Below, in pieces: positions 1 through 64,000 of a stretch of DNA of 64,000 bases (positions are counted from its first letter, which is position 1; each line of letters starts with the position of its first letter). The DNA is taken from NCBI RefSeq assembly GCF_900199405.1, contig NZ_LT963430.1, positions 3,131,605-3,195,604 on the forward strand, given 5' to 3'. Source of the DNA: Beduinella massiliensis (lineage in GTDB: Bacteria > Bacillota > Clostridia > Christensenellales > Aristaeellaceae). A program made the position numbers and the translations under genes. The notes below the pieces were generated by a model that had not been told where the DNA came from, searched no databases, and worked only from the letters and a program-made list of their open reading frames with translations.

Positions 1-348
1 CTCGTGCAGTTTCAAAACGAGGTCGGCAAGAAATCGCAGAGCAAAAAATACGAATACCAGGCGACCTTTCTGTCATGGGCGCGCGGATGTGCATACGACT
101 TTGTCATGTCCTTCCCCGCCTCGTGCAAGGAGACGGCGTGCGCCTTTTCAAACCGCCATGGTTACTTCAGCTGCGGCGCGATTTTTTCAAAGTGCTGCCG
201 GGACTGCTCCGAATCCGAGCTGCGCGCGCTCGCAAAAAAGCTGGAGGGGCTCTCCTTCCGCTACACGCTGAGCGACCTGCCGGATTTTGAGGCCGTCGTC
301 CGGCGGGAACTGGGCACGGAAAAGGACGAAAAGGAGGGAAATCCATGA
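1..348 (+). CDS. Hypothetical cysteine-rich protein, 3' end only
   Basis: An open frame enters from the left edge and ends at 348. The GTG at 4 is probably internal because the frame is open upstream of it. The visible ~115 residues carry clustered cysteines (WARGC, SCKETAC, SCG, KCCRDC), which could bind metal, and a charged C-terminal tail. The stop overlaps the start of the next gene by 4 nt (ATGA), so the two are probably translationally coupled. I do not recognise the family. Its function is unknown. Confidence 0.5.
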   Translation, partial: LVQFQNEVGKKSQSKKYEYQATFLSWARGCAYDFVMSFPASCKETACAFSNRHGYFSCGAIFSKCCRDCSESELRALAKKLEGLSFRYTLSDLPDFEAVVRRELGTEKDEKEGNP

Positions 349-728
349 ACAGCCAGCGATGGCTGCATCCCTACTTTGCGTCCATCGCCGCGCAGGACGC
401 AGAGGCGATACGGAATTTTTTTCATCCGGACGCCCAAATCCTTTGGCACAACACGAACGAACGCTTCACGCTGGATGGCTTCCTTCGCGCCAACTGCGAA
501 TACCCCGGCAGCTGGGCGGGTGAGGTGGAGCGCGCCGAATCCCTCGGGGAGGGCCGCGTCCTTTCCGTCGCCCGCGTCTGGATACGCGGCGGCGGCCCTT
601 CCTTCCACGTGGTTTCCTTCTTCGAGCTCGCGGAAGGCAAAATCGTCCGGCTGGACGAATATTGGGGCGACGATGGCCCCGCGCCCGCGTGGCGGCAGGG
701 GCTGCGCTTAAGCGCTCCCATCCGTTAA
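345..728 (+). CDS. SnoaL/NTF2-like protein
   Basis: A 127-residue protein with the layout of the NTF2-like cone fold: an N-terminal helix (QRWLHPYFASIAAQDAEAI), the FFHPDAQILWHNT segment typical of SnoaL-like ketosteroid-isomerase relatives, and C-terminal strands (FHVVSFFELAEGKIVRLDEYW). Members bind or isomerise small hydrophobic molecules, or have no known activity. An AGGAGG-like site at 333-338 precedes the ATG, and the gene overlaps the upstream stop by 4 nt. The substrate cannot be read from the sequence. Confidence 0.8.
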   Translation: MNSQRWLHPYFASIAAQDAEAIRNFFHPDAQILWHNTNERFTLDGFLRANCEYPGSWAGEVERAESLGEGRVLSVARVWIRGGGPSFHVVSFFELAEGKIVRLDEYWGDDGPAPAWRQGLRLSAPIR

Positions 729-760
729 AGCCCGTCGGAGAAAAGAAAGGAATGGCAAAG

Positions 761-1231
761 ATGCGCAGAAAAGACAGGGAGATTACCGACGCCGCGCGCA
801 TTGACGAAATCATCCGCCGCTGCGATTGCTGCCGGCTGGGGCTTGTGGACGCGGGCCGGGCATACATCGTGCCGATGAACTTCGGCTACCGCCGCGAAAA
901 CGGAAAAGGCGTCTTTTACTTTCACAGCGCGCGAGAGGGACGCAAGATCGGCCTGATTCAAAACGGCGGCGAAGCCAGCTTCGAGCTGGACACAAACCAC
1001 CTGCTGCATGCGGGCGAGACAGCCTGCACCCACGCCTTCCGGTTTCAAAGCGTGATGGGCGACGGCACGGTTCGCATCCTTGAGGATGCGCAGGCGAAGC
1101 GCGCGGCGCTTGAGGCCATCATGGAGCACATGACGGGCAGGGACGGCTGGACGTTTGAGGAAAAGGCCCTCGAAGCCACCGCGCTCCTTCGCCTGGAGGT
1201 GCGCGAGATGACGGGCAAGGAACACGAATGA
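761..1231 (+). CDS. Pyridoxamine 5'-phosphate oxidase family protein (NimA-like)
   Basis: About 156 residues starting MRRKDREITD, followed by CRLGLVDAGRAYIVPMNFGY and FHSAREGRKIGLI, the pattern of the flavin-binding split-barrel PNPOx-like family that includes 5-nitroimidazole-resistance NimA proteins. These bind FMN and often reduce small nitro or quinone compounds. ATG 761 is preferred because an AAAGG site lies about 10 nt upstream, whereas for ATG 752 the same site is almost touching. It is probably co-transcribed with the NTF2-like gene and the methyltransferase downstream (stop overlapping ATG 1228). The family call is firm; the actual substrate is inference. Confidence 0.85.
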   Translation: MRRKDREITDAARIDEIIRRCDCCRLGLVDAGRAYIVPMNFGYRRENGKGVFYFHSAREGRKIGLIQNGGEASFELDTNHLLHAGETACTHAFRFQSVMGDGTVRILEDAQAKRAALEAIMEHMTGRDGWTFEEKALEATALLRLEVREMTGKEHE

Positions 1232-1260
1232 CGCGCGGCGGCGCAGAGGAGCGTGGAAGA

Positions 1261-1797
1261 ATGTCGAGCTGTTTTACGATGGAATATCCCTCGCCGGTCG
1301 GTCTGCTCACCCTCGCCAGCGACGGCCAAAGCATCACGGGCCTTTGGATTCAGGGGCAAAAATACTTCAGAGAAAAGCTGCCCGATCCGGTACCCTGTGT
1401 TTCGCTGCCGGTCTTTCAGCAGGCCGCCGCGTGGCTCACCCGCTACTTTCTCGGCGAAGCGCCGGAAATGACGCTGCCGCTTGCGCCGGAGGGAAGCCCG
1501 TTTCGCCGGTCGGTGTGGGACATCCTCTTAAAGATCCCCTATGGTCAGGTGACCACCTACGGTGCCATCGCCAGGGAGCTCTCGACCGCCGCCGGCAAAA
1601 GCGTCTGCGCGCAGGCCGTGGGCGGCGCAGTCGGTCACAACCCCATCAGCATCCTCATCCCCTGCCACCGTGTGGTCGGCGCAAACAGCAGCCTGACCGG
1701 ATACGCCGGCGGCATCGACAGGAAGATTCAGCTTTTGACGCTCGAGGGCGCGGCGATGGAGCGGCTGTTCGCGCCGAGCCGTGGGACGGCGCTGTAA
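1261..1797 (+). CDS. ogt: Methylated-DNA--[protein]-cysteine S-methyltransferase
   Basis: A 178-residue suicide repair enzyme that removes alkyl groups from O6-alkylguanine onto its own cysteine. The active-site motif IPCHRVVG is present with the acceptor near Cys135, preceded by the helix-turn-helix part (IPYGQVTTYGAIA) and followed by TGYAGG. The length fits the single-domain Ogt type with a short N-terminal domain. ATG 1261 gives the usual short N terminus (SPVGLLTLAS close to the start) and has GAGGAG upstream; ATG 1228, overlapping the previous stop, is the alternative and would add 11 residues. Confidence 0.93.
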   Translation: MSSCFTMEYPSPVGLLTLASDGQSITGLWIQGQKYFREKLPDPVPCVSLPVFQQAAAWLTRYFLGEAPEMTLPLAPEGSPFRRSVWDILLKIPYGQVTTYGAIARELSTAAGKSVCAQAVGGAVGHNPISILIPCHRVVGANSSLTGYAGGIDRKIQLLTLEGAAMERLFAPSRGTAL

Positions 1798-1823
1798 CGC
1801 AAAAAATTCAGGAGGAAAAGCGC

Positions 1824-2267
1824 ATGCCGGATTTCCAATCCCATCCCTACCGAAAGACGTATAAGCCGTTCGTGCTTTGGCTTGCGGTGTTTTTCTGCCT
1901 CTCCATCGGCGTGCCGTTGCTCGCGCATGCCCTGCTGCACCTAGACGGCGCGGCGATCACCCGCGTAAGCCTGCTTTTAACGCTGCTCTTGCTTACGCTG
2001 CTCTTTTATCTCATCTGGCGCGGCGAATACGTCTACTGGATCAACGGCGGCCCCAGCTTCGAGGCGGCGCGGGATGCCGGGCGCGAAAGGCGGCGCGCCT
2101 ATGCCGGCGCGCACCTTCGCCTCTTTTGCGGCGCCGCGTGCGCGGGCGCGCTGTACCTTGCGCTCAGCGCATTGCTCAGCCTCCCCACCTGGCTGGACGT
2201 CGCCGCCGTCGCTGCGCTTCTCGTAGCCGCCGCGCTGCTCACGCTGCGCATCCGGTTTGACGCCTGA
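1824..2267 (+). CDS. Small integral membrane protein of unknown function
   Basis: A 147-residue protein with about four hydrophobic segments: two near residues 15-38 and 46-66, and two in the C-terminal half ([18 protein letters not shown] and [14 protein letters not shown]). A cytoplasmic-looking Arg-rich stretch ([11 protein letters not shown]) lies between the pairs. The ribosome site GGAGG at 1811-1815 sets the start, and the gene follows ogt by 26 nt, so it likely belongs to the same transcript. I do not recognise the family. Confidence 0.75.
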
Positions 2268-2308
2268 ATGCGCCTAAAACCAGCCGCGAAATTTCACCGG
2301 AATCGCCG

Positions 2309-2337
2309 TTGACAACGATGCGCCCCTCTGCTATACT
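2309..2337 (+). promoter_or_regulatory. Housekeeping promoter of the pfl operon
   Basis: TTGACA at 2309-2314 and TATACT at 2332-2337 are separated by exactly 17 nt. The predicted start of transcription lies at about 2344, just before the riboswitch aptamer. Confidence 0.88.
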
Positions 2338-2345
2338 GATTTCAC

Positions 2346-2417
2346 TTCATGTGACTGACGGATTCACGCGGGCAACCGCGGGGGAGCATGAAGGATGTAT
2401 GCCGACCGTCTGGGCAA
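2346..2417 (+). promoter_or_regulatory. ZTP (pfl-motif) riboswitch
   Basis: The conserved core pieces of the ZTP/ZMP aptamer are present in order: GTGACTGACGG at 2351-2361, a closing stem formed by TTCAT (2346-2350) with ATGAA (2388-2392), a small hairpin around GCGGGCAACCGC, GGGGAGCA at 2381-2388, and the 3' part CCGTCTGGGCA at 2406-2416, whose CCGTC can pair with GACGG as the pseudoknot. This class senses the purine intermediate ZTP, which rises when 10-formyl-tetrahydrofolate is short, and is known upstream of pfl genes. The 3' strand of the aptamer overlaps the terminator at 2413, so ligand binding should allow read-through into pflB. Confidence 0.92.
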
Positions 2418-2441
2418 TCCCGCACCGGGATTGCCTTTTTT
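2413..2441 (+). terminator. Riboswitch-controlled intrinsic terminator
   Basis: A perfect 9-bp stem (2413-2421 with 2427-2435) and a 5-nt loop are followed by six T residues. The left arm shares GGCA with the 3' end of the ZTP aptamer, giving mutually exclusive folds. Confidence 0.9.
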
Positions 2442-2476
2442 GTTGCAATTCCGGGAGCACTTCACGAGGTGAGCGT

Positions 2477-4708
2477 ATGAATCATTCGTCTTACGAAGGT
2501 TTTGTCCCCGGCATCTGGCAGGAGCGCATCGACGTGCGCGACTTCATTCAAAGGAATTACACGCCCTATTCGGGCGACGAGTCCTTCCTCATGGGCCCGA
2601 CCGCGCGCACGAAGCGCCTGATGGGCAAGCTGCAGGCGCTGCAAAAAGAGGAGCAGGCGCGCGGCGGCGTGCTTTCAATCAATACGGACGTGGCGACCAG
2701 CCTGCTCAACTACGCGCCGGGGTATCTGGACAAAGAGGAAGAGCTCATCGTGGGCCTTCAGACCGAGGCGCCGCTGCGGCGCGGCGTCAATCCCTTCGGC
2801 GGCATGCGCATGGCAGAGGGCGCCTGCCGCGCCTACGGCTGCGAGATGTCTCAAAAGCTGAAGGACGAATTCATGTACCGCACCACGCACAACGACGGCG
2901 TGTTTCGCGTCTATACCGACGACATGCGCCGCGCCCGCAAAATCGGCGTCATCACGGGGCTGCCGGACGCCTACGGCCGCGGCCGCATCATCGGCGATTA
3001 CCGCCGCGTGGCGCTGTACGGCATCGACCGGCTGATCGAGGAAAAGCAGCGCGACAAGCAGGCCATCGGCAAAAGCCTGATGGATGTAGACAGCATCCGC
3101 CAGAGCGAAGAGCTCTTCCAGCAGATCGCCTTCCTGCAAAAGACGAAGGAGATGGCTTCGCTGTACGGCTACAACATCTCCGCGCCCGCCGGGAACGCGC
3201 GCGAAGCTATCCAGTGGACGTACTTCGGCTACCTCGCCTCCATCAAGGAGCAGAACGGCGCGGCCATGTCGCTCGGGCGCGTCTCCACCTTCCTGGACAT
3301 TTACATCGAGCGCGACATCGCCCGCGGGCTGCTCACGGAAGAGGGCGCGCAGGAGCTGATGGACGACTTCGTGATGAAGCTGCGCATGGCGCGTCACCTG
3401 CGCACGCCGGAATACAACGAGCTGTTCGGCGGCGATCCGATGTGGATCACGGAGAGCGTCGGCGGCATGGGCGAGGACGGCCGCACGCTGGTGACGAAGA
3501 ACGCCTTCCGCATGTTGAACACCCTGTATACGCTGGGCGCGGCGCCGGAGCCCAACCTCACCGTGCTCTACGCCAAGGCGCTGCCGGAGGCCTTTAAACG
3601 CTTCTGCGCGAAGGTCTCGTGCGAGACGAGCTCCATCCAGTACGAAAACGACGATCTGATGCGCCCGATCTACGGCGACGACTACGGCATCGCCTGCTGC
3701 GTATCCGCGATGAAGCTGGGCCGCCAGATGCAGTTCTTCGGCGCGCGCTGCAACCTGCCCAAGCTGCTGCTGCTCGCGCTCAACGGCGGCCACGACACGC
3801 TTTCCGGACTCGACATCGGCCCGCGCTCGCAGGTGCTTTCGGGCGACGTGCTCGACTACGACGAGGTCTGCGAGCGGTTTGCCGCCTATCGCGCCTGGCT
3901 GTGCGAGCTCTACGTGAACACGATGAACGTCATCCACTACATGCACGACAAGTATGCCTATGAAAAGACGCAGATGGCCCTGCACGACACGGACGTGGAG
4001 CGCTTCATGGCGTTCGGCGTCGCGGGCCTTTCGGTGCTCGCGGATTCGCTCTCCGCAATTCGCTACGCCAAGGTGCGCCCGGTGCGCGACGAAAACGGCT
4101 ACATCGTGGACTTTACGCGCGAGGGCGACTTCCCCAAGTTCGGCAACGACGACGACCGCGTGGACCAGATCGCCGTTCAGATGGTGCGCGAGATGATCGA
4201 GGAGCTCCGTAAGACCCCCGCCTACCGGGGCGCGACGCACACGCTCTCGGTGCTGACCATCACCTCCAACGTGGTCTACGGCAAGAAGACAGCCGCCACA
4301 CCCGACGGCCGCCAAAAGGGCGAGCCCTACGCGCCGGGCGCGAACCCGATGCACGGGCGCGAGGCCTGCGGAGCCCTCGCCTCGCTCAATTCCGTGGCCA
4401 AGCTGCCCTACGCGGACTGCCGCGACGGCATCTCCAACACCTTCTCCATCGTGCCCGATTCCCTGGGCAGGACCCTGCCGGAGCGCCAGCGGAACCTTTG
4501 CACGCTGCTGGACGGCTACTTCGGCCGCGGCGCGCATCACATCAACGTGAACGTCATGAACCGCGAGCTCTTGCAGGACGCCTACGATCACCCGGAAAAC
4601 TACCCGAACCTGACGATCCGCGTGTCCGGCTACGCGGTCAACTTCGTGAAGCTCTCGCGCGAGCAGCAGCGCGAGGTCATAAGGCGCACGTTCCACGAGG
4701 CGATGTAA
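2477..4708 (+). CDS. pflB: Formate C-acetyltransferase (pyruvate formate-lyase)
   Basis: A 743-residue glycyl-radical enzyme that converts pyruvate and CoA to acetyl-CoA and formate in anaerobic fermentation. The catalytic cysteine pair is visible as Cys407-Cys408 (IACCVSAM), and the radical-bearing glycine as Gly718 in RVSGYAVNF near the C terminus. The length matches the family. ATG 2477 follows GAGGTGAG and lies downstream of the riboswitch terminator; the longer frame back to 2309 would include the promoter and aptamer and is rejected. It sits 33 nt before its activating enzyme. Control by a ZTP riboswitch fits a role in supplying formate for one-carbon metabolism and purine synthesis. 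Confidence 0.97.
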
Positions 4709-4741
4709 CCGCGCCGCGGCATCCACAGAAAGAGAGGCGAT

Positions 4742-5428
4742 ATGCCCATGCTCGGACGCATGCACTCTATCCAATCCTTCAGCACGCTGGACGGACCCGG
4801 CATCCGCTTCGTGCTCTTCCTGCAGGGCTGCCCGCTGCGCTGCGCCTGCTGCCACAATCCCGACACGTGGGATGCGGCGGGCGGCACGGAAATCGACGAC
4901 GCGCAGGCGTTTGCGCGCATTCTGCGCTGCCGCGACTACTTCGGGGAGGAGGGCGGCGTCACCGTCTCCGGCGGCGAACCGCTGCTGCAAAGCGGCTTCG
5001 TGCGCTCCCTCTTCGCCCGCTGCCGCGAAGCGGGCATCCATACGACGCTGGACACCTCCGGCTGCATCCTGACGGACGAGGCGCTCTCCGTGCTGGACGT
5101 GACCGACCTTTGCCTGCTCGACCACAAAATGCCCACGGACGAGATGTACCGGCGCTACGTGGGCTGTCCGCTCGCAGGGCCGGAGCGCTTCCTTTCGGAG
5201 CTTTCGGCGCGCGGCATCGACACGTGGCTTCGCCGCGTCGTCATCCCCACGGTCACGGACGGCGCGGAGGGCCTTCTCGCGCTGAAGGCGCTGGCCGAGC
5301 GAACCCCCTGCGTCAAAAGGGTGGAACTTTTGCCCTTCCGAAAGCTCTGCCAGCAAAAGTACGACGCGCTGGGCGTTCCTTTCCCCTTTGGGCACCTGCC
5401 GGAGTGCGGGGCCGTGCCCACCTTATAA
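4742..5428 (+). CDS. pflA: Pyruvate formate-lyase activating enzyme (radical SAM)
   Basis: A 228-residue radical SAM enzyme that installs the glycyl radical in PflB. The Cx3Cx2C cluster motif is visible in GCPLRCACCHN, followed by the GGEP segment (VTVSGGEPLLQ) that binds SAM, and a DHKMPTDEMYRRYVG stretch typical of PFL activases. The length is slightly below the usual 240-260 residues. It lies directly downstream of pflB in the same operon and is therefore also under ZTP control. Confidence 0.96.
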   Translation: MPMLGRMHSIQSFSTLDGPGIRFVLFLQGCPLRCACCHNPDTWDAAGGTEIDDAQAFARILRCRDYFGEEGGVTVSGGEPLLQSGFVRSLFARCREAGIHTTLDTSGCILTDEALSVLDVTDLCLLDHKMPTDEMYRRYVGCPLAGPERFLSELSARGIDTWLRRVVIPTVTDGAEGLLALKALAERTPCVKRVELLPFRKLCQQKYDALGVPFPFGHLPECGAVPTL

Positions 5429-5431
5429 TCC

Positions 5432-5460
5432 TTGCGGAAAACGACAAAAAGCCCTATAAT
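5432..5460 (+). promoter_or_regulatory. Promoter of the PIG-L gene pair
   Basis: TTGCGG at 5432-5437 and TATAAT at 5455-5460 with a 17-nt spacer. It lies just after the pflA stop, so the deacetylase genes have their own promoter. Confidence 0.75.
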
Positions 5461-5492
5461 GGAACGGTATTCTCTTTATAAGGAGGCGTTCC

Positions 5493-7457
5493 ATGCGTAA
5501 AAGGGGCTTTTTTCTTTACACTTTATCGCTGATCGGTCGCGGGCTCTGGCGCATACTGGTGCTCGCGTTTTTCTCGCTGCTGGCGGCGTTTTCCACCATT
5601 CACTACGCGCCGGTCGTCTGCGCGGTCACGACGGCGGTCACGGCGCTCGTGTTTGCCGTCGCGCTGTTCATTCCCGGCAACCTGTTCGCGCGCATCTTCT
5701 GGCGGCCTCGCTTCATGCGCGCCGTGACCGCCTTTCTGCTCGTCGTCGTGATGGGCGCATCGCCCTTCCTCGCCGCGTACGCCTATCAGGCGCTCCCCAC
5801 GGCTTCCTACGCGACGCTGGACACGGGCTTTCAAAACAGCGACTTTTTGCGGGATAAGTACGTGCTCGTGCTCGTCCCCCATCAGGACGACGACGTCAAC
5901 ATGGCGGGCGCGACGATCCAAAGCTTCGTGAACGCGGGCAGCGAAGTCTACGTCGCCTTCGTCACCAACGGCGACAACGTGGGCCTTTCCAGCGACCGTT
6001 TGAACGAAGCCGTCGAATGCATGGACTCCCTCGGCATCCCCAGGCAGAACGTCTACTTTCTGGGCTACGGCGACGACTGGCGCGGCGAGCACCTGTACAA
6101 CCGCGCGCCGGACGAGCCCGCGCTCTCGTGGATCGAGCGGGAGCAGACCTACGGCACCACGGGCATCGACGACTTCTCCACGCTGGTCAACGGAGAACCG
6201 CACCTGTATACCCGCGGCAACTGCCTGAAGGACATCCGCGATCTCGTGGACATGCTCTTCCCGGACATGATCTTCTGCATGGACTACGACCCGCACGCCG
6301 ATCACCGCATGACCTCCCTGCTCTTCGAAGAGGCGATGGGGCAAATGCTCCATGAAGACCCCTCGTACCGCCCGCAGGTGTTCAAGGCGATCAGCTACCT
6401 CACCGCCTGGGACGGTCCGCAGGACTTTTACAACATCCCCATGCTCGAAACGCTTTCGCCCAGCGAACCTACCTATCCGTTGGGGACGCCCGCCTACCGC
6501 TGGTCGGAGCGCGTGCGCTTCCCCGTACCGAACGGCTACGCTTCCTACTCGCTGCGCGCCAACGGCGTGTACAAGCTACACAGCTATTACGCCTCGCAGT
6601 ACGCGACCATGCGCTCCGGCGCGGTCGCCAACAGCGACCAGGTCTTCTTCGAGCGCGCGACGGACAGCCTGCTCTACGGACAGCGGGTCACCGCCTCCTC
6701 GGGCGACGCGGCGCTGCTCACCGACTACAAGCTCTTCGACACCACGGACATCCGCGAGACGATCTTCGACGCAGGTATCTGGAGCCCCACGGACGAGGCG
6801 CGCACCGTGCGCTATGACTTCGATGCCCCGCAATCCCTCAACACCGTGACGCTGTGGGACAACCCGAGCGCTGCGGACAACGTGCTCGCCGCGGTGCTGA
6901 CGCTCTCCGACGGCACGCGCATCGACATCCCCGCGCTCGACCCGCTGGGCGCATCCAACACCGTCACCTTCGAGCAGCGGGACGGCATCGAGTGGATGGA
7001 GCTCATGCTGACCGAGGTGGAGGGCGAGCAGGCGGGCCTCACCGAACTGGAGGCCGCCCTGCGTGAGGAACGGCCCACGCAGTTCATCAAGCTCATGGAT
7101 GAAGGCGGCAACTTCCTCTACGAGACGCCTGAGCGGGCAAACGAAAACGTTCGATTCTCCCTCTACGCCTGGCCCGCCCTCCCCTCAGACGCCACGTTTA
7201 CCCTGACGATTACAAACGAGCGCGGGGGGTACGCCACCACCGCGTCGGGCCTCACCGCGGACGCGCTGTCCATCGGCGCGCTCGAAAAGGGCACGTACCG
7301 CGTGCGCGTGACCTGCGAGCAGGACGATGCGCTCTACGACGAATGCGTGCTGCGCGTAGGCGACCTTCTGCTGAAGGAGCGGCTCATCCAGTGGTTCGAG
7401 CCCCGTTTCGACGCGGCCGCAAGGTTCTTCAAGGAAAAGGCGGTCTACATCTACTAA
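5493..7457 (+). CDS. Membrane-anchored PIG-L family deacetylase (copy 1)
   Basis: 654 residues. The first ~100 contain three hydrophobic segments (roughly residues 15-35, 40-60 and 75-98). A PIG-L/LmbE-like zinc deacetylase domain follows: LVPHQDDDVNMAG near residue 130 (His-x-Asp-Asp) and MDYDPHADHRMTS near 270 (His-x-x-His). The C-terminal half looks like a beta-sandwich of the discoidin/galactose-binding kind (TVRYDFDAPQSLNTVTLWDNPS). PIG-L enzymes remove acetyl groups from N-acetylglucosamine-type sugars. With this anchor the domain is probably outside the membrane, acting on a cell-surface glycan; that is inference. AAGGAGG precedes ATG 5493. It is followed 26 nt later by a close paralogue. 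Confidence 0.88.
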   Translation: MRKRGFFLYTLSLIGRGLWRILVLAFFSLLAAFSTIHYAPVVCAVTTAVTALVFAVALFIPGNLFARIFWRPRFMRAVTAFLLVVVMGASPFLAAYAYQALPTASYATLDTGFQNSDFLRDKYVLVLVPHQDDDVNMAGATIQSFVNAGSEVYVAFVTNGDNVGLSSDRLNEAVECMDSLGIPRQNVYFLGYGDDWRGEHLYNRAPDEPALSWIEREQTYGTTGIDDFSTLVNGEPHLYTRGNCLKDIRDLVDMLFPDMIFCMDYDPHADHRMTSLLFEEAMGQMLHEDPSYRPQVFKAISYLTAWDGPQDFYNIPMLETLSPSEPTYPLGTPAYRWSERVRFPVPNGYASYSLRANGVYKLHSYYASQYATMRSGAVANSDQVFFERATDSLLYGQRVTASSGDAALLTDYKLFDTTDIRETIFDAGIWSPTDEARTVRYDFDAPQSLNTVTLWDNPSAADNVLAAVLTLSDGTRIDIPALDPLGASNTVTFEQRDGIEWMELMLTEVEGEQAGLTELEAALREERPTQFIKLMDEGGNFLYETPERANENVRFSLYAWPALPSDATFTLTITNERGGYATTASGLTADALSIGALEKGTYRVRVTCEQDDALYDECVLRVGDLLLKERLIQWFEPRFDAAARFFKEKAVYIY

Positions 7458-7483
7458 AGCCAAACGGGGAAGGGGAAATTCGT

Positions 7484-9457
7484 GTGCGGTTTCTTCGTTT
7501 TCTTCGCCGCGCGGCAGGCCTGCTCTACGGCCTGCTGTGGCGGCTCCTTTTCTTTCTTCTCTGCGTGGCCGCCGCTCTGTTTTCTAGGCAGCGGACGCCC
7601 TCTCTTTCCTGGCTGCCCTGGGTCGTGGGCGCTGCTTCCGCTTACGCGTTGTTTGCGCCGCGCAAGGTCAACCTCTTCGCCCGTCTCTTCTTTACCGGGC
7701 GCGTCCGGCGGGCGCTGACCGGCCTTGCGCTGCTCTTCGTCTTCGTGGGCACGCTGGGGCTGGGCCTCGCCGCCTACCGCGCGCTTCCGGACGCGCATTT
7801 CGCGTCGCTCGAAACGGGCTTCTCCGAAAGCGGCCTGCTGCGGGATCAATACGTGCTCTTCCTCGTCCCCCATCAGGACGACGACGTCAACATGGCCGCT
7901 TCGACCATCGAGGCCTACGTTCAGGCGGGCAGCGAGGTCTACGTCGCCTTCCTCACGAACGGCGACCACGACGGGCTGAACAGCCTGCGCCTGACGGAAG
8001 CGCTGACCTGCATGGAGGCGATGGGCGTGCCTCAGGAAAACACGTATTTTCTGGGCTACGGCGACGGCTGGCAGGGCGCGCATCTTTACGACCGCGCCCC
8101 GGACGAGCCCGCGATATCGCATATCGGGCGCGACCGCACCTACGGCCTGTTCGGCCACGAGGACCTGCGCACGCAGCTGGACGGTACGCCCAGCCTGTAC
8201 ACGCGCGCAAACTGCCTGCGCGACGTACGTGCGCTCGTGGACCTGCTCTTTCCGGACGTCATCTACTGCGTAGACTACGACGACCATGCCGACCACCGCA
8301 TGACCTCCCTGCTGCTCGAAGAGGCGTTGGGGCAGATGCTCAATGAAGACCCCGCCTATCGTCCGCGCGTCTTCAAGGCGCTGACGTACCGCACCGCGTG
8401 GAACGGGCCCAGCGACTACTACGCGCTCCCCTTCCGCCAGACCGTTTGTCCCCAGAGCTCCCCCTATCCGCTCGTCACGCCCGCCTATCGCTGGCAGGAG
8501 CGCGTGCGCTTCCCGGTGCTCAATGGCTACGCCGCTTACACCAAGGCCGCCAGCCGGGTGCACGCGCTTCACGAAATCTACGCCTCGCAGCACGCCGTCG
8601 TGCACAGCGGCAACGTCGCGAACGGCGATCAGGTCTTCTTCGAGCGCGCGACGGACAGCCTGCTCTACGGGCAGCGGATGACCGCTTCCTCCGGCGACGC
8701 GGCGCTTCTTACCGACTTCAAGCTCTACGATTCCTCCGACCTGCGCGCTTTCACCCGCTTTGATCGGGGCGTCTGGAGTCCGACGGACGCTCAGCGAACC
8801 GTGCGCGTGACGTTCGACGCGCCGCAGGACGTGAACACCGTGACGCTCTGGGACAACCCGAGCGAGTCGGACAACGTGCTTCACGCAGAGCTTCTCTTCT
8901 CGGACGGCTCATGCGTGCAGGTCCCCGCGCTCGACCCGCTGGGCGCAAAAAATGAAATCTCGTTCGACACCAAGCGCGGGATCGAATGGATCGAGCTGCG
9001 GCTCACCGACGTAGAGGGGGAAAAGGCGGGCCTCACCGAGTGGGAGGCAGCCCTGAAAGCCGCACAGCCCACGCAGTTCATCAAGCTCATGGACGGCAAC
9101 GGCGACTTCCTGTACGAAGCGCCCTCGCAGGCGGAGATGAAGCTCCGGCTCTACGCCTGGCCCGCACTCTCGGGGAATGAAACGTTCACCCTTTCCGTCT
9201 TGCGCGAAGGCGCGGGGCAGGCGGAAAAGCAAAGCGGTCTTTCAGCGGACGCGCTCGCCTTCCGCGCGCAGGAAAACGGGACGTACCGTGTGCGCGTGAC
9301 CTGCGAGCAGGATGCATCGCTCTTTGACGAATGCGTGCTGCGCGTGGGCGATCCGCTGTGCTGGCAGCGTTTCCTGCAATGGTTTGAGTATCGCTATGAC
9401 GCGCTGGACTACTGGTATTACGACAAGACCTGGGCGGATCGCAAGACGATCATATGA
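7484..9457 (+). CDS. Membrane-anchored PIG-L family deacetylase (copy 2)
   Basis: 657 residues, collinear with copy 1 over its whole length: N-terminal hydrophobic segments, LVPHQDDDVNMAA, VDYDDHADHRMTS, and a C-terminal beta-rich part with the same VTLWDNPSxSDNVL and TQFIKLMD blocks. GTG 7484 is taken as the start because a GGGGAAGGGG site lies 6-17 nt upstream; a frame starting at 7343 overlaps copy 1. The N-terminal 100 residues and the last 60 differ most between copies, so the pair may share a chemistry and differ in location or partner. Transcription ends at the hairpin 9461-9525. Confidence 0.88.
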   Translation: MRFLRFLRRAAGLLYGLLWRLLFFLLCVAAALFSRQRTPSLSWLPWVVGAASAYALFAPRKVNLFARLFFTGRVRRALTGLALLFVFVGTLGLGLAAYRALPDAHFASLETGFSESGLLRDQYVLFLVPHQDDDVNMAASTIEAYVQAGSEVYVAFLTNGDHDGLNSLRLTEALTCMEAMGVPQENTYFLGYGDGWQGAHLYDRAPDEPAISHIGRDRTYGLFGHEDLRTQLDGTPSLYTRANCLRDVRALVDLLFPDVIYCVDYDDHADHRMTSLLLEEALGQMLNEDPAYRPRVFKALTYRTAWNGPSDYYALPFRQTVCPQSSPYPLVTPAYRWQERVRFPVLNGYAAYTKAASRVHALHEIYASQHAVVHSGNVANGDQVFFERATDSLLYGQRMTASSGDAALLTDFKLYDSSDLRAFTRFDRGVWSPTDAQRTVRVTFDAPQDVNTVTLWDNPSESDNVLHAELLFSDGSCVQVPALDPLGAKNEISFDTKRGIEWIELRLTDVEGEKAGLTEWEAALKAAQPTQFIKLMDGNGDFLYEAPSQAEMKLRLYAWPALSGNETFTLSVLREGAGQAEKQSGLSADALAFRAQENGTYRVRVTCEQDASLFDECVLRVGDPLCWQRFLQWFEYRYDALDYWYYDKTWADRKTII

Positions 9458-9460
9458 TCA

Positions 9461-9525
9461 AAAGGGCTCCGCTGCCGGAGTCGTCGAAGCAATCGTTCGA
9501 CGAGCCCGGCGGCGGAGCCCTTTTT
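9461..9525. terminator. Bidirectional terminator between convergent operons
   Basis: GGGCTCCGC (9464-9472) pairs with GCGGAGCCC (9512-9520), and an inner stem CGTCGAA/TTCGACG extends it. A-tract on the left and T-tract on the right make it usable for the deacetylase genes (plus) and the B12 transporter genes (minus). Confidence 0.88.
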
Positions 9526-10307
9526 CACGCCTCTATGTAATAGTCCCATTGCCCCGCCGGGTTTTCAAACACCCGCACCTCGACGCCGTAGGCGAGAAGG
9601 ATGTTTTTTGGCGTCAGCACCGCGCGCGGCGCGCCGTCCGCGACCACGCGGCCCCGGCTCAGCAGCACGATGCGCGAACAGTGCGCCGCAGCCGCGCGCA
9701 GGTCGTGCAGCGCCGCCGCAACTATGCGTCCTTCCTGCGCAAGGCCCTGAAGCCGCAGGAGCACCTCGCGCGAAAAGCCCATGTCCATGCTGGCGGTCGG
9801 CTCATCCAGAAAGAGCACGTCCGTCTGCTGGCAAAGCGCGCGCGCCAGCATCACCCGCTGCTGCTCGCCCCCGGAGAGCTCGCGCACGCAGCGCTCCGCG
9901 AGGGCCAGGCAGCCGGCCTGCTCCATGGCTTCCTCCACCGCCGCGCCGTCCGTCCGCGCCGGAGCGCCCAGCACGCCGCGGTGAGGATAGCGGCCAAGCG
10001 CTACGGTGTCCCGTACCGAAAAGTCGAAGGGCAGCTCCGTCTGCTGGTGCATGAAGGCGATGCGGCGCGGCAGCCGCCCGCCCCACTCGCGCAGGTCGCG
10101 GCCCTCCAGCGTGACGCGCCCCGCGCTGGGAGCGATCAGCCCCGCCATCAGGCGCAGCAGCGTCGATTTACCCGCGCCGTTCGGCCCGCACAGCCCGATG
10201 CACTCGCCGGCCCGCGCCGAGAGCTCGATGCCGTGCAGGATCTCGCTTCGCCCCTCTCCCCTGCCGAGCGCCGCGCAGGCGGAATGGACGCGGATCAGTT
10301 CATCCAT
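9525..10307 (-). CDS. btuD: Cobalamin ABC transporter ATP-binding protein
   Basis: 260 residues with Walker A GPNGAGKST at residues 41-49, signature LSGGEQQRVMLARAL, and Walker B DVLFLDEPTASMD, so it is the ATPase of an importer of the FecE/BtuD/FhuC group. It overlaps the permease gene by 8 nt and comes third after the binding protein and permease. The cobalamin riboswitch ahead of the operon points to B12 rather than siderophore as the substrate. AAAGGGAGGG precedes the ATG. Confidence 0.88.
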   Translation of the reverse strand: MDELIRVHSACAALGRGEGRSEILHGIELSARAGECIGLCGPNGAGKSTLLRLMAGLIAPSAGRVTLEGRDLREWGGRLPRRIAFMHQQTELPFDFSVRDTVALGRYPHRGVLGAPARTDGAAVEEAMEQAGCLALAERCVRELSGGEQQRVMLARALCQQTDVLFLDEPTASMDMGFSREVLLRLQGLAQEGRIVAAALHDLRAAAAHCSRIVLLSRGRVVADGAPRAVLTPKNILLAYGVEVRVFENPAGQWDYYIEA

Positions 10308-11298
10308 GATACCCTCCCTTTCTGCGCAGCAGATAGAGGAAGAAGGGCGCGCCCAGCGCCGCCGTCACCACGCCCACGGAAAGCTCCGTCCCGTTTGCCG
10401 CGCCCAGAAGCCGCACGCCCAGGTCGCAAAGGGGCAGAAAGATCGCGCCCAGCAGCGCGCTCGCCGCAATGAGCAGGCGGTGAGACGCGCCGAAGAGCAT
10501 GCGCGCACAGTGCGGAACGATCAGCCCCACAAAGCCGATCGGCCCGGTGACGGAGACGATCGCCGCCGTGCAGGCGGAGGCGACGAAGATCATGAGCAGC
10601 CGCGTCCCAACGGGCCGAACGCCCAACGCCTTCGCCTGTTCGTCTCCAAGCATCAGCACGTCCAGCCGAGGCGCAAGGCACAGCGAAACCGCCGCGCAGG
10701 CGCCCACCACGGGCAAGAGGAGCAGCACGTGCTCCCAACGCCTGTTCGCGAGCGATCCCAGCGTCCAGAAAACGTAGGCCGCCACCTGGTATTCCCGCAG
10801 CAGCGTCAGCAGCACGCTCGTCGCCGCGCCGCACAGCGCTGAGACGGCCATGCCGCTCATGATGAGCGTCACCGTGCCGCCGCGGCCGCCGGACGCCGCC
10901 AGCACGATCGCCGCGACCGCCAGCATCGCGCCCAGGAACGCCATCGCGGGCAACGAAAGAAACGCCCGCATGCCCAGCGCCATGCTGCACAGCGCCCCCA
11001 TGCCCGCGCCCGAGGATACGCCCAGCAGCCCCGGCTCCGCGAGCGGGTTTCGGAATACGCCCTGCATCAGCGCTCCCGCGACCGCCAGCCCCGCGCCTGC
11101 GAGCGCGCCGGAAAATACGCGCGGCGCGCGGATCGTCAGGATCACCGCCTGCTGGGACGCATCGCGCGCACGCCCCAGCAGCGCAAACAGCACGTCCGCC
11201 GGAGCGACAAAGACCGTGCCCGCGCCGAGGCACAGCGCGAGCACGATCAGCAGGAGCAGCGTCAGCAGCGCGAGGGACAGGGACTTCTTCTTGCGCAT
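10300..11298 (-). CDS. btuC: Cobalamin ABC transporter permease (FecCD/BtuC family)
   Basis: 332 residues, highly hydrophobic, with about ten membrane segments as usual for this family. Family markers visible include the conserved NPLAEPGLLGVSSGAGMGAL segment and GPIGFVGLIVPHCARMLFGASHR. Together with the neighbouring binding protein and ATPase it forms the importer that moves vitamin B12 across the membrane. The start has AAAGGAGGG upstream. Confidence 0.9.
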   Translation of the reverse strand: MRKKKSLSLALLTLLLLIVLALCLGAGTVFVAPADVLFALLGRARDASQQAVILTIRAPRVFSGALAGAGLAVAGALMQGVFRNPLAEPGLLGVSSGAGMGALCSMALGMRAFLSLPAMAFLGAMLAVAAIVLAASGGRGGTVTLIMSGMAVSALCGAATSVLLTLLREYQVAAYVFWTLGSLANRRWEHVLLLLPVVGACAAVSLCLAPRLDVLMLGDEQAKALGVRPVGTRLLMIFVASACTAAIVSVTGPIGFVGLIVPHCARMLFGASHRLLIAASALLGAIFLPLCDLGVRLLGAANGTELSVGVVTAALGAPFFLYLLRRKGGYHG

Positions 11299-11319
11299 GC
11301 GCGCCCTCCTTTCCCCCGC

Positions 11320-12288
11320 TTATTCGAAGAGCTGCGGGTATGCGGCCTGCGCCAGTTCGCGCACGGCCTTGGCCATGTAATGAGAGGTAGAGCTTCTGTA
11401 GCATTCGGTCAGCGCGACGATGCGCCCCGTCTGCACCGCAGGCACGCTGGACAGCGCCGCGTCGGCCAAAATGCCCGCCTTTGCCGCCTCCCCGCCATCG
11501 AAGACGGTGGAAAAGTCCGCGCCATAGGCGAGCCCCGGCACGATCAGCAGCTCCGGCTTCCACTCTCCGACGATCTTTTCCTTGCTCACCGCGCTGTAAA
11601 GCGGCGCGTCACAGACGTTCACGACGCCCGCCGCCTCGCACAGCGCCTGGAATGTCGAGCCCTCGCCGTAAGCACACAGCATGCCCGCCGAGGCGCCGGT
11701 CGCGTCGTAATAGTCCTCGTAGTACATCGTGCGCACGCGCTCGCCCTCCGGAACCGCCGCCACGGCCTGCGAAACCGATAGGAGCTCCGCGTTCATGCCG
11801 TCCGCGAGCCTGTGCGCATTTTCCGGCTCGCCGGTCGCTTCGCCCAGCGTCAGCAGGCATTCCTCCACCGCCTCAAACGTCGTGGGCGACGAAAGCGTCA
11901 GCACGCTCACTCCCGCGTCCTTCAGCGTCTTCGTCATGGAGCCGTCGTAGTCGCTGAACGTGTCCAGCACCACGAGGTCCGGCGAAAGGGCGATCAGGCT
12001 CTCCAGGTCGGAGGAGGCGACGCGCGCCTTCACCTGCGCGGCCTTGTCCGCCGTCGCGGAGATCAACGGATCGTCGCCCCACGCGGAGAGGCCCACGATG
12101 CGTTCCGTTTCCACCATGTCCAGCAGCATTTCGCCCGCCCATACAGGCAGCGCCACGATGCGCTGCGGCGCGCTTTCAAGCGTCACCTGCGCGCCGTCCG
12201 CGCCCGTCACGGTGATTTCCGCCAGTCCGAACACAGGCAGCAGCAGCAGGACGAGCGCCAGCAGGATTCCCAAGGACCGTTTGAACAT
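11320..12288 (-). CDS. btuF: Cobalamin ABC transporter substrate-binding protein
   Basis: 322 residues with an N-terminal signal peptide (MFKRSLGILLALVLLLLPVFGLA), then the TIGR/PBP2-type binding fold of the FepB/BtuF group: VTLESAPQRIVALPVWAGEMLLDM and LIALSPDLVVLDTF. No lipobox cysteine is seen at the cleavage site, so surface attachment is unclear, which is unusual for a Gram-positive binding protein. It is the first gene of the three-gene transporter operon and the direct target of the upstream riboswitch. Confidence 0.88.
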   Translation of the reverse strand: MFKRSLGILLALVLLLLPVFGLAEITVTGADGAQVTLESAPQRIVALPVWAGEMLLDMVETERIVGLSAWGDDPLISATADKAAQVKARVASSDLESLIALSPDLVVLDTFSDYDGSMTKTLKDAGVSVLTLSSPTTFEAVEECLLTLGEATGEPENAHRLADGMNAELLSVSQAVAAVPEGERVRTMYYEDYYDATGASAGMLCAYGEGSTFQALCEAAGVVNVCDAPLYSAVSKEKIVGEWKPELLIVPGLAYGADFSTVFDGGEAAKAGILADAALSSVPAVQTGRIVALTECYRSSTSHYMAKAVRELAQAAYPQLFE

Positions 12289-12414
12289 AAAAAAACCCTC
12301 TTTTCCGCCCTTGCGGGCCGTCGTTCATCGCCGACGGCACGCCGCATCCGGACGTCAAGGAGGGAGCGCACGGACGCCTGCCCGTACGCGCGCCGTCCAT
12401 GCACCGTGGAAGCA

Positions 12415-12585
12415 GCGTGCAGCGCGCGCCGAGCAGGTCTTCTGGCTTACGCCGCGCGTCCGCCTTCCCGGGTTTCCCCAGTGGCCTATCGGACGCGTTT
12501 TGTTGGCGCTTACAGCGGCGGGACCGCGCGGGATTTGCACCCGCTTCCCTTTTCACCCCCCGGCAGGGCCGGGGACACTCGACGG
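12415..12585 (-). promoter_or_regulatory. Cobalamin riboswitch
   Basis: Read on the minus strand, the order is GGTGAAAAGGGAAGC..GGTGCAAATCCCGCGCGGTCCCGCCGCTGTAA, then GCCACTG, then the B12 box AGCCAGAAGACCTGC at about 12432-12447. (Blocks are separated by spacers.) This is the standard cobalamin aptamer. Between it and btuF lie a GCCGTCG/CGACGGC hairpin (12317-12338) and a small CCGC..GCGG hairpin next to GAGGG, the ribosome site of btuF, so control is likely by hiding the ribosome site or by premature termination. Adenosyl- or methylcobalamin should repress the transporter. Confidence 0.93.
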
Positions 12586-12601
12586 CTATACGATTCGGTT
12601 T

Positions 12602-12630
12602 ATCATACCACGCGCGCGGCGCGAATGCAA
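12602..12630 (-). promoter_or_regulatory. Promoter of the B12 transporter operon
   Basis: Minus-strand TTGCAT (12630-12625), 17-nt spacer, TATGAT (12607-12602), placed just upstream of the cobalamin aptamer. Confidence 0.75.
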
Positions 12631-12634
12631 GACG

Positions 12635-13564
12635 TCATGCGTCCTTTCCCGCACCCTCCCTTCGCATCAGCAGCTCGTAGAGCTGGCGATGCTTTTTGAC
12701 CACCACGTCCAGTATGACCCCCACGGAAAACGACAGCAGGCTGCATACGCCCAGCACCGAAGCGACGATCAGCGTCGGGAAGCGCGGCACCAGCCCCGTC
12801 CTCACATATTCCACGAACACCGGTAAGAACAGGACCAACGCGAAGAGCAGCAGCAGCCCCGCAAAGAAGCCGAAGAAAGCCAGCGGACGGTATTCCTCGT
12901 AGAGGCGGAATACGGTCTTTAACACGCGCATGCCGTCGCGCACCGTGTTCAGCTTGCTGACACTGCCCTCGGGCCGGTCACGGTACGTGACGGGCACCTC
13001 GCACACGAGGTAGTTCTTGTCCACAGCGTGCGCCGTCATCTCCGTCTCGATTTCAAAGCCCTTGGAGATCACCGGAAAGCCCTTGACGAACGCGCGGCTG
13101 AACGCGCGGTAGCCCGTCATGATGTCGCGGATGTTCGCGCCGAACAGCCGGTTGATGAGCCCGCGCACGAGTACGTTGCCAAAGTTATGAAAAGGGCGCT
13201 TGTTTTCGGTGAAGTACGTCGAGGAAAGGCGGTCGCCCACCACCATATCCGCCCTGCCCGAGAGCACCAGCTCCACCATCTCCCGCGCGCTTTCCGCAGG
13301 GTACGTGTCATCCCCGTCGATCATCAGGTAGCAGTCCGCGTCGATGTCGCGAAACATCGCCCGAATGACGTTGCCCTTCCCCTGTCTGTACTCGTTGCGA
13401 ACGATGGCGCCCGCCTCGCGTGCGGCGCGCACCGTACCGTCGGTGGAGTTGTTGTTGTACACGTAGATGTCCGCCTCCGGCAGCGCGGCACGGTAATCCG
13501 AGACGACCTTGGCGATCGTCCTTTCCTCGTTGTAGCACGGAATCAACACCGCAATCTTCTGCAT
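12635..13564 (-). CDS. Family 2 glycosyltransferase (DPM1/ArnC-like) with membrane anchor
   Basis: 309 residues. The N-terminal GT-A domain has IAVLIPCYNEERTIAKVV, NNNSTDGT and the DGDDTYP metal-binding motif. Two C-terminal hydrophobic segments (residues ~230-255 and ~265-290) anchor it in the membrane. Such enzymes transfer a sugar from a nucleotide donor to polyprenyl phosphate or a lipid for surface glycan synthesis; the donor cannot be told. It has its own promoter and stands alone between the B12 operon and the MATE gene. Confidence 0.9.
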   Translation of the reverse strand: MQKIAVLIPCYNEERTIAKVVSDYRAALPEADIYVYNNNSTDGTVRAAREAGAIVRNEYRQGKGNVIRAMFRDIDADCYLMIDGDDTYPAESAREMVELVLSGRADMVVGDRLSSTYFTENKRPFHNFGNVLVRGLINRLFGANIRDIMTGYRAFSRAFVKGFPVISKGFEIETEMTAHAVDKNYLVCEVPVTYRDRPEGSVSKLNTVRDGMRVLKTVFRLYEEYRPLAFFGFFAGLLLLFALVLFLPVFVEYVRTGLVPRFPTLIVASVLGVCSLLSFSVGVILDVVVKKHRQLYELLMRREGAGKDA

Positions 13565-13597
13565 ACGCTCTCCCCGTTTTCCACAAAATCTCCCTTC

Positions 13598-13626
13598 ATC
13601 TTACATGAATTCGCGCGTTTTGACAA
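13598..13626 (-). promoter_or_regulatory. Promoter of the glycosyltransferase gene
   Basis: Minus-strand TTGTCA (13626-13621), 17-nt spacer, TAAGAT (13603-13598). Confidence 0.65.
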
Positions 13627-13667
13627 CTATCGCGCGCAAAATCGGCCAGCTACGCCCGCTCTTAACG

Positions 13668-13697
13668 AAAAAAGACGAGGCAGCCTTCGCCGCCTCG
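13668..13697 (-). terminator. Terminator of the MarR-MATE operon
   Basis: On the minus strand CGAGGCGGC, loop GAAG, GCTGCCTCG, then a T-rich run (six A on the plus strand at 13668-13673). Confidence 0.8.
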
Positions 13698-13736
13698 ACG
13701 CGTTTTCCACAATTTCTCCCCGCTATAACGCCGCCG

Positions 13737-15116
13737 TCACGCTTCTCGCATGCGTCGTTTGAGCCGGGAGAAGGACACGAGGAACATCGTGACCGTCACC
13801 GTGACGGCGATGGTATCCGCGATCGGCTCCGCGAGGAACACGGCCATCACCTTGTTTTCAAAGAAGGCGGGCAGGATGAAGATCAGCGGGATCAGCAGGA
13901 TGACCTTGCGCAGCAACGCCAGAAAGACGGAGGCTTTGGCGTTGCCGAGCGAAATGAACGTCTGCTGGCAGGCGATCTGCGCGCCGAAGAGCAGCGACGC
14001 GGCCATGTAGATGCGAATCGCCCATCGGCTGTACTCTGTGAGCGCGGCGTCCCCCGTGAAGATGGCGATGAAGACCTGCGGCGCAAACATCGACACGGCC
14101 CAAAGCAGCGTCGAATAGGTCAGGCAGGAGGCCAGCAGCAGGACGAACGTGTGGTTGACGCGCTCGATCTTGCCCGCGCCGTAGTTAAAGCTCAAAATCG
14201 GCTGCGCGCCCTGCGTCAGGCCCTGCAGCGGCAGCATGGAAAACTGCATGACGCTGGTGAGGATGGTCATCGCGCCTACCGCCACGTCGCCGCCGTATTT
14301 GAGCAGGGAGGTGTTGAAGCACACGGACAGCACGCTCTCGGTGAACTGCATGATGAACGGCGACACGCCCAGCGCGACGCAAGGCAGAAGGATCCGGGCA
14401 CGCGGGCGCAGGTACTTGAGGTGAATGCGCAAAAAGCTCTTCCTGCCCGTCAGGAAGCGGACCACCCAGAAGCTGGACACCGCCTGGGAAAGAATCGTCG
14501 CCAGCGCGGCGCCGCGCACGCCCAGGCCCATCGTAAAGATGAAGATCGGGTCGAGGATGATGTTGAGCACCGCGCCGATGAGCACCGTCAGCATGCCCAT
14601 GGTCGCATAGCCCTGCGCATTGATGAAGGCGTTAAGCCCCAGCGCAAGCTGCACGAAGATCGTGCCCAGCGCGTAAATCTGCATGTACGCCCAGGCGTAG
14701 CCCACGGTCCTATCGCTCGCGCCGAACATCAGCAGGATCGGCTTGCCGAAGACGAGCACCACCGTCGTCAATATTACCGCGATGACGATCAGCATTGCCG
14801 TGCAGTTTCCCAGGATGTTCTCCGCCTGCTTCTTGTCGCCCTTGCCCATCATGATCGACGCGCGGGGCGCGCCGCCCATGCTGACCAGCGCCGCAAAGGC
14901 CGATATCGCCATGATAAAGGGCATCGTCACCCCCACGCCGGTCAGCGCGTCCGCGCCGACGCCTGGGATGTGGCCGATGTACATGCGGTCCACCATGTTG
15001 TACAGCACGTTGATGATCTGCGCCGCGATGGCCGGCAGCGCCAGCTTAAAGAGCAGCTTTCCGACGCTTCCGCTGCCCAGATCGACCTCTTTCGCATTAC
15101 TCCTCGATCGGTTCAT
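13737..15116 (-). CDS. MATE family multidrug efflux transporter
   Basis: 459 residues with about twelve membrane helices. The N terminus KLALPAIAAQIINVLYNMVDRMYIGHIPGVGADAL is typical of the DinF/NorM-like MATE family, as are LVSMGGAPRASIMMGKGD and the repeated half (GAQPILSFNYGAGK). These export cationic drugs in exchange for Na+ or H+. The start lies inside the 3' end of the MarR gene (20-nt overlap), with GAAGGAG upstream, so expression is coupled to the regulator, which is likely its repressor. Confidence 0.94.
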   Translation of the reverse strand: MNRSRSNAKEVDLGSGSVGKLLFKLALPAIAAQIINVLYNMVDRMYIGHIPGVGADALTGVGVTMPFIMAISAFAALVSMGGAPRASIMMGKGDKKQAENILGNCTAMLIVIAVILTTVVLVFGKPILLMFGASDRTVGYAWAYMQIYALGTIFVQLALGLNAFINAQGYATMGMLTVLIGAVLNIILDPIFIFTMGLGVRGAALATILSQAVSSFWVVRFLTGRKSFLRIHLKYLRPRARILLPCVALGVSPFIMQFTESVLSVCFNTSLLKYGGDVAVGAMTILTSVMQFSMLPLQGLTQGAQPILSFNYGAGKIERVNHTFVLLLASCLTYSTLLWAVSMFAPQVFIAIFTGDAALTEYSRWAIRIYMAASLLFGAQIACQQTFISLGNAKASVFLALLRKVILLIPLIFILPAFFENKVMAVFLAEPIADTIAVTVTVTMFLVSFSRLKRRMREA

Positions 15117-15567
15117 TTCCTTCGTCTCCTTCCAACAGGCGGTTCATATTCTGATTGATCTGGCGCAGCGTCTCGTTCGTGACCTCCAGCCGCGCCGGAT
15201 CGATGCCCGACGCGATCTCAACCATCAGCATCCGTTCGCTCTCCCGAAGGCGTCCCGCGATCTCCGCGCAGTCGGGGCTCAGCGCCAGATGCACGATTCG
15301 CCGGTCGGTCTCGTCACGCCGCGTCGTTATAAGGCCACGTCTCACCAGCGAGTCCACAGACCGTGCCACGAGGCCCTTGGAAATGCGCTTATAGCGGGCG
15401 ATATCGGTCGCCGTATCCAGCGCAGGCGCATTGTTGTGCAGAAACATCAGCACCGCAATCTCGTTGGGCGTAAACTGATATTCTGAAACGGACTCCTGGA
15501 AATATCGCTTATAAAGCCTCTCCAGCTTGGACAGACCCACAAAAAAGCCTTCCTCAAACGGCCGCAT
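15097..15567 (-). CDS. MarR family transcriptional regulator
   Basis: 156 residues with the winged-helix core LDTATDIARYKRISKGLVARSVDSLVRRGLITTRRDETDRRIVHLALS, the usual MarR wing (DxRxxxxxLT-like). ATG 15567 is chosen because GGAGG lies 8 nt upstream, and the longer frame to 15645 would run through its own promoter. It heads the operon with the MATE pump, an arrangement in which a MarR repressor senses drug-like ligands and relieves repression of both genes. Confidence 0.92.
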   Translation of the reverse strand: MRPFEEGFFVGLSKLERLYKRYFQESVSEYQFTPNEIAVLMFLHNNAPALDTATDIARYKRISKGLVARSVDSLVRRGLITTRRDETDRRIVHLALSPDCAEIAGRLRESERMLMVEIASGIDPARLEVTNETLRQINQNMNRLLEGDEGNEPIEE

Positions 15568-15579
15568 GCGATACGCCTC

Positions 15580-15645
15580 CGCATAGTTTACTTGTAGACG
15601 GTTTACCCGCTGAGATATAATATACCGACAACCTATGATTGTCAA
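15580..15645 (-). promoter_or_regulatory. MarR-MATE promoter with candidate operator
   Basis: Minus-strand TTGACA (15645-15640), 17-nt spacer, TATTAT (15622-15617). Just downstream, within the leader, GTAAAC occurs twice as a direct repeat about 15 nt apart (15585-15606), and the -35/spacer holds TTGACAATCATAGGTTGTC, an imperfect dyad. Either could be the MarR operator. Confidence 0.7.
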
Positions 15646-15755
15646 GGGGCTACAGTTCGGATTTCCTAAAAAGAAGCGACTAAGAAAAGCAGAACGGCGA
15701 ACGGTGCCGCCCGATAGACGATTTTCTCCGCCGTATCAGAGTCCAACATGCCCAG

Positions 15756-15785
15756 TTGACAGATGTTCCCGCATGCCCGTATACT
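15756..15785 (+). promoter_or_regulatory. Promoter of the esterase gene
   Basis: TTGACA at 15756-15761, 18-nt spacer, TATACT at 15780-15785. It lies downstream of ATG 15763, so that upstream start cannot be used. Confidence 0.75.
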
Positions 15786-15813
15786 AACAGACAGATTGAT
15801 GAGAAAAAGAGGG

Positions 15814-16575
15814 ATGGCTTTGCAGGAACAGTATTTTCGCGAACACGCGCGCGCATTGGGGCGGGAGATGGAATTCAAGGTCTATGGTCATGCGGGCAGG
15901 CCTGTTTTGGCTTTTCCCTCGCAGGACGGGCGTTTTTTTGATTTTAAGAACAACGGCATGATAGACTGCATCGCTCACCTGATCGAAGCCGGGCGCGTCC
16001 AGGTGTTCTGCTGCGATTCCATCGACCGGGAGACGTGGTCTGCGATAGACGGAGACGGCCGCGGACGCATTGAACAGCACGAACGCTGGTTCCGTTATAT
16101 CACGGAGGAGCTCGCTGTCCGCATTCTGGACATTAACCAGGCCGCAAACGGCGGCGGACGGGCAGGCGGCATCCTGGCAACAGGCTGCTCGATGGGCGGC
16201 TTTCACGCGGCGAACTTCTTCTTTCGCCGTCCGGACTTGTTCGACGCGGTAATCGCGCTCTCCGGCCTGTACGACGCGCACTATTGCTTCGGCGACTACT
16301 ACGACGACCTCGTCTATCTCAATTCTCCGGTGGACTACCTCACGGGCATGTCCGCCGACCACCCCTACATCGCCCGCTACAACGCCTGCAAGATCGCAAT
16401 CTGCGTGGGACAGGGGGCCTGGGAGCACGAAATGCTGCCCTCCAACCGCCGTCTGGCACAAATTTTCTTCGAGAAGGGCATTCACGGCTGGGTGGATTTC
16501 TGGGGCTACGACGTGGCGCACGACTGGTGCTGGTGGCAAAAGCAGCTCCCCTACTTCATGGAAAAGATGCTCTGA
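15814..16575 (+). CDS. Alpha/beta-hydrolase esterase family protein
   Basis: 253 residues beginning MALQEQYFREHARALGREMEFKVYGH. The nucleophile elbow GCSMGG sits near residue 129, and a late His-containing segment (YDVAHDWCWW) could complete the triad. The protein resembles the Bacillota esterase family related to the D-type feruloyl/tributyrin esterases, all cytosolic, with no signal peptide. The promoter at 15756-15785 implies a start at 15799 or 15814; 15814 gives the family-like N terminus, although GAGGG is almost touching the ATG. Substrate unknown. Confidence 0.8.
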   Translation: MALQEQYFREHARALGREMEFKVYGHAGRPVLAFPSQDGRFFDFKNNGMIDCIAHLIEAGRVQVFCCDSIDRETWSAIDGDGRGRIEQHERWFRYITEELAVRILDINQAANGGGRAGGILATGCSMGGFHAANFFFRRPDLFDAVIALSGLYDAHYCFGDYYDDLVYLNSPVDYLTGMSADHPYIARYNACKIAICVGQGAWEHEMLPSNRRLAQIFFEKGIHGWVDFWGYDVAHDWCWWQKQLPYFMEKML

Positions 16576-16617
16576 GCGCGTCCCACTTTTGCGGAGGAAA
16601 TTTTTCGACATGTATGC

Positions 16618-16646
16618 TTGACAAAGCGAGGTTCCTCTGCTATAAT
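16618..16646 (+). promoter_or_regulatory. Promoter of the tRNA-Thr/tRNA-Pro operon
   Basis: Consensus TTGACA (16618-16623), 17-nt spacer, TATAAT (16641-16646), about 45 nt before the first tRNA. Confidence 0.9.
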
Positions 16647-16690
16647 CTCTATCTGTCCGATGAACGGCGAACACGCCGTTTTGCGGGTTC

Positions 16691-16766
16691 GCCAATGTAG
16701 CTCAGCTGGTAGAGCAGCGGTTTCGTAAACCGCAGGTCAAGGGTTCGAGTCCCTTCATTGGCTCCA
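16691..16766 (+). tRNA. tRNA-Thr (anticodon CGU)
   Basis: Acceptor arms GCCAATG/CATTGGC, D arm with AGCTCAGCTGGTAGAGC, anticodon loop TTCGTAA giving CGU, T arm with GGTTCGAGTCC, and an encoded CCA end. All four arms close. Confidence 0.97.
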
Positions 16767-16770
16767 CTAT

Positions 16771-16847
16771 CGAGGTGTAGCGCAGTTTGGTAGCGCGTTT
16801 GGTTCGGGACCAAAAGGTCGCAGGTTCAAATCCTGTCACCTCGACCA
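16771..16847 (+). tRNA. tRNA-Pro (anticodon CGG), prophage insertion site
   Basis: Acceptor arms CGAGGTG/CACCTCG, anticodon stem TTTGG/CCAAA with loop TTCGGGA giving CGG, T arm with GGTTCAAATCC, encoded CCA. The last 27 nt are also the attL core of the prophage, and insertion leaves the tRNA intact. Its native terminator now lies beyond attR, at 60157-60209; the prophage supplies a new one at 16853. Confidence 0.97.
16821..16847 (+). other. attL core (27 bp)
   Basis: Identical to 60129-60155. It covers the T arm, the 3' acceptor strand and CCA of tRNA-Pro. Identity stops on both sides (G versus C before; A versus T after). Confidence 0.95.
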
Positions 16848-16852
16848 AAATG

Positions 16853-16884
16853 AGAACCGTTGAAATTCAACGGTTCTTTATTTT
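16853..16884 (+). terminator. Terminator following the tRNA, inside the prophage left end
   Basis: AGAACCGTTGA, loop AAT, TCAACGGTTCT (16853-16877) then TTATTTT. It lies on the phage side of the attL core and replaces the displaced host terminator. Confidence 0.85.
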
Positions 16885-16970
16885 ATGTTGATTTATAAGG
16901 CTTTTAAGCTTCCAAGATCATAGACTATAATTTTGCTTTTGATGTAAAAATATTATATTTTCGAGCACCG

Positions 16971-16991
16971 TGCAACACGAAATGCAACACG
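16971..16991 (+). repeat. 21-bp repeat shared by both prophage ends (left copy)
   Basis: Identical to 60061-60081, in the same orientation. In the right copy it is the last coding part of the integrase gene (encoding MQHEMQH). Each copy is itself a tandem repeat of TGCAACACGAA(A). It may be an arm-type integrase site or a relic of integrase coding sequence. Confidence 0.75.
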
Positions 16992-16994
16992 AAA

Positions 16995-17336
16995 TCACAT
17001 GATGATCCTCCCGCCCTCCGCGATGTAGTTTGCCAGCGCCTGTATGACTTCGGCGGGTGTAGGCTTACCGATAAGCTTGTGCCCTAGCACATCCCGCAAC
17101 CTCTCGCGATCGCCATGCTCCCATATCTCCTCCACGGCGCGCGCGATTTCACGGGCAACCAGTTGCGGCTTCGTACGATAAATGGCTGCTACCGGCTTGT
17201 AGACTTTTTCATGCAGTTCGTTGCGCGGAAAATATCCCAGATCAACGACAATAGACGATGATGTAGCAAGGTAGGTGAAGCCACATTTCGAGGTGTTGCC
17301 TCCGAGCGATACGGCGCAGGAAAAAGCATTTTTCAT
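16995..17336 (-). CDS. Hypothetical protein at the prophage left end
   Basis: 113 residues, with a hydrophobic/small-residue N-terminal part (GGNTSKCGFTYLATSSSIVVDLGYF) and a helical, charged C-terminal half (VAREIARAVEEIWEHGDRERL). AAAGGAGG lies 12 nt before ATG 17336. It is downstream of holin but separated from it by a terminator at 17433-17467, so it must be transcribed separately. That position, next to attL and outside the late operon, is where lysogenic conversion genes are often found. I do not recognise the family. Confidence 0.55.
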   Translation of the reverse strand: MKNAFSCAVSLGGNTSKCGFTYLATSSSIVVDLGYFPRNELHEKVYKPVAAIYRTKPQLVAREIARAVEEIWEHGDRERLRDVLGHKLIGKPTPAEVIQALANYIAEGGRIIM

Positions 17337-17432
17337 GGGGTATAATTCCTCCTTTGTAATTTTATTTCATAATAATAGTCCATTACTTCCTTTGTTCGAT
17401 CATTTACGTCCGTATATGTCATGTAGGGACGC

Positions 17433-17467
17433 AAAAAGGCCCCGGCAGGATTTCTCCCGCCGGGGCC
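17433..17467 (-). terminator. Terminator of the late operon
   Basis: Stem GGCCCCGGC (17438-17446) with GCCGGGGCC (17459-17467); on the minus strand it is followed by TTTTT. It lies 20 nt after the holin stop. Confidence 0.88.
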
Positions 17468-17487
17468 TCTGCGTATCGTCATCCGTT

Positions 17488-17916
17488 TTATACCGTCATG
17501 GGCGGCTCGCCGCCGTCGCCGTTTCCGATGGCGTCCAGCGCGTCCTTCAGCTTTTCTGGCCACGGCACGCCTAGCAACGTCGTGTTCTCCAGAATCGAAA
17601 TGCCCTCGTTCGCCACGTAAAAGCACACCACCGCGCTATGCAGCACCGCCGTCCCCATCGCCTGGTCGAGCTGCCAGGCGATGAACACTACGAGCACCAT
17701 CACGCCCTTCTTGAGCAGTCCCTCAAAGCCCGCCTTGCTCGACAGCGCGCCGTTCTCGCTCTTGCCGGACACGCCCTTCAGGGCGCAGATCAGGCCGGTC
17801 AGGTAATCCACCGCCATGAAGACCGCCATCGTCTGCAAAAGCACCGGCAGACCTCCCCAGAAGCCGGCGACCGCGCCCACCGCCGCCGCGGCGCCCTTCA
17901 CGATTTTCTCCCACAT
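17488..17916 (-). CDS. Phage holin, Cpl-1/phi-type toxin-secretion holin family
   Basis: 142 residues with about three hydrophobic segments (residues ~8-40 with VDYLTGLICALKG, ~68-88, ~90-108). The pattern FMAVDYLTGLICALKGVSGKSENGALSSKAGFEGLLKKG is characteristic of the class of holins with a conserved Asp-Tyr-Leu-Thr-Gly motif found in phages of Bacillota. It forms membrane holes that let the endolysin reach the wall. It is the last gene of the late operon, 12 nt after the endolysin. Confidence 0.92.
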   Translation of the reverse strand: MWEKIVKGAAAAVGAVAGFWGGLPVLLQTMAVFMAVDYLTGLICALKGVSGKSENGALSSKAGFEGLLKKGVMVLVVFIAWQLDQAMGTAVLHSAVVCFYVANEGISILENTTLLGVPWPEKLKDALDAIGNGDGGEPPMTV

Positions 17917-17928
17917 TTGCCTTCCTCC

Positions 17929-18660
17929 TCAGTCGTTTAAGTATCCGCAGAGCGCTTCGATCAGCGCGCGCGGCACCCGTACCCTATTGTCGTCATCCGC
18001 GCTATCCGTGTTCTCGGGCGCCTGCGGCGCTTCCGCCGCTCCGTCCGCGTCCACCAGATACGCCGTACTCACCCACCCCGTAAATCCCCCGTAGCTCACC
18101 TGCGTCCAGTCGCCCTGCGTCTGCAGCGCGGCCAGGCACGTCCCGTCCGGGATCATCTGCATGTACGTCCCGCCCGGCGTCTTGCGCTGGCGAAGACCGC
18201 CCTGTGCGCGGACGATGTATTCCGCCGTCATGCTGTCGCCTCCCTCTCTGTCGGCGCTGTCGTAATCGATCAGCCGGTGCCGCGCCGCGTGCGTCCAGCC
18301 GTTTTGTATCGTCGAGGCGCACACGCATCCCTTCGTCGCGCTGGCATGCACGACCTCGCAGCCCGGCGCGCCGCAGTAGACGCCCATGTGCTCGCTGACC
18401 TCGCCGCTGCGGATGAACAGCAGGTCGCCGGGCCGCAGATCGGCCTGCGCGAGCGGGCGCTTGTCCACGCAATCGTCGCGCCACATGCTCGTCGCGCCCG
18501 CCGTGCGGTAGTCGGGGCGGCCCAGCTGCCGCAGGAGGTACACCACGAGCCCCCGGCAGTCCATGCCCTGAGGCGTCGTCCCGCCCATCGCGTAGGGGAT
18601 GGGCGGCGTGCGCTGCGCGAGGGCGACGGCCTGAAATACGAAATCCGATGCTTTTATCAT
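17929..18660 (-). CDS. Endolysin: NlpC/P60 peptidase with SH3 domain
   Basis: 243 residues starting MIKASDFVFQAVALAQ. The N-terminal NlpC/P60 domain has the catalytic Cys in GMDCRGLVVYLL (about residue 34) and the His in SEHMGVYCG (about 90). A bacterial SH3 domain follows (VRAQGGLRQRKTPGGTYMQMIPDGT..GWVSTAYLV, about 140-195). It cleaves peptide cross-links of the host wall at lysis. ATG 18660 is used because GAAGGTG lies 6 nt upstream; the ATG at 18681 lacks this. Paired with the holin. Confidence 0.9.
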   Translation of the reverse strand: MIKASDFVFQAVALAQRTPPIPYAMGGTTPQGMDCRGLVVYLLRQLGRPDYRTAGATSMWRDDCVDKRPLAQADLRPGDLLFIRSGEVSEHMGVYCGAPGCEVVHASATKGCVCASTIQNGWTHAARHRLIDYDSADREGGDSMTAEYIVRAQGGLRQRKTPGGTYMQMIPDGTCLAALQTQGDWTQVSYGGFTGWVSTAYLVDADGAAEAPQAPENTDSADDDNRVRVPRALIEALCGYLND

Positions 18661-18717
18661 TCCGACACCTTCTCGTTTCAAAAAGGGGGCGGGCGAAGAG
18701 CCCGCCCCGTCGTCTTG

Positions 18718-18858
18718 TCAGCCCACCGTCTCGACCGCCAGATCGCCCAGGCCACTTTCGTCGAGCAGCGTCTTTACCTGCGGCCGCAGCGTCGCCGGAA
18801 CGTCCGCGAAAAGCGTTTTACCGAGGATGACCCTCTGCGCAAAAAACATCGCCATCAT
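18718..18858 (-). CDS. Small CD1375/XkdX-like phage protein
   Basis: 46 residues, MMAMFFAQRVILGKTLFADVPATLRPQVKTLL, the pattern of short proteins that sit between tail-fibre and lysis genes in phages of Clostridia (CD1375 family). AAGGAGG is placed 8 nt before the first ATG. The role is unknown; position suggests a tail or host-recognition accessory. Confidence 0.75.
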   Translation of the reverse strand: MMAMFFAQRVILGKTLFADVPATLRPQVKTLLDESGLGDLAVETVG

Positions 18859-18929
18859 CAAAATTCCTCCTTCTGTGTAGTTTAATATGGAAAACAAGAT
18901 GCGTTCGCGAACCGCCCTTGCTATCCGTC

Positions 18930-19427
18930 TCATGGGTAAACCACTGTCGCCATCTCCGCAAGGCAGTCCTCGACGAACTCGCCGCGGTCGCTTACCGCCT
19001 GAATCTGCGCCTGCGAAAGAGCTACGTCCTTCAGCAGCGTTTGGGCGGTCTTTTCTCGCTGCGGCGGCTCCGGCCAGACGATGGCGTCCGGGTAGCCCTG
19101 CTGCTCCGGGATGTCCCGCAGCGCCTGACGGTAGGCAAGCCACCCGGCGCGCTCCGTCTCACCGCAGGGATAGTCGGGCATCACCGCGAAGTCGCTGGCC
19201 TTGAGCCTATTGTTGCGGATCGTCAGGGCATTCAGCACATCCAGGCGGACGCCGTCCCGGTAAAAGAGCCCGGTCTGTTCGTCGTACGTGTCACCGATGT
19301 TTACGCCGATGTAACCTTCTACATCGACCAATTTGCATTGTTCGAGTTGTTCATACTCCATGCGGCTCATGCCATTGATTTCAATGACGTTTTGCACAAT
19401 ACCATCTTTAACCACAAATGTTTGCAT
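18930..19427 (-). CDS. Putative tail fibre assembly/XkdW-like protein
   Basis: 165 residues. The N-terminal half is a small beta-rich domain (FVVKDGIVQNVIEI, IGVNIGDTYDEQTGLFYRDG) and the C-terminal half has AYRQALRDIPEQQGYPDAIVWPEPP, a stretch shared by tail-fibre assembly chaperones and XkdW-like proteins. Located directly after the fibre genes and before the small CD1375-like gene. Most likely helps fold or attach the fibre; the family assignment rests on the short C-terminal motif. Confidence 0.65.
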   Translation of the reverse strand: MQTFVVKDGIVQNVIEINGMSRMEYEQLEQCKLVDVEGYIGVNIGDTYDEQTGLFYRDGVRLDVLNALTIRNNRLKASDFAVMPDYPCGETERAGWLAYRQALRDIPEQQGYPDAIVWPEPPQREKTAQTLLKDVALSQAQIQAVSDRGEFVEDCLAEMATVVYP

Positions 19428-19442
19428 TCTGCTTCATCCTCT

Positions 19443-20885
19443 TTATGATAGATAACGCCACGTACGAAATGCTACCATGCCGGAACCGCCTGCGACCGAC
19501 ACAGAATCACCGCTGTCTGGTTCGCTTGCGCCGCCGCCTCCTTGCCCATATCCGATACCGTAGAGTGCATTTCCAGCCGCGTCTTTTCCAACACGGCCTC
19601 CCCATCCTCCACCAGATGGAGTATTGCCATATCTTCCGGCTCCTCCATCTCCACCGGTAGCATTTAGGTAACGCTGTGTGCCCGGGTCTGAAAAGCAATA
19701 ATACTCGTGAGTGTTTGCTCCAACCCCTGCCTGTTGGTTAGAGCCACCCCAAGTATTAGTTGTCCCTCGTACCCCGTTTGTTCCTTTATAACCTCCCCCT
19801 GTTCCACCAGACACACCATATGTACCGGTAGCTGCTGCTCCTCCAACGGTATTTAGACCATTACCTCCTGCGCTGGACGTCTCCGCATTTCCACCCCAGG
19901 TTGCTCTTCCACCACCGCCACCACCGGCTCCTCCGTGTCCTCCTCGATAATCATAATAGCCACCTTCACCGCCGCCTACATAATAGCCTTCAATTCCTGA
20001 TGTACCGCCAGCCAGGCCGTTGGACGTGTTAGTAACCGACGCGCCACCTGCTCCAACACTAACCCAAACACTTTGCGATTTGGATAATGAAATAGCAGCC
20101 CACGTTCCAATATAACCAGATCCTCCTCCGCATCCTCCACGACTCTCTCTAGCTCCACTTCCGCTGCCTCCTGCGCTGATAACGGTAAGATCCACCCGCT
20201 CCGCCCAACTCGGTACGGTATATGTCCCGCTCGAAGTGAAGTAGCTGTCAACGTATTCCGCCCCATGCGCAGTCAGCGTAACCCCCGCGGACGCGCCGGA
20301 ATTCCAGCCGCTCACGCTGCCGATGGAGTAGACCGTGTACGTGTACTTGCCGCCCGCCGTGCCCGACGCCGTGACGGCACAGCTCGTACCCGTCGTCTCC
20401 GTCAGGTACGCGCCGCCCCGATAAACGTGGTACTTCGCGACCGGGTTGTTCGTGCCGCCCGCAGCGCCCGACCACGAGAGCGTCACGCTCTTGCCGATGC
20501 GCACGTCCGTCGCGGACAGCCACACCGACGTCGGTGCCGTCGGCGCGGTGACGATACTCGTCAGCGTCGCTGACGCCGTGCTCACCGGCGAGTCGAATCC
20601 CGGAATCCTGCCCAGCGCCTTGACGGTGTACTTGTAGCTGCCGTTGCTCGTGGGCGACGTGACCGTGCAGCTCGTGCCGTCAAAGACCGTCGTGAGCAGT
20701 ACGCCGTCCCGGTACACCTCGTAGCCGCGGATCGGGTTGCCTGCCCCGCCCGCAGCGCCCGACCACGAGAGCGTCACGCCCGCGCCAAAGCCCACGTTGT
20801 TCGCACTGAGCGATACCGCCGTCACCGCCTTGCACGCCGTCACCAGCGCCCCGCCGTTCACCACCCGGCAAAAGGTCGCGCTCAT
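19443..20885 (-). CDS. Fibronectin-III and glycine-rich tail tip protein
   Basis: 480 residues. Two fibronectin type III-like domains (residues ~20-110 and ~115-210, each with VTLSWSGAAGG and YEVYRDG/YHVYRGG), then a glycine-rich domain of ~260 residues (runs such as GGAGGGGGG and SGGGWGG) ending VAFRTWRYLS. Gly-rich polyglycine-sandwich domains form receptor-binding tips in other phages, so this is the likely host-recognition protein. The 3' half of the gene is visibly less GC-rich than the FN3 part, which suggests recent exchange of the tip. It overlaps the upstream fibre gene by 4 nt. Confidence 0.8.
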   Translation of the reverse strand: MSATFCRVVNGGALVTACKAVTAVSLSANNVGFGAGVTLSWSGAAGGAGNPIRGYEVYRDGVLLTTVFDGTSCTVTSPTSNGSYKYTVKALGRIPGFDSPVSTASATLTSIVTAPTAPTSVWLSATDVRIGKSVTLSWSGAAGGTNNPVAKYHVYRGGAYLTETTGTSCAVTASGTAGGKYTYTVYSIGSVSGWNSGASAGVTLTAHGAEYVDSYFTSSGTYTVPSWAERVDLTVISAGGSGSGARESRGGCGGGSGYIGTWAAISLSKSQSVWVSVGAGGASVTNTSNGLAGGTSGIEGYYVGGGEGGYYDYRGGHGGAGGGGGGRATWGGNAETSSAGGNGLNTVGGAAATGTYGVSGGTGGGYKGTNGVRGTTNTWGGSNQQAGVGANTHEYYCFSDPGTQRYLNATGGDGGAGRYGNTPSGGGWGGRVGKDAAGNALYGIGYGQGGGGASEPDSGDSVSVAGGSGMVAFRTWRYLS

Positions 20886-23800
20886 GTCCTCACCTCGCTC
20901 AAAATCACCATAAGGTCAAAGGCAGGCGGCGCGGCCAGGCATACGAGCGTCAGCTTGTCGTTCGCGTCCACCCGCGCGCCCGCGAGCAAGACGCTTCCGA
21001 TCTGCGCGCCCTGTACGGCGACGTCCACCCGCTGCGTCGTGCTTCCCGCGATCGTTCCCGCGCAGTCCACGGTTTTCTCCTGCCAGCCCTGCGCGTTCGC
21101 CGCCCAGCCGCTTGCCGGGATGTTGATCGTCTTCCTGCCCTTTTCAAAGACCGTCCCCGGCAGGTCCGTCTTCAGCGCGTAGGCCGAAGCCGCGCCGAAG
21201 CCGTCCAGCTTCGCCTTGTCGCCCTTCGCCATCAGGCCGTCCGCGCTTCCCGTCGCCAGGCCGTACGTCGTATCGTTGTCCGCGCCCCACGCCGCTGTTC
21301 CGTCCGCGCTCCAGCGCAGGATCTGGCCGCTCGCGCCGCCTGCCGGGATGTGCTTGTTCCCCGCGTTCGTCGGGTGCGCGTAGTTGTTCGCGTTCGTCGC
21401 CACGCCGTCCAGCTTCGCCTTGTCGCCCTTCGCCATCAGGCCGTCCGCGCTCGCCGTCGCCGTGCTGTACGTCGTGTTCGGCGGCGTCTGCCAAGTCCCG
21501 TCCCCGCGCAGGTATTTGCCCTGTGTGCCGGCAGCCGGGGCCGGTGCGAGGCCGTGCGCGCCTGCTGCGTCCGCCGTCGCGCCCTTCATGTCGCTGTACG
21601 TCGTGTTATTATCGGCGCCCCACGCCGCCGTGCCGTCCGCGCTCCAGCGCAAAATCTGCCCGCTCGCGCCGCCAGCCGGGATGTGCTTACTGCCAGCCGC
21701 CGTCGGGTGCGCGTAGTTGTTGGCGTTTGCTGCCACGCCGTCCAGCTTTGCCTTGTCACCTTTCGCCATCAAGCCGTCTGCGCTTTGGGTTGCGACGCCG
21801 TACGTCGTGTTCGTCGTCGGCGGAGTATAGCCTAGCGCACCCGTCACGTCGGCCTTTGCAAGCCCCGACCACGCCGCGCTTCCCGCCGCCGCACCCGCGC
21901 GGAGGAACTTGCCGCTATTGCTGGTGCCCGTCGCGGGTACGTGCTGGTTGCCGTCGCCCGTCGGGTGCACGTAGTTGTTGGCGTTTGCCGCCACGCCGTC
22001 CAGTTTCGCCTTGTCGTCCTTCGCCATCAGGCCGTTCGCGCTCGCCGTTGCGACGCCGTACTTCGTATCCTGCGTCGGCGGGGTGTATCCCAGCGCGCCC
22101 GTCACGTCGGCCTTTGCGAGCTCCGACCATGCCGCGCTTCCCGCCGCCGCGCCCGCGCGGAGGAACTTGCCGCTGTTGCCAGTGCCCGTCGCGGGCATGT
22201 GCTGATTGCCGTCGCCCGTCGGGTGTGCGTAGTTGTTGGCGTTCTCCGCCACGCCGTCCAGCTTCGCCTTGTCGCCCTTCGCCATCAGGCCGTCCGCGCT
22301 CGCCGTCGCGACGCCGTACGTCGTGTTCGGCGGCGTCTGCCACGTGCCGTCCCCGCGCAGGTACCGGCCCTGTGCGCCTGCCGCAGGCGCGGGCACGAGC
22401 CCCGCCTCGCCCGCCGTATCCGCCGTCGCCCCGCGCATGCCGGGCAGGTTGTCCACGCTTCCCTTGGACGCGAGCAGCGTCCAATAGGCCGCGGCGGGCG
22501 GCGCGCTCTCCGCGCCCGACGTGTGGGACTGAAGGCATACGTAGCTGCTGTCCTCGTACAGCACGAAATGCTGCACGTCGTCGCTGCACAGGTACTGCAC
22601 ACCGGCCGTCCAGGCGCCCATCGCCGTAAGCCCGCGCCCCCGCGGCCCACGCTCGCCTCTGGGCAGGCCCAGCGTCAGCAGCTTGTGCCCGCCTTCGGCG
22701 GTCGCCACGCTCGCGCTCGCCGCCGCGCCGACGTCCAGCGTCCGGGCCGACGCCTCCGCGCGCGCCCAGCCGTCTGCGGCGTCCACGGCGGCCTGCGCGT
22801 CCAGCAGCGCCTTTTCGCTGTCCGCGGCGCGCTTCGCTTCCGCCTGCTCCCGTCCCGTCTCAGCGCTCTTTCGCGCGTCCTCTGCGGCTGCTCGCGCCGT
22901 TTCCGCATTCTCCCTGCCCGTCTCCGCGTTCTTCCGCGCGTCCTCTGCGGCTACACGCGACGCTTCCGCATTCGTCCTGCCCGTCTCCGCGCTCTTTCGC
23001 GCGTCCTCCGAGGTCAACCGGGCGGTTTCCGCCTCCGCCCGCTTCGTCTCCGTGTTCTTCCGCGCGTCCTCTGCGGCTGCTCGCGCCGTTTCCGCATTCG
23101 CCCTGCCCGTCTCCGCGCTCTTCCGCGCGTCCTCCGAAAGCAACCGGGCTGTTTCCGCCTCCGCTCGCTTCGTCTCCGCGCTCTTCCGCGCATCCTCGGA
23201 AGTCTCCCGGACAGCCTCCGCCTCCGCTCGTTTCGTCTCTGCGCTCTTCCGCGCGTCCTCCGAAAGCAACCGGGCTGTTTCCGCCTCCGCTCGCTTCGTC
23301 TCCGCGCTCTTCCGCGCGTCCTCCGAAAGCAACCGGGCTGTTTCCGCCTCCGCTCGCTTCGTCTCCGCGCTCTTCCGCGCATCCTCGGAAGTCTCCCGGA
23401 CAGCCTCCGCCTCCGCTCGTTTCGTCTCCGCGCCCTTTCGCGCGCCCTCTGCGGCTGCTCGCGACGCTTCCGCCTGCTCCCGCTCTGTCTCCGCGCTCTT
23501 TCGTGCGTCCTCCGCCGTCTTGCGCGCATTCTCCGAAGACGCGCGGGCGGTCTCCGCGCCCTCCCGCTCCGTCTCAGCGGCCCTTCGCGCGTCCTCCGAA
23601 GACGCGCGGGCGGCTTCTGCGCTCTCCCGTCCCGTCTCAGCGCGCTCTCGCGCGCCCTCCGAAGACGCGCGGGCGGTTTCCGCGCTCTCCCGTCCCGTCT
23701 CAGCGCGCTCTCGCGCGCCCTCCGAAGACGCGCGGGCGGTTTCCGCGCTCTCTCGCTCCATCTCCGCGCCCGCGCGCACCTGCTCCGCCACCTTGCGCAG

Positions 23801-24121
23801 CGCCTCTGCGCCGTTACGCTCCGCTTCCGCCGACGCACGAACCTCTTCCGCGCCGTCGCGCTCCGCTTCCGCCGACGCCCGCTGCGCCTCCGCTCCCTCG
23901 CGGCCCCTCTCCGCAACGGCGCGCGCGGATTCCGCGGCCGCGCGTCTCTGTTCCGCCTCGACGCGCACCGCCTCCGCTTCCCGCGTCAGCGCCTCGGCAT
24001 CTCCGGCAGCCCGCGCGGCCTGCTCCGCCGCCAGCGCCGCTTTCCTCGCGGCCTCCGTCTCCTCCGCCTCCAGCCGCACGATCATCTCGCCGCTGTTCAG
24101 CTCCACGCACATCTCAGACAT
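20882..24121 (-). CDS. Long tail fibre with coiled-coil stalk and repeat modules
   Basis: 1079 residues starting MSEMCVELNSGEM. Residues ~20-470 are an Ala/Glu/Arg-rich coiled coil built from 21-residue units of the type SAETKRAEAETARLLSEDARK. Then comes a module with GERGPRGRGLTAMGAW, and five copies of a repeat with ASADGLMAKGDKAKLDGVA and NNYAHPTGDGNQH, as in many phage fibres. The C-terminal ~85 residues match those of the 24508-25299 protein. ATG 24121 has GGAGGTGG upstream. It probably forms a trimeric fibre whose stalk length can change by repeat recombination. Confidence 0.82.
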   Translation of the reverse strand: MSEMCVELNSGEMIVRLEAEETEAARKAALAAEQAARAAGDAEALTREAEAVRVEAEQRRAAAESARAVAERGREGAEAQRASAEAERDGAEEVRASAEAERNGAEALRKVAEQVRAGAEMERESAETARASSEGARERAETGRESAETARASSEGARERAETGRESAEAARASSEDARRAAETEREGAETARASSENARKTAEDARKSAETEREQAEASRAAAEGARKGAETKRAEAEAVRETSEDARKSAETKRAEAETARLLSEDARKSAETKRAEAETARLLSEDARKSAETKRAEAEAVRETSEDARKSAETKRAEAETARLLSEDARKSAETGRANAETARAAAEDARKNTETKRAEAETARLTSEDARKSAETGRTNAEASRVAAEDARKNAETGRENAETARAAAEDARKSAETGREQAEAKRAADSEKALLDAQAAVDAADGWARAEASARTLDVGAAASASVATAEGGHKLLTLGLPRGERGPRGRGLTAMGAWTAGVQYLCSDDVQHFVLYEDSSYVCLQSHTSGAESAPPAAAYWTLLASKGSVDNLPGMRGATADTAGEAGLVPAPAAGAQGRYLRGDGTWQTPPNTTYGVATASADGLMAKGDKAKLDGVAENANNYAHPTGDGNQHMPATGTGNSGKFLRAGAAAGSAAWSELAKADVTGALGYTPPTQDTKYGVATASANGLMAKDDKAKLDGVAANANNYVHPTGDGNQHVPATGTSNSGKFLRAGAAAGSAAWSGLAKADVTGALGYTPPTTNTTYGVATQSADGLMAKGDKAKLDGVAANANNYAHPTAAGSKHIPAGGASGQILRWSADGTAAWGADNNTTYSDMKGATADAAGAHGLAPAPAAGTQGKYLRGDGTWQTPPNTTYSTATASADGLMAKGDKAKLDGVATNANNYAHPTNAGNKHIPAGGASGQILRWSADGTAAWGADNDTTYGLATGSADGLMAKGDKAKLDGFGAASAYALKTDLPGTVFEKGRKTINIPASGWAANAQGWQEKTVDCAGTIAGSTTQRVDVAVQGAQIGSVLLAGARVDANDKLTLVCLAAPPAFDLMVILSEVRT
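21190..22330 (-). repeat. Fibre repeats with the DGLMAKGDKAKLDGV motif
   Basis: Five DNA-similar copies, near 22240-22310, 22000-22060, 21740-21800, 21395-21450 and 21195-21250, each encoding DGLMAKxDKAKLDG followed in most by ANNYAHPT or ANNYVHPT. The interval between copies is 200-345 bp. Confidence 0.8.
22840..23790 (-). repeat. 63-bp tandem repeats encoding the coiled-coil stalk
   Basis: About fifteen units with a 63-bp period (21 residues, three heptads). Units at about 23110-23180, 23250-23320 and 23310-23380 are nearly identical in DNA, and two at 23640-23700 and 23700-23760 are as well. Pattern and open frame show coding repeats, not CRISPR. Confidence 0.85.
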
Positions 24122-24467
24122 CACCCACCACCTCCAGCACCTCAAAGCCCGACGGCGCAAAGGGCGTGACGACCCGCTCCCCGTCCGTCACGCGCCCGTC
24201 CGTCACCGTCGCGCCCAGCACGTAGCGAAGATCCCACAGATACCCGCCCGGCTCCAATTCCTCCGTGTCCGCATTCACAAAATGAAATCGCGCCGTGCCC
24301 TCCGCGTCCGGCGTCTCCACCTTCTCGATGACCGCCGCGCCGTCCTCTCCGCGCACCGTGAGCAGCACCCGATCCGCCTCGCCCAGCGTCACGCCGCGCG
24401 CGCTGGCTACCAGCGTCCCCGTATCTCCGCGCGACACCCGTATCCGTTTCCCTCTGATCTCAAACAT
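24114..24467 (-). CDS. Putative baseplate/fibre-attachment protein
   Basis: 117 residues: IRGKRIRVSRGDTGTLVASARG, VLLTVRGEDGAAVIEK and FHFVNADTEELEPGGYLWDLRY. This layout (small beta domain with the LxxGxYxYD-like strand) recurs in upper-baseplate proteins of phages of Bacillota. It overlaps the fibre gene by 8 nt and follows the BppU-like gene. It may join the fibre to the short tail. No catalytic motif. Confidence 0.55.
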   Translation of the reverse strand: MFEIRGKRIRVSRGDTGTLVASARGVTLGEADRVLLTVRGEDGAAVIEKVETPDAEGTARFHFVNADTEELEPGGYLWDLRYVLGATVTDGRVTDGERVVTPFAPSGFEVLEVVGDV

Positions 24468-24507
24468 TTCTTCTCCCGCCTTACGACAAGTATCTGCCTA
24501 CACGACG

Positions 24508-25299
24508 TCATGGAATTACCTCTCCTACGATCACCATAAGCTCAAACGCTGCGGGGGGAACGGCCAGACATACCAGCGTCAGCGTATTGTCCGTGTCTAC
24601 TCGCGCGCCCGCCAGCAGTACCCTACCGATCTGCTCCCCCTGTACAGCCACATCCACGCGTTGGGTCGTGCTCTCCTTTTTCGTTCCCGCTATGTTGACC
24701 GAGAGCTCCTGCATACCCTGCGCGTTCTTCGTCCAGCCGCTCGTCGGCACGGACACGGTCTTCCGCGAAACCTCCGTGACCATGCTGCCAGGCGTTCGAC
24801 GTTCGACTTCCTGGATGCGTGCTTCCCACTTTTCTCCTTCTGTCGTCAGACTTGCCGCAGCAGCGTTGGCGCGCCCCGCCGCCGCGTCCGCTCCCGCGAC
24901 GGCGCCGTTCACCTCGACCACGAGCTGCGCCCACGCGTCCGCCTGCGCCTGCGTCACCTCCGTGGAGGGCGCGGGCCGCTCGATAGGCGAGAACGTCACC
25001 CGGTAAAGCGTGCGCTTCTTGAGCTCGGTCTCGATCACGTACACGTAGGCGTTCACCGTCCGCGCCCGCTGCAGGTAGACGTCCGGCACGTCCGCACGCC
25101 ACACGCCCCCGCGCTTGTCGAACTGAGCGATGCGCGCCTCCGCCTTGGCGTCGCCCTCGTAGCCGAAGTGCACCTCGACTGCCACGCCCCCCAGCTCGCC
25201 CGGCAGTCCGCTGAGCTCCAGCCCCTCGCCCGTGTCGTACTGAAACACGTCCGAGGCGATCGCCTCGCGCGACTGCCCGTCAAACGCCGCGTAGATCAC
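24508..25299 (-). CDS. BppU-like baseplate protein with fibre-type C-terminal module
   Basis: 263 residues. The N-terminal half (GLELSGLPGELGGVAVEVHFGY..VWRADVPDVYLQRARTVNAYVYV) resembles upper-baseplate proteins; the middle is a short coiled coil (ADAWAQLVVEVNGAVAGADAAAGRA); the last ~85 residues (VSVPTSGW..QRVDVAVQGEQIGRVLLAGARVD) match the C terminus of the long fibre. The shared end suggests that both proteins dock on the same partner. It overlaps the giant upstream gene by 4 nt. Confidence 0.65.
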   Translation of the reverse strand: MIYAAFDGQSREAIASDVFQYDTGEGLELSGLPGELGGVAVEVHFGYEGDAKAEARIAQFDKRGGVWRADVPDVYLQRARTVNAYVYVIETELKKRTLYRVTFSPIERPAPSTEVTQAQADAWAQLVVEVNGAVAGADAAAGRANAAAASLTTEGEKWEARIQEVERRTPGSMVTEVSRKTVSVPTSGWTKNAQGMQELSVNIAGTKKESTTQRVDVAVQGEQIGRVLLAGARVDTDNTLTLVCLAVPPAAFELMVIVGEVIP

Positions 25300-28200
25300 T
25301 GGCCCGCCTCCTTATGTTTTTGTTTGGCCCACTCGTAAGTCACACCAGCCTTGCAGATGCTGCTCATCTCTTTCACCAGCTCAATGCGCTCCAAATCGTC
25401 CATTTTTGCCCACTTGCGGCTCTCCAAGGTCTCGCGCAGACCTGGCACGATGACCCGCTTTCCCTTGTTGTCTATCGTTGTACCTCCATCAAAGAGCAGC
25501 CGGCCGAAGTCCATGTTATAGGCTGCGCGCTCCTCAGGCGTCAGCGTACAGCTGTAGCTGTCCTCGCCCTGATTCAACCTTAAGCTCTTCGCATACGTCT
25601 TCGGCACCGTAAGGCTGTATTTCGCTCCGTACAACGGGTTGCCCGGCAGCCAGCTCCCGTCGCTCGTCCGGCCTGCGATCTCCAGCAGCTCCGCGAGTGC
25701 CGGGTCGTTGCGGGGCGCGAGCGTTGCCGTCGGCGCGAGGAAGCTGTCCAGAAAGTGCGCCACGCCGCTGTAGGCCGCGTTCTGGCTCATCGGCTGTCCG
25801 GTCACGTCCACTTTCACCGGCAGCGTCTGCCGCCATCCCGGTATGGCCGCAACGACGCTCTGGTTGAAGGCCTTTTGCCACTCGTTTTCAGCGCTCGTAT
25901 CGCGCACATAAGGGTCAATGGTTTTGGCGATTGCCCGCAGGTTTCCGGGCACCAGCATGCCCATCGCGCTGGACGCGAGGCCTGTGCTGATGTTCACCGC
26001 AGGGCTCTCCGAATTGCCCCGCAGGACGCTGGTCAACGACTGCATGAAGCTGCTGTCGAAGAGCTGATCGCCCATGTCGCACAGCCCGCCAATCGTGGCT
26101 GCCCAAAGCGCTTCATCGTTCTCGATCCGCTTGCTGAAGCTCGCACCCAGCACCAGCGGGCCCGCCATGGGCAGGGCCCATTCGATCTCATGCTGATTGC
26201 CGTTCCAGTCCACGATATAGGCGCTGTACGGCACGCCGTTTGCCTGCATCAGGGCGGCCTTGTCCTTGTCGTCCTCGTCTCCGCTCCCGAACCTGAGCAC
26301 GCCCCCCGCGCCCAGCAGCATGCCCGCCAGCATCAGCCCCGTGCCTGTCAGTCCGCGCCCCACGCCCATGACAAAATCGCGCTGGTTAAATTCCCCGTTT
26401 CGGCTGCGGCTCGCGTACCAGCCTTTGCGCAGCAGCGCGTCGATCAGGCCGACGGGCGAATACTGGGCCATGCGCGTCACGACGTTCGTCGGCGTCTTTG
26501 CAAAGGGCACAAGCAGTTTGACGGCGAAGCCAAACTTCCCCTGGGCGATTCGCGAAAGGCCTGCCGTTACCGCGTTGTCCTCCTGGAAGACGCGCTCCAG
26601 CGCCCTGGCAGTCGCCTCCTGCCGTGCGGTCTTAACGTCCAGCGCCGGGTTCAGGCGGCGCAGCACCGCCAACTCTTCGGCGTAGCATTGCTCGTAAAAC
26701 GGCCGGTCGCCGATCTGCATGGAAAAGTCCACGAGGGCCTTCGCCGCTTCCAGCCATTCGGTCTGATAGGTGCGGCCCCGCGCGCCTACCGCGTACTTCG
26801 CGCTGTGGCTCGTGTCGGCCTTGTCCACAAAGTAGTCGGCCCAGGTATTGGCGACCTCCTGTGCGAAAGCCCTGCGCGCGGCCCTGGCCTCTGCCCTCGT
26901 CGCAAGCCCCGTCGTGCGCTCTCCCGTTTCCCGCGCGACTGCCTGGTCGACCAGGCTTGCGACGGCGGTGCTCGTAAGCTCCAAAGGCCGGGTGAACACG
27001 TTGCTCAGCACATTTTTGATCGCGGTCACATACCGCTGCAGCATGTTCATGTAGAGCAGGCCGGTTCCCTTTTCTCCCATATGCACGGGCATGGTATTCC
27101 CCGCCGCCTCGTAAGCCCTCGCCAGGGCCAGCCGGGCCTCGCGGCTCGTCACCGCGTCAAAGTCCGCGTCCGCCTCCCCCGCCGCCTGCGACTGGTTCAT
27201 GAACTCCTGCATCTGCGAGGCGATATAGTTGAGATCCGCTTCCGTCGTCACCGCGTACCCGCGGCGCATGTACTCCAGCTGCTCGATCAGGTTCAGATGT
27301 TCGCCGCCTCGCGGGAGGCCTGGCGTCGCGATGATCGCTGCCAGCATGCGCTGCTCGACCGTTGCGCGGTTGTAGTGTATGCCCGGCAGGGACACGCCTT
27401 CCAATCCGTACTCGCGGATGAGCGCGCGCTGCGCGTCGTTCAGCGGTACATGCCACCGGTTGTTCCCGCCGTCGGTCTTGATTTCAGGGCCCGCGGGCAG
27501 CGCCGTCGTCACGCGCTCCACAGTTCTTTTGATGTCTGCCTTTCGGCTTTTCTCATGCATGCCGGATAAGGCTTTCCGGTTGTACCCCTCGACGCGCTTC
27601 GTCGTCTCCGCGAGGGCCCCCTGTACGGTCAACCGGCTCATGATCTTTCGCGCTTGCAGCGCTTGTCCCAGCTGCGTGCCCTCCCGGTTGTAGCGGTCCA
27701 GCAGCTGCGCTGCCAGCAGCAGCTCCCCGTCCTGAATCGCGTGCGCGACCGTTACCTGCGCCAACGCCACGTCGTCCGCGCTCAGCGCGCCTTCGCGGCT
27801 CAGCACCTCTGCGGCCGCCGCCTCCGCGCCCATCTCCTGATACGCGTTGTAGGCTCGAACGATCTGCGCGTCGTTCGTGTCCGTCCCGTAACCGCTGTTC
27901 TCCGCGAGGCCGCGCCGGATGCTCGCCGGAATGTCCTCGAGGGTCTGCGCGGTCTGCGAGCCGAATTGGCGTTGGCCGAGAGAATGCTGTGCATCGTTTG
28001 GCGCTTTTTGCGTAGACTGGGTGTTGACAGCAGGAGCCGATTCGGTTATACTGTTGTTACCATCCGACCTAATAATCGATGCGTTTGCATCGGTTGGGAC
28101 GTGAGGGGGGATTTCCCCTCTCACAGGGCCCCTAACGCTGGTCGGGTGGTTTTCTATTTTTTTCACCCTACCTATGTTGTAGACTGTCTGTCCTTCTTCG

Positions 28201-31200
28201 TTTTGCGCTGTCGAAATCGTCATTTCATAACGCTGCCCGTCATAATCCTCAAAGTAAGCTTGACGATATCTCCAGCCAAGTGCTGCCAGCTTTCCGTGTC
28301 TTCCGTTTTTGTCTGGGCTATTCGGGCGTTCCTTACCGAGGTCTGTCGATACGAATGCGACTTCATCCAAATGCGCCGAAGCGTTCAGCTTTGTCTTATA
28401 AAGTGCATCACTCTGCCCCTTGTTTCTGCTTCCCGCGTGCCACTGGCTCTTTTCCGTGATTCTTAACGTATCACCGTCGAGGGTTTGAATCGTGACGTCC
28501 CCGTTCTTTCGGATTGTGTCCTGTATGTACCTCTGGATCTCGTCGTTCCACAGCTTCGGGTTATCGCTCAGAACAACCTTGCGATCCGCTTTGACGTAAT
28601 ATCCCCTGTCATCCTGCTCGATCGAATGCTGCTCTCCCCCGCTCTGCGCGGGGGCTTTTTCGTTCAGCGCCTTTTCAAAGAGCCGCTGCGCCCGTCGGAT
28701 GTCCGCATACTGCGGATCGCTCCTCCGGCGGCCCAGGCCGCTGATGAAATCCCGGATGGCGTCGTAAATGCGCTGCGCCAGGCTTCGATTGGAGCGCACC
28801 AGTCTGTCGATGTCCGCCTCGCTGGCGTAAACGACCCTGCGCGCCGCCTCCGCGACGACCTCGGCCCTCGCGCTCACATCGTCCAGCGTCCTCCCAAAGG
28901 CTTCATACTGCGCGCGCTTTGCGTCTATGGCCTCCTGAACGGCTGCGTTGTCGCCGCCATAGGCGGCGTTTAGCGCGGCCTCCGCGAACCCTGCGTAGCT
29001 CTGCGTGCCTTCGATCGTGTGCGTCAGCTCGTGGATCGCAACCGCCTTGACAGCGGCCGCGCCATCGAGCGCGTCGCTCAGTACAAGCACGCCGCGCGTG
29101 CGGTCGTAGTACCCCTCGTCCCCCGCCGCGAGCTGCGCAAACTCAATGAGCGTGCCCGTCCGCTGCGCCACGTCCGATACAAACCTCTGCACAACCGGAT
29201 CGCGCAGGCTGCGCCCGGCAAATACCGTCTCGACGTCCGCCGTGTCGGCCTCCGCGTCCGCTTTAGCCTGTGCCTTTACCTGCTCCGCGGCGGCCCGCAG
29301 CTCCAGCGCGGCCTCAAGCGTCCGGGCTGTCCCCTCCGCCGTGCCGTAGGCCTTGACATTCTCCTGCCACGCCTTGCGCATAGCCTGCTGCTGCTCCGCG
29401 GGCAGGGCGGCTATCGCGTCCCGTGCGTCGCGCATCACGCCGGACAGCACGGCCGTCTCCGCCTGCATGCGCGCCGTCTCCGCCGCCAGCGCTGCCTGCG
29501 TCGTCGTAACGCGCTCCCGTGCGTGCAGGAGATTGCCCTGCGTGCGCTGTAGCCGCGTCAGCGCGTTCTTGTACTGCTTCTTTGACTGCTCCAACACGAT
29601 CCGGTTTTCGCGCGACGGGTCACGGCTGTAGGCCGCTGCCGCCTCGTCGTATCGCGCCTGCGCGCGGCCCGCGCTTTCCGTCAGACCCGCAAGGCTTTCT
29701 GTCAGGCGGGCCGCGGAGCGGTTCGCCTGGTCAAATTGCTTCTGTGCACTTGCGACACTGCCGGAAGCCGCCTTTTCCGCCGCCGCCTCGAGCTGCGCGT
29801 CGGTGGCGTCCGCCAGCGTGAAGCCGGGCACATAGGCCCCGGCCGCTTCCCCGTATTCCTTCTGCGCCTGCTGCAGGCTCTCCGCACGGATCGCGTCCAG
29901 AGTATTCAGCTGCGCGTCCTCAAGCGCCCTGTTTGCGGCGTCCGAGGCAGCCTTCTTCTCCGCATAGGCCTTATTTGCCACAGTCGCTCTTGCACTGGCA
30001 GATGCCGCGGCTTGCGCGGCTGCCTGCAGCTCTTTCGACGCAGCTTTGAGCTCTGCGCCCTGTGCGACGGCCACGGCATCCACCGCGGTGACCTTCTGCT
30101 CCTGTGCACCTGCCAGCGCCGTGTCTGCCGCGTTTTTCTCGGCCTGCGCCTCCGACAGCGCCATGTTCGCGCTGTCCGCCTGCGCCTGCGCTTCCGGGGT
30201 GTTCAGTGCACCGGCCGCGACCTGCTCCGCCGTGAGCGCGTCCGCGCGGTTCCGCACCGCGTCTTTTTTGATCGTGTCTGCCTCTTCCTGACGCGCGGCC
30301 GGGCTCAATTCGTTCAGCTCTGTCACCAGCGCCGCGACGTCTATCGGCCCGCCGTCTGCGGCTTTGACATACTTGCGCACGGTGTCGCCGATTTTGCCCG
30401 ACGTCGACGACAGGAAGAACAGTGCGGGCGACGTCAGCAGCGAAGCTTTGCTGCCCTCAACACCTACCTGATGCGCCTGCAGGAGGTTTAAATCACCGTC
30501 GACAAGCATCTGCTGGATGCTGTCGTTGATAGTGCCCTCCAGATACTCCTGCCCGGCCTCAATCAGCGTGTTTCCACCCAGCTCTTTCGCAATATGCGCG
30601 CTGGTCAGCAGGACGCTTTTCAGGCCCTTAGCGCCCTGGTCCTGTGCAATTCGGCCGGCGCCCGCCGTCACGCCGCTGCCAAAGATCATGCCCGTGTAAC
30701 GCTCAAACGGTATGCTTTCCGTCGCCATCGTCGCGGCGAAGCTCAGGCTCGCGCCCCACTTGGATTTATTCACGTCCCCGCCGGTCGCCGCCATGTAGTC
30801 ATAATAGTCGTTGCCGTACTCGGGCAGGCCGTAGCCGATGGCGAGGCCCAGCGTCGGGCTGCCCGACAGCGCCGTCACCAGGGCGCCGCCCGTGAGGCTC
30901 TCTACGTTCGTCGTAATATTCGCGGATGTGTCAAACAGGAGACGCTCATTCACCGTCATGTGCTCGTCCGCAAAACGCTTCACATCGGCGGCGCTCTGGG
31001 TAAGGTTTGTGCGGGCGTTTTTGAGCAGGTTAAAATGCGCGCGCGTGTCGATCGGCACGTCGAAGATGTCCGGCGTCTTGGCGATCAGATGCAGCATGCG
31101 ATCGCGCTCTGCCTCATCGGGCTGGCCGTAGGCGATCTTCAGCAGGTCCGCGCGGAGTGCCGCGCGCGCGCCCGAACCGTAGAACATCGTGTAGTCCTGC

Positions 31201-33560
31201 GCGTTGTTCGTCACGAGCTTGTCCGCGGGCTTTTCCACAAGACCCACGCCCGCGCCCACCACGCCCGCAGCGAAGTCCAGGGTTCCAGCTTTCATGCCAA
31301 GGCCCGCAGCGCTCCACATACCGACGCCCTCGCCGCCTTGCGCGATGAGCGCGTCGACCTGCTCGTCGCCCATGAAAAAACGCGCGATCTTGTACGAATC
31401 GTCCGTGATCTCCCCGCTCGCGACCGCCCGGGCGATGGGCTCGTTCCACAGCGTGTCGTACCTCGCCGTCGCATAGGAGACGTAGTCCGCCGCCGTGCGC
31501 GCGCGCTCAGGATGCCCCGCCCAAAACGTTTCAAGCGTCATGCCCAGCGCCGCCGCGTACTGCTTTTCCCGCCTGAGTGCGTCCCGCGCGTAGTCCACCA
31601 TCGTCATGTAGTCGTAGTCGCCGCCGGCCAGATCCCCATAGAGGATCTCATTTTGCAACTGCTCGTCCACACCCGCGTACAGATTGTAGAAAAGCGGTTC
31701 CTGATCCTCGAAGACGTCGATACTGTCCAGGTAACGTAGCACGTTTCGATCCGCATCAGTCGTCTGGCCCAGAGCGTCGTTCGTCAGCGCGACGCCGACC
31801 ATGCGGTCGAGCTGCGCGCGGGCCGTCGCCTGTTCATGCTCGCGCTGCGCGTCCATCTCCGCCCTGACGCCTGCCTCGCGAATGACGTACTCGCCATAGC
31901 GTTTTTTGGCGGCCGGGTTGGCACCGTAATAGGCCCCCAGGTTCGCGTATCCGCCCGCCTTCGCCGCCTGCAGGTCGTCCGCCATTCCCAGCAGCACCTC
32001 GCCGCGCTCCTGGTCGGTCAGGTACTCGCTGTCCGTGAGCGCCAGCACGTCCATCGCGCTTTCGCCCAGATGAGATTCGCGCATCCCCGTGACGAAATAG
32101 TTTTCCCGTTCCAGCAGCAGCTCGTTGTTCTCCGCGAACGTCTGCGCCATCCGCTGCTGTTCAGGGGACAGCTCGTCCAACTGCCCGCGCTTGTAGTAGA
32201 TCAGCGCTTCTTCGTCCGTGACGGTCCCGGCCGCGTCCAGCAGTGATAGACGTTCGCTTTGCCTCTGCGTCAGCGACAGTACCAGCTGCGCGCGCACGGG
32301 TTCCAGCGATTCGCCAAATGCCCCCGGTTGCTCTGCGATCTGCCGGTCGAGCGTGGCGATCTGTCTCTCGATGTCCGCGATTTCCTCGTCGACCTTCTTG
32401 AGCGCGCGGGCATCCGACGAATCCGCGAACCCTGTCGTCGATTTCTCAGCTGCGTTTGTCTCTGGCGCAGGCGGCCCCGCGGGCGTATCATACATTTTCC
32501 CCGTCGTCACCTGGGCTTCGCCGCTTGTGGCTTCTCCCGGCGTTGCCATAACTTGTTCCTCGCCGCTTGCAGCCACCACTCTCATGGCCGTTGCCGGCGC
32601 GTCCGCCTCTTTTGTGTCCTGCTGCCCCGCCGTCTCACCAGGTGTCGGTCCGGCTGCATAATCCGGCGAGCCTCCCGTGATCTCCAGCCATTTCTCCGCA
32701 AGACCCTCGATCATGCCTTTTTCGGCTTTTCCCTGATCCTCCTCAGCCTTCGGCGTCGCCGGTACGATATAGCTCTGCCCGCCATACTCCGCGTACAGCT
32801 CAGCATCCTCGGTGGGCTTATTCAGCGTCGATGCACTTGTGCGACCAAACTCGCGGTAAAGCGGCGATCCCTCGTACTTTTGCAGCCTTGTGTAGATGTC
32901 AGCCGCCTCGCGCCGCTTCTGCTCGTCAGGGATGCCCTGGATCATCCGCTCGACGGCCAAGCTGTCGAGCCCTGCCGCCGTAAACTCCTGCCCGCGGCGC
33001 AGCTTGCCCACGACGCCCTTATCCGTGCTGCTCCGCAGGCGCGTATTCAGCTCATACAGTAGCTTGTCGTCTTCCCGGATGGCGTTTTTCGCTAGCCGGT
33101 TCAGCTTGGCCTCGTTCCGCTCCACTTGCAGATCGTTCAGTGCCCTCTGGTTCTCCGCCTTCGTCTGTGCCGCCTGCTTGTCCAGCTTCTCCAGCGCGGA
33201 TAGGCCCTGCTTGTAGGTCAGCGTCTGGTTCGGGTTGTACAGGCTGCTCTGCTTATCGCGCGTTGCGTTGGTGTACAGCTCCAGCGCACGGCTGCGCTTC
33301 TCCGGGTCAGAAATGCCGTGAAGCACCTGCATCGCGCTGTCGCCCCCGGCGCGCAGCTTCTCCTGCGTCTCGGCCCGCCGCCGTTCCTCATGCTCCGCGA
33401 GACTGCGGGACAGATCCGCCTTGCTGCCGTTCGTCTCCCCGCGCAGCGCACGCTCCCGAGCCTCCCGCGACTGTGCCTCCCGCGACTGTGCCTCCTGCCG
33501 CTCGCGCTCTTCCCTTTTCCGCTCGGCTTCTTCAACGGCCGATCGCTTTTTGCTCTGCAT
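25296..33560 (-). CDS. Giant polyvalent virion protein (2754 aa) with zincin motif
   Basis: One uninterrupted frame of 8.3 kb. Residues 1-400 are charged and coiled; a Gly/Ala hydrophobic stretch lies near 750-775; an Ala-rich coiled coil spans ~1090-1430; HELTH (near 1509) is a zinc-metallopeptidase motif; ~1720-1800 resembles the LPD3/BECR nuclease-like domain of polyvalent proteins (LNASAHLDEVAF..QAYFEDYDGQRYEMTI); ~2280-2440 resembles LPD38 with a hydrophobic segment. Such proteins are packed in the capsid of short-tailed phages and injected with the DNA. Position between nozzle/internal protein and fibre fits an ejection protein. Domain names rest on motif memory; peptidase and nuclease activities are inference. 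ATG 33560 has AAGGGGG upstream. Confidence 0.85.
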   Translation of the reverse strand: MQSKKRSAVEEAERKREERERQEAQSREAQSREARERALRGETNGSKADLSRSLAEHEERRRAETQEKLRAGGDSAMQVLHGISDPEKRSRALELYTNATRDKQSSLYNPNQTLTYKQGLSALEKLDKQAAQTKAENQRALNDLQVERNEAKLNRLAKNAIREDDKLLYELNTRLRSSTDKGVVGKLRRGQEFTAAGLDSLAVERMIQGIPDEQKRREAADIYTRLQKYEGSPLYREFGRTSASTLNKPTEDAELYAEYGGQSYIVPATPKAEEDQGKAEKGMIEGLAEKWLEITGGSPDYAAGPTPGETAGQQDTKEADAPATAMRVVAASGEEQVMATPGEATSGEAQVTTGKMYDTPAGPPAPETNAAEKSTTGFADSSDARALKKVDEEIADIERQIATLDRQIAEQPGAFGESLEPVRAQLVLSLTQRQSERLSLLDAAGTVTDEEALIYYKRGQLDELSPEQQRMAQTFAENNELLLERENYFVTGMRESHLGESAMDVLALTDSEYLTDQERGEVLLGMADDLQAAKAGGYANLGAYYGANPAAKKRYGEYVIREAGVRAEMDAQREHEQATARAQLDRMVGVALTNDALGQTTDADRNVLRYLDSIDVFEDQEPLFYNLYAGVDEQLQNEILYGDLAGGDYDYMTMVDYARDALRREKQYAAALGMTLETFWAGHPERARTAADYVSYATARYDTLWNEPIARAVASGEITDDSYKIARFFMGDEQVDALIAQGGEGVGMWSAAGLGMKAGTLDFAAGVVGAGVGLVEKPADKLVTNNAQDYTMFYGSGARAALRADLLKIAYGQPDEAERDRMLHLIAKTPDIFDVPIDTRAHFNLLKNARTNLTQSAADVKRFADEHMTVNERLLFDTSANITTNVESLTGGALVTALSGSPTLGLAIGYGLPEYGNDYYDYMAATGGDVNKSKWGASLSFAATMATESIPFERYTGMIFGSGVTAGAGRIAQDQGAKGLKSVLLTSAHIAKELGGNTLIEAGQEYLEGTINDSIQQMLVDGDLNLLQAHQVGVEGSKASLLTSPALFFLSSTSGKIGDTVRKYVKAADGGPIDVAALVTELNELSPAARQEEADTIKKDAVRNRADALTAEQVAAGALNTPEAQAQADSANMALSEAQAEKNAADTALAGAQEQKVTAVDAVAVAQGAELKAASKELQAAAQAAASASARATVANKAYAEKKAASDAANRALEDAQLNTLDAIRAESLQQAQKEYGEAAGAYVPGFTLADATDAQLEAAAEKAASGSVASAQKQFDQANRSAARLTESLAGLTESAGRAQARYDEAAAAYSRDPSRENRIVLEQSKKQYKNALTRLQRTQGNLLHARERVTTTQAALAAETARMQAETAVLSGVMRDARDAIAALPAEQQQAMRKAWQENVKAYGTAEGTARTLEAALELRAAAEQVKAQAKADAEADTADVETVFAGRSLRDPVVQRFVSDVAQRTGTLIEFAQLAAGDEGYYDRTRGVLVLSDALDGAAAVKAVAIHELTHTIEGTQSYAGFAEAALNAAYGGDNAAVQEAIDAKRAQYEAFGRTLDDVSARAEVVAEAARRVVYASEADIDRLVRSNRSLAQRIYDAIRDFISGLGRRRSDPQYADIRRAQRLFEKALNEKAPAQSGGEQHSIEQDDRGYYVKADRKVVLSDNPKLWNDEIQRYIQDTIRKNGDVTIQTLDGDTLRITEKSQWHAGSRNKGQSDALYKTKLNASAHLDEVAFVSTDLGKERPNSPDKNGRHGKLAALGWRYRQAYFEDYDGQRYEMTISTAQNEEGQTVYNIGRVKKIENHPTSVRGPVRGEIPPHVPTDANASIIRSDGNNSITESAPAVNTQSTQKAPNDAQHSLGQRQFGSQTAQTLEDIPASIRRGLAENSGYGTDTNDAQIVRAYNAYQEMGAEAAAAEVLSREGALSADDVALAQVTVAHAIQDGELLLAAQLLDRYNREGTQLGQALQARKIMSRLTVQGALAETTKRVEGYNRKALSGMHEKSRKADIKRTVERVTTALPAGPEIKTDGGNNRWHVPLNDAQRALIREYGLEGVSLPGIHYNRATVEQRMLAAIIATPGLPRGGEHLNLIEQLEYMRRGYAVTTEADLNYIASQMQEFMNQSQAAGEADADFDAVTSREARLALARAYEAAGNTMPVHMGEKGTGLLYMNMLQRYVTAIKNVLSNVFTRPLELTSTAVASLVDQAVARETGERTTGLATRAEARAARRAFAQEVANTWADYFVDKADTSHSAKYAVGARGRTYQTEWLEAAKALVDFSMQIGDRPFYEQCYAEELAVLRRLNPALDVKTARQEATARALERVFQEDNAVTAGLSRIAQGKFGFAVKLLVPFAKTPTNVVTRMAQYSPVGLIDALLRKGWYASRSRNGEFNQRDFVMGVGRGLTGTGLMLAGMLLGAGGVLRFGSGDEDDKDKAALMQANGVPYSAYIVDWNGNQHEIEWALPMAGPLVLGASFSKRIENDEALWAATIGGLCDMGDQLFDSSFMQSLTSVLRGNSESPAVNISTGLASSAMGMLVPGNLRAIAKTIDPYVRDTSAENEWQKAFNQSVVAAIPGWRQTLPVKVDVTGQPMSQNAAYSGVAHFLDSFLAPTATLAPRNDPALAELLEIAGRTSDGSWLPGNPLYGAKYSLTVPKTYAKSLRLNQGEDSYSCTLTPEERAAYNMDFGRLLFDGGTTIDNKGKRVIVPGLRETLESRKWAKMDDLERIELVKEMSSICKAGVTYEWAKQKHKEAGQ

Positions 33561-33572
33561 GCGTACGCCCCC

Positions 33573-34529
33573 TTAGTAGGTTGTTCTGACGTTCTTTCCG
33601 TTTTTCTGTGACGGGGAAATCCACGTATTCCCAAATTTGGTCTTCTTCCCTGCGACGTCGTCCTCGAGGATGCCGGCAAGCTCGTCGTCCCCGCTTATGC
33701 CGCTTCCGCCGGAGCCGCCGCCGCTCCCGCCCGACGAGCCGCCCCAGTATTCCGTGGTCTGCGTGCTCGTGTCCGTGCCGTTGACCTTCTGGTTCTGCCA
33801 GCCGCTGGTGTTCTCCGTCGAATTCGTCTGACCGCTCGTCTTCGTGCCCATGGACAGGTCCACCGCCGTCAGGTAGTTCTGGTTCTTCGCCTGATTTGCC
33901 GCCATTTGGCGCTGGTACTCCTGGTCGTACAGCTCCTGCAGATAACTAGAGATGTTCGTCTCCTTGTCTGTGGAAAGCCGCCCCAGCGTCTCCGCAAGTT
34001 GTTGCGTCAGCTGCGTGCGCTGCGCGCCGATCTGCCCGGTCTGCCGGTTCGCGTCCTCGTCGATCTGCGAGAGCGCCTTCGCGCGAGCAATGTCGTTGTT
34101 TGAAAGCGTGCTCGTCGTGTAGCTCGACCGGCCCATGCCGCGCGAGAGCGCGCCCGTCTCGATGTTCGCGCGCGCCTTGTCATAGGCCGCGTTCTGCGTC
34201 TCCTTCTGGCGCGAGATGCCCGAAAGCAGATCGTCGAGCTGCTGCGAAAGCGCGAGATCGGTCTGCTGCTGTTTCTGCTTGGCCGCCTCGACCTCAGCGT
34301 TGTATAGGGGGTTGTAGCGATTCTCCGCTGCCTGCCGCAGCTCTTCCTCGCTGCGGGGCGTGTAGCCCATGTCCGCGAGGCCCGCAAGCAGCTGGCTCAG
34401 GAGCTCTTGGTTGACGACCTTTTGTGTAGACTGCTGACTGCTGCTCTGCCCCTGCGACTGGCTTCCGCTCGTACCCTGCGTCGAACTGGACGAATGGGTT
34501 GTCGTCGTCACCGTGCTGTTCTTCGCCAT
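33573..34529 (-). CDS. Putative internal virion (injected) protein
   Basis: 318 residues. Ser/Thr/Gln-rich disordered N terminus, long helical coiled-coil centre (AEVEAAKQKQQQTDLALSQQLDDLLSGISRQKETQNAAYDKARANIETG; shown here as several joined helices) and a Gly/Ser-rich linker before a basic tail. Similar soluble helical proteins sit next to the large ejection protein in podoviruses. It precedes the 2754-residue gene by 12 nt and has AAGGTGAAG before the ATG. The role is inferred from composition and position. Confidence 0.6.
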   Translation of the reverse strand: MAKNSTVTTTTHSSSSTQGTSGSQSQGQSSSQQSTQKVVNQELLSQLLAGLADMGYTPRSEEELRQAAENRYNPLYNAEVEAAKQKQQQTDLALSQQLDDLLSGISRQKETQNAAYDKARANIETGALSRGMGRSSYTTSTLSNNDIARAKALSQIDEDANRQTGQIGAQRTQLTQQLAETLGRLSTDKETNISSYLQELYDQEYQRQMAANQAKNQNYLTAVDLSMGTKTSGQTNSTENTSGWQNQKVNGTDTSTQTTEYWGGSSGGSGGGSGGSGISGDDELAGILEDDVAGKKTKFGNTWISPSQKNGKNVRTTY

Positions 34530-34530
34530 C

Positions 34531-34782
34531 TCACTTCACCTTCCATGCGTAAAATGCGCCAACCTGGCCCGCGGCGTCATATCCCGCGCCTGGTGACTTG
34601 TTCTCCGACGTCAGCAGGATGTCGCCCACCCGCGGCTCGTGCCTGCTCAGTGTACGGTAAATATCGTCAAGCGCCGCGCGAAGGGCTCTTGTCAAGGAAA
34701 CCATGTACCTTGACGCCCCACGGGGTTGCTGTATTTCCTGTTCTATAATTACCGGCAGCGCCGGAGGCTGTAGTTTTCTCAC
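34531..34782 (-). CDS. Small conserved-looking virion module protein
   Basis: 83 residues, helical N-terminal part (YMVSLTRALRAALDDIYRTLSRH) and a beta-rich C terminus (GDILLTSENKSPG..VGAFYAWKVK). GTG 34782 is chosen: GAGGAGG lies 8 nt upstream inside the left copy of a 21-bp duplication. The stop lies 1 nt from the next gene. Not recognised; perhaps a minor structural protein between the nozzle and the injected proteins. Confidence 0.6.
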   Translation of the reverse strand: MRKLQPPALPVIIEQEIQQPRGASRYMVSLTRALRAALDDIYRTLSRHEPRVGDILLTSENKSPGAGYDAAGQVGAFYAWKVK

Positions 34783-34901
34783 TCCAGCTCCTCCTCTTTT
34801 TACGGCCCGCGCCCTTCGCGCGCGGGCTACGGCACGGCGATTTTTTAAATCGCGCGTGCCTACTCGTCGCTGGCGTGATCCTCACTCCAGCTCCTCCTCT
34901 T
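34778..34901. repeat. 21-bp direct repeat enclosing an 82-bp palindromic insert
   Basis: 34778-34798 and 34881-34901 are identical. The 82 bp between them hold two inverted repeats: GCCCGCGC/GCGCGGGC around 34805-34826 and GCACG..GATTT/AAATCG..CGTGC around 34831-34859. The right copy carries the stop of the nozzle-like gene; the left copy carries the ribosome site and GTG start of the next gene. Confidence 0.85.
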
Positions 34902-36333
34902 CCGCGCTGACCTCGATGCCGCTCGGAATGCTCCACGCCTGCACGCCTTCGTTTTCCAGCGTCAGCCGCCAGCGCACGCCGCGCACCGGTATGCGCACGC
35001 GGTAGCTCCGCCCCTCCGGGCATAGGCTCACGGCACGCTCCTTGCGCCTTTTTTCCGTCTCCAGCGTCAGGCGCAGCACCGCGCCGTCGCCGCCCCGCGC
35101 GAAAAAGCGCAGGATAAAGGCTTCCTTACGCGTGCGCTTTGTCGCACCCTCCATCCAACCCGTCTGCCAGCGGCAGGAAATCGGCTGTCCGTCGTAGCTC
35201 GTGCCCGCGCCGTAGCGGTAAACGCGAAACGGGTCCTGGCTCGACGTGAAATAGACCTGTCCCTCGCTTTCCAGAAACACCCGCACATAGATGCCCCGGC
35301 GCACCATGAACGTGCGCCGGATGGTGTCGTACTCGATCACCGTATTGTTGAGAACGCTGCCCACCGGCAGCGCCAGGTAGTATACGTGGCCGCAAACGAC
35401 GCCGCTGGCTCCCTGAGCGTTCCCGACGGCGCTCAGCGCCTCGTACAGCGCGTCCTGCGCCAGGAGCTGCGCCGACACGCCGTCGTACACGCCGACCTCG
35501 TGCCCCGTCAGGTAATACATCCGTGTACCGTCCACGGCGATGGTGTTCTCCGCCGCAGGCGCGTCCGCGCCGTACTCCTGCGTGACGACGAAGCTGGAAG
35601 GGTCCGTGCCGCGCACCTGGTAGATGCTGCGGGTCTTGAGCGCGATCAGGTACGCGCCCAGCTCGCGCAGCGCGATGAAACGGTCGCCATCCCAGGTCGG
35701 CTGCAAAATCTGCCCGCCGCCCAGCTCCGGGTTCTGCTCGTCCGCCGTCCAGTTGAACGGGTCATAGGGCCGCGAGTAGTACAGGCTGTCCGGCTCGTCC
35801 TCCACACCCGCGCCCCAGATGCGCTCCGCGTGCCTGCCCAGCACGCCGAACCGGGCAGGCGTCTCCTTGCTCTCCACGCGCAGGTCGCTGCCGTACAGCG
35901 CCTTCATGCCGTCTTTCGCGTTCGTAAGGATCAGCACGTCGCAGGTCACGGCGCTCTCGCCCTCTCCGTCCACCGTCTCGTAGGTCACCCAGTCCCAGGC
36001 GTCGCTGTAGAGCGGCCCGGCGAGCCTGCACGTCCAGCCCGCGTCCCCGGCGGTGTAGGTGTAGATGCCGTCCAGCGTACAAGCCACGAAGACCTCGCGC
36101 TGGTCCTCCGCCGCGTTCCTGCGGTAGAGCCGCGCCAGCGTACCGATCTGGGCATACGCCCCCGCCCCGCTCTGCACCGCGATGGGCGGCAGAAACGCCT
36201 CGTAGCCCGACGCCGACGCGAGCGCGCCGCGTTGTGTGCTCACGTTGTAGGCGTCGTAGGCGTACTTGCCCGAAAGCCCGCTGTCGCCCGCCGCCTGCCA
36301 CACGCCCTTAAAGTCTTCCAGCCGCGCTATCAC
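34882..36333 (-). CDS. P22 gp10-like tail nozzle / stabilisation protein candidate
   Basis: 483 residues, beta-rich. N terminus LEDFKGVWQAAGDSGLSGKYAYDAYNVSTQRGALASASGYEA, then repeated blade-like segments (REVFVACTLDGIYTYTA, RIWGAGVEDEPDSLYYSRPYDPFNW, AYLIALKTRSIYQVRGTDPSSF, TRMYYLTGHEVGVYDG) as in the beta-propeller of the phage DNA-stabilisation/nozzle family. That protein closes the portal channel beneath the adaptor. No exact family member is recognised, so the call rests on blade pattern, size and place in the head-tail block. Confidence 0.65.
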   Translation of the reverse strand: MIARLEDFKGVWQAAGDSGLSGKYAYDAYNVSTQRGALASASGYEAFLPPIAVQSGAGAYAQIGTLARLYRRNAAEDQREVFVACTLDGIYTYTAGDAGWTCRLAGPLYSDAWDWVTYETVDGEGESAVTCDVLILTNAKDGMKALYGSDLRVESKETPARFGVLGRHAERIWGAGVEDEPDSLYYSRPYDPFNWTADEQNPELGGGQILQPTWDGDRFIALRELGAYLIALKTRSIYQVRGTDPSSFVVTQEYGADAPAAENTIAVDGTRMYYLTGHEVGVYDGVSAQLLAQDALYEALSAVGNAQGASGVVCGHVYYLALPVGSVLNNTVIEYDTIRRTFMVRRGIYVRVFLESEGQVYFTSSQDPFRVYRYGAGTSYDGQPISCRWQTGWMEGATKRTRKEAFILRFFARGGDGAVLRLTLETEKRRKERAVSLCPEGRSYRVRIPVRGVRWRLTLENEGVQAWSIPSGIEVSAEEEELE

Positions 36334-36360
36334 CCCGGCACCTCCTCGTCGGCTCGGGGC

Positions 36361-36597
36361 TTAAAGCGCCCCGCAGTCCCTGAACATCTGCAGTACCATA
36401 TCCGGCATCTCAACCTCTTCGCCGCGCCTGTAGCGCACCGGGATGCCGTTCCAGCAGCCGTAGAGCTCCGTGTCGTGCTCGTCCGCGCCCTTGGGCACGT
36501 AGACCTTTACGCGCGCCGCCTTAGCAAACGCGGCCTTCGCGCCGACCTCCTGCGCGCGCGCAGCCTTTTCCAGTTCCTCGTTCGTCCTTGCCGCCAT
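36361..36597 (-). CDS. Small head-module protein
   Basis: 78 residues starting MAARTNEELEKAARAQEV. A helical N terminus and a small beta domain (KVYVPKGADEHDTELYGCWNGIPVRYRRGEEVEMPDMVLQMF) like short capsid-associated proteins encoded after N4-gp56-type capsid genes. ATG 36597 has GAAAGG 9 nt upstream; ATG 36606 has none. Function unknown. Confidence 0.65.
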   Translation of the reverse strand: MAARTNEELEKAARAQEVGAKAAFAKAARVKVYVPKGADEHDTELYGCWNGIPVRYRRGEEVEMPDMVLQMFRDCGAL

Positions 36598-36612
36598 AAT
36601 CCTCATCCTTTC

Positions 36613-36646
36613 AAAATGGAGGAAGCAACCATGAATTGCTTCCTCC
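36613..36646 (-). terminator. Terminator after the capsid gene
   Basis: GGAGGAAGCAA (36618-36628), loop of 7, TTGCTTCCTCC (36636-36646); on the minus strand the stem is followed by ATTTTGA. It would lower transcription of the genes after the capsid gene. Confidence 0.8.
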
Positions 36647-36669
36647 TTTCTTCTCCCTATGCCCGTTCG

Positions 36670-37629
36670 TTACGCGCTGAACCCGCTCTCGATGCGCTGG
36701 ATGAACGCGGGCTGCAGCACCTTGCACACGTAGGCCATGACCTTCCAGCCGACGGTGCCGCGCTGATCCAGCGGATCCTCGCCGCTGCCCGCGGGCTTGA
36801 TCTTGGACTGCACGTTGCCGCTGCCGTCGATGTCCACCACACCGTAAGCGTTCTGGCCGAATACCAGCGTGGAGGCGACGTCCGCGCTGTCCGCCCCCGC
36901 TCCGGTGAAGACCTTCGCCTCGCTGGTGCAGATGATTTTGCAGCCGTACAGCATGCCGATTTCGCCGTTGTAGATGTTCCCCTTGTCCTGGTACTTGCTG
37001 ACGTCCTTCCACGTGGGATCGTCCATCAGGTCGAACTCCGTGTCCGGGCCGATGATCGCCACGTAGTAGCCCGCGCCTGTGCCGTTCCCCTTGAACATCG
37101 GCGCGTTGACCTTCTTGAGCGCGCGCACGGCCTTGCGCAGCTCAAGGCTGGTAAGCTTGTCCGCGGGGGTGAGCTGCGCACGGCCCGTCTTGCCTCCCGC
37201 GTAAATAACGCTCGCCGTCTTATGCAGCTCCTCACGGGCAAGCGTGTCCAGCGTGAGCGCGCCCTGCTGCGCCATTAGATCCACGGCGTCAGACTTGACG
37301 TTGTCAATGGCCGTCAGGTCGAGCAGGTCGCTGACCGTCACAAAGCCGCCGTACTGGGCGATAGTCGCCGTCAGGTTGGTCATGCTCAGCGCCTGCCCTT
37401 CCGGGGGCACGCCCTCCGTCAGCGGCGTGGTGAGCGCCGCGAAGGGCGTCCACTTGCGGAACTCGATGGTCTTGCCGTGGTGCGCGGGCATCGGACGCTT
37501 CTGCGCAAACTGATTGTGAATCAGCAGGGGCTTCATGTTCTCCAGAAGCCGCTTGTCGTAGTACTGCTTAGTCGCGGTCACAGCGAGCGTACCGGTACCT
37601 GTGGTATTGGTGTTATAGGTTACTGCCAT
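36670..37629 (-). CDS. Major capsid protein, N4-gp56 family
   Basis: 319 residues. Typical family features: Thr-rich start (MAVTYNTNTTGTGTLAVTATKQYYDK), LLIHNQFAQKRPMPAHHGKTIEFRKWTPFAALTTPLTEGVPPEGQ (as consecutive blocks) and YGGFVTVSDLLDLTAIDN. These are HK97-fold capsid subunits found in N4-like and many gut podoviruses. It is 16 nt after the scaffold gene. Length slightly below the usual 330-400. Confidence 0.9.
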   Translation of the reverse strand: MAVTYNTNTTGTGTLAVTATKQYYDKRLLENMKPLLIHNQFAQKRPMPAHHGKTIEFRKWTPFAALTTPLTEGVPPEGQALSMTNLTATIAQYGGFVTVSDLLDLTAIDNVKSDAVDLMAQQGALTLDTLAREELHKTASVIYAGGKTGRAQLTPADKLTSLELRKAVRALKKVNAPMFKGNGTGAGYYVAIIGPDTEFDLMDDPTWKDVSKYQDKGNIYNGEIGMLYGCKIICTSEAKVFTGAGADSADVASTLVFGQNAYGVVDIDGSGNVQSKIKPAGSGEDPLDQRGTVGWKVMAYVCKVLQPAFIQRIESGFSA

Positions 37630-37645
37630 GTGTTATCCTCTCCTT

Positions 37646-38389
37646 TTAGCCGAGGACAACCCGCTTCCCGCTCCGAAGTTGCTGTTCGATGCGCGCGTTG
37701 AACGCCGCAAATTCCTCCGGCGTCATGTCCGCAAAATCTTTCATCTTCGCGCCGCCGGAAGTGCTCCGTGCGGTCGCAACGGGCGGGTTGTCCCGTGTCT
37801 GTGCGCTTTTGCGCATGCCCTGCCAGTAGGCATAGGCCGTGTTGACGTCCCAGGTGCCGTCGTTGATGTGCGCGGCCACCGTCTCATCCTGGAACATGCC
37901 GCCGAGGTCCGCGCCGCTGCCCTGCAGCGCAAAGAGCTGGTCTTCCAGCTGCGCGCGCCTGCCGTCCGCCTCCGTGGGTTTCGCCTTCGCGGTTTTCAGT
38001 TCCAGGATCTGCTTCGCCGCCTTGGGCGTGATCTCCGGGTCTTCCTCGGCCATTCTGGCCGCACGGTATTCCAGCATCGCCTGCGCGATCTCATCGTCGG
38101 TCATCCCGGCAAACACGTCGCGCGCGGTCTTCGCGAGCTGCACATCCGGCTGATATTTCCGGCTTTGCGCACGCAGCGCGGCCTCCTTGCCCAGCTTCCA
38201 GCGCTCCCGCTCCGCTTCCAGCGTCGTCTGCGTCTCCTCGGCCTGCGGCTGCCCGTCGTCGGCATGCGCAGAAGCGTCCTCCTGCGCGGTTTCGACCGTC
38301 TCCGCCTGCTCATCCAAAAGTGCAGACAGGTTTACCGTGTCATTCGCCGCGTCGTCCGGCGCCGTCACGACCGTGCCTATCTCGTCCAT
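37646..38389 (-). CDS. Capsid scaffold protein
   Basis: 247 residues, acidic N terminus rich in Asp/Glu/Ala/Gln, long predicted helices (EAERERWKLGKEAALRAQ, ELKTAKAKPTEADGRRAQLEDQLFALQ) and a basic C-terminal tail (RIEQQLRSGKRVVLG). This composition and position between portal and capsid genes are usual for scaffolds that guide procapsid assembly. TGGAGG precedes the ATG. Confidence 0.8.
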   Translation of the reverse strand: MDEIGTVVTAPDDAANDTVNLSALLDEQAETVETAQEDASAHADDGQPQAEETQTTLEAERERWKLGKEAALRAQSRKYQPDVQLAKTARDVFAGMTDDEIAQAMLEYRAARMAEEDPEITPKAAKQILELKTAKAKPTEADGRRAQLEDQLFALQGSGADLGGMFQDETVAAHINDGTWDVNTAYAYWQGMRKSAQTRDNPPVATARSTSGGAKMKDFADMTPEEFAAFNARIEQQLRSGKRVVLG

Positions 38390-38451
38390 ACGTCCTCCAT
38401 CGTCGCGCCTTTCCGCGTAGTCAGCCTGTCCGGCGTTTTATCTGATCGGCG

Positions 38452-40206
38452 TCAAGCCGTTTCAGTTGTCGGTTCCGCCGCCACCTCATCCTGTAGCTCC
38501 GTATAATCCGCGTTCGCTGTCTGGCCGGTGACAAGCGCCTGCCGCAGCGCCTGCGCGCGCCGGCCTTCCTGCTCCACCTGGCCCTGAAGTTGTTCCAAGG
38601 CCCCCTGCAGCCGCTGTAGCTGCTCGCGGGTCTGGTCTGCGGTTTGCAGGGCTGAGAGCACCTCCTGCTTGTTGTCGATTCCCTGAAGCAGCGACACCAC
38701 CGCGACAGGCGGCAGCGGCTGGCCCGCCTGACCGCATATCTGCGCCACCTGCAAAACGAACTCGTTGTTCGTCTGAATCTGCAGCGGGCTCCTGCGCTGC
38801 ACCTGCACGCGCACGTTGTATGGCGGCCGCTCGATGGCCGGTCCCTTGCTGCCGGGCACGAGCTTCACGTTGCGCGGAACCATTTCGCCGGAGCTGCCGT
38901 GCCCCGCTACCATGATGACCCGCTCCTGTGTGATCTTGTCCGACAGCACGTAGATCATCTGCTCCACCGTCTGACGGAAACACTCCTTGTAGCTGGCCGT
39001 ATGCAGCCGCGTGATCTTTCCGCCTGCCTCCTGCAAGGCCTGGATCGCGCTCGCCGCCGTGACCCCCAGCCCGCCCTCGCCGCGCGAAAACTGGTTTTGG
39101 CCGCTGTCCTGCTTCATCGTGTCCACGAGGTAGGTCATGAAGTTCATGACCTGCGGATTGAGCGGTGAGGCCTGAAACGCCCGCAGGCTCGCGTCGTCGA
39201 TGTTGCCTCGCGTGCCCACAAAGTCCCGGCTCCAGTCTGACAGTGCCTTCCCGTCCAGACCGCTGTCCTCGCGGTAGATGAACCGCTGCCGGCTCGACGC
39301 TCGCGCGTTGTCGTCCATGTACTTCGCGTAGCGGCACGTCGCCCGCCACTGATCCGCGTAGTCGTCCATCAGGCTGATCCCAAACGGGGACCCGGCCTGT
39401 CTGCGGTAGCGGTACGCCACAAACGGATATTCGCCGTGGCTGTATACGGACTTCGCGCTGCTCGCGTACAGCAGCGCCCCGCCCGCGATCTGCGCCATGT
39501 GCACCCTGTAGCGCCTGTCGCCCGCCTCGTACGACCGCCACCAGTATTCGATCAGCAGGATCGGGGCCTCGCCCTCCGGCGTGTACCCCGCCCGCGGCTC
39601 CCAGTACGTATCCCCGCCGATGTACCGCGCCTTTTCCGGGTAGTGCTGCTCATACCACTCCCGCGGGTAGAACGCCGTCTTGAAGACCGCGCGCCCGTCC
39701 TGAATATCCTCAAACATCGGGTCGGGAAAGAAGCTCTCCATCTCCCAGCGCTCGCAGCGCGCCATCCCCCGCCCGTCGTCCAGCTCCTCGTCCCAGAACA
39801 CCTGCAGGATGCCGGTGCCCGTCACCGCGCAGTCCTCCATGAGCTGCGCGTACTGCTCGTCAAACGCGCTCTGGTACAGCGCGTAGCGCACCACGTCCGT
39901 CAGAACGTCCGCGCTCTCCTGAAGCTCTGGGCGCTCCGGCATCATCTTCGCCTCCGGCAGGTTGTCCATCTGATCCGCCACCACGTTGTCGATGGTGCTG
40001 TTGAGGCTGTTGAGCTTCGGTGCGGTCTTGGGCAGCGTGTCGTCCTGCAACGCCCGCAGCTTACGGCTCGTGCGCGCCTGCTCGTGCAGCGGACGGTGCG
40101 CCGTACGAAACTCTTCAAAGAGCCGCAACGCCCGGTTCAGGATTTCGCGCTCTTCCGGCTTCAGAACCTGCTCTTCATGTTCCAGCGTCCGCTCCTCCTC
40201 TCTCAC
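38452..40206 (-). CDS. Portal protein (P22-like)
   Basis: 584 residues. Motifs seen in P22/podovirus-type portals: FRTAHRPLHEQARTSRKL, LNSTIDNVVADQMDNLPEAKMMPERPE, CAVTGTGILQVFWDEELD, RCERWEMESFFPDPMFEDIQDG, and a Gln-rich helical C terminus (REQLQRLQGALEQLQGQVEQEGRRAQALRQ; consecutive helices) that may form the barrel. It is the dodecameric gate for DNA packaging and ejection. The GTG at 40206 overlaps the adaptor stop (GTGA); TTG 40212 is the alternative. Confidence 0.88.
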   Translation of the reverse strand: MREEERTLEHEEQVLKPEEREILNRALRLFEEFRTAHRPLHEQARTSRKLRALQDDTLPKTAPKLNSLNSTIDNVVADQMDNLPEAKMMPERPELQESADVLTDVVRYALYQSAFDEQYAQLMEDCAVTGTGILQVFWDEELDDGRGMARCERWEMESFFPDPMFEDIQDGRAVFKTAFYPREWYEQHYPEKARYIGGDTYWEPRAGYTPEGEAPILLIEYWWRSYEAGDRRYRVHMAQIAGGALLYASSAKSVYSHGEYPFVAYRYRRQAGSPFGISLMDDYADQWRATCRYAKYMDDNARASSRQRFIYREDSGLDGKALSDWSRDFVGTRGNIDDASLRAFQASPLNPQVMNFMTYLVDTMKQDSGQNQFSRGEGGLGVTAASAIQALQEAGGKITRLHTASYKECFRQTVEQMIYVLSDKITQERVIMVAGHGSSGEMVPRNVKLVPGSKGPAIERPPYNVRVQVQRRSPLQIQTNNEFVLQVAQICGQAGQPLPPVAVVSLLQGIDNKQEVLSALQTADQTREQLQRLQGALEQLQGQVEQEGRRAQALRQALVTGQTANADYTELQDEVAAEPTTETA

Positions 40207-40760
40207 GTGCAATCGTACAGCCCATGCATATTGGGCACCGTGGCGCTGTACTCGCCCTCTGGGCGGATGCGAAAAAAGGTTTCCATGAACCGCTGCCTGT
40301 AAAACTCCGCGCGGCTCTGGCGCGTCAGGCTGCCGTTAGAATAAAACCTCCACGTCGCGTAGTCCGCGAGGCACCCATGCGACCATGCAGGCAGGCGCGG
40401 CGTATCACGATCCGCCAGCAGGTCCGGCTCGTCGTGCACATAGGTGATCTCCAGCTCGCCCTTTACAGCGCACAGCGGATGCACCCGGCTGCCGTCCATC
40501 TCGAAAGGCACCTGCCGTCCGTCCGCTTGTGCCTCCACGATCTCAATCAGCCGCGGTACGCGCCTTGCGTCAACGCTGTCCTCTCCCGTCTCCAAGTAGA
40601 GCTCCGTATGCCCACGCGGCCTGAAAGCCCGCTGCAGCACATAGTGATATCCCTCGTTCACATACTGGTCGATCAGGGCGTCGAACTCCGCGATGTCGCT
40701 GGCGTCCTCGCCTGCCTGCTCCAGCACCCGTTTCTTGATCTGCCCGAACGTCACATGCAT
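40203..40760 (-). CDS. Head-tail adaptor (P22 gp4-like)
   Basis: 185 residues. N-terminal helix FGQIKKRVLEQAGEDASDIAEFDALIDQYVNEGYHYVLQRA and the late segment LADYATWRFYSNGSLTRQSRAEFYRQRFMETF resemble adaptor proteins that bind under the portal. Encoded upstream of the portal gene rather than after it, which is uncommon. AAGGAGG is only 2 nt from ATG 40760, so GTG 40754 (8 nt) may be the true start. Confidence 0.75.
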   Translation of the reverse strand: MHVTFGQIKKRVLEQAGEDASDIAEFDALIDQYVNEGYHYVLQRAFRPRGHTELYLETGEDSVDARRVPRLIEIVEAQADGRQVPFEMDGSRVHPLCAVKGELEITYVHDEPDLLADRDTPRLPAWSHGCLADYATWRFYSNGSLTRQSRAEFYRQRFMETFFRIRPEGEYSATVPNMHGLYDCT

Positions 40761-40770
40761 CGCCTCCTTC

Positions 40771-42162
40771 TCACCCCAGGGGGTCGAACACCGGCCTGCG
40801 CGTTTCTCGCGGCGTCCTCGGCGCGATAGGCCGGGACATTAGAAAGTAGCGCGTCTCGTCGTAGATGTGATCTTCGCCGCCCGTGTCAACATCCTCGACG
40901 TGTCTGTCGTCGTACACCAGCGCCGGGAACGTCCGGATGAAGTCCCGGCAGGTCGTGAACACCTGCATCATCGGCCGCCCCGCAGCGTCGAACTTCAGCC
41001 GCTCGTGTACCTGCGCCTTCCCCGGAATCCGATCATTCACCGCCGGGCTGAACATCAGCCCCGGCGACGCCGCCCGCATCTGCTCGTACACGCTCGTGCC
41101 CCGGCTCCCGTCCCAGATACTCGGGTCCGCCACGCCAAATGTGCGAATGCCCTCCCGACGCTCGTCCCGCAGCCCTTCCTCGATCCTCATCGCGATCTCG
41201 CCCGGCGAGAGCTTGACGCCCACGTTCGCCACGCCCGTGCAGCCGTAAATCTCCTTGTATCGGTATACCTCGCCGCGCTCGCCCACCGCCCACACGCCGC
41301 ACGAGAACGGCCTGCTGTAACCGTAGTCGAACGACAGGTATCGCGGCCAATGCGCCGGAATCTCGAACGGTTCGATAACGTGCGTCATGATCCGGTCGCT
41401 GTAGCGTGAAGGGTCGTTCACCCATTCCGGGAACGCCTGGCCCTCGAACGCGTCCCAATGCCCCAGCAGCAGCGCGTCGCGCAAGGCTGGGGGTTTCTGT
41501 TCCAGCTCGAAGATGTAGTCCTCCGTGATGTGCGGGTTGTCCGTCGCCAGCGCCGGGATGTACTGCACCGTCCGCTGCTGCGTCTTCTTCAGCACCTCGG
41601 AGTAGACCGGCATCGCATGAATCTCGCCGTAGGGTGCGGAATCGACAAATCGCTGTTTTACCCAGCCGTGCCCCGGTCCACCGGGGTTCGAGGTGCAGCG
41701 CACCACCGGCCGGATGCCAAGGGCGCGATTCGCGCGCACTCGGGTGCGCAGGTACTCGTAGGTGGACTGCTGAAAGTGCGTCAGCTCGTCGATGTAGAGC
41801 CAGTGAATCTCCGCGCCCTGATAGCGCAGTTTATCTGTCTCCTCGTTGTTGCAGTGGCAAAAGCGGAGGATCGATCCGTTTTTCAGCCGGTACGTGTAGC
41901 TCGACGACGTGTACGTGCCCAGCTCCGGCGGGATGATCCGCCGCGCCGTCGCGATCAGGTTCTTCTCCAGCTCCTGATAGGTCTTGCGGAACAGGTAGGC
42001 CTCGGTGCCCGGGTGCTTCAGGCACCGCAGCAGCGCGTCCCACACGCACGCATAGCTCTTGCCGCCGCCCGCCGCCCCGCCGTACAGCACCTCGAACGCC
42101 GTCGAGCCGTGAAAGAGCCGCTGCTTAGCCGTCGGCTGGTAGCTCAGCTGCACTCTCGGCAT
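40771..42162 (-). CDS. terL: Terminase large subunit
   Basis: 463 residues. ATPase domain with Walker A GGAAGGGKS at 28-36, Walker B WLYIDELTHF, and a C-terminal RNase H-like nuclease domain (YLSFDYGYSRPFSCGVW, FGVADPSIWDGSRG, VYDDRHVEDVDTGGEDHIYDETRYF). It packages DNA into the procapsid and cuts it. Starts within the small-subunit gene (38-nt overlap). Confidence 0.96.
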   Translation of the reverse strand: MPRVQLSYQPTAKQRLFHGSTAFEVLYGGAAGGGKSYACVWDALLRCLKHPGTEAYLFRKTYQELEKNLIATARRIIPPELGTYTSSSYTYRLKNGSILRFCHCNNEETDKLRYQGAEIHWLYIDELTHFQQSTYEYLRTRVRANRALGIRPVVRCTSNPGGPGHGWVKQRFVDSAPYGEIHAMPVYSEVLKKTQQRTVQYIPALATDNPHITEDYIFELEQKPPALRDALLLGHWDAFEGQAFPEWVNDPSRYSDRIMTHVIEPFEIPAHWPRYLSFDYGYSRPFSCGVWAVGERGEVYRYKEIYGCTGVANVGVKLSPGEIAMRIEEGLRDERREGIRTFGVADPSIWDGSRGTSVYEQMRAASPGLMFSPAVNDRIPGKAQVHERLKFDAAGRPMMQVFTTCRDFIRTFPALVYDDRHVEDVDTGGEDHIYDETRYFLMSRPIAPRTPRETRRPVFDPLG

Positions 42163-42562
42163 CCGTGGCCTCCCCGATCATCTCGATCTCCGCGCCTCCC
42201 AACAGCTCCACCTTGACGGCCGTCGCATCCTTGTCCTTGATGCCCGCGCGGTCCAGCAGGTCGCGGCTTGCCTGCAGGTTCGCATAAACGTCCTTGTGGT
42301 CGAGCGCCGCGACCTCCCGCCGCGCGGCCTTGACGCTCGCCATCTTGACGATCTTAAGCGCGTCGTTCGTCGCCGCGTCCAGAAGCTCGTCCGCATAGGC
42401 GACGGACTCGGGCCTCCGCAGAATTTTGCTCACGTTCTGCTGGCCCATGTCGAGCCTCGCCGCGATCTCCGCCTGAGACAGCCCCTCGACGTAGTACATC
42501 TCGACTACCCGGCGATTCCTCCCCCCAAACTTCATCGCCGCGACTGCGCTGCGTCTGCTCAT
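42125..42562 (-). CDS. terS: Terminase small subunit
   Basis: 145 residues starting MSRRSAVAAMKFGGRNRRVVEMYYVEGLSQAEIAARLDMGQQNVSKIL, a helix-turn-helix that recognises the packaging site, then a helical oligomerisation part. ATG 42562 has GGGAGGG 8 nt upstream; the longer frame to 42619 lacks a site. First gene of the late structural operon. Confidence 0.9.
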   Translation of the reverse strand: MSRRSAVAAMKFGGRNRRVVEMYYVEGLSQAEIAARLDMGQQNVSKILRRPESVAYADELLDAATNDALKIVKMASVKAARREVAALDHKDVYANLQASRDLLDRAGIKDKDATAVKVELLGGAEIEMIGEATDAESAAELPADG

Positions 42563-43057
42563 TGCGTCGCCCTCCCTTCCCCGAAAATTGTGAAATGCAT
42601 TATATCTGGAAAAGGGCATTTATTCAAATGATTTTCAAAGAAAATTTTTAAGGCGTAGAGGGGCCAAAAAAATAAAAAATAAGAGCCTTGCCGCAGGGGG
42701 CGGGGCTCCGGCATACCGGGTTGGAGGTATATAAAATGCGCTACGGTCGCGCGAGCGAGGGTCAATTCCGCCCTCCCCCGTGGGGGTTCGCCTATTTTCG
42801 GTGCAGTTTCAAGGCTTTTTTCGCCCCTTTTTTCCGCACAAAAGCGGTGCAATTAGCCTCCATTAAGGCAAATTTAGCACTATGCACAATATCAATAAGC
42901 GTTATTTGTGCGCATCGCCCTCAATCTATTCGCAAAAGCATCCTTTCGCGAACTGATTTTGTCTGACCTTTGCTTGTAGCAGCCGACTGTCACGGGAACT
43001 CGATTGAAAAACCGCATAACCCCCCGCCCCCATCGCCTTCGCGATATCTTACGACCA

Positions 43058-43103
43058 CGATAGTCAAGACGAGCTTGAAGCCCTTTTGCCGTCTTGACTA
43101 TCG
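43058..43103. repeat. 14-bp perfect inverted repeat
   Basis: CGATAGTCAAGACG (43058-43071) and CGTCTTGACTATCG (43090-43103), loop of 18. No T-tract follows on either strand, so it is a protein site or RNA hairpin rather than a terminator. Confidence 0.8.
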
Positions 43104-43133
43104 CAATAGTCCATTCTTCCATTTATTAGGATA

Positions 43134-43229
43134 GTGAAGGCTGGTGAAAGCTGTACACTGTATCCTTATATACGAGGCTTTATTATCTCTATACGTGGGG
43201 GATAGGGTTTAGCTTTCACCTGCCTTCAC
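43134..43229 (+). repeat. 96-bp inverted element, copy A
   Basis: Matches the reverse complement of 57695-57790 at 93 of 96 positions. Its own ends are 19-bp inverted repeats (GTGAAGGCTGGTGAAAGCT, and its complement with one mismatch). About 58 bp of AT-rich unique sequence lie between. A related short copy follows at 43237-43300. Confidence 0.93.
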
Positions 43230-43368
43230 TTTTGTTATTTAAACATAACCGTATCCCACTCTTGCGCCTATGTGTACAGCCTTCACCAGCTTTCACTTTT
43301 TTCGCACGGTTTCTATCTTCCGCATCATTAGAGCGCAGTCGGGTCAAAAACTTTTTTGAAAAAAGGGG

Positions 43369-43397
43369 TTGACAAATTAAGTCGAACGACTTACAAT
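43369..43397 (+). promoter_or_regulatory. Promoter with operator palindrome in the spacer
   Basis: TTGACA (43369-43374), 17-nt spacer, TACAAT (43392-43397). The spacer holds TAAGTCG-AA-CGACTTA (43378-43393), an inverted repeat placed where a bound repressor blocks RNA polymerase. The likely binder is the XRE protein encoded next, or the phage repressor. Confidence 0.85.
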
Positions 43398-43474
43398 GTG
43401 ACCATGGCAAGCAAAAAGCCACCACGGCAGAGGCAACCTCAACTTCCCCATTGAAGACACCATGAAAGGTGGCG

Positions 43475-43672
43475 ATGTCTATCACTTTAAAGGAAGCTCT
43501 GCAAGCCAAAGGTTGGACGGTGCAGCGCTTAGCTGACGAAACCGGCATCAGCAAATTGACCTTAAATAACTACATGAACGGCCACCGCAGCCTACCACGT
43601 GCGGAAGCCGAGAAGGTTGTAAGGATTGCTGACGCTCTGCAAATCGACATCCACGAGCTTATTAAACGCTAA
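43475..43672 (+). CDS. XRE-family helix-turn-helix regulator
   Basis: 65 residues, nearly all HTH: ITLKEALQAKGWTVQRLADETGISKLTLNNYMNGHRSLPRAEAEKVVRIADALQIDIHELI. ATG 43475 has AAAGG upstream. It is the first gene of a three-gene plus-strand operon that runs against the surrounding late and early genes, and its promoter contains a palindrome it may bind, giving autoregulation. Confidence 0.85.
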   Translation: MSITLKEALQAKGWTVQRLADETGISKLTLNNYMNGHRSLPRAEAEKVVRIADALQIDIHELIKR

Positions 43673-43805
43673 AAAAATGCTGCGGCTGGCTACCACCCCA
43701 AACCGCAGCGCGCCCCCACAGTGCAAACAACGACGAAAGCACAGGCGGACAGCTATATTATACTATACTGCCGTCCACTTGTGCAACAAGAAAGGACGGC
43801 AATTT

Positions 43806-44042
43806 ATGTCTTATAACGGTTGGAAAAATCGTCAGACCTGGAACGTCTCCCTCTGGATCAACAACGATGAACCGCTCTATCGCCTGGCCTGCGAGTATGT
43901 GCGTCAGGCGAAGCGCGTCAGCTATGACGGGTTCGTCCGCTACGCCGGTCTGGGCGGTGAGCGCACCCCGGACAACATCAGTTATAGCGGCACCCGCCTT
44001 GACTACACCGAGCTGACCGACATGCTGAAGGAGCTGATTTGA
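43806..44042 (+). CDS. Small conserved phage protein (NGWKNRQTWN type)
   Basis: 78 residues starting MSYNGWKNRQTWNVSLWINNDEPLYRLACEYV. The opening motif N-G-W-K-N-R-x-T-W-N-V is seen in many short phage proteins of unknown role. AAAGGACGG precedes the ATG. It overlaps no gene and ends next to the following start (stop TGA/ATG). Confidence 0.75.
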   Translation: MSYNGWKNRQTWNVSLWINNDEPLYRLACEYVRQAKRVSYDGFVRYAGLGGERTPDNISYSGTRLDYTELTDMLKELI

Positions 44043-44333
44043 ATGACAAAGCTGAATAGATGGTATGACCTGGACGGCGTGTACACTCGCGACAGCTGGA
44101 CAATCCCTGATGAAGGCACAGAAATATGGTGCACAGGTTGGAAGCGCGGGCAGACGATCAGCCCTTATGGTGATGACTACCACGTGGTCGTCGGGTTTAG
44201 TGTGTACCACTGCGATCAGCTCATGGAGATCCTGAGCCAATGGGAGCGCGACGGTTACACGTGGGGCCTTGAAGGCGTGGCCGTCCAACGTGAACAGCAA
44301 ATCAACGGGTGCTGGACGCCGGTCCAGGTTTGA
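44043..44333 (+). CDS. Hypothetical phage protein
   Basis: 96 residues, rich in Trp and Tyr (RWYDLDGVYTRDSW, IWCTGWKRG, YHVVVGFSVYHCDQLMEIL). Starts immediately after the preceding stop, so probably translated by coupling. The fold is likely a small alpha/beta protein; I do not recognise a family. Ends in a hairpin shared with the convergent sigma-factor gene. Confidence 0.65.
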   Translation: MTKLNRWYDLDGVYTRDSWTIPDEGTEIWCTGWKRGQTISPYGDDYHVVVGFSVYHCDQLMEILSQWERDGYTWGLEGVAVQREQQINGCWTPVQV

Positions 44334-44336
44334 AAC

Positions 44337-44373
44337 AAAGCTCCGAGAGGTTTAACCCTCCCGGAGCTTTTCC
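44337..44373. terminator. Bidirectional terminator between convergent genes
   Basis: AAAGCTCCG (44337-44345) with CGGAGCTTT (44362-44370), then T on the plus strand and T (A-tract) on the minus. It includes the last codons of the sigma-factor gene. Confidence 0.75.
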
Positions 44374-44957
44374 ATTGCCCGCTTTTCGATCTGGCGCACG
44401 CGCTCGCGCGATAAGCCCAGCGCCTCGGCCACCTGGCGCAGTTTTTCGCCGTAGGCGAGGCGGTGCACGATCACATACCGCTCGCGGCTCTTAAGTTGCC
44501 CCAGCAGCCGCTCAACGTCTGCGCGCTGCTCTGCGCGCTCGAGCTCCTGATCCTCGCCGCCGAGCCGGTCGGCCATATACTCCGTATCCAGCGACAGCAG
44601 GCCTTCGCCCAGCGCCTGCATGGTACGCGCCTCGTCCGGCGCGATCTCTGCAGGTATGCCGTCGCCGTACAGCAGCGCCGAGTATGCCTGGCGCTTGTAC
44701 ACCGGTAGGTAGACCGACCCAAACTCCCGGCGGGCCCCGTGGCCCAGCGCGTTGCGTATGTACGGGTAAGCCATCGTGCCGAATTTGACCCCGCGCTCCG
44801 GGTCAAAGTCCCTCGCGGCCTTTACCAGCCCTTCCAGCCCGTAATGGTATAGCTCTTCTTGTTTTTCGGCCGGGGAGTGGCCGTAAAGTCGCCGTACGAC
44901 ATACCATACAAGTTTCGTATTGTCCAGTATCAGCCTTTCACGTTCTTCATCTGACAA
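44352..44957 (-). CDS. Phage-encoded sigma-70 family factor
   Basis: 201 residues. Region 2-like part: LILDNTKLVWYVVRRLYGHSPAEKQEELYHYGLEGLVKAARDFDPERGVKFGTMAYPYIRNAL (core binding and -10 recognition). Region 4: SRERYVIVHRLAYGEKLRQVAEALGLSRERVRQIEKRAMEKL (HTH for the -35). No region 1.1. The start codon is TTG at 44957 with GGAGG upstream, overlapping the helicase stop. As the last gene of the early operon and next to the late block, it probably switches RNA polymerase to the late genes; this is inference. Confidence 0.9.
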   Translation of the reverse strand: MSDEERERLILDNTKLVWYVVRRLYGHSPAEKQEELYHYGLEGLVKAARDFDPERGVKFGTMAYPYIRNALGHGARREFGSVYLPVYKRQAYSALLYGDGIPAEIAPDEARTMQALGEGLLSLDTEYMADRLGGEDQELERAEQRADVERLLGQLKSRERYVIVHRLAYGEKLRQVAEALGLSRERVRQIEKRAMEKLREG

Positions 44958-46287
44958 CCGCTTTCACCGCCTCCAGTAATTCGTCCTGCAGCCTCGCCTT
45001 GCCCGCCAGCACGCGCATGACGCGCTCATCGATCGTGTCACACGCCACAAGGTGATGTATGACCACACCGTGCTGCTGCCCCTGCCTGTACAGCCGCGCG
45101 TTGGCTTGCTGATACTTTTCGAGGCTCCAGGTGAGCCCAAACCACACGATTATATGCCCGCCTGCCTGCAGGTTGAGGCCGTGCCCCGCCGAATCAGGGT
45201 GCGCGAGCAACATCGGCACCTCTCCGCGGTTCCAGGCCTCGACATCCTCTGCGCGCCGCAGCACTCGCGCTTGCGGGAACGCCTTTTGCAGCCGTTCAAG
45301 GTCGTGCTTGTACGTGTAGTAGACCAACATGCTCTGCCCGCAGGCGGCTTCTACGACGTCTGCCAGGGCGTCGAGCTTTGCCCTGTGCAGCTCATGCCAG
45401 TCGCCGCCCGCGTCGTACACGGCCCCCTGCGCGAGCTGCAGAAGCTTGTTCGCGACCGCTGCGGCGGTAAGCGCTACGATCTCTTTGCCGTCCAACTGCA
45501 GCAGCATCGCGCGCTCCATCTCTTCGTATGCCGCCCGTGCAGCATCATCGAGCTCGACACTGATAACGTTGTCGATGCGCTCCGGCATCTGTAGATAGTC
45601 AACACTTTGCATACTTATACACAGATTATGCAACGCATCATAGATAGCCTCCTCGGCCCCCGGTTTGAGACGCCACTCGTAGACGACATGACCGTTGCGT
45701 TTGCCAGCGTCGAAATACCGATATCGATAGCTGCCCAGCGTCTTGCCCAGCGCCTCGCCGCGGTCGAGCAGGTACATCTGCGCCCATAGGTCGATCAGGC
45801 CGTTGGGTGCCGGTGTGCCCGTGAGCCCCACGATGCGCGTGATGCACCCCCGCACACGGCGGAGCGCCCGGAAGCGCCCCGCCCTCGCGCTCTTGAAGCT
45901 GCTCAGCTCGTCGATCACGACCATGTCAAACGGCCAGCACCGCCCCACTTCTTCCGCCAGCCATTCAATGTTCTCGCGATTGATTACGTACACGTCGGCG
46001 TCTCGCCTCAGCGCTGCCCGCCGCTCAGCCGCGCTGCCCAACACCCGCTCGACCCGCAGCCCCAGATCCCACTTGGCCGCTTCCTGCGCCCACACGGTTT
46101 GCGCTACGCGCAGCGGCGCGATGACGAGCACCCGGTCGACCTCATACCGATTGTTGATCAGCTCGTCGATGGCGTGCAGCGTGATCGCTGTTTTACCAAG
46201 GCCCATATCAAGTAGCAGACCGACCTCGTTTTGTTCGACAATCCTTTGGATCGCGTATCTCTGGTATTCGTGCGGCCTGAAAATCAT
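44947..46287 (-). CDS. SNF2-type DEAD/DEAH helicase
   Basis: 446 residues. Q-like motif HEYQRYAI, Walker A DMGLGKT (27-33), Walker B DELS (126-129), GLTGTPAPN motif III, and C-terminal motifs V/VI (HPDSAGHGLNLQAGGHIIVWFGLTWSLEKYQQANARLYRQGQ; consecutive). Phages of Bacillota often carry this small SNF2 protein next to VRR-NUC and primase genes; roles in replication or repair are assumed. Overlaps the methyltransferase gene by 4 nt. Confidence 0.93.
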   Translation of the reverse strand: MIFRPHEYQRYAIQRIVEQNEVGLLLDMGLGKTAITLHAIDELINNRYEVDRVLVIAPLRVAQTVWAQEAAKWDLGLRVERVLGSAAERRAALRRDADVYVINRENIEWLAEEVGRCWPFDMVVIDELSSFKSARAGRFRALRRVRGCITRIVGLTGTPAPNGLIDLWAQMYLLDRGEALGKTLGSYRYRYFDAGKRNGHVVYEWRLKPGAEEAIYDALHNLCISMQSVDYLQMPERIDNVISVELDDAARAAYEEMERAMLLQLDGKEIVALTAAAVANKLLQLAQGAVYDAGGDWHELHRAKLDALADVVEAACGQSMLVYYTYKHDLERLQKAFPQARVLRRAEDVEAWNRGEVPMLLAHPDSAGHGLNLQAGGHIIVWFGLTWSLEKYQQANARLYRQGQQHGVVIHHLVACDTIDERVMRVLAGKARLQDELLEAVKAVVR

Positions 46288-46778
46288 ACGACGCCACTCT
46301 CGTCAAACTTCATGAAGCAGCCCCAAAATGTGCCCATTTTTTTGCCGCTGTGATGCCCAAATAAGGGGCGCTGCCCGATAGCGCGCCACACTTTTTCAGC
46401 CGGAATCTGTACTTCAGACCACTTAAAAATCAGTACCCCTTCGGGTTTAAGCACTCGAAGACATTCGTGGAACCCACTACGAAGCGTATCTTCCCAGCCC
46501 TCCTCAAGTTTACCGTATTTTTTAAAGGTCCAAGACGTTTCACCAACACGTTCAAGATGTGGCGGATCAAATACGACAAGCCTAAAAGTTTTATCATCGA
46601 AGGGCAAATGCGTAAAGTCACATATTACGTCTGGCGCCACGACACACGGCCTTTCACTGCCTCTCCATACTCTTTCAAACGTCTCTTGACGTTTATCACA
46701 GTAGATCACTGCAGGGTGATGCTTGTCAAACCACATGGTACGGCTTCCGCAAGTGGCATCTAATATCAGTTTATCCAT
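46284..46778 (-). CDS. SAM-dependent methyltransferase, probably DNA
   Basis: 164 residues. The SAM site LILDATCGSRTMWFDK and the catalytic-like FDPPHL motif are visible, then a Rossmann end (LRVLKPEGVLIFKWSE). DPPH-type motifs occur in amino methyltransferases of DNA or other bases. The gene is less GC-rich than its neighbours, suggesting separate acquisition. Substrate not known; it could mark phage DNA against restriction. Confidence 0.8.
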   Translation of the reverse strand: MDKLILDATCGSRTMWFDKHHPAVIYCDKRQETFERVWRGSERPCVVAPDVICDFTHLPFDDKTFRLVVFDPPHLERVGETSWTFKKYGKLEEGWEDTLRSGFHECLRVLKPEGVLIFKWSEVQIPAEKVWRAIGQRPLFGHHSGKKMGTFWGCFMKFDESGVV

Positions 46779-47067
46779 CGCTTACGCTCCTTTTGAATAC
46801 GTCCTCCACGCAGGCCTTCGCTTCATCCCACCCGCTGACCTTACGTACGTCCATGCCGCGCCTGCGCATCTCCTCGATCTGCCACTTTTGCAGGTTGCTC
46901 AGGCGGCCCACTTCGGTCTTGAGCTCTACCCATACAACACGTCCATCGGGTGTGATGATGATGCGATCCGGCACGCCGGGATTGCCGGGGCTCACAAATT
47001 TGTAATATAGCCCGCCTCGCTTCTTTACAAGCTGGCCCATGCGGGCCTCGATCTGCGATTCGCGCAT
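46771..47067 (-). CDS. VRR-NUC domain nuclease
   Basis: 98 residues. The PD-(D/E)XK core is readable: E (in SQIEARMG), NPGVPDRIIITPDGRVVWVELKTE with Asp and the E-x-K pair. Single-domain VRR-NUC proteins are standard next to phage SNF2 helicases and primases, acting on branched or flap DNA. Start next to the primase stop (ATGs overlap). Confidence 0.92.
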   Translation of the reverse strand: MRESQIEARMGQLVKKRGGLYYKFVSPGNPGVPDRIIITPDGRVVWVELKTEVGRLSNLQKWQIEEMRRRGMDVRKVSGWDEAKACVEDVFKRSVSDG

Positions 47068-49496
47068 TATATCTCCTCCGTGACCTCAAGCCCCAGCCAC
47101 ACGTTGCCGATGTTGGTGTGCCGTCGCTCATACCCGCGTGCCTCCAGCGCCGCGGCGAAGTCGTTCGAGCGCCGCGGCATCTTCTCGCCGTTGCTCGTCG
47201 CCCACGTGACGTAACGGCCGTACAGCTCCGCGCTTTTCACCTTCGTGCCCTCGCGCGTGCACTCGCTCAAAAAGGCCTTAAGCCAGTCCTCGCGGTCGAG
47301 ATACGCAGCCGTGGATTGTTTGACGATTTCCGGCTTTTTGATCTTACAGCGATTCGCACAGAATCGCTTTGCGCCCTCGATCATCCAGGCCAATATCTGT
47401 GGCCCCTCCTGCGCGACCAGCTGCTCACCGAAATTGGTGACCATCTGCTCCGGCGCAATCGTCGTCTCAAACGGCGCGACCGCGATGCGCCTGCGTGTGC
47501 CGCCGTCGAGCGAGCGCAATTTAAACAGGTGATTGGTGTGCAGCACCAGCGTGTGCGTCGGTCTGAAGCTGAACGGGTCTCGACCCTTGGGGTTTGCATT
47601 GATCTCGTCGCGGCTCGTCAGGCGCTTCATGATGCTGACGCTCATGTTCGCGCCCTCGTCGGTCTCACCGGCAATGACAAGCCGCTTGCCGCGTACCTGT
47701 TCCAGCCCAAATGCTTCAGCCCCGTTGTTTTTCGCCACCAATAGCTCCTGCCGAATGCCGCCCGCATAGTCGCCCAGCACGTCTTTCCAGGCTCCAAACA
47801 AGGTTGACTTGCCGTTGCCGCCGGGCCCGTAGCTGATGACCATGCCCTCTTCGTACACCGCGCCGACCAGCGCCATGCCCGCAACGTCCTGCAGGTACCG
47901 CTCAAAATCCGTGTCAGCGTTTGTAATGCGGCGCAGAAAATCGCTGTACATCGGCGTCTCGCCGCCAGCGGGCGCAACCGCCGTACAGGCCGTGCACAGC
48001 GCGGCCGCGTCGTGCGAGCGCAGCTTGCCGGTTTTGAGGTCTACAATCCCGCCGGGCGTGTTCAAGGCCCACGGGTCGGCGTCGAAGTCCTCCAAGAGAT
48101 GGCTCTCCAGCATTGGTTTGGCAAGGTCGAGCGTCGCTTTGATCTTCGCAGCGCTGCGGCTCTTGCAGGCCCAGCTCAGCGCCGCTGCGGCGCGCTTGCG
48201 GTCGTCTGAGCCTTCCGGCGTCACGCGCAGCCAAGCCTGTGCGGCGCTCAGCAGCCCGTCGGTAAACCGCATCATGAGCAGCTTCGCGGCTCCCTCCGCG
48301 TCGGTCTGCCACCGCACGCCGTCCCAGGCTACCCAGCGCAGGTTGTCCTGCCAGCAAAGCACGCGCTTGTATGCGTCGGCAAAGGCCACGGCGTTGCCCT
48401 GGTCGGTGTAGTCTGTCTCGCTTTTAATCAGGCCCTCCGCCGCCTCGTTTTCAAAGTCTTCCAGCGCATTGGCCTTGATCCGCGCTTCGAGCTCTTCAAG
48501 CACCGCACTGTCTCCTTGGCACATCTCCTGCATCGCCATAAATGACGGCATCTCGTTCGCGGGCAGGTCTTTGTCCCCGTCGAGCTCGCCATACAGGTGC
48601 AGCCGCACCAGATCAAACGCGTTGCACAGCCTCCCGCCCGCGGGGTCGCTGTCGTGATGCGAATAGATAAATTTTCCGCCATCATACAGCACCGCACCTC
48701 CGTAGGCGCTGCCCGCGCGGTAGGTGTATCTGCCCTCCTGCGCTGCGTCATATATAGTAGAAAGAAATTTTGCAATCGCCGCTGGAACGTCGTACACCCG
48801 GCAGAACGCGCCGACGATGCCCGGCTTGTCCGTGGGCTCGCCCTGCGCCTTTGCGCGGGCGCGCAGCTTGTGTGTCTGGCGGCTGCTCGTGGGCCACTCT
48901 GCCGTGTCGTGCCAGTCGTTGTACTCGCTCAGCACCGCGTCCGGGTCGAGCCACGGCCCGTCCTGCGCCTCAAAGATGTACTCTGCGTCTTTGGGCATGC
49001 TGGGCCAGTACATCAGCCTGCCGGGCTGGTAGGTCGTATCGTCAAACGCTTCAATGTCCAGCCAGCTCGCGACCCGGCGAGCGATAGCCTCGTATTCGTC
49101 CGGCGCGACAGGGCGCGCCAGCGGGAACAAGAAGCGCAGGCGGGGCTTGTCCGGCGTGTGGCTGTGCGTTGCGTACACGCCGGCCGCAAGTCCGTACATC
49201 GACGTCCAGACGTCCCACAACTCCACCGTGCCGTAGTCCGCGTCCAGCGCGAGCAGGCAGCGGCTTTGCACGTTGCTCGATTTGCGCCGCCCGCCGTGCA
49301 CGTCGCCGCCCACGAATCCGCCGACGTCTTTGATCTCCGCGCGCTGTTGCGCTGGCATCGCCGCGAACTCCGCGGCCGTCTCCGTCGTGCGGATCGGCGT
49401 GCGCAAACGCTCTAACAAATCCGGCCAACTTAGCTGCCGCACTTGCCAGTGCGTATCATGCCGGCTCTTGCCTACAGAGATCGTGAGGTTATTCAT
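47067..49496 (-). CDS. Phage primase-helicase (P4/D5 type)
   Basis: 809 residues from ATG 49496 (GGAGGTGG upstream). The N-terminal part has primase-like segments (LLALDADYGTVELWDVW, THSHTPDKPRLRFLFPLARPV, as archaeo-eukaryotic primase); the C-terminal half is a D5/P4 superfamily 3 helicase with Walker A GPGGNGKST (~560) and HTLVLHTNHLFKLRSLDGGTRRRIAVAPFE. It unwinds the origin and lays primers for replication. The last gene of the polymerase group before VRR-NUC. Confidence 0.93.
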   Translation of the reverse strand: MNNLTISVGKSRHDTHWQVRQLSWPDLLERLRTPIRTTETAAEFAAMPAQQRAEIKDVGGFVGGDVHGGRRKSSNVQSRCLLALDADYGTVELWDVWTSMYGLAAGVYATHSHTPDKPRLRFLFPLARPVAPDEYEAIARRVASWLDIEAFDDTTYQPGRLMYWPSMPKDAEYIFEAQDGPWLDPDAVLSEYNDWHDTAEWPTSSRQTHKLRARAKAQGEPTDKPGIVGAFCRVYDVPAAIAKFLSTIYDAAQEGRYTYRAGSAYGGAVLYDGGKFIYSHHDSDPAGGRLCNAFDLVRLHLYGELDGDKDLPANEMPSFMAMQEMCQGDSAVLEELEARIKANALEDFENEAAEGLIKSETDYTDQGNAVAFADAYKRVLCWQDNLRWVAWDGVRWQTDAEGAAKLLMMRFTDGLLSAAQAWLRVTPEGSDDRKRAAAALSWACKSRSAAKIKATLDLAKPMLESHLLEDFDADPWALNTPGGIVDLKTGKLRSHDAAALCTACTAVAPAGGETPMYSDFLRRITNADTDFERYLQDVAGMALVGAVYEEGMVISYGPGGNGKSTLFGAWKDVLGDYAGGIRQELLVAKNNGAEAFGLEQVRGKRLVIAGETDEGANMSVSIMKRLTSRDEINANPKGRDPFSFRPTHTLVLHTNHLFKLRSLDGGTRRRIAVAPFETTIAPEQMVTNFGEQLVAQEGPQILAWMIEGAKRFCANRCKIKKPEIVKQSTAAYLDREDWLKAFLSECTREGTKVKSAELYGRYVTWATSNGEKMPRRSNDFAAALEARGYERRHTNIGNVWLGLEVTEEI

Positions 49497-49653
49497 GCGC
49501 CACCACCTCCGCGCCGCAGGCCGCATAGCCTGCCAGATCCACGAAACTATCCCGCGTGCCCTTTCCGGTCTTGATGCGTGCGATCTTGAGCAGCGCCTGC
49601 TCTGCCGCATCGCGCACTAGATGTGGCTCTTTGCCGATCCAAAGCATGTCCAC
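49489..49653 (-). CDS. Short DUF6378-like protein
   Basis: 54 residues from GTG 49653 (AAAGGA upstream), MDMLWIGKEPHLVRDAAEQALLKIARIKTGKGTRDSFVDLAGYAACGAEVV. It resembles the C-terminal part of DUF6378 proteins, which are longer in other phages, so this may be a trimmed form. It begins 4 nt after the polymerase stop and overlaps the primase start by 8 nt, tightly fitted between the two. Confidence 0.6.
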   Translation of the reverse strand: MDMLWIGKEPHLVRDAAEQALLKIARIKTGKGTRDSFVDLAGYAACGAEVVAHE

Positions 49654-49657
49654 AATA

Positions 49658-51601
49658 TCAATCCTTTTTATAAAATTTGGTCACGTACCCATCCCCGCGC
49701 AACACCAAACCGGGTGCCCACGGCAGAGGCCGCGCCATGATCTCGCAGATATCCCGTAGCGCTGTATCAGCTTCCGCCTCCGGCACCTCGACGACCATTT
49801 CGTCATGCACGTGCATGACGATCTCCGGGTAGTGTTGCTCAACGGCCAGCATCGCGTCGCGCAGGCAGTCACGGGCGATGGCCTGGACGACGTTCTCTAC
49901 AAACTTCGGCCCGTAGCTCTCGACGCGGCTCCACCGCCCCGCTTCATAGCTTTGATAGCTCACGCTCTCCCCGCCAAACTTGTTTGTCGTCATCTGCGGC
50001 TCGAAATACCGCAGACTCCGACCGCTGGGAAGGTGGATGTGCAGCAGCCTTTTTGTCGTACGCTCAACGCTCAACCCGTGTGGCAGCTTGTAGGTACCGC
50101 CGTGCTTCACGGCGTTAATCACTGCGGAGCCGACACGCTCCCACAGCGCCACGATGTGCGGGCTGGCCTCGCGCCATGCCGTCACCAGCGGCTGTAGCTC
50201 ACTCTCTTCCAGGCCCATCTCTAGCGCGCCCATGTTGGTCAGCGCCCCCACGCCGCCGCCGTAGCCCAGGGCCAATTCAGCAATCTTGCCCTTCTGCCGC
50301 AAGTGAGCATTCTGGCCGTGCTTTTCGACCGGCACCTTAAACATCTGGCTGGCTGACGCGCAGTATATGTCGCCGCCTTTCGCAAAGACCTCCTGCCGCC
50401 ACTTCTCGTCGGCCAGCCATGCTACAACCCGCGCCTCGATGGCGCTAAAATCAGCTACTGCAAATGTGTGCCCCGGCTTGGCCACAAAGGCCGTGCGGAT
50501 CAACTCGGAGAGCGTCGACGGCACATTGCCGTACAGCATTTCCAGACCCTCACGATCTCCGCTCTTCGCGATCTCTCGCGCGGCTTCCAGGTCTTCCAGG
50601 TGATTTTGGGGTAAATTTTGAACTTGCACGAGCCTGCCTGCCCATCGGCCCGTTCGATTTGCGCCGTAGAATTGGAACAACCCGTGCACTCGACCGTCGG
50701 AACAGACGCTGCGCTCGATGGCCTCGTACTTCGCCATGCTCGTTTTTCCCAGCTCCTGCCGGATCGCCAGCGCCCGCGCCTTTTCGCCGGTCGCCGTTTC
50801 GCGCATCGCCGCAACGTCTTTCTTCGTCAGGCTATCCGTGCCAAAGTACCGTTTAAGCTGCGCCACGCTGTTTGGGTTGTCCAGTCCGGTCAGCTGCCGG
50901 GCTTCGTCCGTCAGCAGGCCGTTGTGCTCGTTGCTCATCGCAATCGCGGCGCGGACAAATTCCATGTCAACGCCGACCCCGCGCGCGTTGATTCGTTGAT
51001 CCATCTCCCATGCGGCTTGCTCTTTCGGCGGCAGCGGATAGGCCGATAGCCGCTTACGCAGCTCGCGCTCCACGACGACATCCTGCTGGTTATAATCAAT
51101 AAACGCGCGCCATTTCGCCGGGTCGTGCTCCGGCAGGTTTCGCGCGTGCCCTCCGCTGGTCTGCGTCGGCTTGCAAGGCTTGCTGAAATAATCGATCAGC
51201 CTCTTGCCCTCGTCCATCTTCTCTTCGGTCAGACCCAGCGCTTTGACTGCGTCGCCCAGCTTACGCGGCAGGCCCAGCGTCGCGGCCAGCACCGCCGTAC
51301 ATCTCCACTGCCTCTCATCCATAGGCCGGCCAAACCAGCGGCCCAGACAGGTCATCTCGAAGGCTGCGTTGTAGGCGGTTTTAAGCACATCAGGGGCCCA
51401 CAGCGCGCCTTGGAATGCGCGCAGCTCCTCGTCATTCAGGCAGTTCTTCGTGCAGTCCACGACCCGTACCGGCCCGTCGTCAAACGCATAACCTATGAGT
51501 AAAATCCGAAAATCAGGCGAATCGACGTAGCGATGTACGCCGCAGCGCGTCAGGTCAACGTCGCTGTACGTCTCAATGTCAATGCTGAGCGTTTTCGCCA
51601 T
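49658..51601 (-). CDS. polA: Phage DNA polymerase I (family A) with exonuclease
   Basis: 647 residues from ATG 51601 (GGAGG upstream; the long upstream frame overlaps the preceding gene). An N-terminal DnaQ-like 3'-5' exonuclease starts at LSIDIETYS, with VVDC and the NQQD segment; the polymerase domain has motif A DFSAIEARVVAWLADE, the K/Y helix (HLRQKGKIAELALGYGGG) and motif C MHVHDEMVVEVPE. It replicates the phage genome with the adjacent primase-helicase. The small size matches the phage form. Confidence 0.95.
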   Translation of the reverse strand: MAKTLSIDIETYSDVDLTRCGVHRYVDSPDFRILLIGYAFDDGPVRVVDCTKNCLNDEELRAFQGALWAPDVLKTAYNAAFEMTCLGRWFGRPMDERQWRCTAVLAATLGLPRKLGDAVKALGLTEEKMDEGKRLIDYFSKPCKPTQTSGGHARNLPEHDPAKWRAFIDYNQQDVVVERELRKRLSAYPLPPKEQAAWEMDQRINARGVGVDMEFVRAAIAMSNEHNGLLTDEARQLTGLDNPNSVAQLKRYFGTDSLTKKDVAAMRETATGEKARALAIRQELGKTSMAKYEAIERSVCSDGRVHGLFQFYGANRTGRWAGRLVQVQNLPQNHLEDLEAAREIAKSGDREGLEMLYGNVPSTLSELIRTAFVAKPGHTFAVADFSAIEARVVAWLADEKWRQEVFAKGGDIYCASASQMFKVPVEKHGQNAHLRQKGKIAELALGYGGGVGALTNMGALEMGLEESELQPLVTAWREASPHIVALWERVGSAVINAVKHGGTYKLPHGLSVERTTKRLLHIHLPSGRSLRYFEPQMTTNKFGGESVSYQSYEAGRWSRVESYGPKFVENVVQAIARDCLRDAMLAVEQHYPEIVMHVHDEMVVEVPEAEADTALRDICEIMARPLPWAPGLVLRGDGYVTKFYKKD

Positions 51602-52595
51602 TCTTCTTTTCCTCCAGCGCTGGGTTCCAGGCAACGCCGATGTAATCCAGAACCGCGCCCCAGCCTTGATCGTACATGAGGTAGTTCCAGTATTTCGGGT
51701 TATCCTCGTATAAACGATCGTATCGATGCGGACGCTTCTCGATGTGGATTCCAAAGCCGCACATTGTACAGCCTGTCCGCTGAGCCCTGGTCGTCCGGAG
51801 GGTTCCATCTGTGTCGCGAACGATCTCGCCATAGATTTCAGGCACGGGGACATGTAGGTCAAGCGCCAGTTGCAACAGGTCTTGCCTCATAAAAATCGCA
51901 AACGGGCATGAGCGTGTAACTGATTTGCCATAGTAGTTGCAGCCATTTTTCATCAACCCCTTTTCACGCTGACCGCCCTCGGAGGCCATAAGACCCATGT
52001 ACGGCGAGCGACCAGCTGCCTTTGCATAATCGGAGCAGGGCTTTTCCTTCATCCAATAGCAGCATTCCGCCGAAACCCTGAAAGGTGCAGCTTTCATCGG
52101 AAAGTCCGGCCTATGGTCCTGATAGTTTCCGCCAAATAGTTTCAGCCACTTATCGGGTAACTTTAAGCGGTTGGAATGCCCAAAGTTTCCTTGCGCTCCC
52201 ATGTCGCCGGTAATCAGCGCGTGAATGAAAGTCTGCTTAGGGTTGTCCGCTTTTTGCAAAGCCTCGATTTTTCGCGCCTTTTCCTTGCTGATAATCGGAT
52301 ACCCGTACTCCTCGACAACCTGCTTCTGTGTCTTGATCGGATGGAGCACTTGAACGCCAAGTTCGCGGTGAATCCTTTGAATGGATTTATCTTCGAGGCT
52401 GGAAACCGATACCGCTGGCACATCGATGCCGATAGAGCGCAAGAACAGCAATAATGTGATGCTGTCGAGGCCTCCGACCGAAATATAGCACATGCCGTCG
52501 AGCTGATTGTAGAACTCCCACGCCTTGATCTCCGCGTGTGCGACCTTGGCCGCATAGGGTAGCTTTTGCTTTTGCATGAACTCTTGTGGTGTCAA
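51579..52595 (-). CDS. PAPS-reductase-family protein (PP-loop ATPase-like)
   Basis: 338 residues from a TTG start at 52595 (GGAGG 8 nt upstream). The N-terminal ATP pyrophosphatase-like loop reads SVGGLDSITLL, where the family normally has SGGKDS, so the lysine is replaced. Cysteines at ECCYWMKEKPC and TGCTMCGFG could hold an iron-sulfur cluster. CysH/DndC-like proteins reduce or sulfurate; phage versions are unexplained. It lies between the ssDNA-binding gene and polymerase. The gene has a lower GC content than its neighbours. Overlaps polA by 23 nt. Confidence 0.85.
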   Translation of the reverse strand: MTPQEFMQKQKLPYAAKVAHAEIKAWEFYNQLDGMCYISVGGLDSITLLLFLRSIGIDVPAVSVSSLEDKSIQRIHRELGVQVLHPIKTQKQVVEEYGYPIISKEKARKIEALQKADNPKQTFIHALITGDMGAQGNFGHSNRLKLPDKWLKLFGGNYQDHRPDFPMKAAPFRVSAECCYWMKEKPCSDYAKAAGRSPYMGLMASEGGQREKGLMKNGCNYYGKSVTRSCPFAIFMRQDLLQLALDLHVPVPEIYGEIVRDTDGTLRTTRAQRTGCTMCGFGIHIEKRPHRYDRLYEDNPKYWNYLMYDQGWGAVLDYIGVAWNPALEEKKNGENAQH

Positions 52596-52654
52596 TGTAA
52601 ATCCTCCTACGCAAAGAGGCGGCGCGGCCTCTACCGCACCGCCTCTACCGTCTC

Positions 52655-53212
52655 TTACAGTCCAAGGTCGTCTTCTTCACCCTCGAAATCGTCCGCGAAG
52701 TCGTCTTCCGCGCGGCTGAACCCGCCCAGTGGCTCGCCGTCTGCAAGCTTTTGCAGGTTATTCAATCCGGCCGCGATACCCTTGTTACCACTCTGGTTAT
52801 AGGCATAGAAGTTGAGCGAAGCCCTGCCGTAGCACCCCGAATACAGCTCCGTCTCATCCAGGATCTCGACTTTGCTGCGGTCGATTACGCCGGGCGCGCG
52901 CTTGCTGCTGGCGTTGAGCACGTAGCAGCCCTTGCATTCCGGGCCATATTCGCCACCGTTGGGCTTCTCTCCGTCGCCGTCGTGCAGCGGCGACTTGAGC
53001 GACGTCGGCACCTTGCCACCGAATATTGCGGCGCTGGAGAGCCGGGCTGCCTCGCAGGCCGCCTTGATCTTACCTAGCGTCGTCTTGTCCGTCTTGGGGA
53101 TCAACAGGCATACGCTGTACTTGGGCTCCTGGCCTTCCGCGCTCGCACGGGGCTTAAAAGCATTGAGATAACTGAAACGCACCTTACCGGTGATAACCTT
53201 AGTAGCTTCCAT
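52655..53212 (-). CDS. DUF2815 ssDNA-binding protein
   Basis: 185 residues with an OB-fold pattern (VITGKVRFSYLNAFKPR, KYSVCLLIPKTDKTTLGKIKAA, YSGCYGRASLNFYAYNQSGNKGIAAGLNNLQKLADGEPLGG; consecutive motifs) and a strongly acidic tail (DFEGEEDDLGL). This is the usual DUF2815 form, which acts like T7 gp2.5 as single-stranded DNA-binding protein. Part of the replication cluster with DUF2800 and polA. Confidence 0.92.
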   Translation of the reverse strand: MEATKVITGKVRFSYLNAFKPRASAEGQEPKYSVCLLIPKTDKTTLGKIKAACEAARLSSAAIFGGKVPTSLKSPLHDGDGEKPNGGEYGPECKGCYVLNASSKRAPGVIDRSKVEILDETELYSGCYGRASLNFYAYNQSGNKGIAAGLNNLQKLADGEPLGGFSRAEDDFADDFEGEEDDLGL

Positions 53213-53248
53213 AATTCCACATCTCCCATATTTCGATCCTCACCGCTG

Positions 53249-54400
53249 TCAGGCGGTGACGTCGTCGTTAAAGTCCTGCTTTGCACTGTTCCATTCCGGC
53301 CGCTTGTCCGTCTCCGGCACAAGCGTCGGTTTGCCCTCCGGTTTGACGATCAGGTCGCCCAGAAGGCTTGCCAAAGCCTTCTTCCCGACCAACTCTTCGA
53401 GGTCTGTTAGACCCTTGATGCGCATAACGTCGGTCGTCTTGTACCCGCTTTCCCTCAAAGCGAGCACGGCCAGCTCTTCGTTGGAGATCTTCCGGGTCGA
53501 CCGGCCGGCCACGAGCTTCCAGCCGTCGAAATGCTCTCCGTTCTCAATCGCCTGCTGTGCGGCGTAGTCTTTGACCGATTTCGCCCATGCGGTCAGCTCG
53601 TCCACGCGGGCTAAGATTTCGCCAATCTCAGCGTTGCTGAGTAGCGGTGCATCGGCAAATTCGTACTTTGCGAGCTCCAGCTGCTTCTCTGCCCGTGCGC
53701 GGCATGTCGCCGCCACGCGGCAAAACCGACAATGTTCGCCAGCTTTAAACTCGCCCTTGCCCTCTGCGGCTTGCTGTGCGGTCGTGAGTATCCGGTTGCC
53801 CCATTCCAGCAGCGCTTCGACGTGCAGGGTCTCCATCGTGACGCTGTCAAGCCGCGGCTGGAAGATGTGCAGACGCACCATGTCAATCTCATACAGGCTG
53901 CTGAACTCTGCCAACGCACCCAAGCCATACAGCCGCAGCTGCGGGTTGTTTTCAGCGCTGACCGGCACACCTTTGCCGTATTTAAAGTCCACTACGTCCA
54001 TCACACCGTCGGATATGATGATGACGTCACCCGTACCAAAGCCGTCCGGCACCCAGGCCCCGAAGTCCAGTCGCTGCTCCGTCAGCAGCAGCGCGTCAGG
54101 GCTGCGCCGCTGCGCTGCGTCGTATAGCTCGATTACGTAGTCTACAAAACCGTCGGTGTGCTCCTCCATCGCTTTGCGGTACAGTTCATGTCTGGTCAAC
54201 TTCGCAGGCGTGCGCGGCTTCTTGCCCTTCAAGTAGGCATTGATTTTTGCTTCACAGATGCTGTGCGCCAGCGTCCCCTCCGCCGCAGCCTCGCTCGTGC
54301 CGCCCTCGGGGGCCTGCGCGCATAGCTGCGCGCTGGGCGGACAGGCCAGCCACCGGTGCGCGCTGCTCGCGCTGAGCAGGGCATGTCCTACTGCCGGCAT
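53249..54400 (-). CDS. DUF2800 nuclease-like protein (PD-(D/E)XK, Cas4/RecB-like)
   Basis: 383 residues from ATG 54400 (GGAAAGGTGG upstream). Typical start: LLSASSAHRWLACPPSAQL and AAAEGTLAHSICE; nuclease core VPDGFGTGDVIII..MDVVDFKYGKG (Asp and D-x-K); C-terminal cysteines CRFCRVAATCRA for an iron-sulfur site. Found next to DUF2815 in many phages; supposed to process DNA ends in recombination-linked replication. Confidence 0.9.
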   Translation of the reverse strand: MPAVGHALLSASSAHRWLACPPSAQLCAQAPEGGTSEAAAEGTLAHSICEAKINAYLKGKKPRTPAKLTRHELYRKAMEEHTDGFVDYVIELYDAAQRRSPDALLLTEQRLDFGAWVPDGFGTGDVIIISDGVMDVVDFKYGKGVPVSAENNPQLRLYGLGALAEFSSLYEIDMVRLHIFQPRLDSVTMETLHVEALLEWGNRILTTAQQAAEGKGEFKAGEHCRFCRVAATCRARAEKQLELAKYEFADAPLLSNAEIGEILARVDELTAWAKSVKDYAAQQAIENGEHFDGWKLVAGRSTRKISNEELAVLALRESGYKTTDVMRIKGLTDLEELVGKKALASLLGDLIVKPEGKPTLVPETDKRPEWNSAKQDFNDDVTA

Positions 54401-54495
54401 TTTTCCCACCTTTCCAGCAGCCGTGCTTGGGCCGCCTCTACGTTCTCCCGGTCGATCAACTGATAGATACACAGAGCGAGCAGCAGCAAACTCAT
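54388..54495 (-). CDS. 35-residue hydrophobic peptide
   Basis: MSLLLLALCIYQLIDRENVEAAQARLLERWEKC, a short membrane-like N terminus and a charged helix. GGAGG lies 8 nt upstream and the ATG overlaps the previous stop (ATGA), while its end overlaps the DUF2800 start by 13 nt. Possibly only a coupling peptide; may also be a real small membrane protein. Confidence 0.5.
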   Translation of the reverse strand: MSLLLLALCIYQLIDRENVEAAQARLLERWEKCRQ

Positions 54496-54824
54496 GCCAT
54501 CGCCTCCTGGGCAAGCTGTACCGCGCGCGCCAGCTCCTCGGGGCTCTTCAGATCGGTAAACGACTTGACACCCATCTGATCCAACACGCCCCGCACCGCC
54601 TTTGCGCCCTTCGCAGCGCGCAGGTCGTTCAGGGCTGCGCGGGCTTCGACCATGGAGATCACAGTCGGATTGCTGGTCGGCTTTTCCACCTTGGCGGGTG
54701 CCTCTGCTTTGGCGGGCGCCGCCATCGGCGCGTACCCGCCGTTGGGGTGCAGTGCCGGAATCCCGGATAATGCTTGCGCCAGACGATCCAGCGCGGGGCA
54801 ATCGATTCTAACGGTGATTTCCAT
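54492..54824 (-). CDS. Hypothetical replication-module protein
   Basis: 110 residues. A short N-terminal strand (MEITVRIDCPALDRLAQAL), a Pro/Ala/Lys linker (AAPAKAEAPAKVEKP) and a helical C-terminal part (VEARAALNDLRAAKGAKAVRGVLDQMGVKSFTDLKSPEELARAV; consecutive helices). Proteins of this layout are common just upstream of DUF2800 in phages of Clostridia. Function unknown. GAGAGGAG precedes the ATG. Confidence 0.7.
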   Translation of the reverse strand: MEITVRIDCPALDRLAQALSGIPALHPNGGYAPMAAPAKAEAPAKVEKPTSNPTVISMVEARAALNDLRAAKGAKAVRGVLDQMGVKSFTDLKSPEELARAVQLAQEAMA

Positions 54825-55005
54825 TGATAATCTCCTCTCGTTGTGCTACAATAAGGTCGCATGTTTTTGTCTGCCGCTGGTCTGAGGTTGCCGCCTCGCC
54901 AGTGGCTTTTTTACGTCCAAAGGCGTTTTGCATATCTTCGTTTGCCCATCCCCCCTCTCGCATTGCCTGTAGCATCCCAAGAATGTCAGCCGGTGTGCCG
55001 TGCAT
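54808..55005 (-). CDS. Small hypothetical protein
   Basis: 65 residues from ATG 55005, MHGTPADILGMLQAMREGGWANEDMQNAFGRKKATGEA. GGGGAGG lies 8 nt upstream. It overlaps the XRE gene before it (20 nt) and the next gene (17 nt). Mostly helical, not recognised. Confidence 0.6.
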   Translation of the reverse strand: MHGTPADILGMLQAMREGGWANEDMQNAFGRKKATGEAATSDQRQTKTCDLIVAQREEIINGNHR

Positions 55006-55246
55006 AGGCGTCGGCCTCCCCGCCGATAATCGCAAGCAGCCGGCGCAGCTCAGCGAGCGTGAACGTTTCCGGTCGCTTACAGCGGTTGTACATTGTCGCC
55101 CGGCTCATGCGCGCGAGCGTAGCAAGCTCTTCCATCTTTAGGTTTTTCATCGCCAAGTACCGGGCTATCTCACCGCGAAGCTCTGCGTCCTGTGATTTCC
55201 ATACCTGCGCGAGCTTCTGGGATTTCGTAATCAATGTTTTCGGCAT
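54986..55246 (-). CDS. XRE-like helix-turn-helix protein
   Basis: 86 residues from ATG 55246 (AAGGAGATG upstream). LRGEIARYLAMKNLKMEELATLARMSRATMYNRCKRPETFTLAELRRLLAIIG is an HTH of the XRE kind. One of four HTH regulators in the early region; may tune early gene expression. Overlaps the gene upstream by 77 nt in another frame. Confidence 0.78.
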   Translation of the reverse strand: MPKTLITKSQKLAQVWKSQDAELRGEIARYLAMKNLKMEELATLARMSRATMYNRCKRPETFTLAELRRLLAIIGGEADAYARHTG

Positions 55247-55484
55247 CGGTATCATCTCCTTGTACTAAATCGAGCAGGTTTCTCTCTGCGACGGAAAGGA
55301 GGTCGACCATATCATTGAGATAATCCTCGATAATCCCGATCCGCACAGCAATGTCGTTCGGTATCGCATGGCCGGATTCTGAACGCATGATCATATCCAT
55401 GGTTAGATCGGCCATCGTCACCCTTGCGCAGTTGAGGGCCCCGGTCGCATGAGATACGTTGTCGTAGGAATCACATAGTTTCAT
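55170..55484 (-). CDS. Hypothetical early protein
   Basis: 104 residues from ATG 55484 (GGAGG 9 nt upstream), MKLCDSYDNVSHATGALNCARVTMADLTMDMI and a helical stretch VRIGIIEDYLNDMVDLLSVAERNLLDLVQG. The C-terminal ~26 codons overlap the XRE gene in a different frame. The overlap is long, but both genes have good start sites. Not recognised. Confidence 0.6.
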   Translation of the reverse strand: MKLCDSYDNVSHATGALNCARVTMADLTMDMIMRSESGHAIPNDIAVRIGIIEDYLNDMVDLLSVAERNLLDLVQGDDTDAENIDYEIPEARAGMEITGRRASR

Positions 55485-56241
55485 CAATCTTTGCCTCCAT
55501 GATTTCTTTTTTCCTGGTACCGAAATACTCGCGCCCCATGGGAGTGACAATCAGCTGCACGTGCTCAAATCCATCATCGTTTGTGGCCCGCAGCCGGAAG
55601 TAATCTTTTTTCGGCCCCAGGTATGGGGCATACGCTCTTAGGTCTTTACTTCCCCGCTTGCGGTATAGGAAGCGCCTTTGAAGCAGCCATCCTACAAGTT
55701 GATGCTCCGGGATGTCTAACACTTGTGCGGTATCCCGTATACCAGTCATCAGTCGTTTTGCCTCTTGGCCTCGATGGTACGCGACGCGGTGCTGCAGAAA
55801 CTCCAACCGTGCGAGCATCCCGTCGTACTTCAGCGCAAGGTGTAGGTTCTCGTCCTTAATGTCTTCCAGGGCTGCTTTCAGCTTCTCGTGATCCGCGAGC
55901 AACTCTTGTGTGATATACAAGCCGTGCCGCCGGATCGACGGTAAGACTTCGTGCGTGACCCACCGACGGAAGGCTTTAGCCTCTGGTTTGCGGCTGCCGA
56001 GCACGAGCGTGTACAGGCCTGGTTCGTTGACGATGGAGACGTTTGGGTTGCCGCGATTTCCGTCACTTAAAGTGACGGTATTCTTTTCATCGTCATCTAA
56101 CCTTGTCAGCGCTTTCCGGCTGTTCCCAAGCTCCAGGGCTCGGCACACATCCACCGCTACGAACCATGCTTCGCCGTCTTTGTCTATGGCACGGATCTGG
56201 CCAAAGTCCGGGTTTATGAAGACTTGAAGATCAGTCACCAT
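55471..56241 (-). CDS. Phage antirepressor (BRO-N plus C-terminal Ant domain)
   Basis: 256 residues from ATG 56241 (GTGGAGG upstream). BRO-N domain: FGQIRAIDKDGEAWFVAVDVCRALELGNSRKALTRLDDDEK, then VSIVNEPGLYTLVLGSRKPEAKAFRRWVTHEVLPSIRRHGLY; a coiled link; and a C-terminal domain with IPEHQLVGWLLQRRFLYRKRGSKDLRAY as in KilA-C/Ant proteins. Such proteins counter the CI repressor in induction. Second gene of the early operon. Confidence 0.92.
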   Translation of the reverse strand: MVTDLQVFINPDFGQIRAIDKDGEAWFVAVDVCRALELGNSRKALTRLDDDEKNTVTLSDGNRGNPNVSIVNEPGLYTLVLGSRKPEAKAFRRWVTHEVLPSIRRHGLYITQELLADHEKLKAALEDIKDENLHLALKYDGMLARLEFLQHRVAYHRGQEAKRLMTGIRDTAQVLDIPEHQLVGWLLQRRFLYRKRGSKDLRAYAPYLGPKKDYFRLRATNDDGFEHVQLIVTPMGREYFGTRKKEIMEAKIDETM

Positions 56242-56431
56242 TCTCTTCCTCCACAAAGTAGCTGATGCTCACGCCAAAGTAATCGGCGATTCGCTTGAGC
56301 TTATCGAGCTTAGGACTGCTCCGACCGTTTTTCCACCCGGAAAACGTACTCGTTGAAATTCCAGTTGCGTGAGCCACACGGTAAGCGGTTACCCCGTGGC
56401 TTTCCAGCAATTTCTCGAATTTGCGATACAC
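56231..56431 (-). CDS. Cro-like XRE repressor
   Basis: 66 residues from GTG 56431, with AAAAGGAGGGG 5-13 nt upstream; the ATG at 56449 lies on that site itself. MYRKFEKLLESHGVTAYRVAHATGISTSTFSGWKNGRSSPKLDKLKRIADYFGVSISYF is close to the N terminus of the divergent CI protein (MYERFQQLLDERGITAYRVAKDLG), so both probably bind the same operators. First gene of the minus-strand early operon. Confidence 0.88.
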   Translation of the reverse strand: MYRKFEKLLESHGVTAYRVAHATGISTSTFSGWKNGRSSPKLDKLKRIADYFGVSISYFVEEENGD

Positions 56432-56503
56432 GATGCCCCTCCTTTTCATTGCAATTAGCTCGGAAATATGATATAATTTTGTAAAAGCACAAAATCCATA
56501 GCT

Positions 56504-56598
56504 TCGAATCTTAATTCGATTTGTTTTCTGTACTATGCAAAAATAATAGCACAAGTTTCAAAGCTAGTCAATGATTTTAGCTCTTTTTTCTGTACTAT
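56504..56598. promoter_or_regulatory. Lysogeny control region: early promoter and operators
   Basis: Minus-strand promoter TTGACT (56571-56566), 17-nt spacer, TATTAT (56548-56543). TTTTCTGTACTAT occurs twice in direct orientation (56524-56536 and 56586-56598), one on each side of the promoter, and TCGAAT-N4-ATTCGA at 56504-56519 is a dyad in the early leader. The GTG of CI lies 25 nt after the right copy. These are the probable CI/Cro operators. Confidence 0.78.
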
Positions 56599-56622
56599 TT
56601 TAAAAAAGGGGGAAATTTTTCT

Positions 56623-57327
56623 GTGTATGAGCGTTTTCAACAGCTGTTAGATGAACGCGGTATTACTGCATATCGTGTTGCCAAAGACCTTGGTTTTGGT
56701 ACTTCAGCCATGACTGAGTGGAAAAAAGGACGTAGCACTCCCAAAAATGATAAACTAGCGAAGATCGCCGATTATTTTGGCGTTTCGCTAGATTGGCTTA
56801 TAGGAAGAACAGACGTGCGCATTCCACAAGGATTCGTAGAATACTTTGATGGTGACCGCAACACGGCGGAATCTGCTTTTCATGCTGCTGAGTGGACTGA
56901 GATGATGTACGGGCCCTTAAGCCCGTCATCCATTCGTATCCCAGTGCTCGGTTCTGTCCCCGCCGGCCTTCCACTTGAGGCGATCGAGGACATTATAGAC
57001 TGGGAGGAGCTTCCGGCTTCTATGGCCTCTGGAGGGCGTGAATACTTTGGTCTTCAGGTCAAAGGCAATAGCATGTATCCACAGTATCTGGACGGCGATG
57101 TGCTTATTGTTCGCAAGCAGCCCATTTGTGATAGTGGTGATGACGCGATTGTATTAGTGGATGGCAGTGACGCAGTGTTCAAGCGTGTACGACTAAACGG
57201 CGGCATGATGACACTCCAGCCATTGAATCCTGAATATGAGCCCCGCACGTTTACAGCCCAAGAAATCAAGAATCTTCCCGTTCAAATTCTCGGGGTCGTA
57301 GTCGAATTGCGGAGGAAGACCAAATGA
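56623..57327 (+). CDS. CI-like repressor with S24 peptidase domain
   Basis: 234 residues from GTG 56623. N-terminal XRE HTH (residues 1-60: ITAYRVAKDLGFGTSAMTEWKKGRSTP) and a LexA/CI-like C-terminal domain: VPAGLPLEAIED (cleavage-site region near Ala-Gly), Ser150 in GNSMYPQ and Lys187 in AVFKRV, the catalytic dyad. It should maintain lysogeny and self-cleave on SOS induction by RecA. Divergent from the Cro-like gene; stop overlaps the membrane-protein start. Confidence 0.94.
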   Translation: MYERFQQLLDERGITAYRVAKDLGFGTSAMTEWKKGRSTPKNDKLAKIADYFGVSLDWLIGRTDVRIPQGFVEYFDGDRNTAESAFHAAEWTEMMYGPLSPSSIRIPVLGSVPAGLPLEAIEDIIDWEELPASMASGGREYFGLQVKGNSMYPQYLDGDVLIVRKQPICDSGDDAIVLVDGSDAVFKRVRLNGGMMTLQPLNPEYEPRTFTAQEIKNLPVQILGVVVELRRKTK

Positions 57328-57686
57328 AAAAGTATTATGCACGTCGCGCCATCCTTGCCATTTTAGTCTTTGTCACGTTCTTATCTCGCACCAACGGATT
57401 TTCGACTATATTGAAGGCGGAAGATGCGCAATCAGTGTTCTTCACGCTGTTAGGCGGCATAATTTGGCCTGTGACTATGTTTGTTGCTGCCAGCATTCTG
57501 GCAATCGTCTTGGTGTTTGCAATAAAATATGCTCATACTTTTATTGATTGGCTATGGGGCTTCCTTGCTTTTCGAGAACCGGAATCCGCTCAAAACTGCT
57601 CATGGGACGTGCTTACTGGTGTATTCGATGGTCTCGCGCTCGTGTTTTTTCTAGTTCTACTGGCATTTCCAAATATTATATTTTAA
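57324..57686 (+). CDS. Lysogeny-expressed membrane protein
   Basis: 120 residues with about three membrane segments (ILAILVFVTFLSR, WPVTMFVAASILAIVLVFAI, VFDGLALVFFLVLLAFPNIIF). Translated together with the repressor (ATGA overlap), hence expressed in the lysogen. Small membrane proteins at this place in prophages often give superinfection exclusion; here that is inference only. Not recognised. Confidence 0.75.
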   Translation: MKKYYARRAILAILVFVTFLSRTNGFSTILKAEDAQSVFFTLLGGIIWPVTMFVAASILAIVLVFAIKYAHTFIDWLWGFLAFREPESAQNCSWDVLTGVFDGLALVFFLVLLAFPNIIF

Positions 57687-57694
57687 TAGTTTGT

Positions 57695-57790
57695 GTGAAG
57701 GCTGGTGAAAGCTAAACCCTATCCCCCACGTATAGAGATAATAAAGTCTCGTATATAAGGATATAGTGTACAGCTTTCACCAGCCTTCAC
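57695..57790 (-). repeat. 96-bp inverted element, copy B
   Basis: Matches copy A (43134-43229) in inverted orientation with three mismatches. The 19-bp ends GTGAAGGCTGGTGAAAGCT / AGCTTTCACCAGCCTTCAC are perfect here. It lies 8 nt after the membrane-protein stop and 25 nt before the metallo-beta-lactamase-fold gene. Confidence 0.93.
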
Positions 57791-57815
57791 TTTTACAAAA
57801 AAAGGAGGCGTGTGT

Positions 57816-58805
57816 ATGAAAAGGCTATCTATTGCCGTGTTGCTTATACTGCTGCTGCCTGTGGTCGCCTGGGCGGATCTGACTGTATCGTACATCGACG
57901 TCGGTCAGGGTGACGCCGCTCTCGTGCAATGTGACGGGCACAACATGCTCGTCGACGCGGGGCCAAACGCAAGCACAGATGCGCTACTCTCTTACCTTGC
58001 TGGCGCCGGAGCAACGTCTTACGATCTTGTTGTGGGCACTCACCCGCACGAAGATCACATCGGTGGCCTTGACAAAGTAATCGAGCAGTACGACGTCACA
58101 AACGTCTGGATGCCTCGTGTGCGGGCAGATACAAAAACGTTTGAAGACGTTCTACTTGCAATTCAAAGCAAAGGTCTGAAAATCACGGCGCCTACGCCAG
58201 GAACCATATTTACGCTTGGTGGTGCTACGGTCACGGCACTGGCTCCGATCGGCAGCAGTTACGCCGAAACAAATGACTACAGCATTGTGCTACGGATTGA
58301 TTATGGAGGTACATCGTTTCTTTTCACCGGTGATGCAGAAGAAACCAGTGAAAACGAAATGCTTGCGGCCGGTGCACACCTCAAGGCCGATGTCCTGAAG
58401 GTCGGGCACCACGGGAGCAGCAGTTCCACGACCGATATGTTTCTCGATACAACCGATCCTGACTATGCCGTCATAAGCTGCGGAGCCGACAATTCATACG
58501 GACACCCGCACGCCGAAACCCTGCAAAAGCTAGACGCAAAAGGTATCCGAATACTCAGAACAGATAAGCTGGGCACTATCACGATCCAATCCGATGGCAA
58601 GGATGTGCTCTTAAATAGTCCCGAGCGCGATAACACACCGGATAATATTGATTCGGGCATAACCTACATCGGTAATAAAAACACGAAGAAGTTTCATAAG
58701 CCGATTTGCGGATCGCTGCCAGCGCCAAAGAACCAAGTCTATTTTGATGCAAGAGACGATGCAATTAACGCGGGCTATGACCCATGCAAAAAATGCAAGC
58801 CGTGA
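57816..58805 (+). CDS. Secreted ComEC-like MBL-fold hydrolase with Ada-like zinc tail
   Basis: 329 residues from ATG 57816 (AAAGGAGG upstream). Signal peptide MKRLSIAVLLILLLPVVAWA; metallo-beta-lactamase fold with DVGQGDAALVQ, the metal motif THPHEDHIGG (~75-84), LFTGDAEE and KVGHHGSSSST, as in ComEC C-terminal domains (extracellular nuclease-like). The last ~45 residues (GNKNTKKFHKPICGSLP..GYDPCKKCKP) have the Cys pattern of the Ada metal-binding domain. In phages such genes are cargo. It may degrade extracellular DNA; activity is inference. Confidence 0.88.
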   Translation: MKRLSIAVLLILLLPVVAWADLTVSYIDVGQGDAALVQCDGHNMLVDAGPNASTDALLSYLAGAGATSYDLVVGTHPHEDHIGGLDKVIEQYDVTNVWMPRVRADTKTFEDVLLAIQSKGLKITAPTPGTIFTLGGATVTALAPIGSSYAETNDYSIVLRIDYGGTSFLFTGDAEETSENEMLAAGAHLKADVLKVGHHGSSSSTTDMFLDTTDPDYAVISCGADNSYGHPHAETLQKLDAKGIRILRTDKLGTITIQSDGKDVLLNSPERDNTPDNIDSGITYIGNKNTKKFHKPICGSLPAPKNQVYFDARDDAINAGYDPCKKCKP

Positions 58806-58813
58806 GGTGAAAG

Positions 58814-59020
58814 GTGAAATTCGTAGTTGATCGAATCGAGGGCATGATCGCAGTTTGTGAGGACGAGAACAGACAGATGGTCGAGATACCTCTGCATGCT
58901 CTGCCGTCTGGGGTGAAGGAAGGAACCGCCATCGAGCAGACAGACGAGGGCTATCGAGTGGCCGACAACGCTGAACGCCATGAACGCATTGCAAAACTAA
59001 TGGATGATCTGTGGTATTAA
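58814..59020 (+). CDS. DUF3006 protein
   Basis: 68 residues from GTG 58814 (GAGGTGAAAG upstream): VVDRIEGMIAVCEDENRQMVEIPLHALPSGVKEGTAIE, the standard DUF3006 small beta-barrel pattern. DUF3006 genes regularly follow ComEC-like metallo-hydrolase genes in Bacillota; the reason is unknown. 8 nt after the hydrolase gene, so same operon. Confidence 0.88.
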   Translation: MKFVVDRIEGMIAVCEDENRQMVEIPLHALPSGVKEGTAIEQTDEGYRVADNAERHERIAKLMDDLWY

Positions 59021-59042
59021 ATTGTAGGAGGAGGCAATATAC

Positions 59043-60089
59043 GTGGCGACCGCAAAAAAGCTCCCAAGCGGGAGCTGGCGGGTAAACCTGTATGTCGGAA
59101 AAGACACGACCGGCAAGCGCCAATACAAGTCATTTACCGCCGGCACAAAGAAAGAAGCCGAATTCATGGCCGCTTCGTACAATGTTGAAAAGCGACACAG
59201 AACAAGGCCCGCAGAACTGACGATAGGCGAGGCGATCGATCAGTACATCGCGACGAAGACGGCGATCCTCTCCCCATCTACCGTGCGAGAGTATAAGCAT
59301 TTAAAAGTATACGCGCTACAGGATCTGACCTCGTATAAGCTGTCTGAGATCACGCAGGAAGCCGTTCAGTCCGCGATAAACGCTTATGCGATGGATCACT
59401 CTCCCAAGTCTACTCGGAACGCGCATGGGCTGCTTTCCGCGGCTCTGGCAGAGGCCTTGCCTGACTTCGTTCTCCGCACTAAATTGCCAGCAAAGGTCCG
59501 GCCTGACATCGCCGTGCCCGACGACAGGGCAATCCAGGCCTTGATGGGATCTGTCGCCAACACAGCAATGGAAACCGCCCTTATACTTGCCTCCATGCTC
59601 GGGCTTCGACGAAGCGAGATCGCAGCGCTCACATGGAACGACTATGACCCTGTTCGCAAGACATTGCGGATTAACAAGGCCATGGTCGTGGATGATAAGC
59701 GCAATTGGGTTGTCAAGGCACCGAAGTCTTATGCAGGAACGCGAACCTTGACCCTGCCGGACTTCCTTTCTGAGTATCTGGAGAAGGCCCCTCGCTCCTC
59801 GGATTCCATTGTTCCGCTTACTCCCAACGCCATTACGCGCCGATTTGAGCGACTTCGGGATCGGTTAGGGCTCACCTTCCGTTTTCATGATCTTCGTCAC
59901 TACAATGCGTCGGTTATGCTTGCCCTCGGCGTCCCAGACCGGTATGCAATGGAGCGCATGGGACACGCAACGCCCAACATGCTAAAAACCGTATATCAAC
60001 ACACAATGCAGGAAAAACAGAGAGACGTTGCGGATAAAGTCAACGACTATTTCACAGCAATGCAACACGAAATGCAACACGGAAAATAA
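59043..60089 (+). CDS. int: Tyrosine integrase
   Basis: 348 residues from GTG 59043 (AGGAGGAGG upstream). N-terminal AP2-like arm-binding domain (KLPSGSWRVNLYVGKDTTGKRQYKSFTAGTKKEAE; consecutive), core-binding SAM-like domain, and catalytic part with Arg in GLRRSEIAALTW, HDLRHYNAS, GHAT and the nucleophile Tyr in VYQHTMQ. It integrates the phage at tRNA-Pro; attR core starts 40 nt after the stop. C terminus ends in repeated MQHE units. Confidence 0.96.
   Translation: MATAKKLPSGSWRVNLYVGKDTTGKRQYKSFTAGTKKEAEFMAASYNVEKRHRTRPAELTIGEAIDQYIATKTAILSPSTVREYKHLKVYALQDLTSYKLSEITQEAVQSAINAYAMDHSPKSTRNAHGLLSAALAEALPDFVLRTKLPAKVRPDIAVPDDRAIQALMGSVANTAMETALILASMLGLRRSEIAALTWNDYDPVRKTLRINKAMVVDDKRNWVVKAPKSYAGTRTLTLPDFLSEYLEKAPRSSDSIVPLTPNAITRRFERLRDRLGLTFRFHDLRHYNASVMLALGVPDRYAMERMGHATPNMLKTVYQHTMQEKQRDVADKVNDYFTAMQHEMQHGK
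60061..60081 (+). repeat. 21-bp repeat shared by both prophage ends (right copy)
   Basis: Identical to 16971-16991; it lies in the last codons of int, 48 nt before the attR core. Confidence 0.75.
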
Positions 60090-60128
60090 ATTTTTCTTAT
60101 ATATCAACGTATTTTTACGCAATATAGC

Positions 60129-60155
60129 CAGGTTCAAATCCTGTCACCTCGACCA
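60129..60155 (+). other. attR core (27 bp)
   Basis: Exact copy of the tRNA-Pro 3' end at 16821-16847. Next base onward is host sequence. Confidence 0.95.
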
Positions 60156-60156
60156 T

Positions 60157-60209
60157 GCGGAGTGTCCTTATAGGATTTGAGTATCCTATTAAGGACACTC
60201 CGCTTTTTT
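60157..60209 (+). terminator. Original host terminator of tRNA-Pro, displaced by the prophage
   Basis: Stem GCGGAGTGTCCTTA (60157-60170) with TAAGGACACTCCGC (60190-60203), an inner TAGGAT/ATCCTA pair, then six T. It starts 2 nt after the CCA of attR, as expected for a tRNA terminator. Confidence 0.93.
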
Positions 60210-60223
60210 ATTTCTATGGCGCT

Positions 60224-62026
<1,803 letters not shown>

Positions 62027-62167
62027 TCAAAACCGTTCCGCGTCCGCCTGCATGAGCTTTAATAGAATTGCGGCCAACGTCTCGCCTTCGTCGCTGTAGA
62101 CCGGCTCGACCACAAAAGTAATTTTATCTATCTGATAGCTATACTCTTCTGTGCAGTTACCAGACAT
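62027..62167 (-). CDS. tnpW: TnpW-like transposon protein
   Basis: 46 residues from ATG 62167 (GAGAGGAGG upstream): SGNCTEEYSYQIDKITFVVEPVYSDEGETLAAILLKLMQADAERF. The Y-x-Y-x-I-x-x-x-T-F-x-V-x-x-x-Y-x-x-x-G-E-T-L pattern fits TnpW proteins found with TnpX-type recombinases (Tn4451 group). Role unknown; it lies 90 nt before the recombinase gene. Confidence 0.8.
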   Translation of the reverse strand: MSGNCTEEYSYQIDKITFVVEPVYSDEGETLAAILLKLMQADAERF

Positions 62168-62889
62168 TCTGCCTCCTCTCTCGCTTTGTGTGGATAGACT
62201 ACCAGCCTCCCCTTGTCCCGTGGGGAAACGTGAAAGGGCGGCGCGAGTGCGCCGCCCTTTCACCTTCCTCCACCTCTGGCCAGGATGACCAGAAGCGGAG
62301 GGGATAAGGCAGGGGCCGCCGATCCGGGGAAGTTTGGCCTGTTACAAGACAGAGAGGCCCCGGATGGGGCGGCCCCCTTGATTGCTATATCTGCGCCGTA
62401 TTTGCCACGCATCCCCGGCGCGGGGAACATTTCAGGCCGCCGGTGGCTCCGACTGTCATAGCTCCACCGTACCGCTGCCTCGCCGTCACAAGCTCCATAT
62501 CCCTCGCTTCCGCCTTGCGGCAAAAGCTCGTTCATTTCGCTGTTCCGGCTCCTCCCAGCAAATCATTGATTTGCCGGGAACCCTTTTAGGCTGGCGCATA
62601 CAGCAGGGCTCCCCCGCAAGTCCGTGGGAGGGCGTGAGCAAGTTTCATTATCCCCCGCGCTGTCATCGCGCCCGGCTTGCCGTGGCCGGGTCAAAGACTG
62701 GCGTTGATCGCTCGGATAGCTTGTCCTTCATACCCCCTTAAAGCTATCTGTCCTGGCGGCGCGTCTTTCGTCGCTACTCACGCGGGTTTTGTGCCTGAAA
62801 TGCTGTCTATTCAGTTGTCACGGTTCCAAAGAAAGGGCTTGTACCTCTTTCTATTTACCATGTCTTTTTCAGGGTCAAACCGCAGGCGA
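62168..62889. other. 722-bp non-coding region of the second element
   Basis: No convincing gene. It contains a 14-bp perfect stem with GAGT loop at 62231-62262 (TGAAAGGGCGGCGC / GCGCCGCCCTTTCA) and GC-rich sequence with irregular frames. Frames at 62260-62535 (minus) and 62382-62741 (plus) lack ribosome sites and normal composition. Oddly rich in short inverted repeats such as CCAGGATGACC near 62280. Confidence 0.5.
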
Positions 62890-63312
62890 TTAGATGGAAG
62901 TTTTCAAAAGTTCCCGGAGCAATTTTAAGCCCCGGCTGATGCTGTCCCGGACAGCGCTCTCCGCCACCCCCTCGGCCCGCGCAAGGTCAGACTTGCTCAC
63001 GCCGAGTATGTAATGAGCATACACACGGCGGCTCTGCTTTTCCGGGAGAGCGGCAAGGGCGGCATACAGGGCCTCGATTTTTTCTTTCTCCTCATAGAGT
63101 TCGGCGGGAGAGGGGGCGAAGCGCAGGGAGCTATGCTCAATGCCGTCCCCGCGATCCAGGGAATACTGTGCCTTGTAGCGGTACATTTGGCGGCGGGCGT
63201 TGGACTCCCGCCGGGCGGCGGTGGTCATGGCCTCGGCAACGGCCTGGGAAACTTCCACAAACAGGTCACTATGGTAAAACGGGTACACGTCCCGCAGATT
63301 GAGCATGGTCAT
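62890..63312 (-). CDS. Sigma-like HTH protein of Tn916-type elements
   Basis: 140 residues from ATG 63312 (GGAGG 9 nt upstream): MTMLNLRDVYPFYHSDLFVEVSQAVAEAM, then YSLDRGDGIEHSSLRF and the region 4-like HTH (LPEKQSRRVYAHYILGVSKSDLARAEGVAESAVRDSISRGLKLL; consecutive helices). Such proteins occur in conjugative and mobilisable elements and control element genes. The sequence upstream to 63486 has no ribosome site. Confidence 0.88.
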   Translation of the reverse strand: MTMLNLRDVYPFYHSDLFVEVSQAVAEAMTTAARRESNARRQMYRYKAQYSLDRGDGIEHSSLRFAPSPAELYEEKEKIEALYAALAALPEKQSRRVYAHYILGVSKSDLARAEGVAESAVRDSISRGLKLLRELLKTSI

Positions 63313-63766
63313 TTGTAAATCCTCCATTTCGATGTTGGGCGGTTGACGGGTGAACAGATCGAAATGGAGGGCGGCGGGGAGCGGCACCCAGGGGAGCCGC
63401 TCCGCACCTCTGGCCACGCTGGCCAGAAGCGGGTACAAAAAACGTCCGCACAGCAGATAGCTATGCGGACGCACGAAACGAAACAATCTATAAAGTAGTG
63501 ATATGTTTCATGTATACTGGCGGACTGATCCCATGCAAAGATTGGCCTTTTTTTAAGCGGTAAAGTTTGTTAGGGACTAAACTGTAACATGGCGGCCTCC
63601 TCCCTTATGCCGCCGCTTATAGGGGTAGCAAAACGGCGGCTTTGATTTCTCAAAAGCCGCCGTCAAGTGGGCGTGAAGATATATCTGCTGTACGACGGCT
63701 TTTTTTCTTTTGCCGTCGTGCGGCAGTTTTGGCGTTATAGCGTATAGTCCCTATGGAAAATGGGGG
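63313..63766. other. 454-bp region with two minus-strand terminators
   Basis: No gene seen. On the minus strand CGTCCGCA..TGCGGACG (63448-63475 region) is followed by TTTTTTG, and ACGGCGGCTTT..AAAGCCGCCGT (63632-63662) by TTTTG, i.e. two terminators in a row. A third inverted repeat is ACGACGGC/GCCGTCGT near 63690-63720. They separate the permease operon from the sigma-like gene. Confidence 0.65.
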
Positions 63767-64000
63767 TTACTCCCACTTAAAACATTTCACCGCAATTCCA
63801 GTACAGAGAACTGTCACAGCCCCCATCACGACGATAGGAAGCCAGACGTTGCCGACCGGCAAGCCAAGGGAAGTTTCTTTCATGAGCTGGATGCCTTGGG
63901 TCATAGGTAGTACACGGATGATTTTCTGTATCATTTCGGGCATGACTTCAAAGGGTAATGTCGCGCCGGAGAAAATCAGCATGGGGAAGTAGAGCACACA
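63767..64000 (-). CDS. ABC-2 type permease, C-terminal part
   Basis: The frame runs off the right edge; about 78 codons are visible. The end has YFPMLIFSGATLPFEVMPEMIQKIIRVLPMTQGIQLMKETSLG and a last membrane segment (LPIVVMGAVTVLCTGIAVKCFKW), which fits the C terminus of ABC-2 permeases of the drug/lantibiotic export group. It belongs to the second element or to the host beyond it. Function of cargo unknown. Confidence 0.75.
   Translation of the reverse strand, partial: CVLYFPMLIFSGATLPFEVMPEMIQKIIRVLPMTQGIQLMKETSLGLPVGNVWLPIVVMGAVTVLCTGIAVKCFKWE

Follow-up and report, generated by a model that had tools for sequence, protein, structure and literature searches.

Two inverted 96-bp iteron palindromes at the ends of a prophage early region in Beduinella massiliensis: candidate origin modules for a D5 primase-helicase

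What function is served by two nearly identical inverted sequences placed at the two ends of a prophage's early region? The question is raised by a 43.3-kb prophage of Beduinella massiliensis, which we analysed within a window of 64,000 nucleotides (the whole stretch of DNA studied here, to which all positions refer). Element A (43134-43229, minus strand) lies between the gene for the terminase small subunit (TerS, 42619) and the first early gene (43469), and element B (57695-57790, plus strand) lies 3' of the repressor and TM genes, directly before a gene of the metallo-beta-lactamase (MBL) fold with possible starts at 57810 and 57816. Read on the minus strand A matches B with 97% identity over 96 bp, the differences in B orientation being at positions 9 (A/T), 53 (C/T) and 70 (C/T); the coordinates, the inversion and the 3 differences in 96 given in the initial annotation were exact on recheck. 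The 19-bp terminal inverted repeats that it also described are fully paired in B (19/19 positions) and paired at 18 of 19 positions in A. It had missed the iteron make-up of these arms, an extra iteron pair beside A and the palindromy of each element. In both elements a 58-bp AT-richer core separates a tandem pair of 10-bp iterons (GTGAARGCTG) from the same pair in inverted orientation. In B, comparison of iterons and arms places the left arm at 57695-57713 (plus strand), a perfect inverted match to the right arm at 57772-57790 (minus strand); the extra tandem pair beside A (43278-43296, minus strand) reads GTGAAAGCTGGTGAAGGCT and is followed by GTACAC, as in one arm of A. Self-palindromy across the whole element involves 58 of 96 positions in A and 64 in B; each is partly palindromic throughout, so that the word inverted describes mainly the core. 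As single-stranded DNA, A and B fold better than 200 of 200 dinucleotide shuffles (z of -7.6 and -10.0). The AT fractions of the cores (0.60 and 0.64) compare with 0.39 for the prophage and with 0.52 for the surrounding kilobase, the latter being a moderate excess only. The GC skew shows no change at A, and at B its sign switches together with gene direction.

As the initial annotation had stated, A and B enclose the early, replication and repressor genes (43469-57686, bracketed over 14.5 kb). On the minus strand these include the gene for the phage's own sigma factor, which closes the early operon at its 3' end (44352-44957), a D5/SF3 primase-helicase (47067-49610), a family A DNA polymerase that belongs to the early operon (49658-51862) and a Gp2.5-like SSB/annealing protein with an exonuclease (52655-54514). 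The CI/LexA-type repressor (56623-57327, HTH and Peptidase_S24) is on the plus strand, and an antirepressor is also encoded by the prophage. TerS itself (42125-42619, minus strand) is the first late gene to the left of A. The D5 gene is 3.8 kb from A and 8.1 kb from B, and neither adjoins it. No palindrome was found directly 3' of D5, where none would fit because the start of the next gene overlaps with the D5 stop codon (TAATG).

One proposal of the initial annotation was a MITE-like mobile element that hopped twice. Terminal inverted repeats and two near-identical copies outside recognised genes are in keeping with it. Target duplications are absent at both copies, however, and multiple dispersed copies were not found, since there are only two, both in one prophage: the 4.18-Mb genome (97.85% complete) has no other, the remaining 59 of the 60 genomes searched have no match, and a search of 50,697 phage records at the sensitivity of blastn gave no match to the 131-bp stretch 43118-43248. 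The initial annotation had named as a refutation a repeat that is common between host genes and unlinked to the phage, which does not describe a sequence that its own genome carries only as A and B. With 2 mismatches at most, the 19-bp arm has 5 sites in that genome, every one of them at A or B (reversed control, 0), and the strict palindrome is found among 300 family genomes only in the genome of the window. Moreover, the arms are tandem iterons, and a second prophage of the same genome has iterons of the same kind (GTGAAGGCT/GTGAACGCT) inverted around a different core. For want of target duplications and other copies, and given this other core, we reject the mobile element as the least probable of the readings considered.

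A further proposal of the initial annotation was inversion: recombination between A and B could flip the 14.5-kb early region, as two inverted copies of such identity and length would allow. But 96 bp is short for homologous recombination, and an integrase is the only recombinase among the 20 ORFs scanned against Pfam in the 42-60 kb region. The probable arm repeats of this integrase (16971 and 60061) differ from A and B, which were rejected as integrase arm sites on the same comparison; we consider inversion very improbable. At a separate locus (L003), iteron-like repeats were seen upstream of a putative integrase gene.

The position of A just upstream of TerS suggests another role, in packaging, with the terminase small subunit recognising the elements as a site of pac/cos type. 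When 80 terminase-relative loci were searched for the iteron motif with at most 1 mismatch, only L032 was found, which is the same record as L009, and L009 was also the sole find of a direct-repeat pattern search. It carries four iteron pairs just upstream of the gene in TerS position, as packaging would have it, and its sequence is cut before its replication genes. Yet the proteins in TerS position of the window and of L009 lack similarity despite their alike iterons, and 15 kb separate B from the terminase; the chance that A and B are packaging sites is slight indeed, a little below that of inversion.

We then turn to the neighbourhood of D5 genes in relatives. Of 89 D5 loci given, 6 had no usable stop, and in 27 of the remaining 83 an inverted repeat scoring at least 13 lies within -100 to +350 bp of the D5 stop codon (56 fall below this threshold). 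The density is about 47 times the background (27 in 37 kb as against 20 in 1.30 Mb elsewhere), with the score cut-off and the interval about the stop codon having been fixed after the first scan. A previous count covered 51 loci, in part the same ones, and excluded L105, L109 and L111 because the palindrome had selected them; a palindrome was present downstream in 10 cases, upstream in 0 of 49 and in 0 of 408 shuffles; random windows of the same loci gave 8 of 306, some of which may overlap the D5 palindromes. Lowering the score to at least 10 shrinks the contrast (27/51 downstream, 4/49 upstream, 23/408 shuffles). Two relatives, L015 (PolA-D5-VRR-SNF2-TerL) and L071 (D5-VRR-SNF2-TerL), have matching gene order with the palindrome directly 3' of D5. 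Neither whole record has a second copy of the palindrome arms, and two distant palindrome copies were seen at no other D5 locus examined.

The cores share short words. After removal of 4 near-identical palindromes from the 27, ATAGAG is present in 8 of the 23 distinct D5-adjacent cores, as against a mean of 0.8 and a maximum of 4 in 500 shuffles. This word was drawn from the three GTGAA-type elements and is common to the cores of A and B (43187-43192, minus strand, and 57732-57737, plus strand), of the element in the second prophage and of L009. TATAGRR, a word picked after looking, occurs in 15 of the 23 (shuffle mean 1.3).

A scan for a looser GTGAA palindrome led to 12 GTDB loci, and in 5 of them (L105, L109, L110, L111 and L112, the last with a primase call from a Pfam match below its cut-off) the palindrome is at, overlapping or inside the 3' end of a primase gene. 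For L105, L109 and L111 the D5_N search of the genome found that gene alone; in L103, the fourth genome with such a match, about 660 kb separate D5_N from the palindrome. At the other 7 loci (L101-L104 and L106-L108) a primase gene was not recognised, six of them being judged from the genome D5_N search and the first letters of the ORFs, and L106 from a scan of two ORFs without a Pfam match. The loose palindrome was found at 6 viral loci and its reversed-letter control at 0. Among these, L115 and L116 have it at, or 242 bp past, a primase gene, and L113, L114 and L117 at the 3' end of a gene without family match (the L113 copy was scanned). This gene comes after a primase gene in L113 and L117; the L114 sequence ends too early to tell. 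The sixth viral locus is L009.

It may be asked if the elements serve transcription instead, a phage regulator binding the iterons and co-regulating the divergent late operon to the left of A and the MBL and integrase genes to the right of B. The equal orientation of A on the minus and B on the plus strand to the genes they face would fit this, as would the good ribosome-binding sequence of the gene just after B and the prophage's own sigma factor, repressor and antirepressor. Two weak promoter-like matches (9/12) overlap the left arm of B, but they point left, and the strong match near A (43369-43397, 11/12) lies outside A and points right. No sigma-70-like match leads from A to the late genes or from B to the MBL gene, in a scan that is blind to promoters of a phage sigma factor. 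The similar palindromes beside D5 stops in 27 of 83 loci also speak against transcription control, which we regard as unlikely, though it deserves more weight than packaging or inversion. Sites bound by a phage protein, in replication for instance, were also among the three proposals of the initial annotation, and this is the one that the evidence supports.

The candidate initiator would then be the prophage's own D5. It has the D5_N/DUF5906 helicase, with Pox_D5 below its cut-off, and a C-terminal third whose predicted fold is like that of SaPI5 Rep (residues 560-847, model pLDDT 86.3; match to 7ola_C with Z 22.8, rmsd 4.2 and 254 aligned residues). The D5 of the second prophage is 55% identical to it over residues 40-846. 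In 351 pairwise comparisons among 27 proteins, the similarity of the iterons goes with C-terminal identity when helicase identity is allowed for (partial r 0.27, reached in 0 of 2000 permutations; converse partial -0.08); like the shuffles above, these permutations ignore relatedness. The closest C-terminal relative outside this genome among the matches listed (L193, 53%) has no iteron palindrome, and of the 40 family loci L193-L232, 37 lack GTGAA-type pairs, the other three (L199, L221 and L224) having 4 scattered sites.

Known origins offer a comparison. The pRN1 origin (PMC4234260) is a stem-loop with a predicted 21-nt stem and 58-nt loop that lies 54 bp 3' of the primase/SF3 gene and remains functional when relocated in experiments. 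A and B resemble it in their length of about 100 bp, in their 19-nt stem and 58-nt core and in a proposed SF3-helicase initiator (ORF904 in pRN1, with primase, SF3 helicase and winged helix). They differ in that pRN1 is an archaeal plasmid whose origin is described as without iterons, whereas in the prophage the tandem iterons are clear and both copies lie far from the gene. PICI origins are AT-rich regions between two iteron sets (PMC6092414), and the C-terminal domains of SaPI Rep and Cch2 recognise PICI-type iteron sites (PMC7581432). The layout of two inverted iteron sets around an AT-rich core of about 60 bp is present in A and B, and the prophage encodes a candidate initiator of D5 type, as in the pri-rep-ori of PICI/SaPI. 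However, the PICI/SaPI origin is immediately 3' of rep and belongs to satellites, while here a prophage with its own terminase has two copies at a distance.

Phage P4, for which we draw on the annotation of its record and on PMC4234260, has an initiator alpha with D5_N, DUF5906 and Pox_D5, the iteron word GGTGAA, a crr with inverted iteron pairs around a core, and crr and ori (type 1 repeats, GGTGAACA-like) on two sides of the gene block from alpha to ORF88; in A and B, too, separated iteron regions flank the replication genes. The polarity is different, since the GGTGAACA-like iterons of crr point away from the core and the GGTGAARG arms of A and B point to it. Also ori and crr are unlike in layout, and alpha, which has a Toprim primase, is 23% identical to the window D5 in a 214-column local alignment. 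In the tailed phage SPP1 two sites, oriL and oriR, 12 kb apart serve a single origin-binding protein and a theta-to-sigma switch is proposed (PMC3485210). G38P of SPP1 acts with a separate helicase loader and helicase, and the likeness to A and B considered here is one of arrangement.

Taken together, we propose, with a probability of roughly 0.7, that the prophage carries in A and B a replication-origin module in duplicate, served by its own D5/SF3 primase-helicase. D5 would bind the iterons via its C-terminal domain, assemble on the two arms, melt the core and prime theta replication. That both copies act is less certain, with about an even chance; the second may be a partner site acting jointly with the first, by analogy with ori and crr of P4, or it may later block a fork and bring the switch to concatemers, as has been proposed for oriL and oriR of SPP1. 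The unusual feature, which recalls both systems, would be two copies bracketing the early region, neither of them touching the initiator gene. We tentatively extend this, at somewhat less than even odds, to a D5-type origin that became detached from its initiator gene and duplicated, one copy per end of the early region, such that one initiator at two sites 14.5 kb apart would control the switch from circle-to-circle to concatemeric replication. The same tentative extension holds, more generally, that many D5-encoding phages and prophages have palindromic origins in the style of PICI and pRN1, with fast-changing iterons and a slow-changing TATAG-type core, and that their origins are therefore readable from sequence.

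The adjacent palindromes in 27 of 83 D5 relatives and the two in this prophage suggest a common design of origins in satellites and full phages. If this is true, the origins of uncultured phages would be placeable from sequence and a joint change of the initiator C-terminal domain and the iterons would become testable, and the double bracketing arrangement may serve as a test case for why P4 and SPP1 have two initiator-binding regions.

A 27-bp direct repeat of the 3′ end of tRNA-Pro (CGG) was found at 16821-16847 and 60129-60155, and the two copies are probably attL and attR, the limits of a prophage of about 43.3 kb; at 16971 and 60061 there are 21-bp repeats, TGCAACACGAAATGCAACACG, with the look of integrase arm sites. 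In the late region, a long array of 63-bp period (22712-23974) may encode a repetitive tail protein. The early region has element A (43134-43229) at one end and element B (57695-57790) at the other, both outside recognised genes. The initial annotation had described them as two inverted 96-bp elements with 19-bp terminal repeats enclosing the early, replication and repressor genes, and this description holds: A and B differ at 3 of 96 positions, no further copy turned up in the 4.18-Mb genome, every arm is a tandem pair of 10-bp iterons GTGAARGCTG, and between them are encoded a Cro-like HTH protein, a sigma factor, a DNA methyltransferase, a VRR-NUC nuclease, the D5/SF3 primase-helicase, DNA polymerase A, a PAPS-reductase-like protein, an SSB/annealing protein, an exonuclease, an antirepressor and a repressor, along with what we take, from the look of its sequence, to be a SNF2-type helicase. 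The core between the arms is 58 bp long and 60-64% AT in A and B, as compared with 39% for the prophage and 52% for the kilobase surrounding each element. A third iteron pair of A lies at 43278-43296, where GTACAC comes next too. From this anatomy, the position of palindromes in relatives and the literature, we infer that A and B are replication-origin modules, for which the 847-aa D5 protein (scoring above cut-off for D5_N and DUF5906 and below it for Pox_D5) is the proposed initiator. The inverted placement of two such similar copies would also suit a target for inversion of the early region, and a MITE could have left two copies; both readings are less likely. The main rival is transcription control, which is improbable. 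In its favour, A and B have one and the same orientation relative to the genes downstream of them; against it, no sigma-70-like match was found from A or B towards those genes, and the two weak ones that overlap B point left. It may be added that left of A the two 14-bp arms of a perfect inverted repeat enclose an 18-nt loop (43058-43103), and that a metallo-beta-lactamase-fold protein whose C-terminal part gives an Ada zinc-binding match (57816-58805), then DUF3006, are encoded between B and the integrase.

Inverted repeats with loops of 30-100 were scored in 89 D5-homologue loci, drawn from viral contigs and from genomes of the class and the family; 83 of the loci have a usable stop. Of these 83, 27 have a palindrome with a score of at least 13 in the zone from -100 to +350 bp around the D5 stop; elsewhere there were 20 in 1.30 Mb, making the stop zone about 47 times denser. 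In an earlier count on an overlapping locus set, palindromes stood downstream in 10 of 51 cases and upstream in 0 of 49, with 0 in 408 shuffles and 8 in 306 random windows, though the palindromes themselves may reach into some of these windows. In many of these palindromes each arm is a unit of about 9-11 bp repeated twice in tandem (e.g. GGTGGAGGTCGGTGGAGGTC), and these iterons differ from GTGAARGCT. ATAGAG, common to the cores of A and B, of the element of a second prophage in the same genome and of the comparison locus L009, is present in 8 of the 23 distinct cores next to D5 (shuffle mean 0.8, maximum 4). Behind D5 in the loci L015 (about 6377-6475) and L071 (about 6494-6589) the cores are closely similar and the iteron arms unlike; iterons were apparently swapped around a kept core, and so, judging from this pair, the core may be the slower part to change and the iterons the faster. 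For 27 D5 proteins (351 pairs), arm similarity followed C-terminal identity with helicase identity allowed for (partial r 0.27, reached by 0 of 2000 permutations, kinship among proteins being only partly controlled); the converse partial was -0.08. The AlphaFold2 model of D5 residues 560-847 (pLDDT 86.3) matches ASFV PrimPol (Z 25.6), SaPI5 Rep 7ola_C (Z 22.8, rmsd 4.2, 254 aligned) and vaccinia D5 (Z 19.7), and site recognition via C-terminal domains is described for SaPI Rep and Cch2 in sections of PMC7581432.

Scanning for a loose GTGAA palindrome gave 12 loci in GTDB genomes and 6 in IMG/VR, D5_N being present in 4 of 17 genomes or records. The sole D5_N match of each of L105, L109 and L111 belongs to a gene ending at the palindrome; in L103 a D5_N match is about 660 kb from the palindrome. 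The palindrome is at, inside or 242 bp past the 3′ end of another primase gene in L110, L112, L115 and L116, and at the end of a gene without known family in L113, L114 and L117, preceded in L113 and L117 by a primase gene. No primase could be recognised at seven GTDB loci, of which six come from Bacteroidales, Spirosoma or Cytophagales. Nested GTGAAGG-type palindromes are seen, apparently beside ordinary chromosomal genes, in the Tannerellaceae contigs L101, L102 and L107.

In the window, no palindrome was found directly 3′ of D5, whose stop codon overlaps the next start (TAATG). L015 (PolA-D5-VRR-SNF2-TerL) and L071 (D5-VRR-SNF2-TerL) have theirs in the D5-VRR gap, and over their whole records, at up to 3 mismatches, the only arm matches were the palindrome's own two arms (with the reversed control, L071 gave one match). 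The arms of 37 elements were searched for, in almost every case over a piece of at most 21 kb; a second distant iteron pair was seen in the window alone, L172 has one weak extra arm match 1.3 kb off, and in several others further iterons lie no more than about 100 bp away. From these comparisons, the origin would have been displaced and duplicated in this prophage's lineage. L009 has iteron pairs upstream of terminase genes, as A does, and the iteron palindrome of the second prophage (L152:16857-16952, G000:C3 about 700,860) adjoins its repressor, as B does, partly supporting use of these end positions elsewhere too; no other phage with both positions was found among the loci examined. A packaging site, for which the position of A beside the terminase genes might speak, is less likely than an origin pair. 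The second prophage also encodes a D5 (TerL 89% and D5 55% identical to those of the window), and directly upstream of its TerS, at a position equivalent to A, lies an imperfect palindrome of 200 bp that is unlike A in sequence (L153:10398-10595). Near other D5 genes, GGCGAACAGA-like repeats, scattered and tandem and resembling P4 iterons, occur 3′ of a close D5 relative (L193:8922-9774, with 8 of 13 matches in 10.9 kb for a motif picked after looking), and at L224:659-684 three tandem GTGAA repeats with 10-bp spacing, for which no inverted partner was reported, lie about 2.4 kb from a D5 gene.

The pRN1 origin, in the portions of PMC4234260 that describe it, is a stem-loop of 100 bp, its stem predicted at 21 nt and its loop at 58 nt, located 54 bp 3′ of the primase/SF3 gene; replication requires it, and it still works when moved. 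Published origins sit behind the initiator gene, whereas A and B do not. The P4 record places crr (4291-4590) and ori (9086-9809), each with type 1 repeats, on either side of the gene block from alpha to ORF88; crr resembles A and B in that its repeats form inverted pairs about a core, but they point away from the core, opposite to those of A and B. The second copy may be a partner site as in P4 ori/crr or, with neither role favoured, a fork block as in SPP1 oriR. Parts of PMC3485210 place SPP1 oriL and oriR 12 kb apart; the oriR-bound initiator is believed to stop forks and set off concatemer synthesis, and the SSB/annealing protein and exonuclease of the early operon would fit this. The palindromic origin design itself is already known from pRN1, PICI and P4; as far as a search of open-licence literature, only a small part of it aimed at paired origins, could show, what is new is a bracketing pair of such modules, detached from the initiator gene, in a temperate phage.
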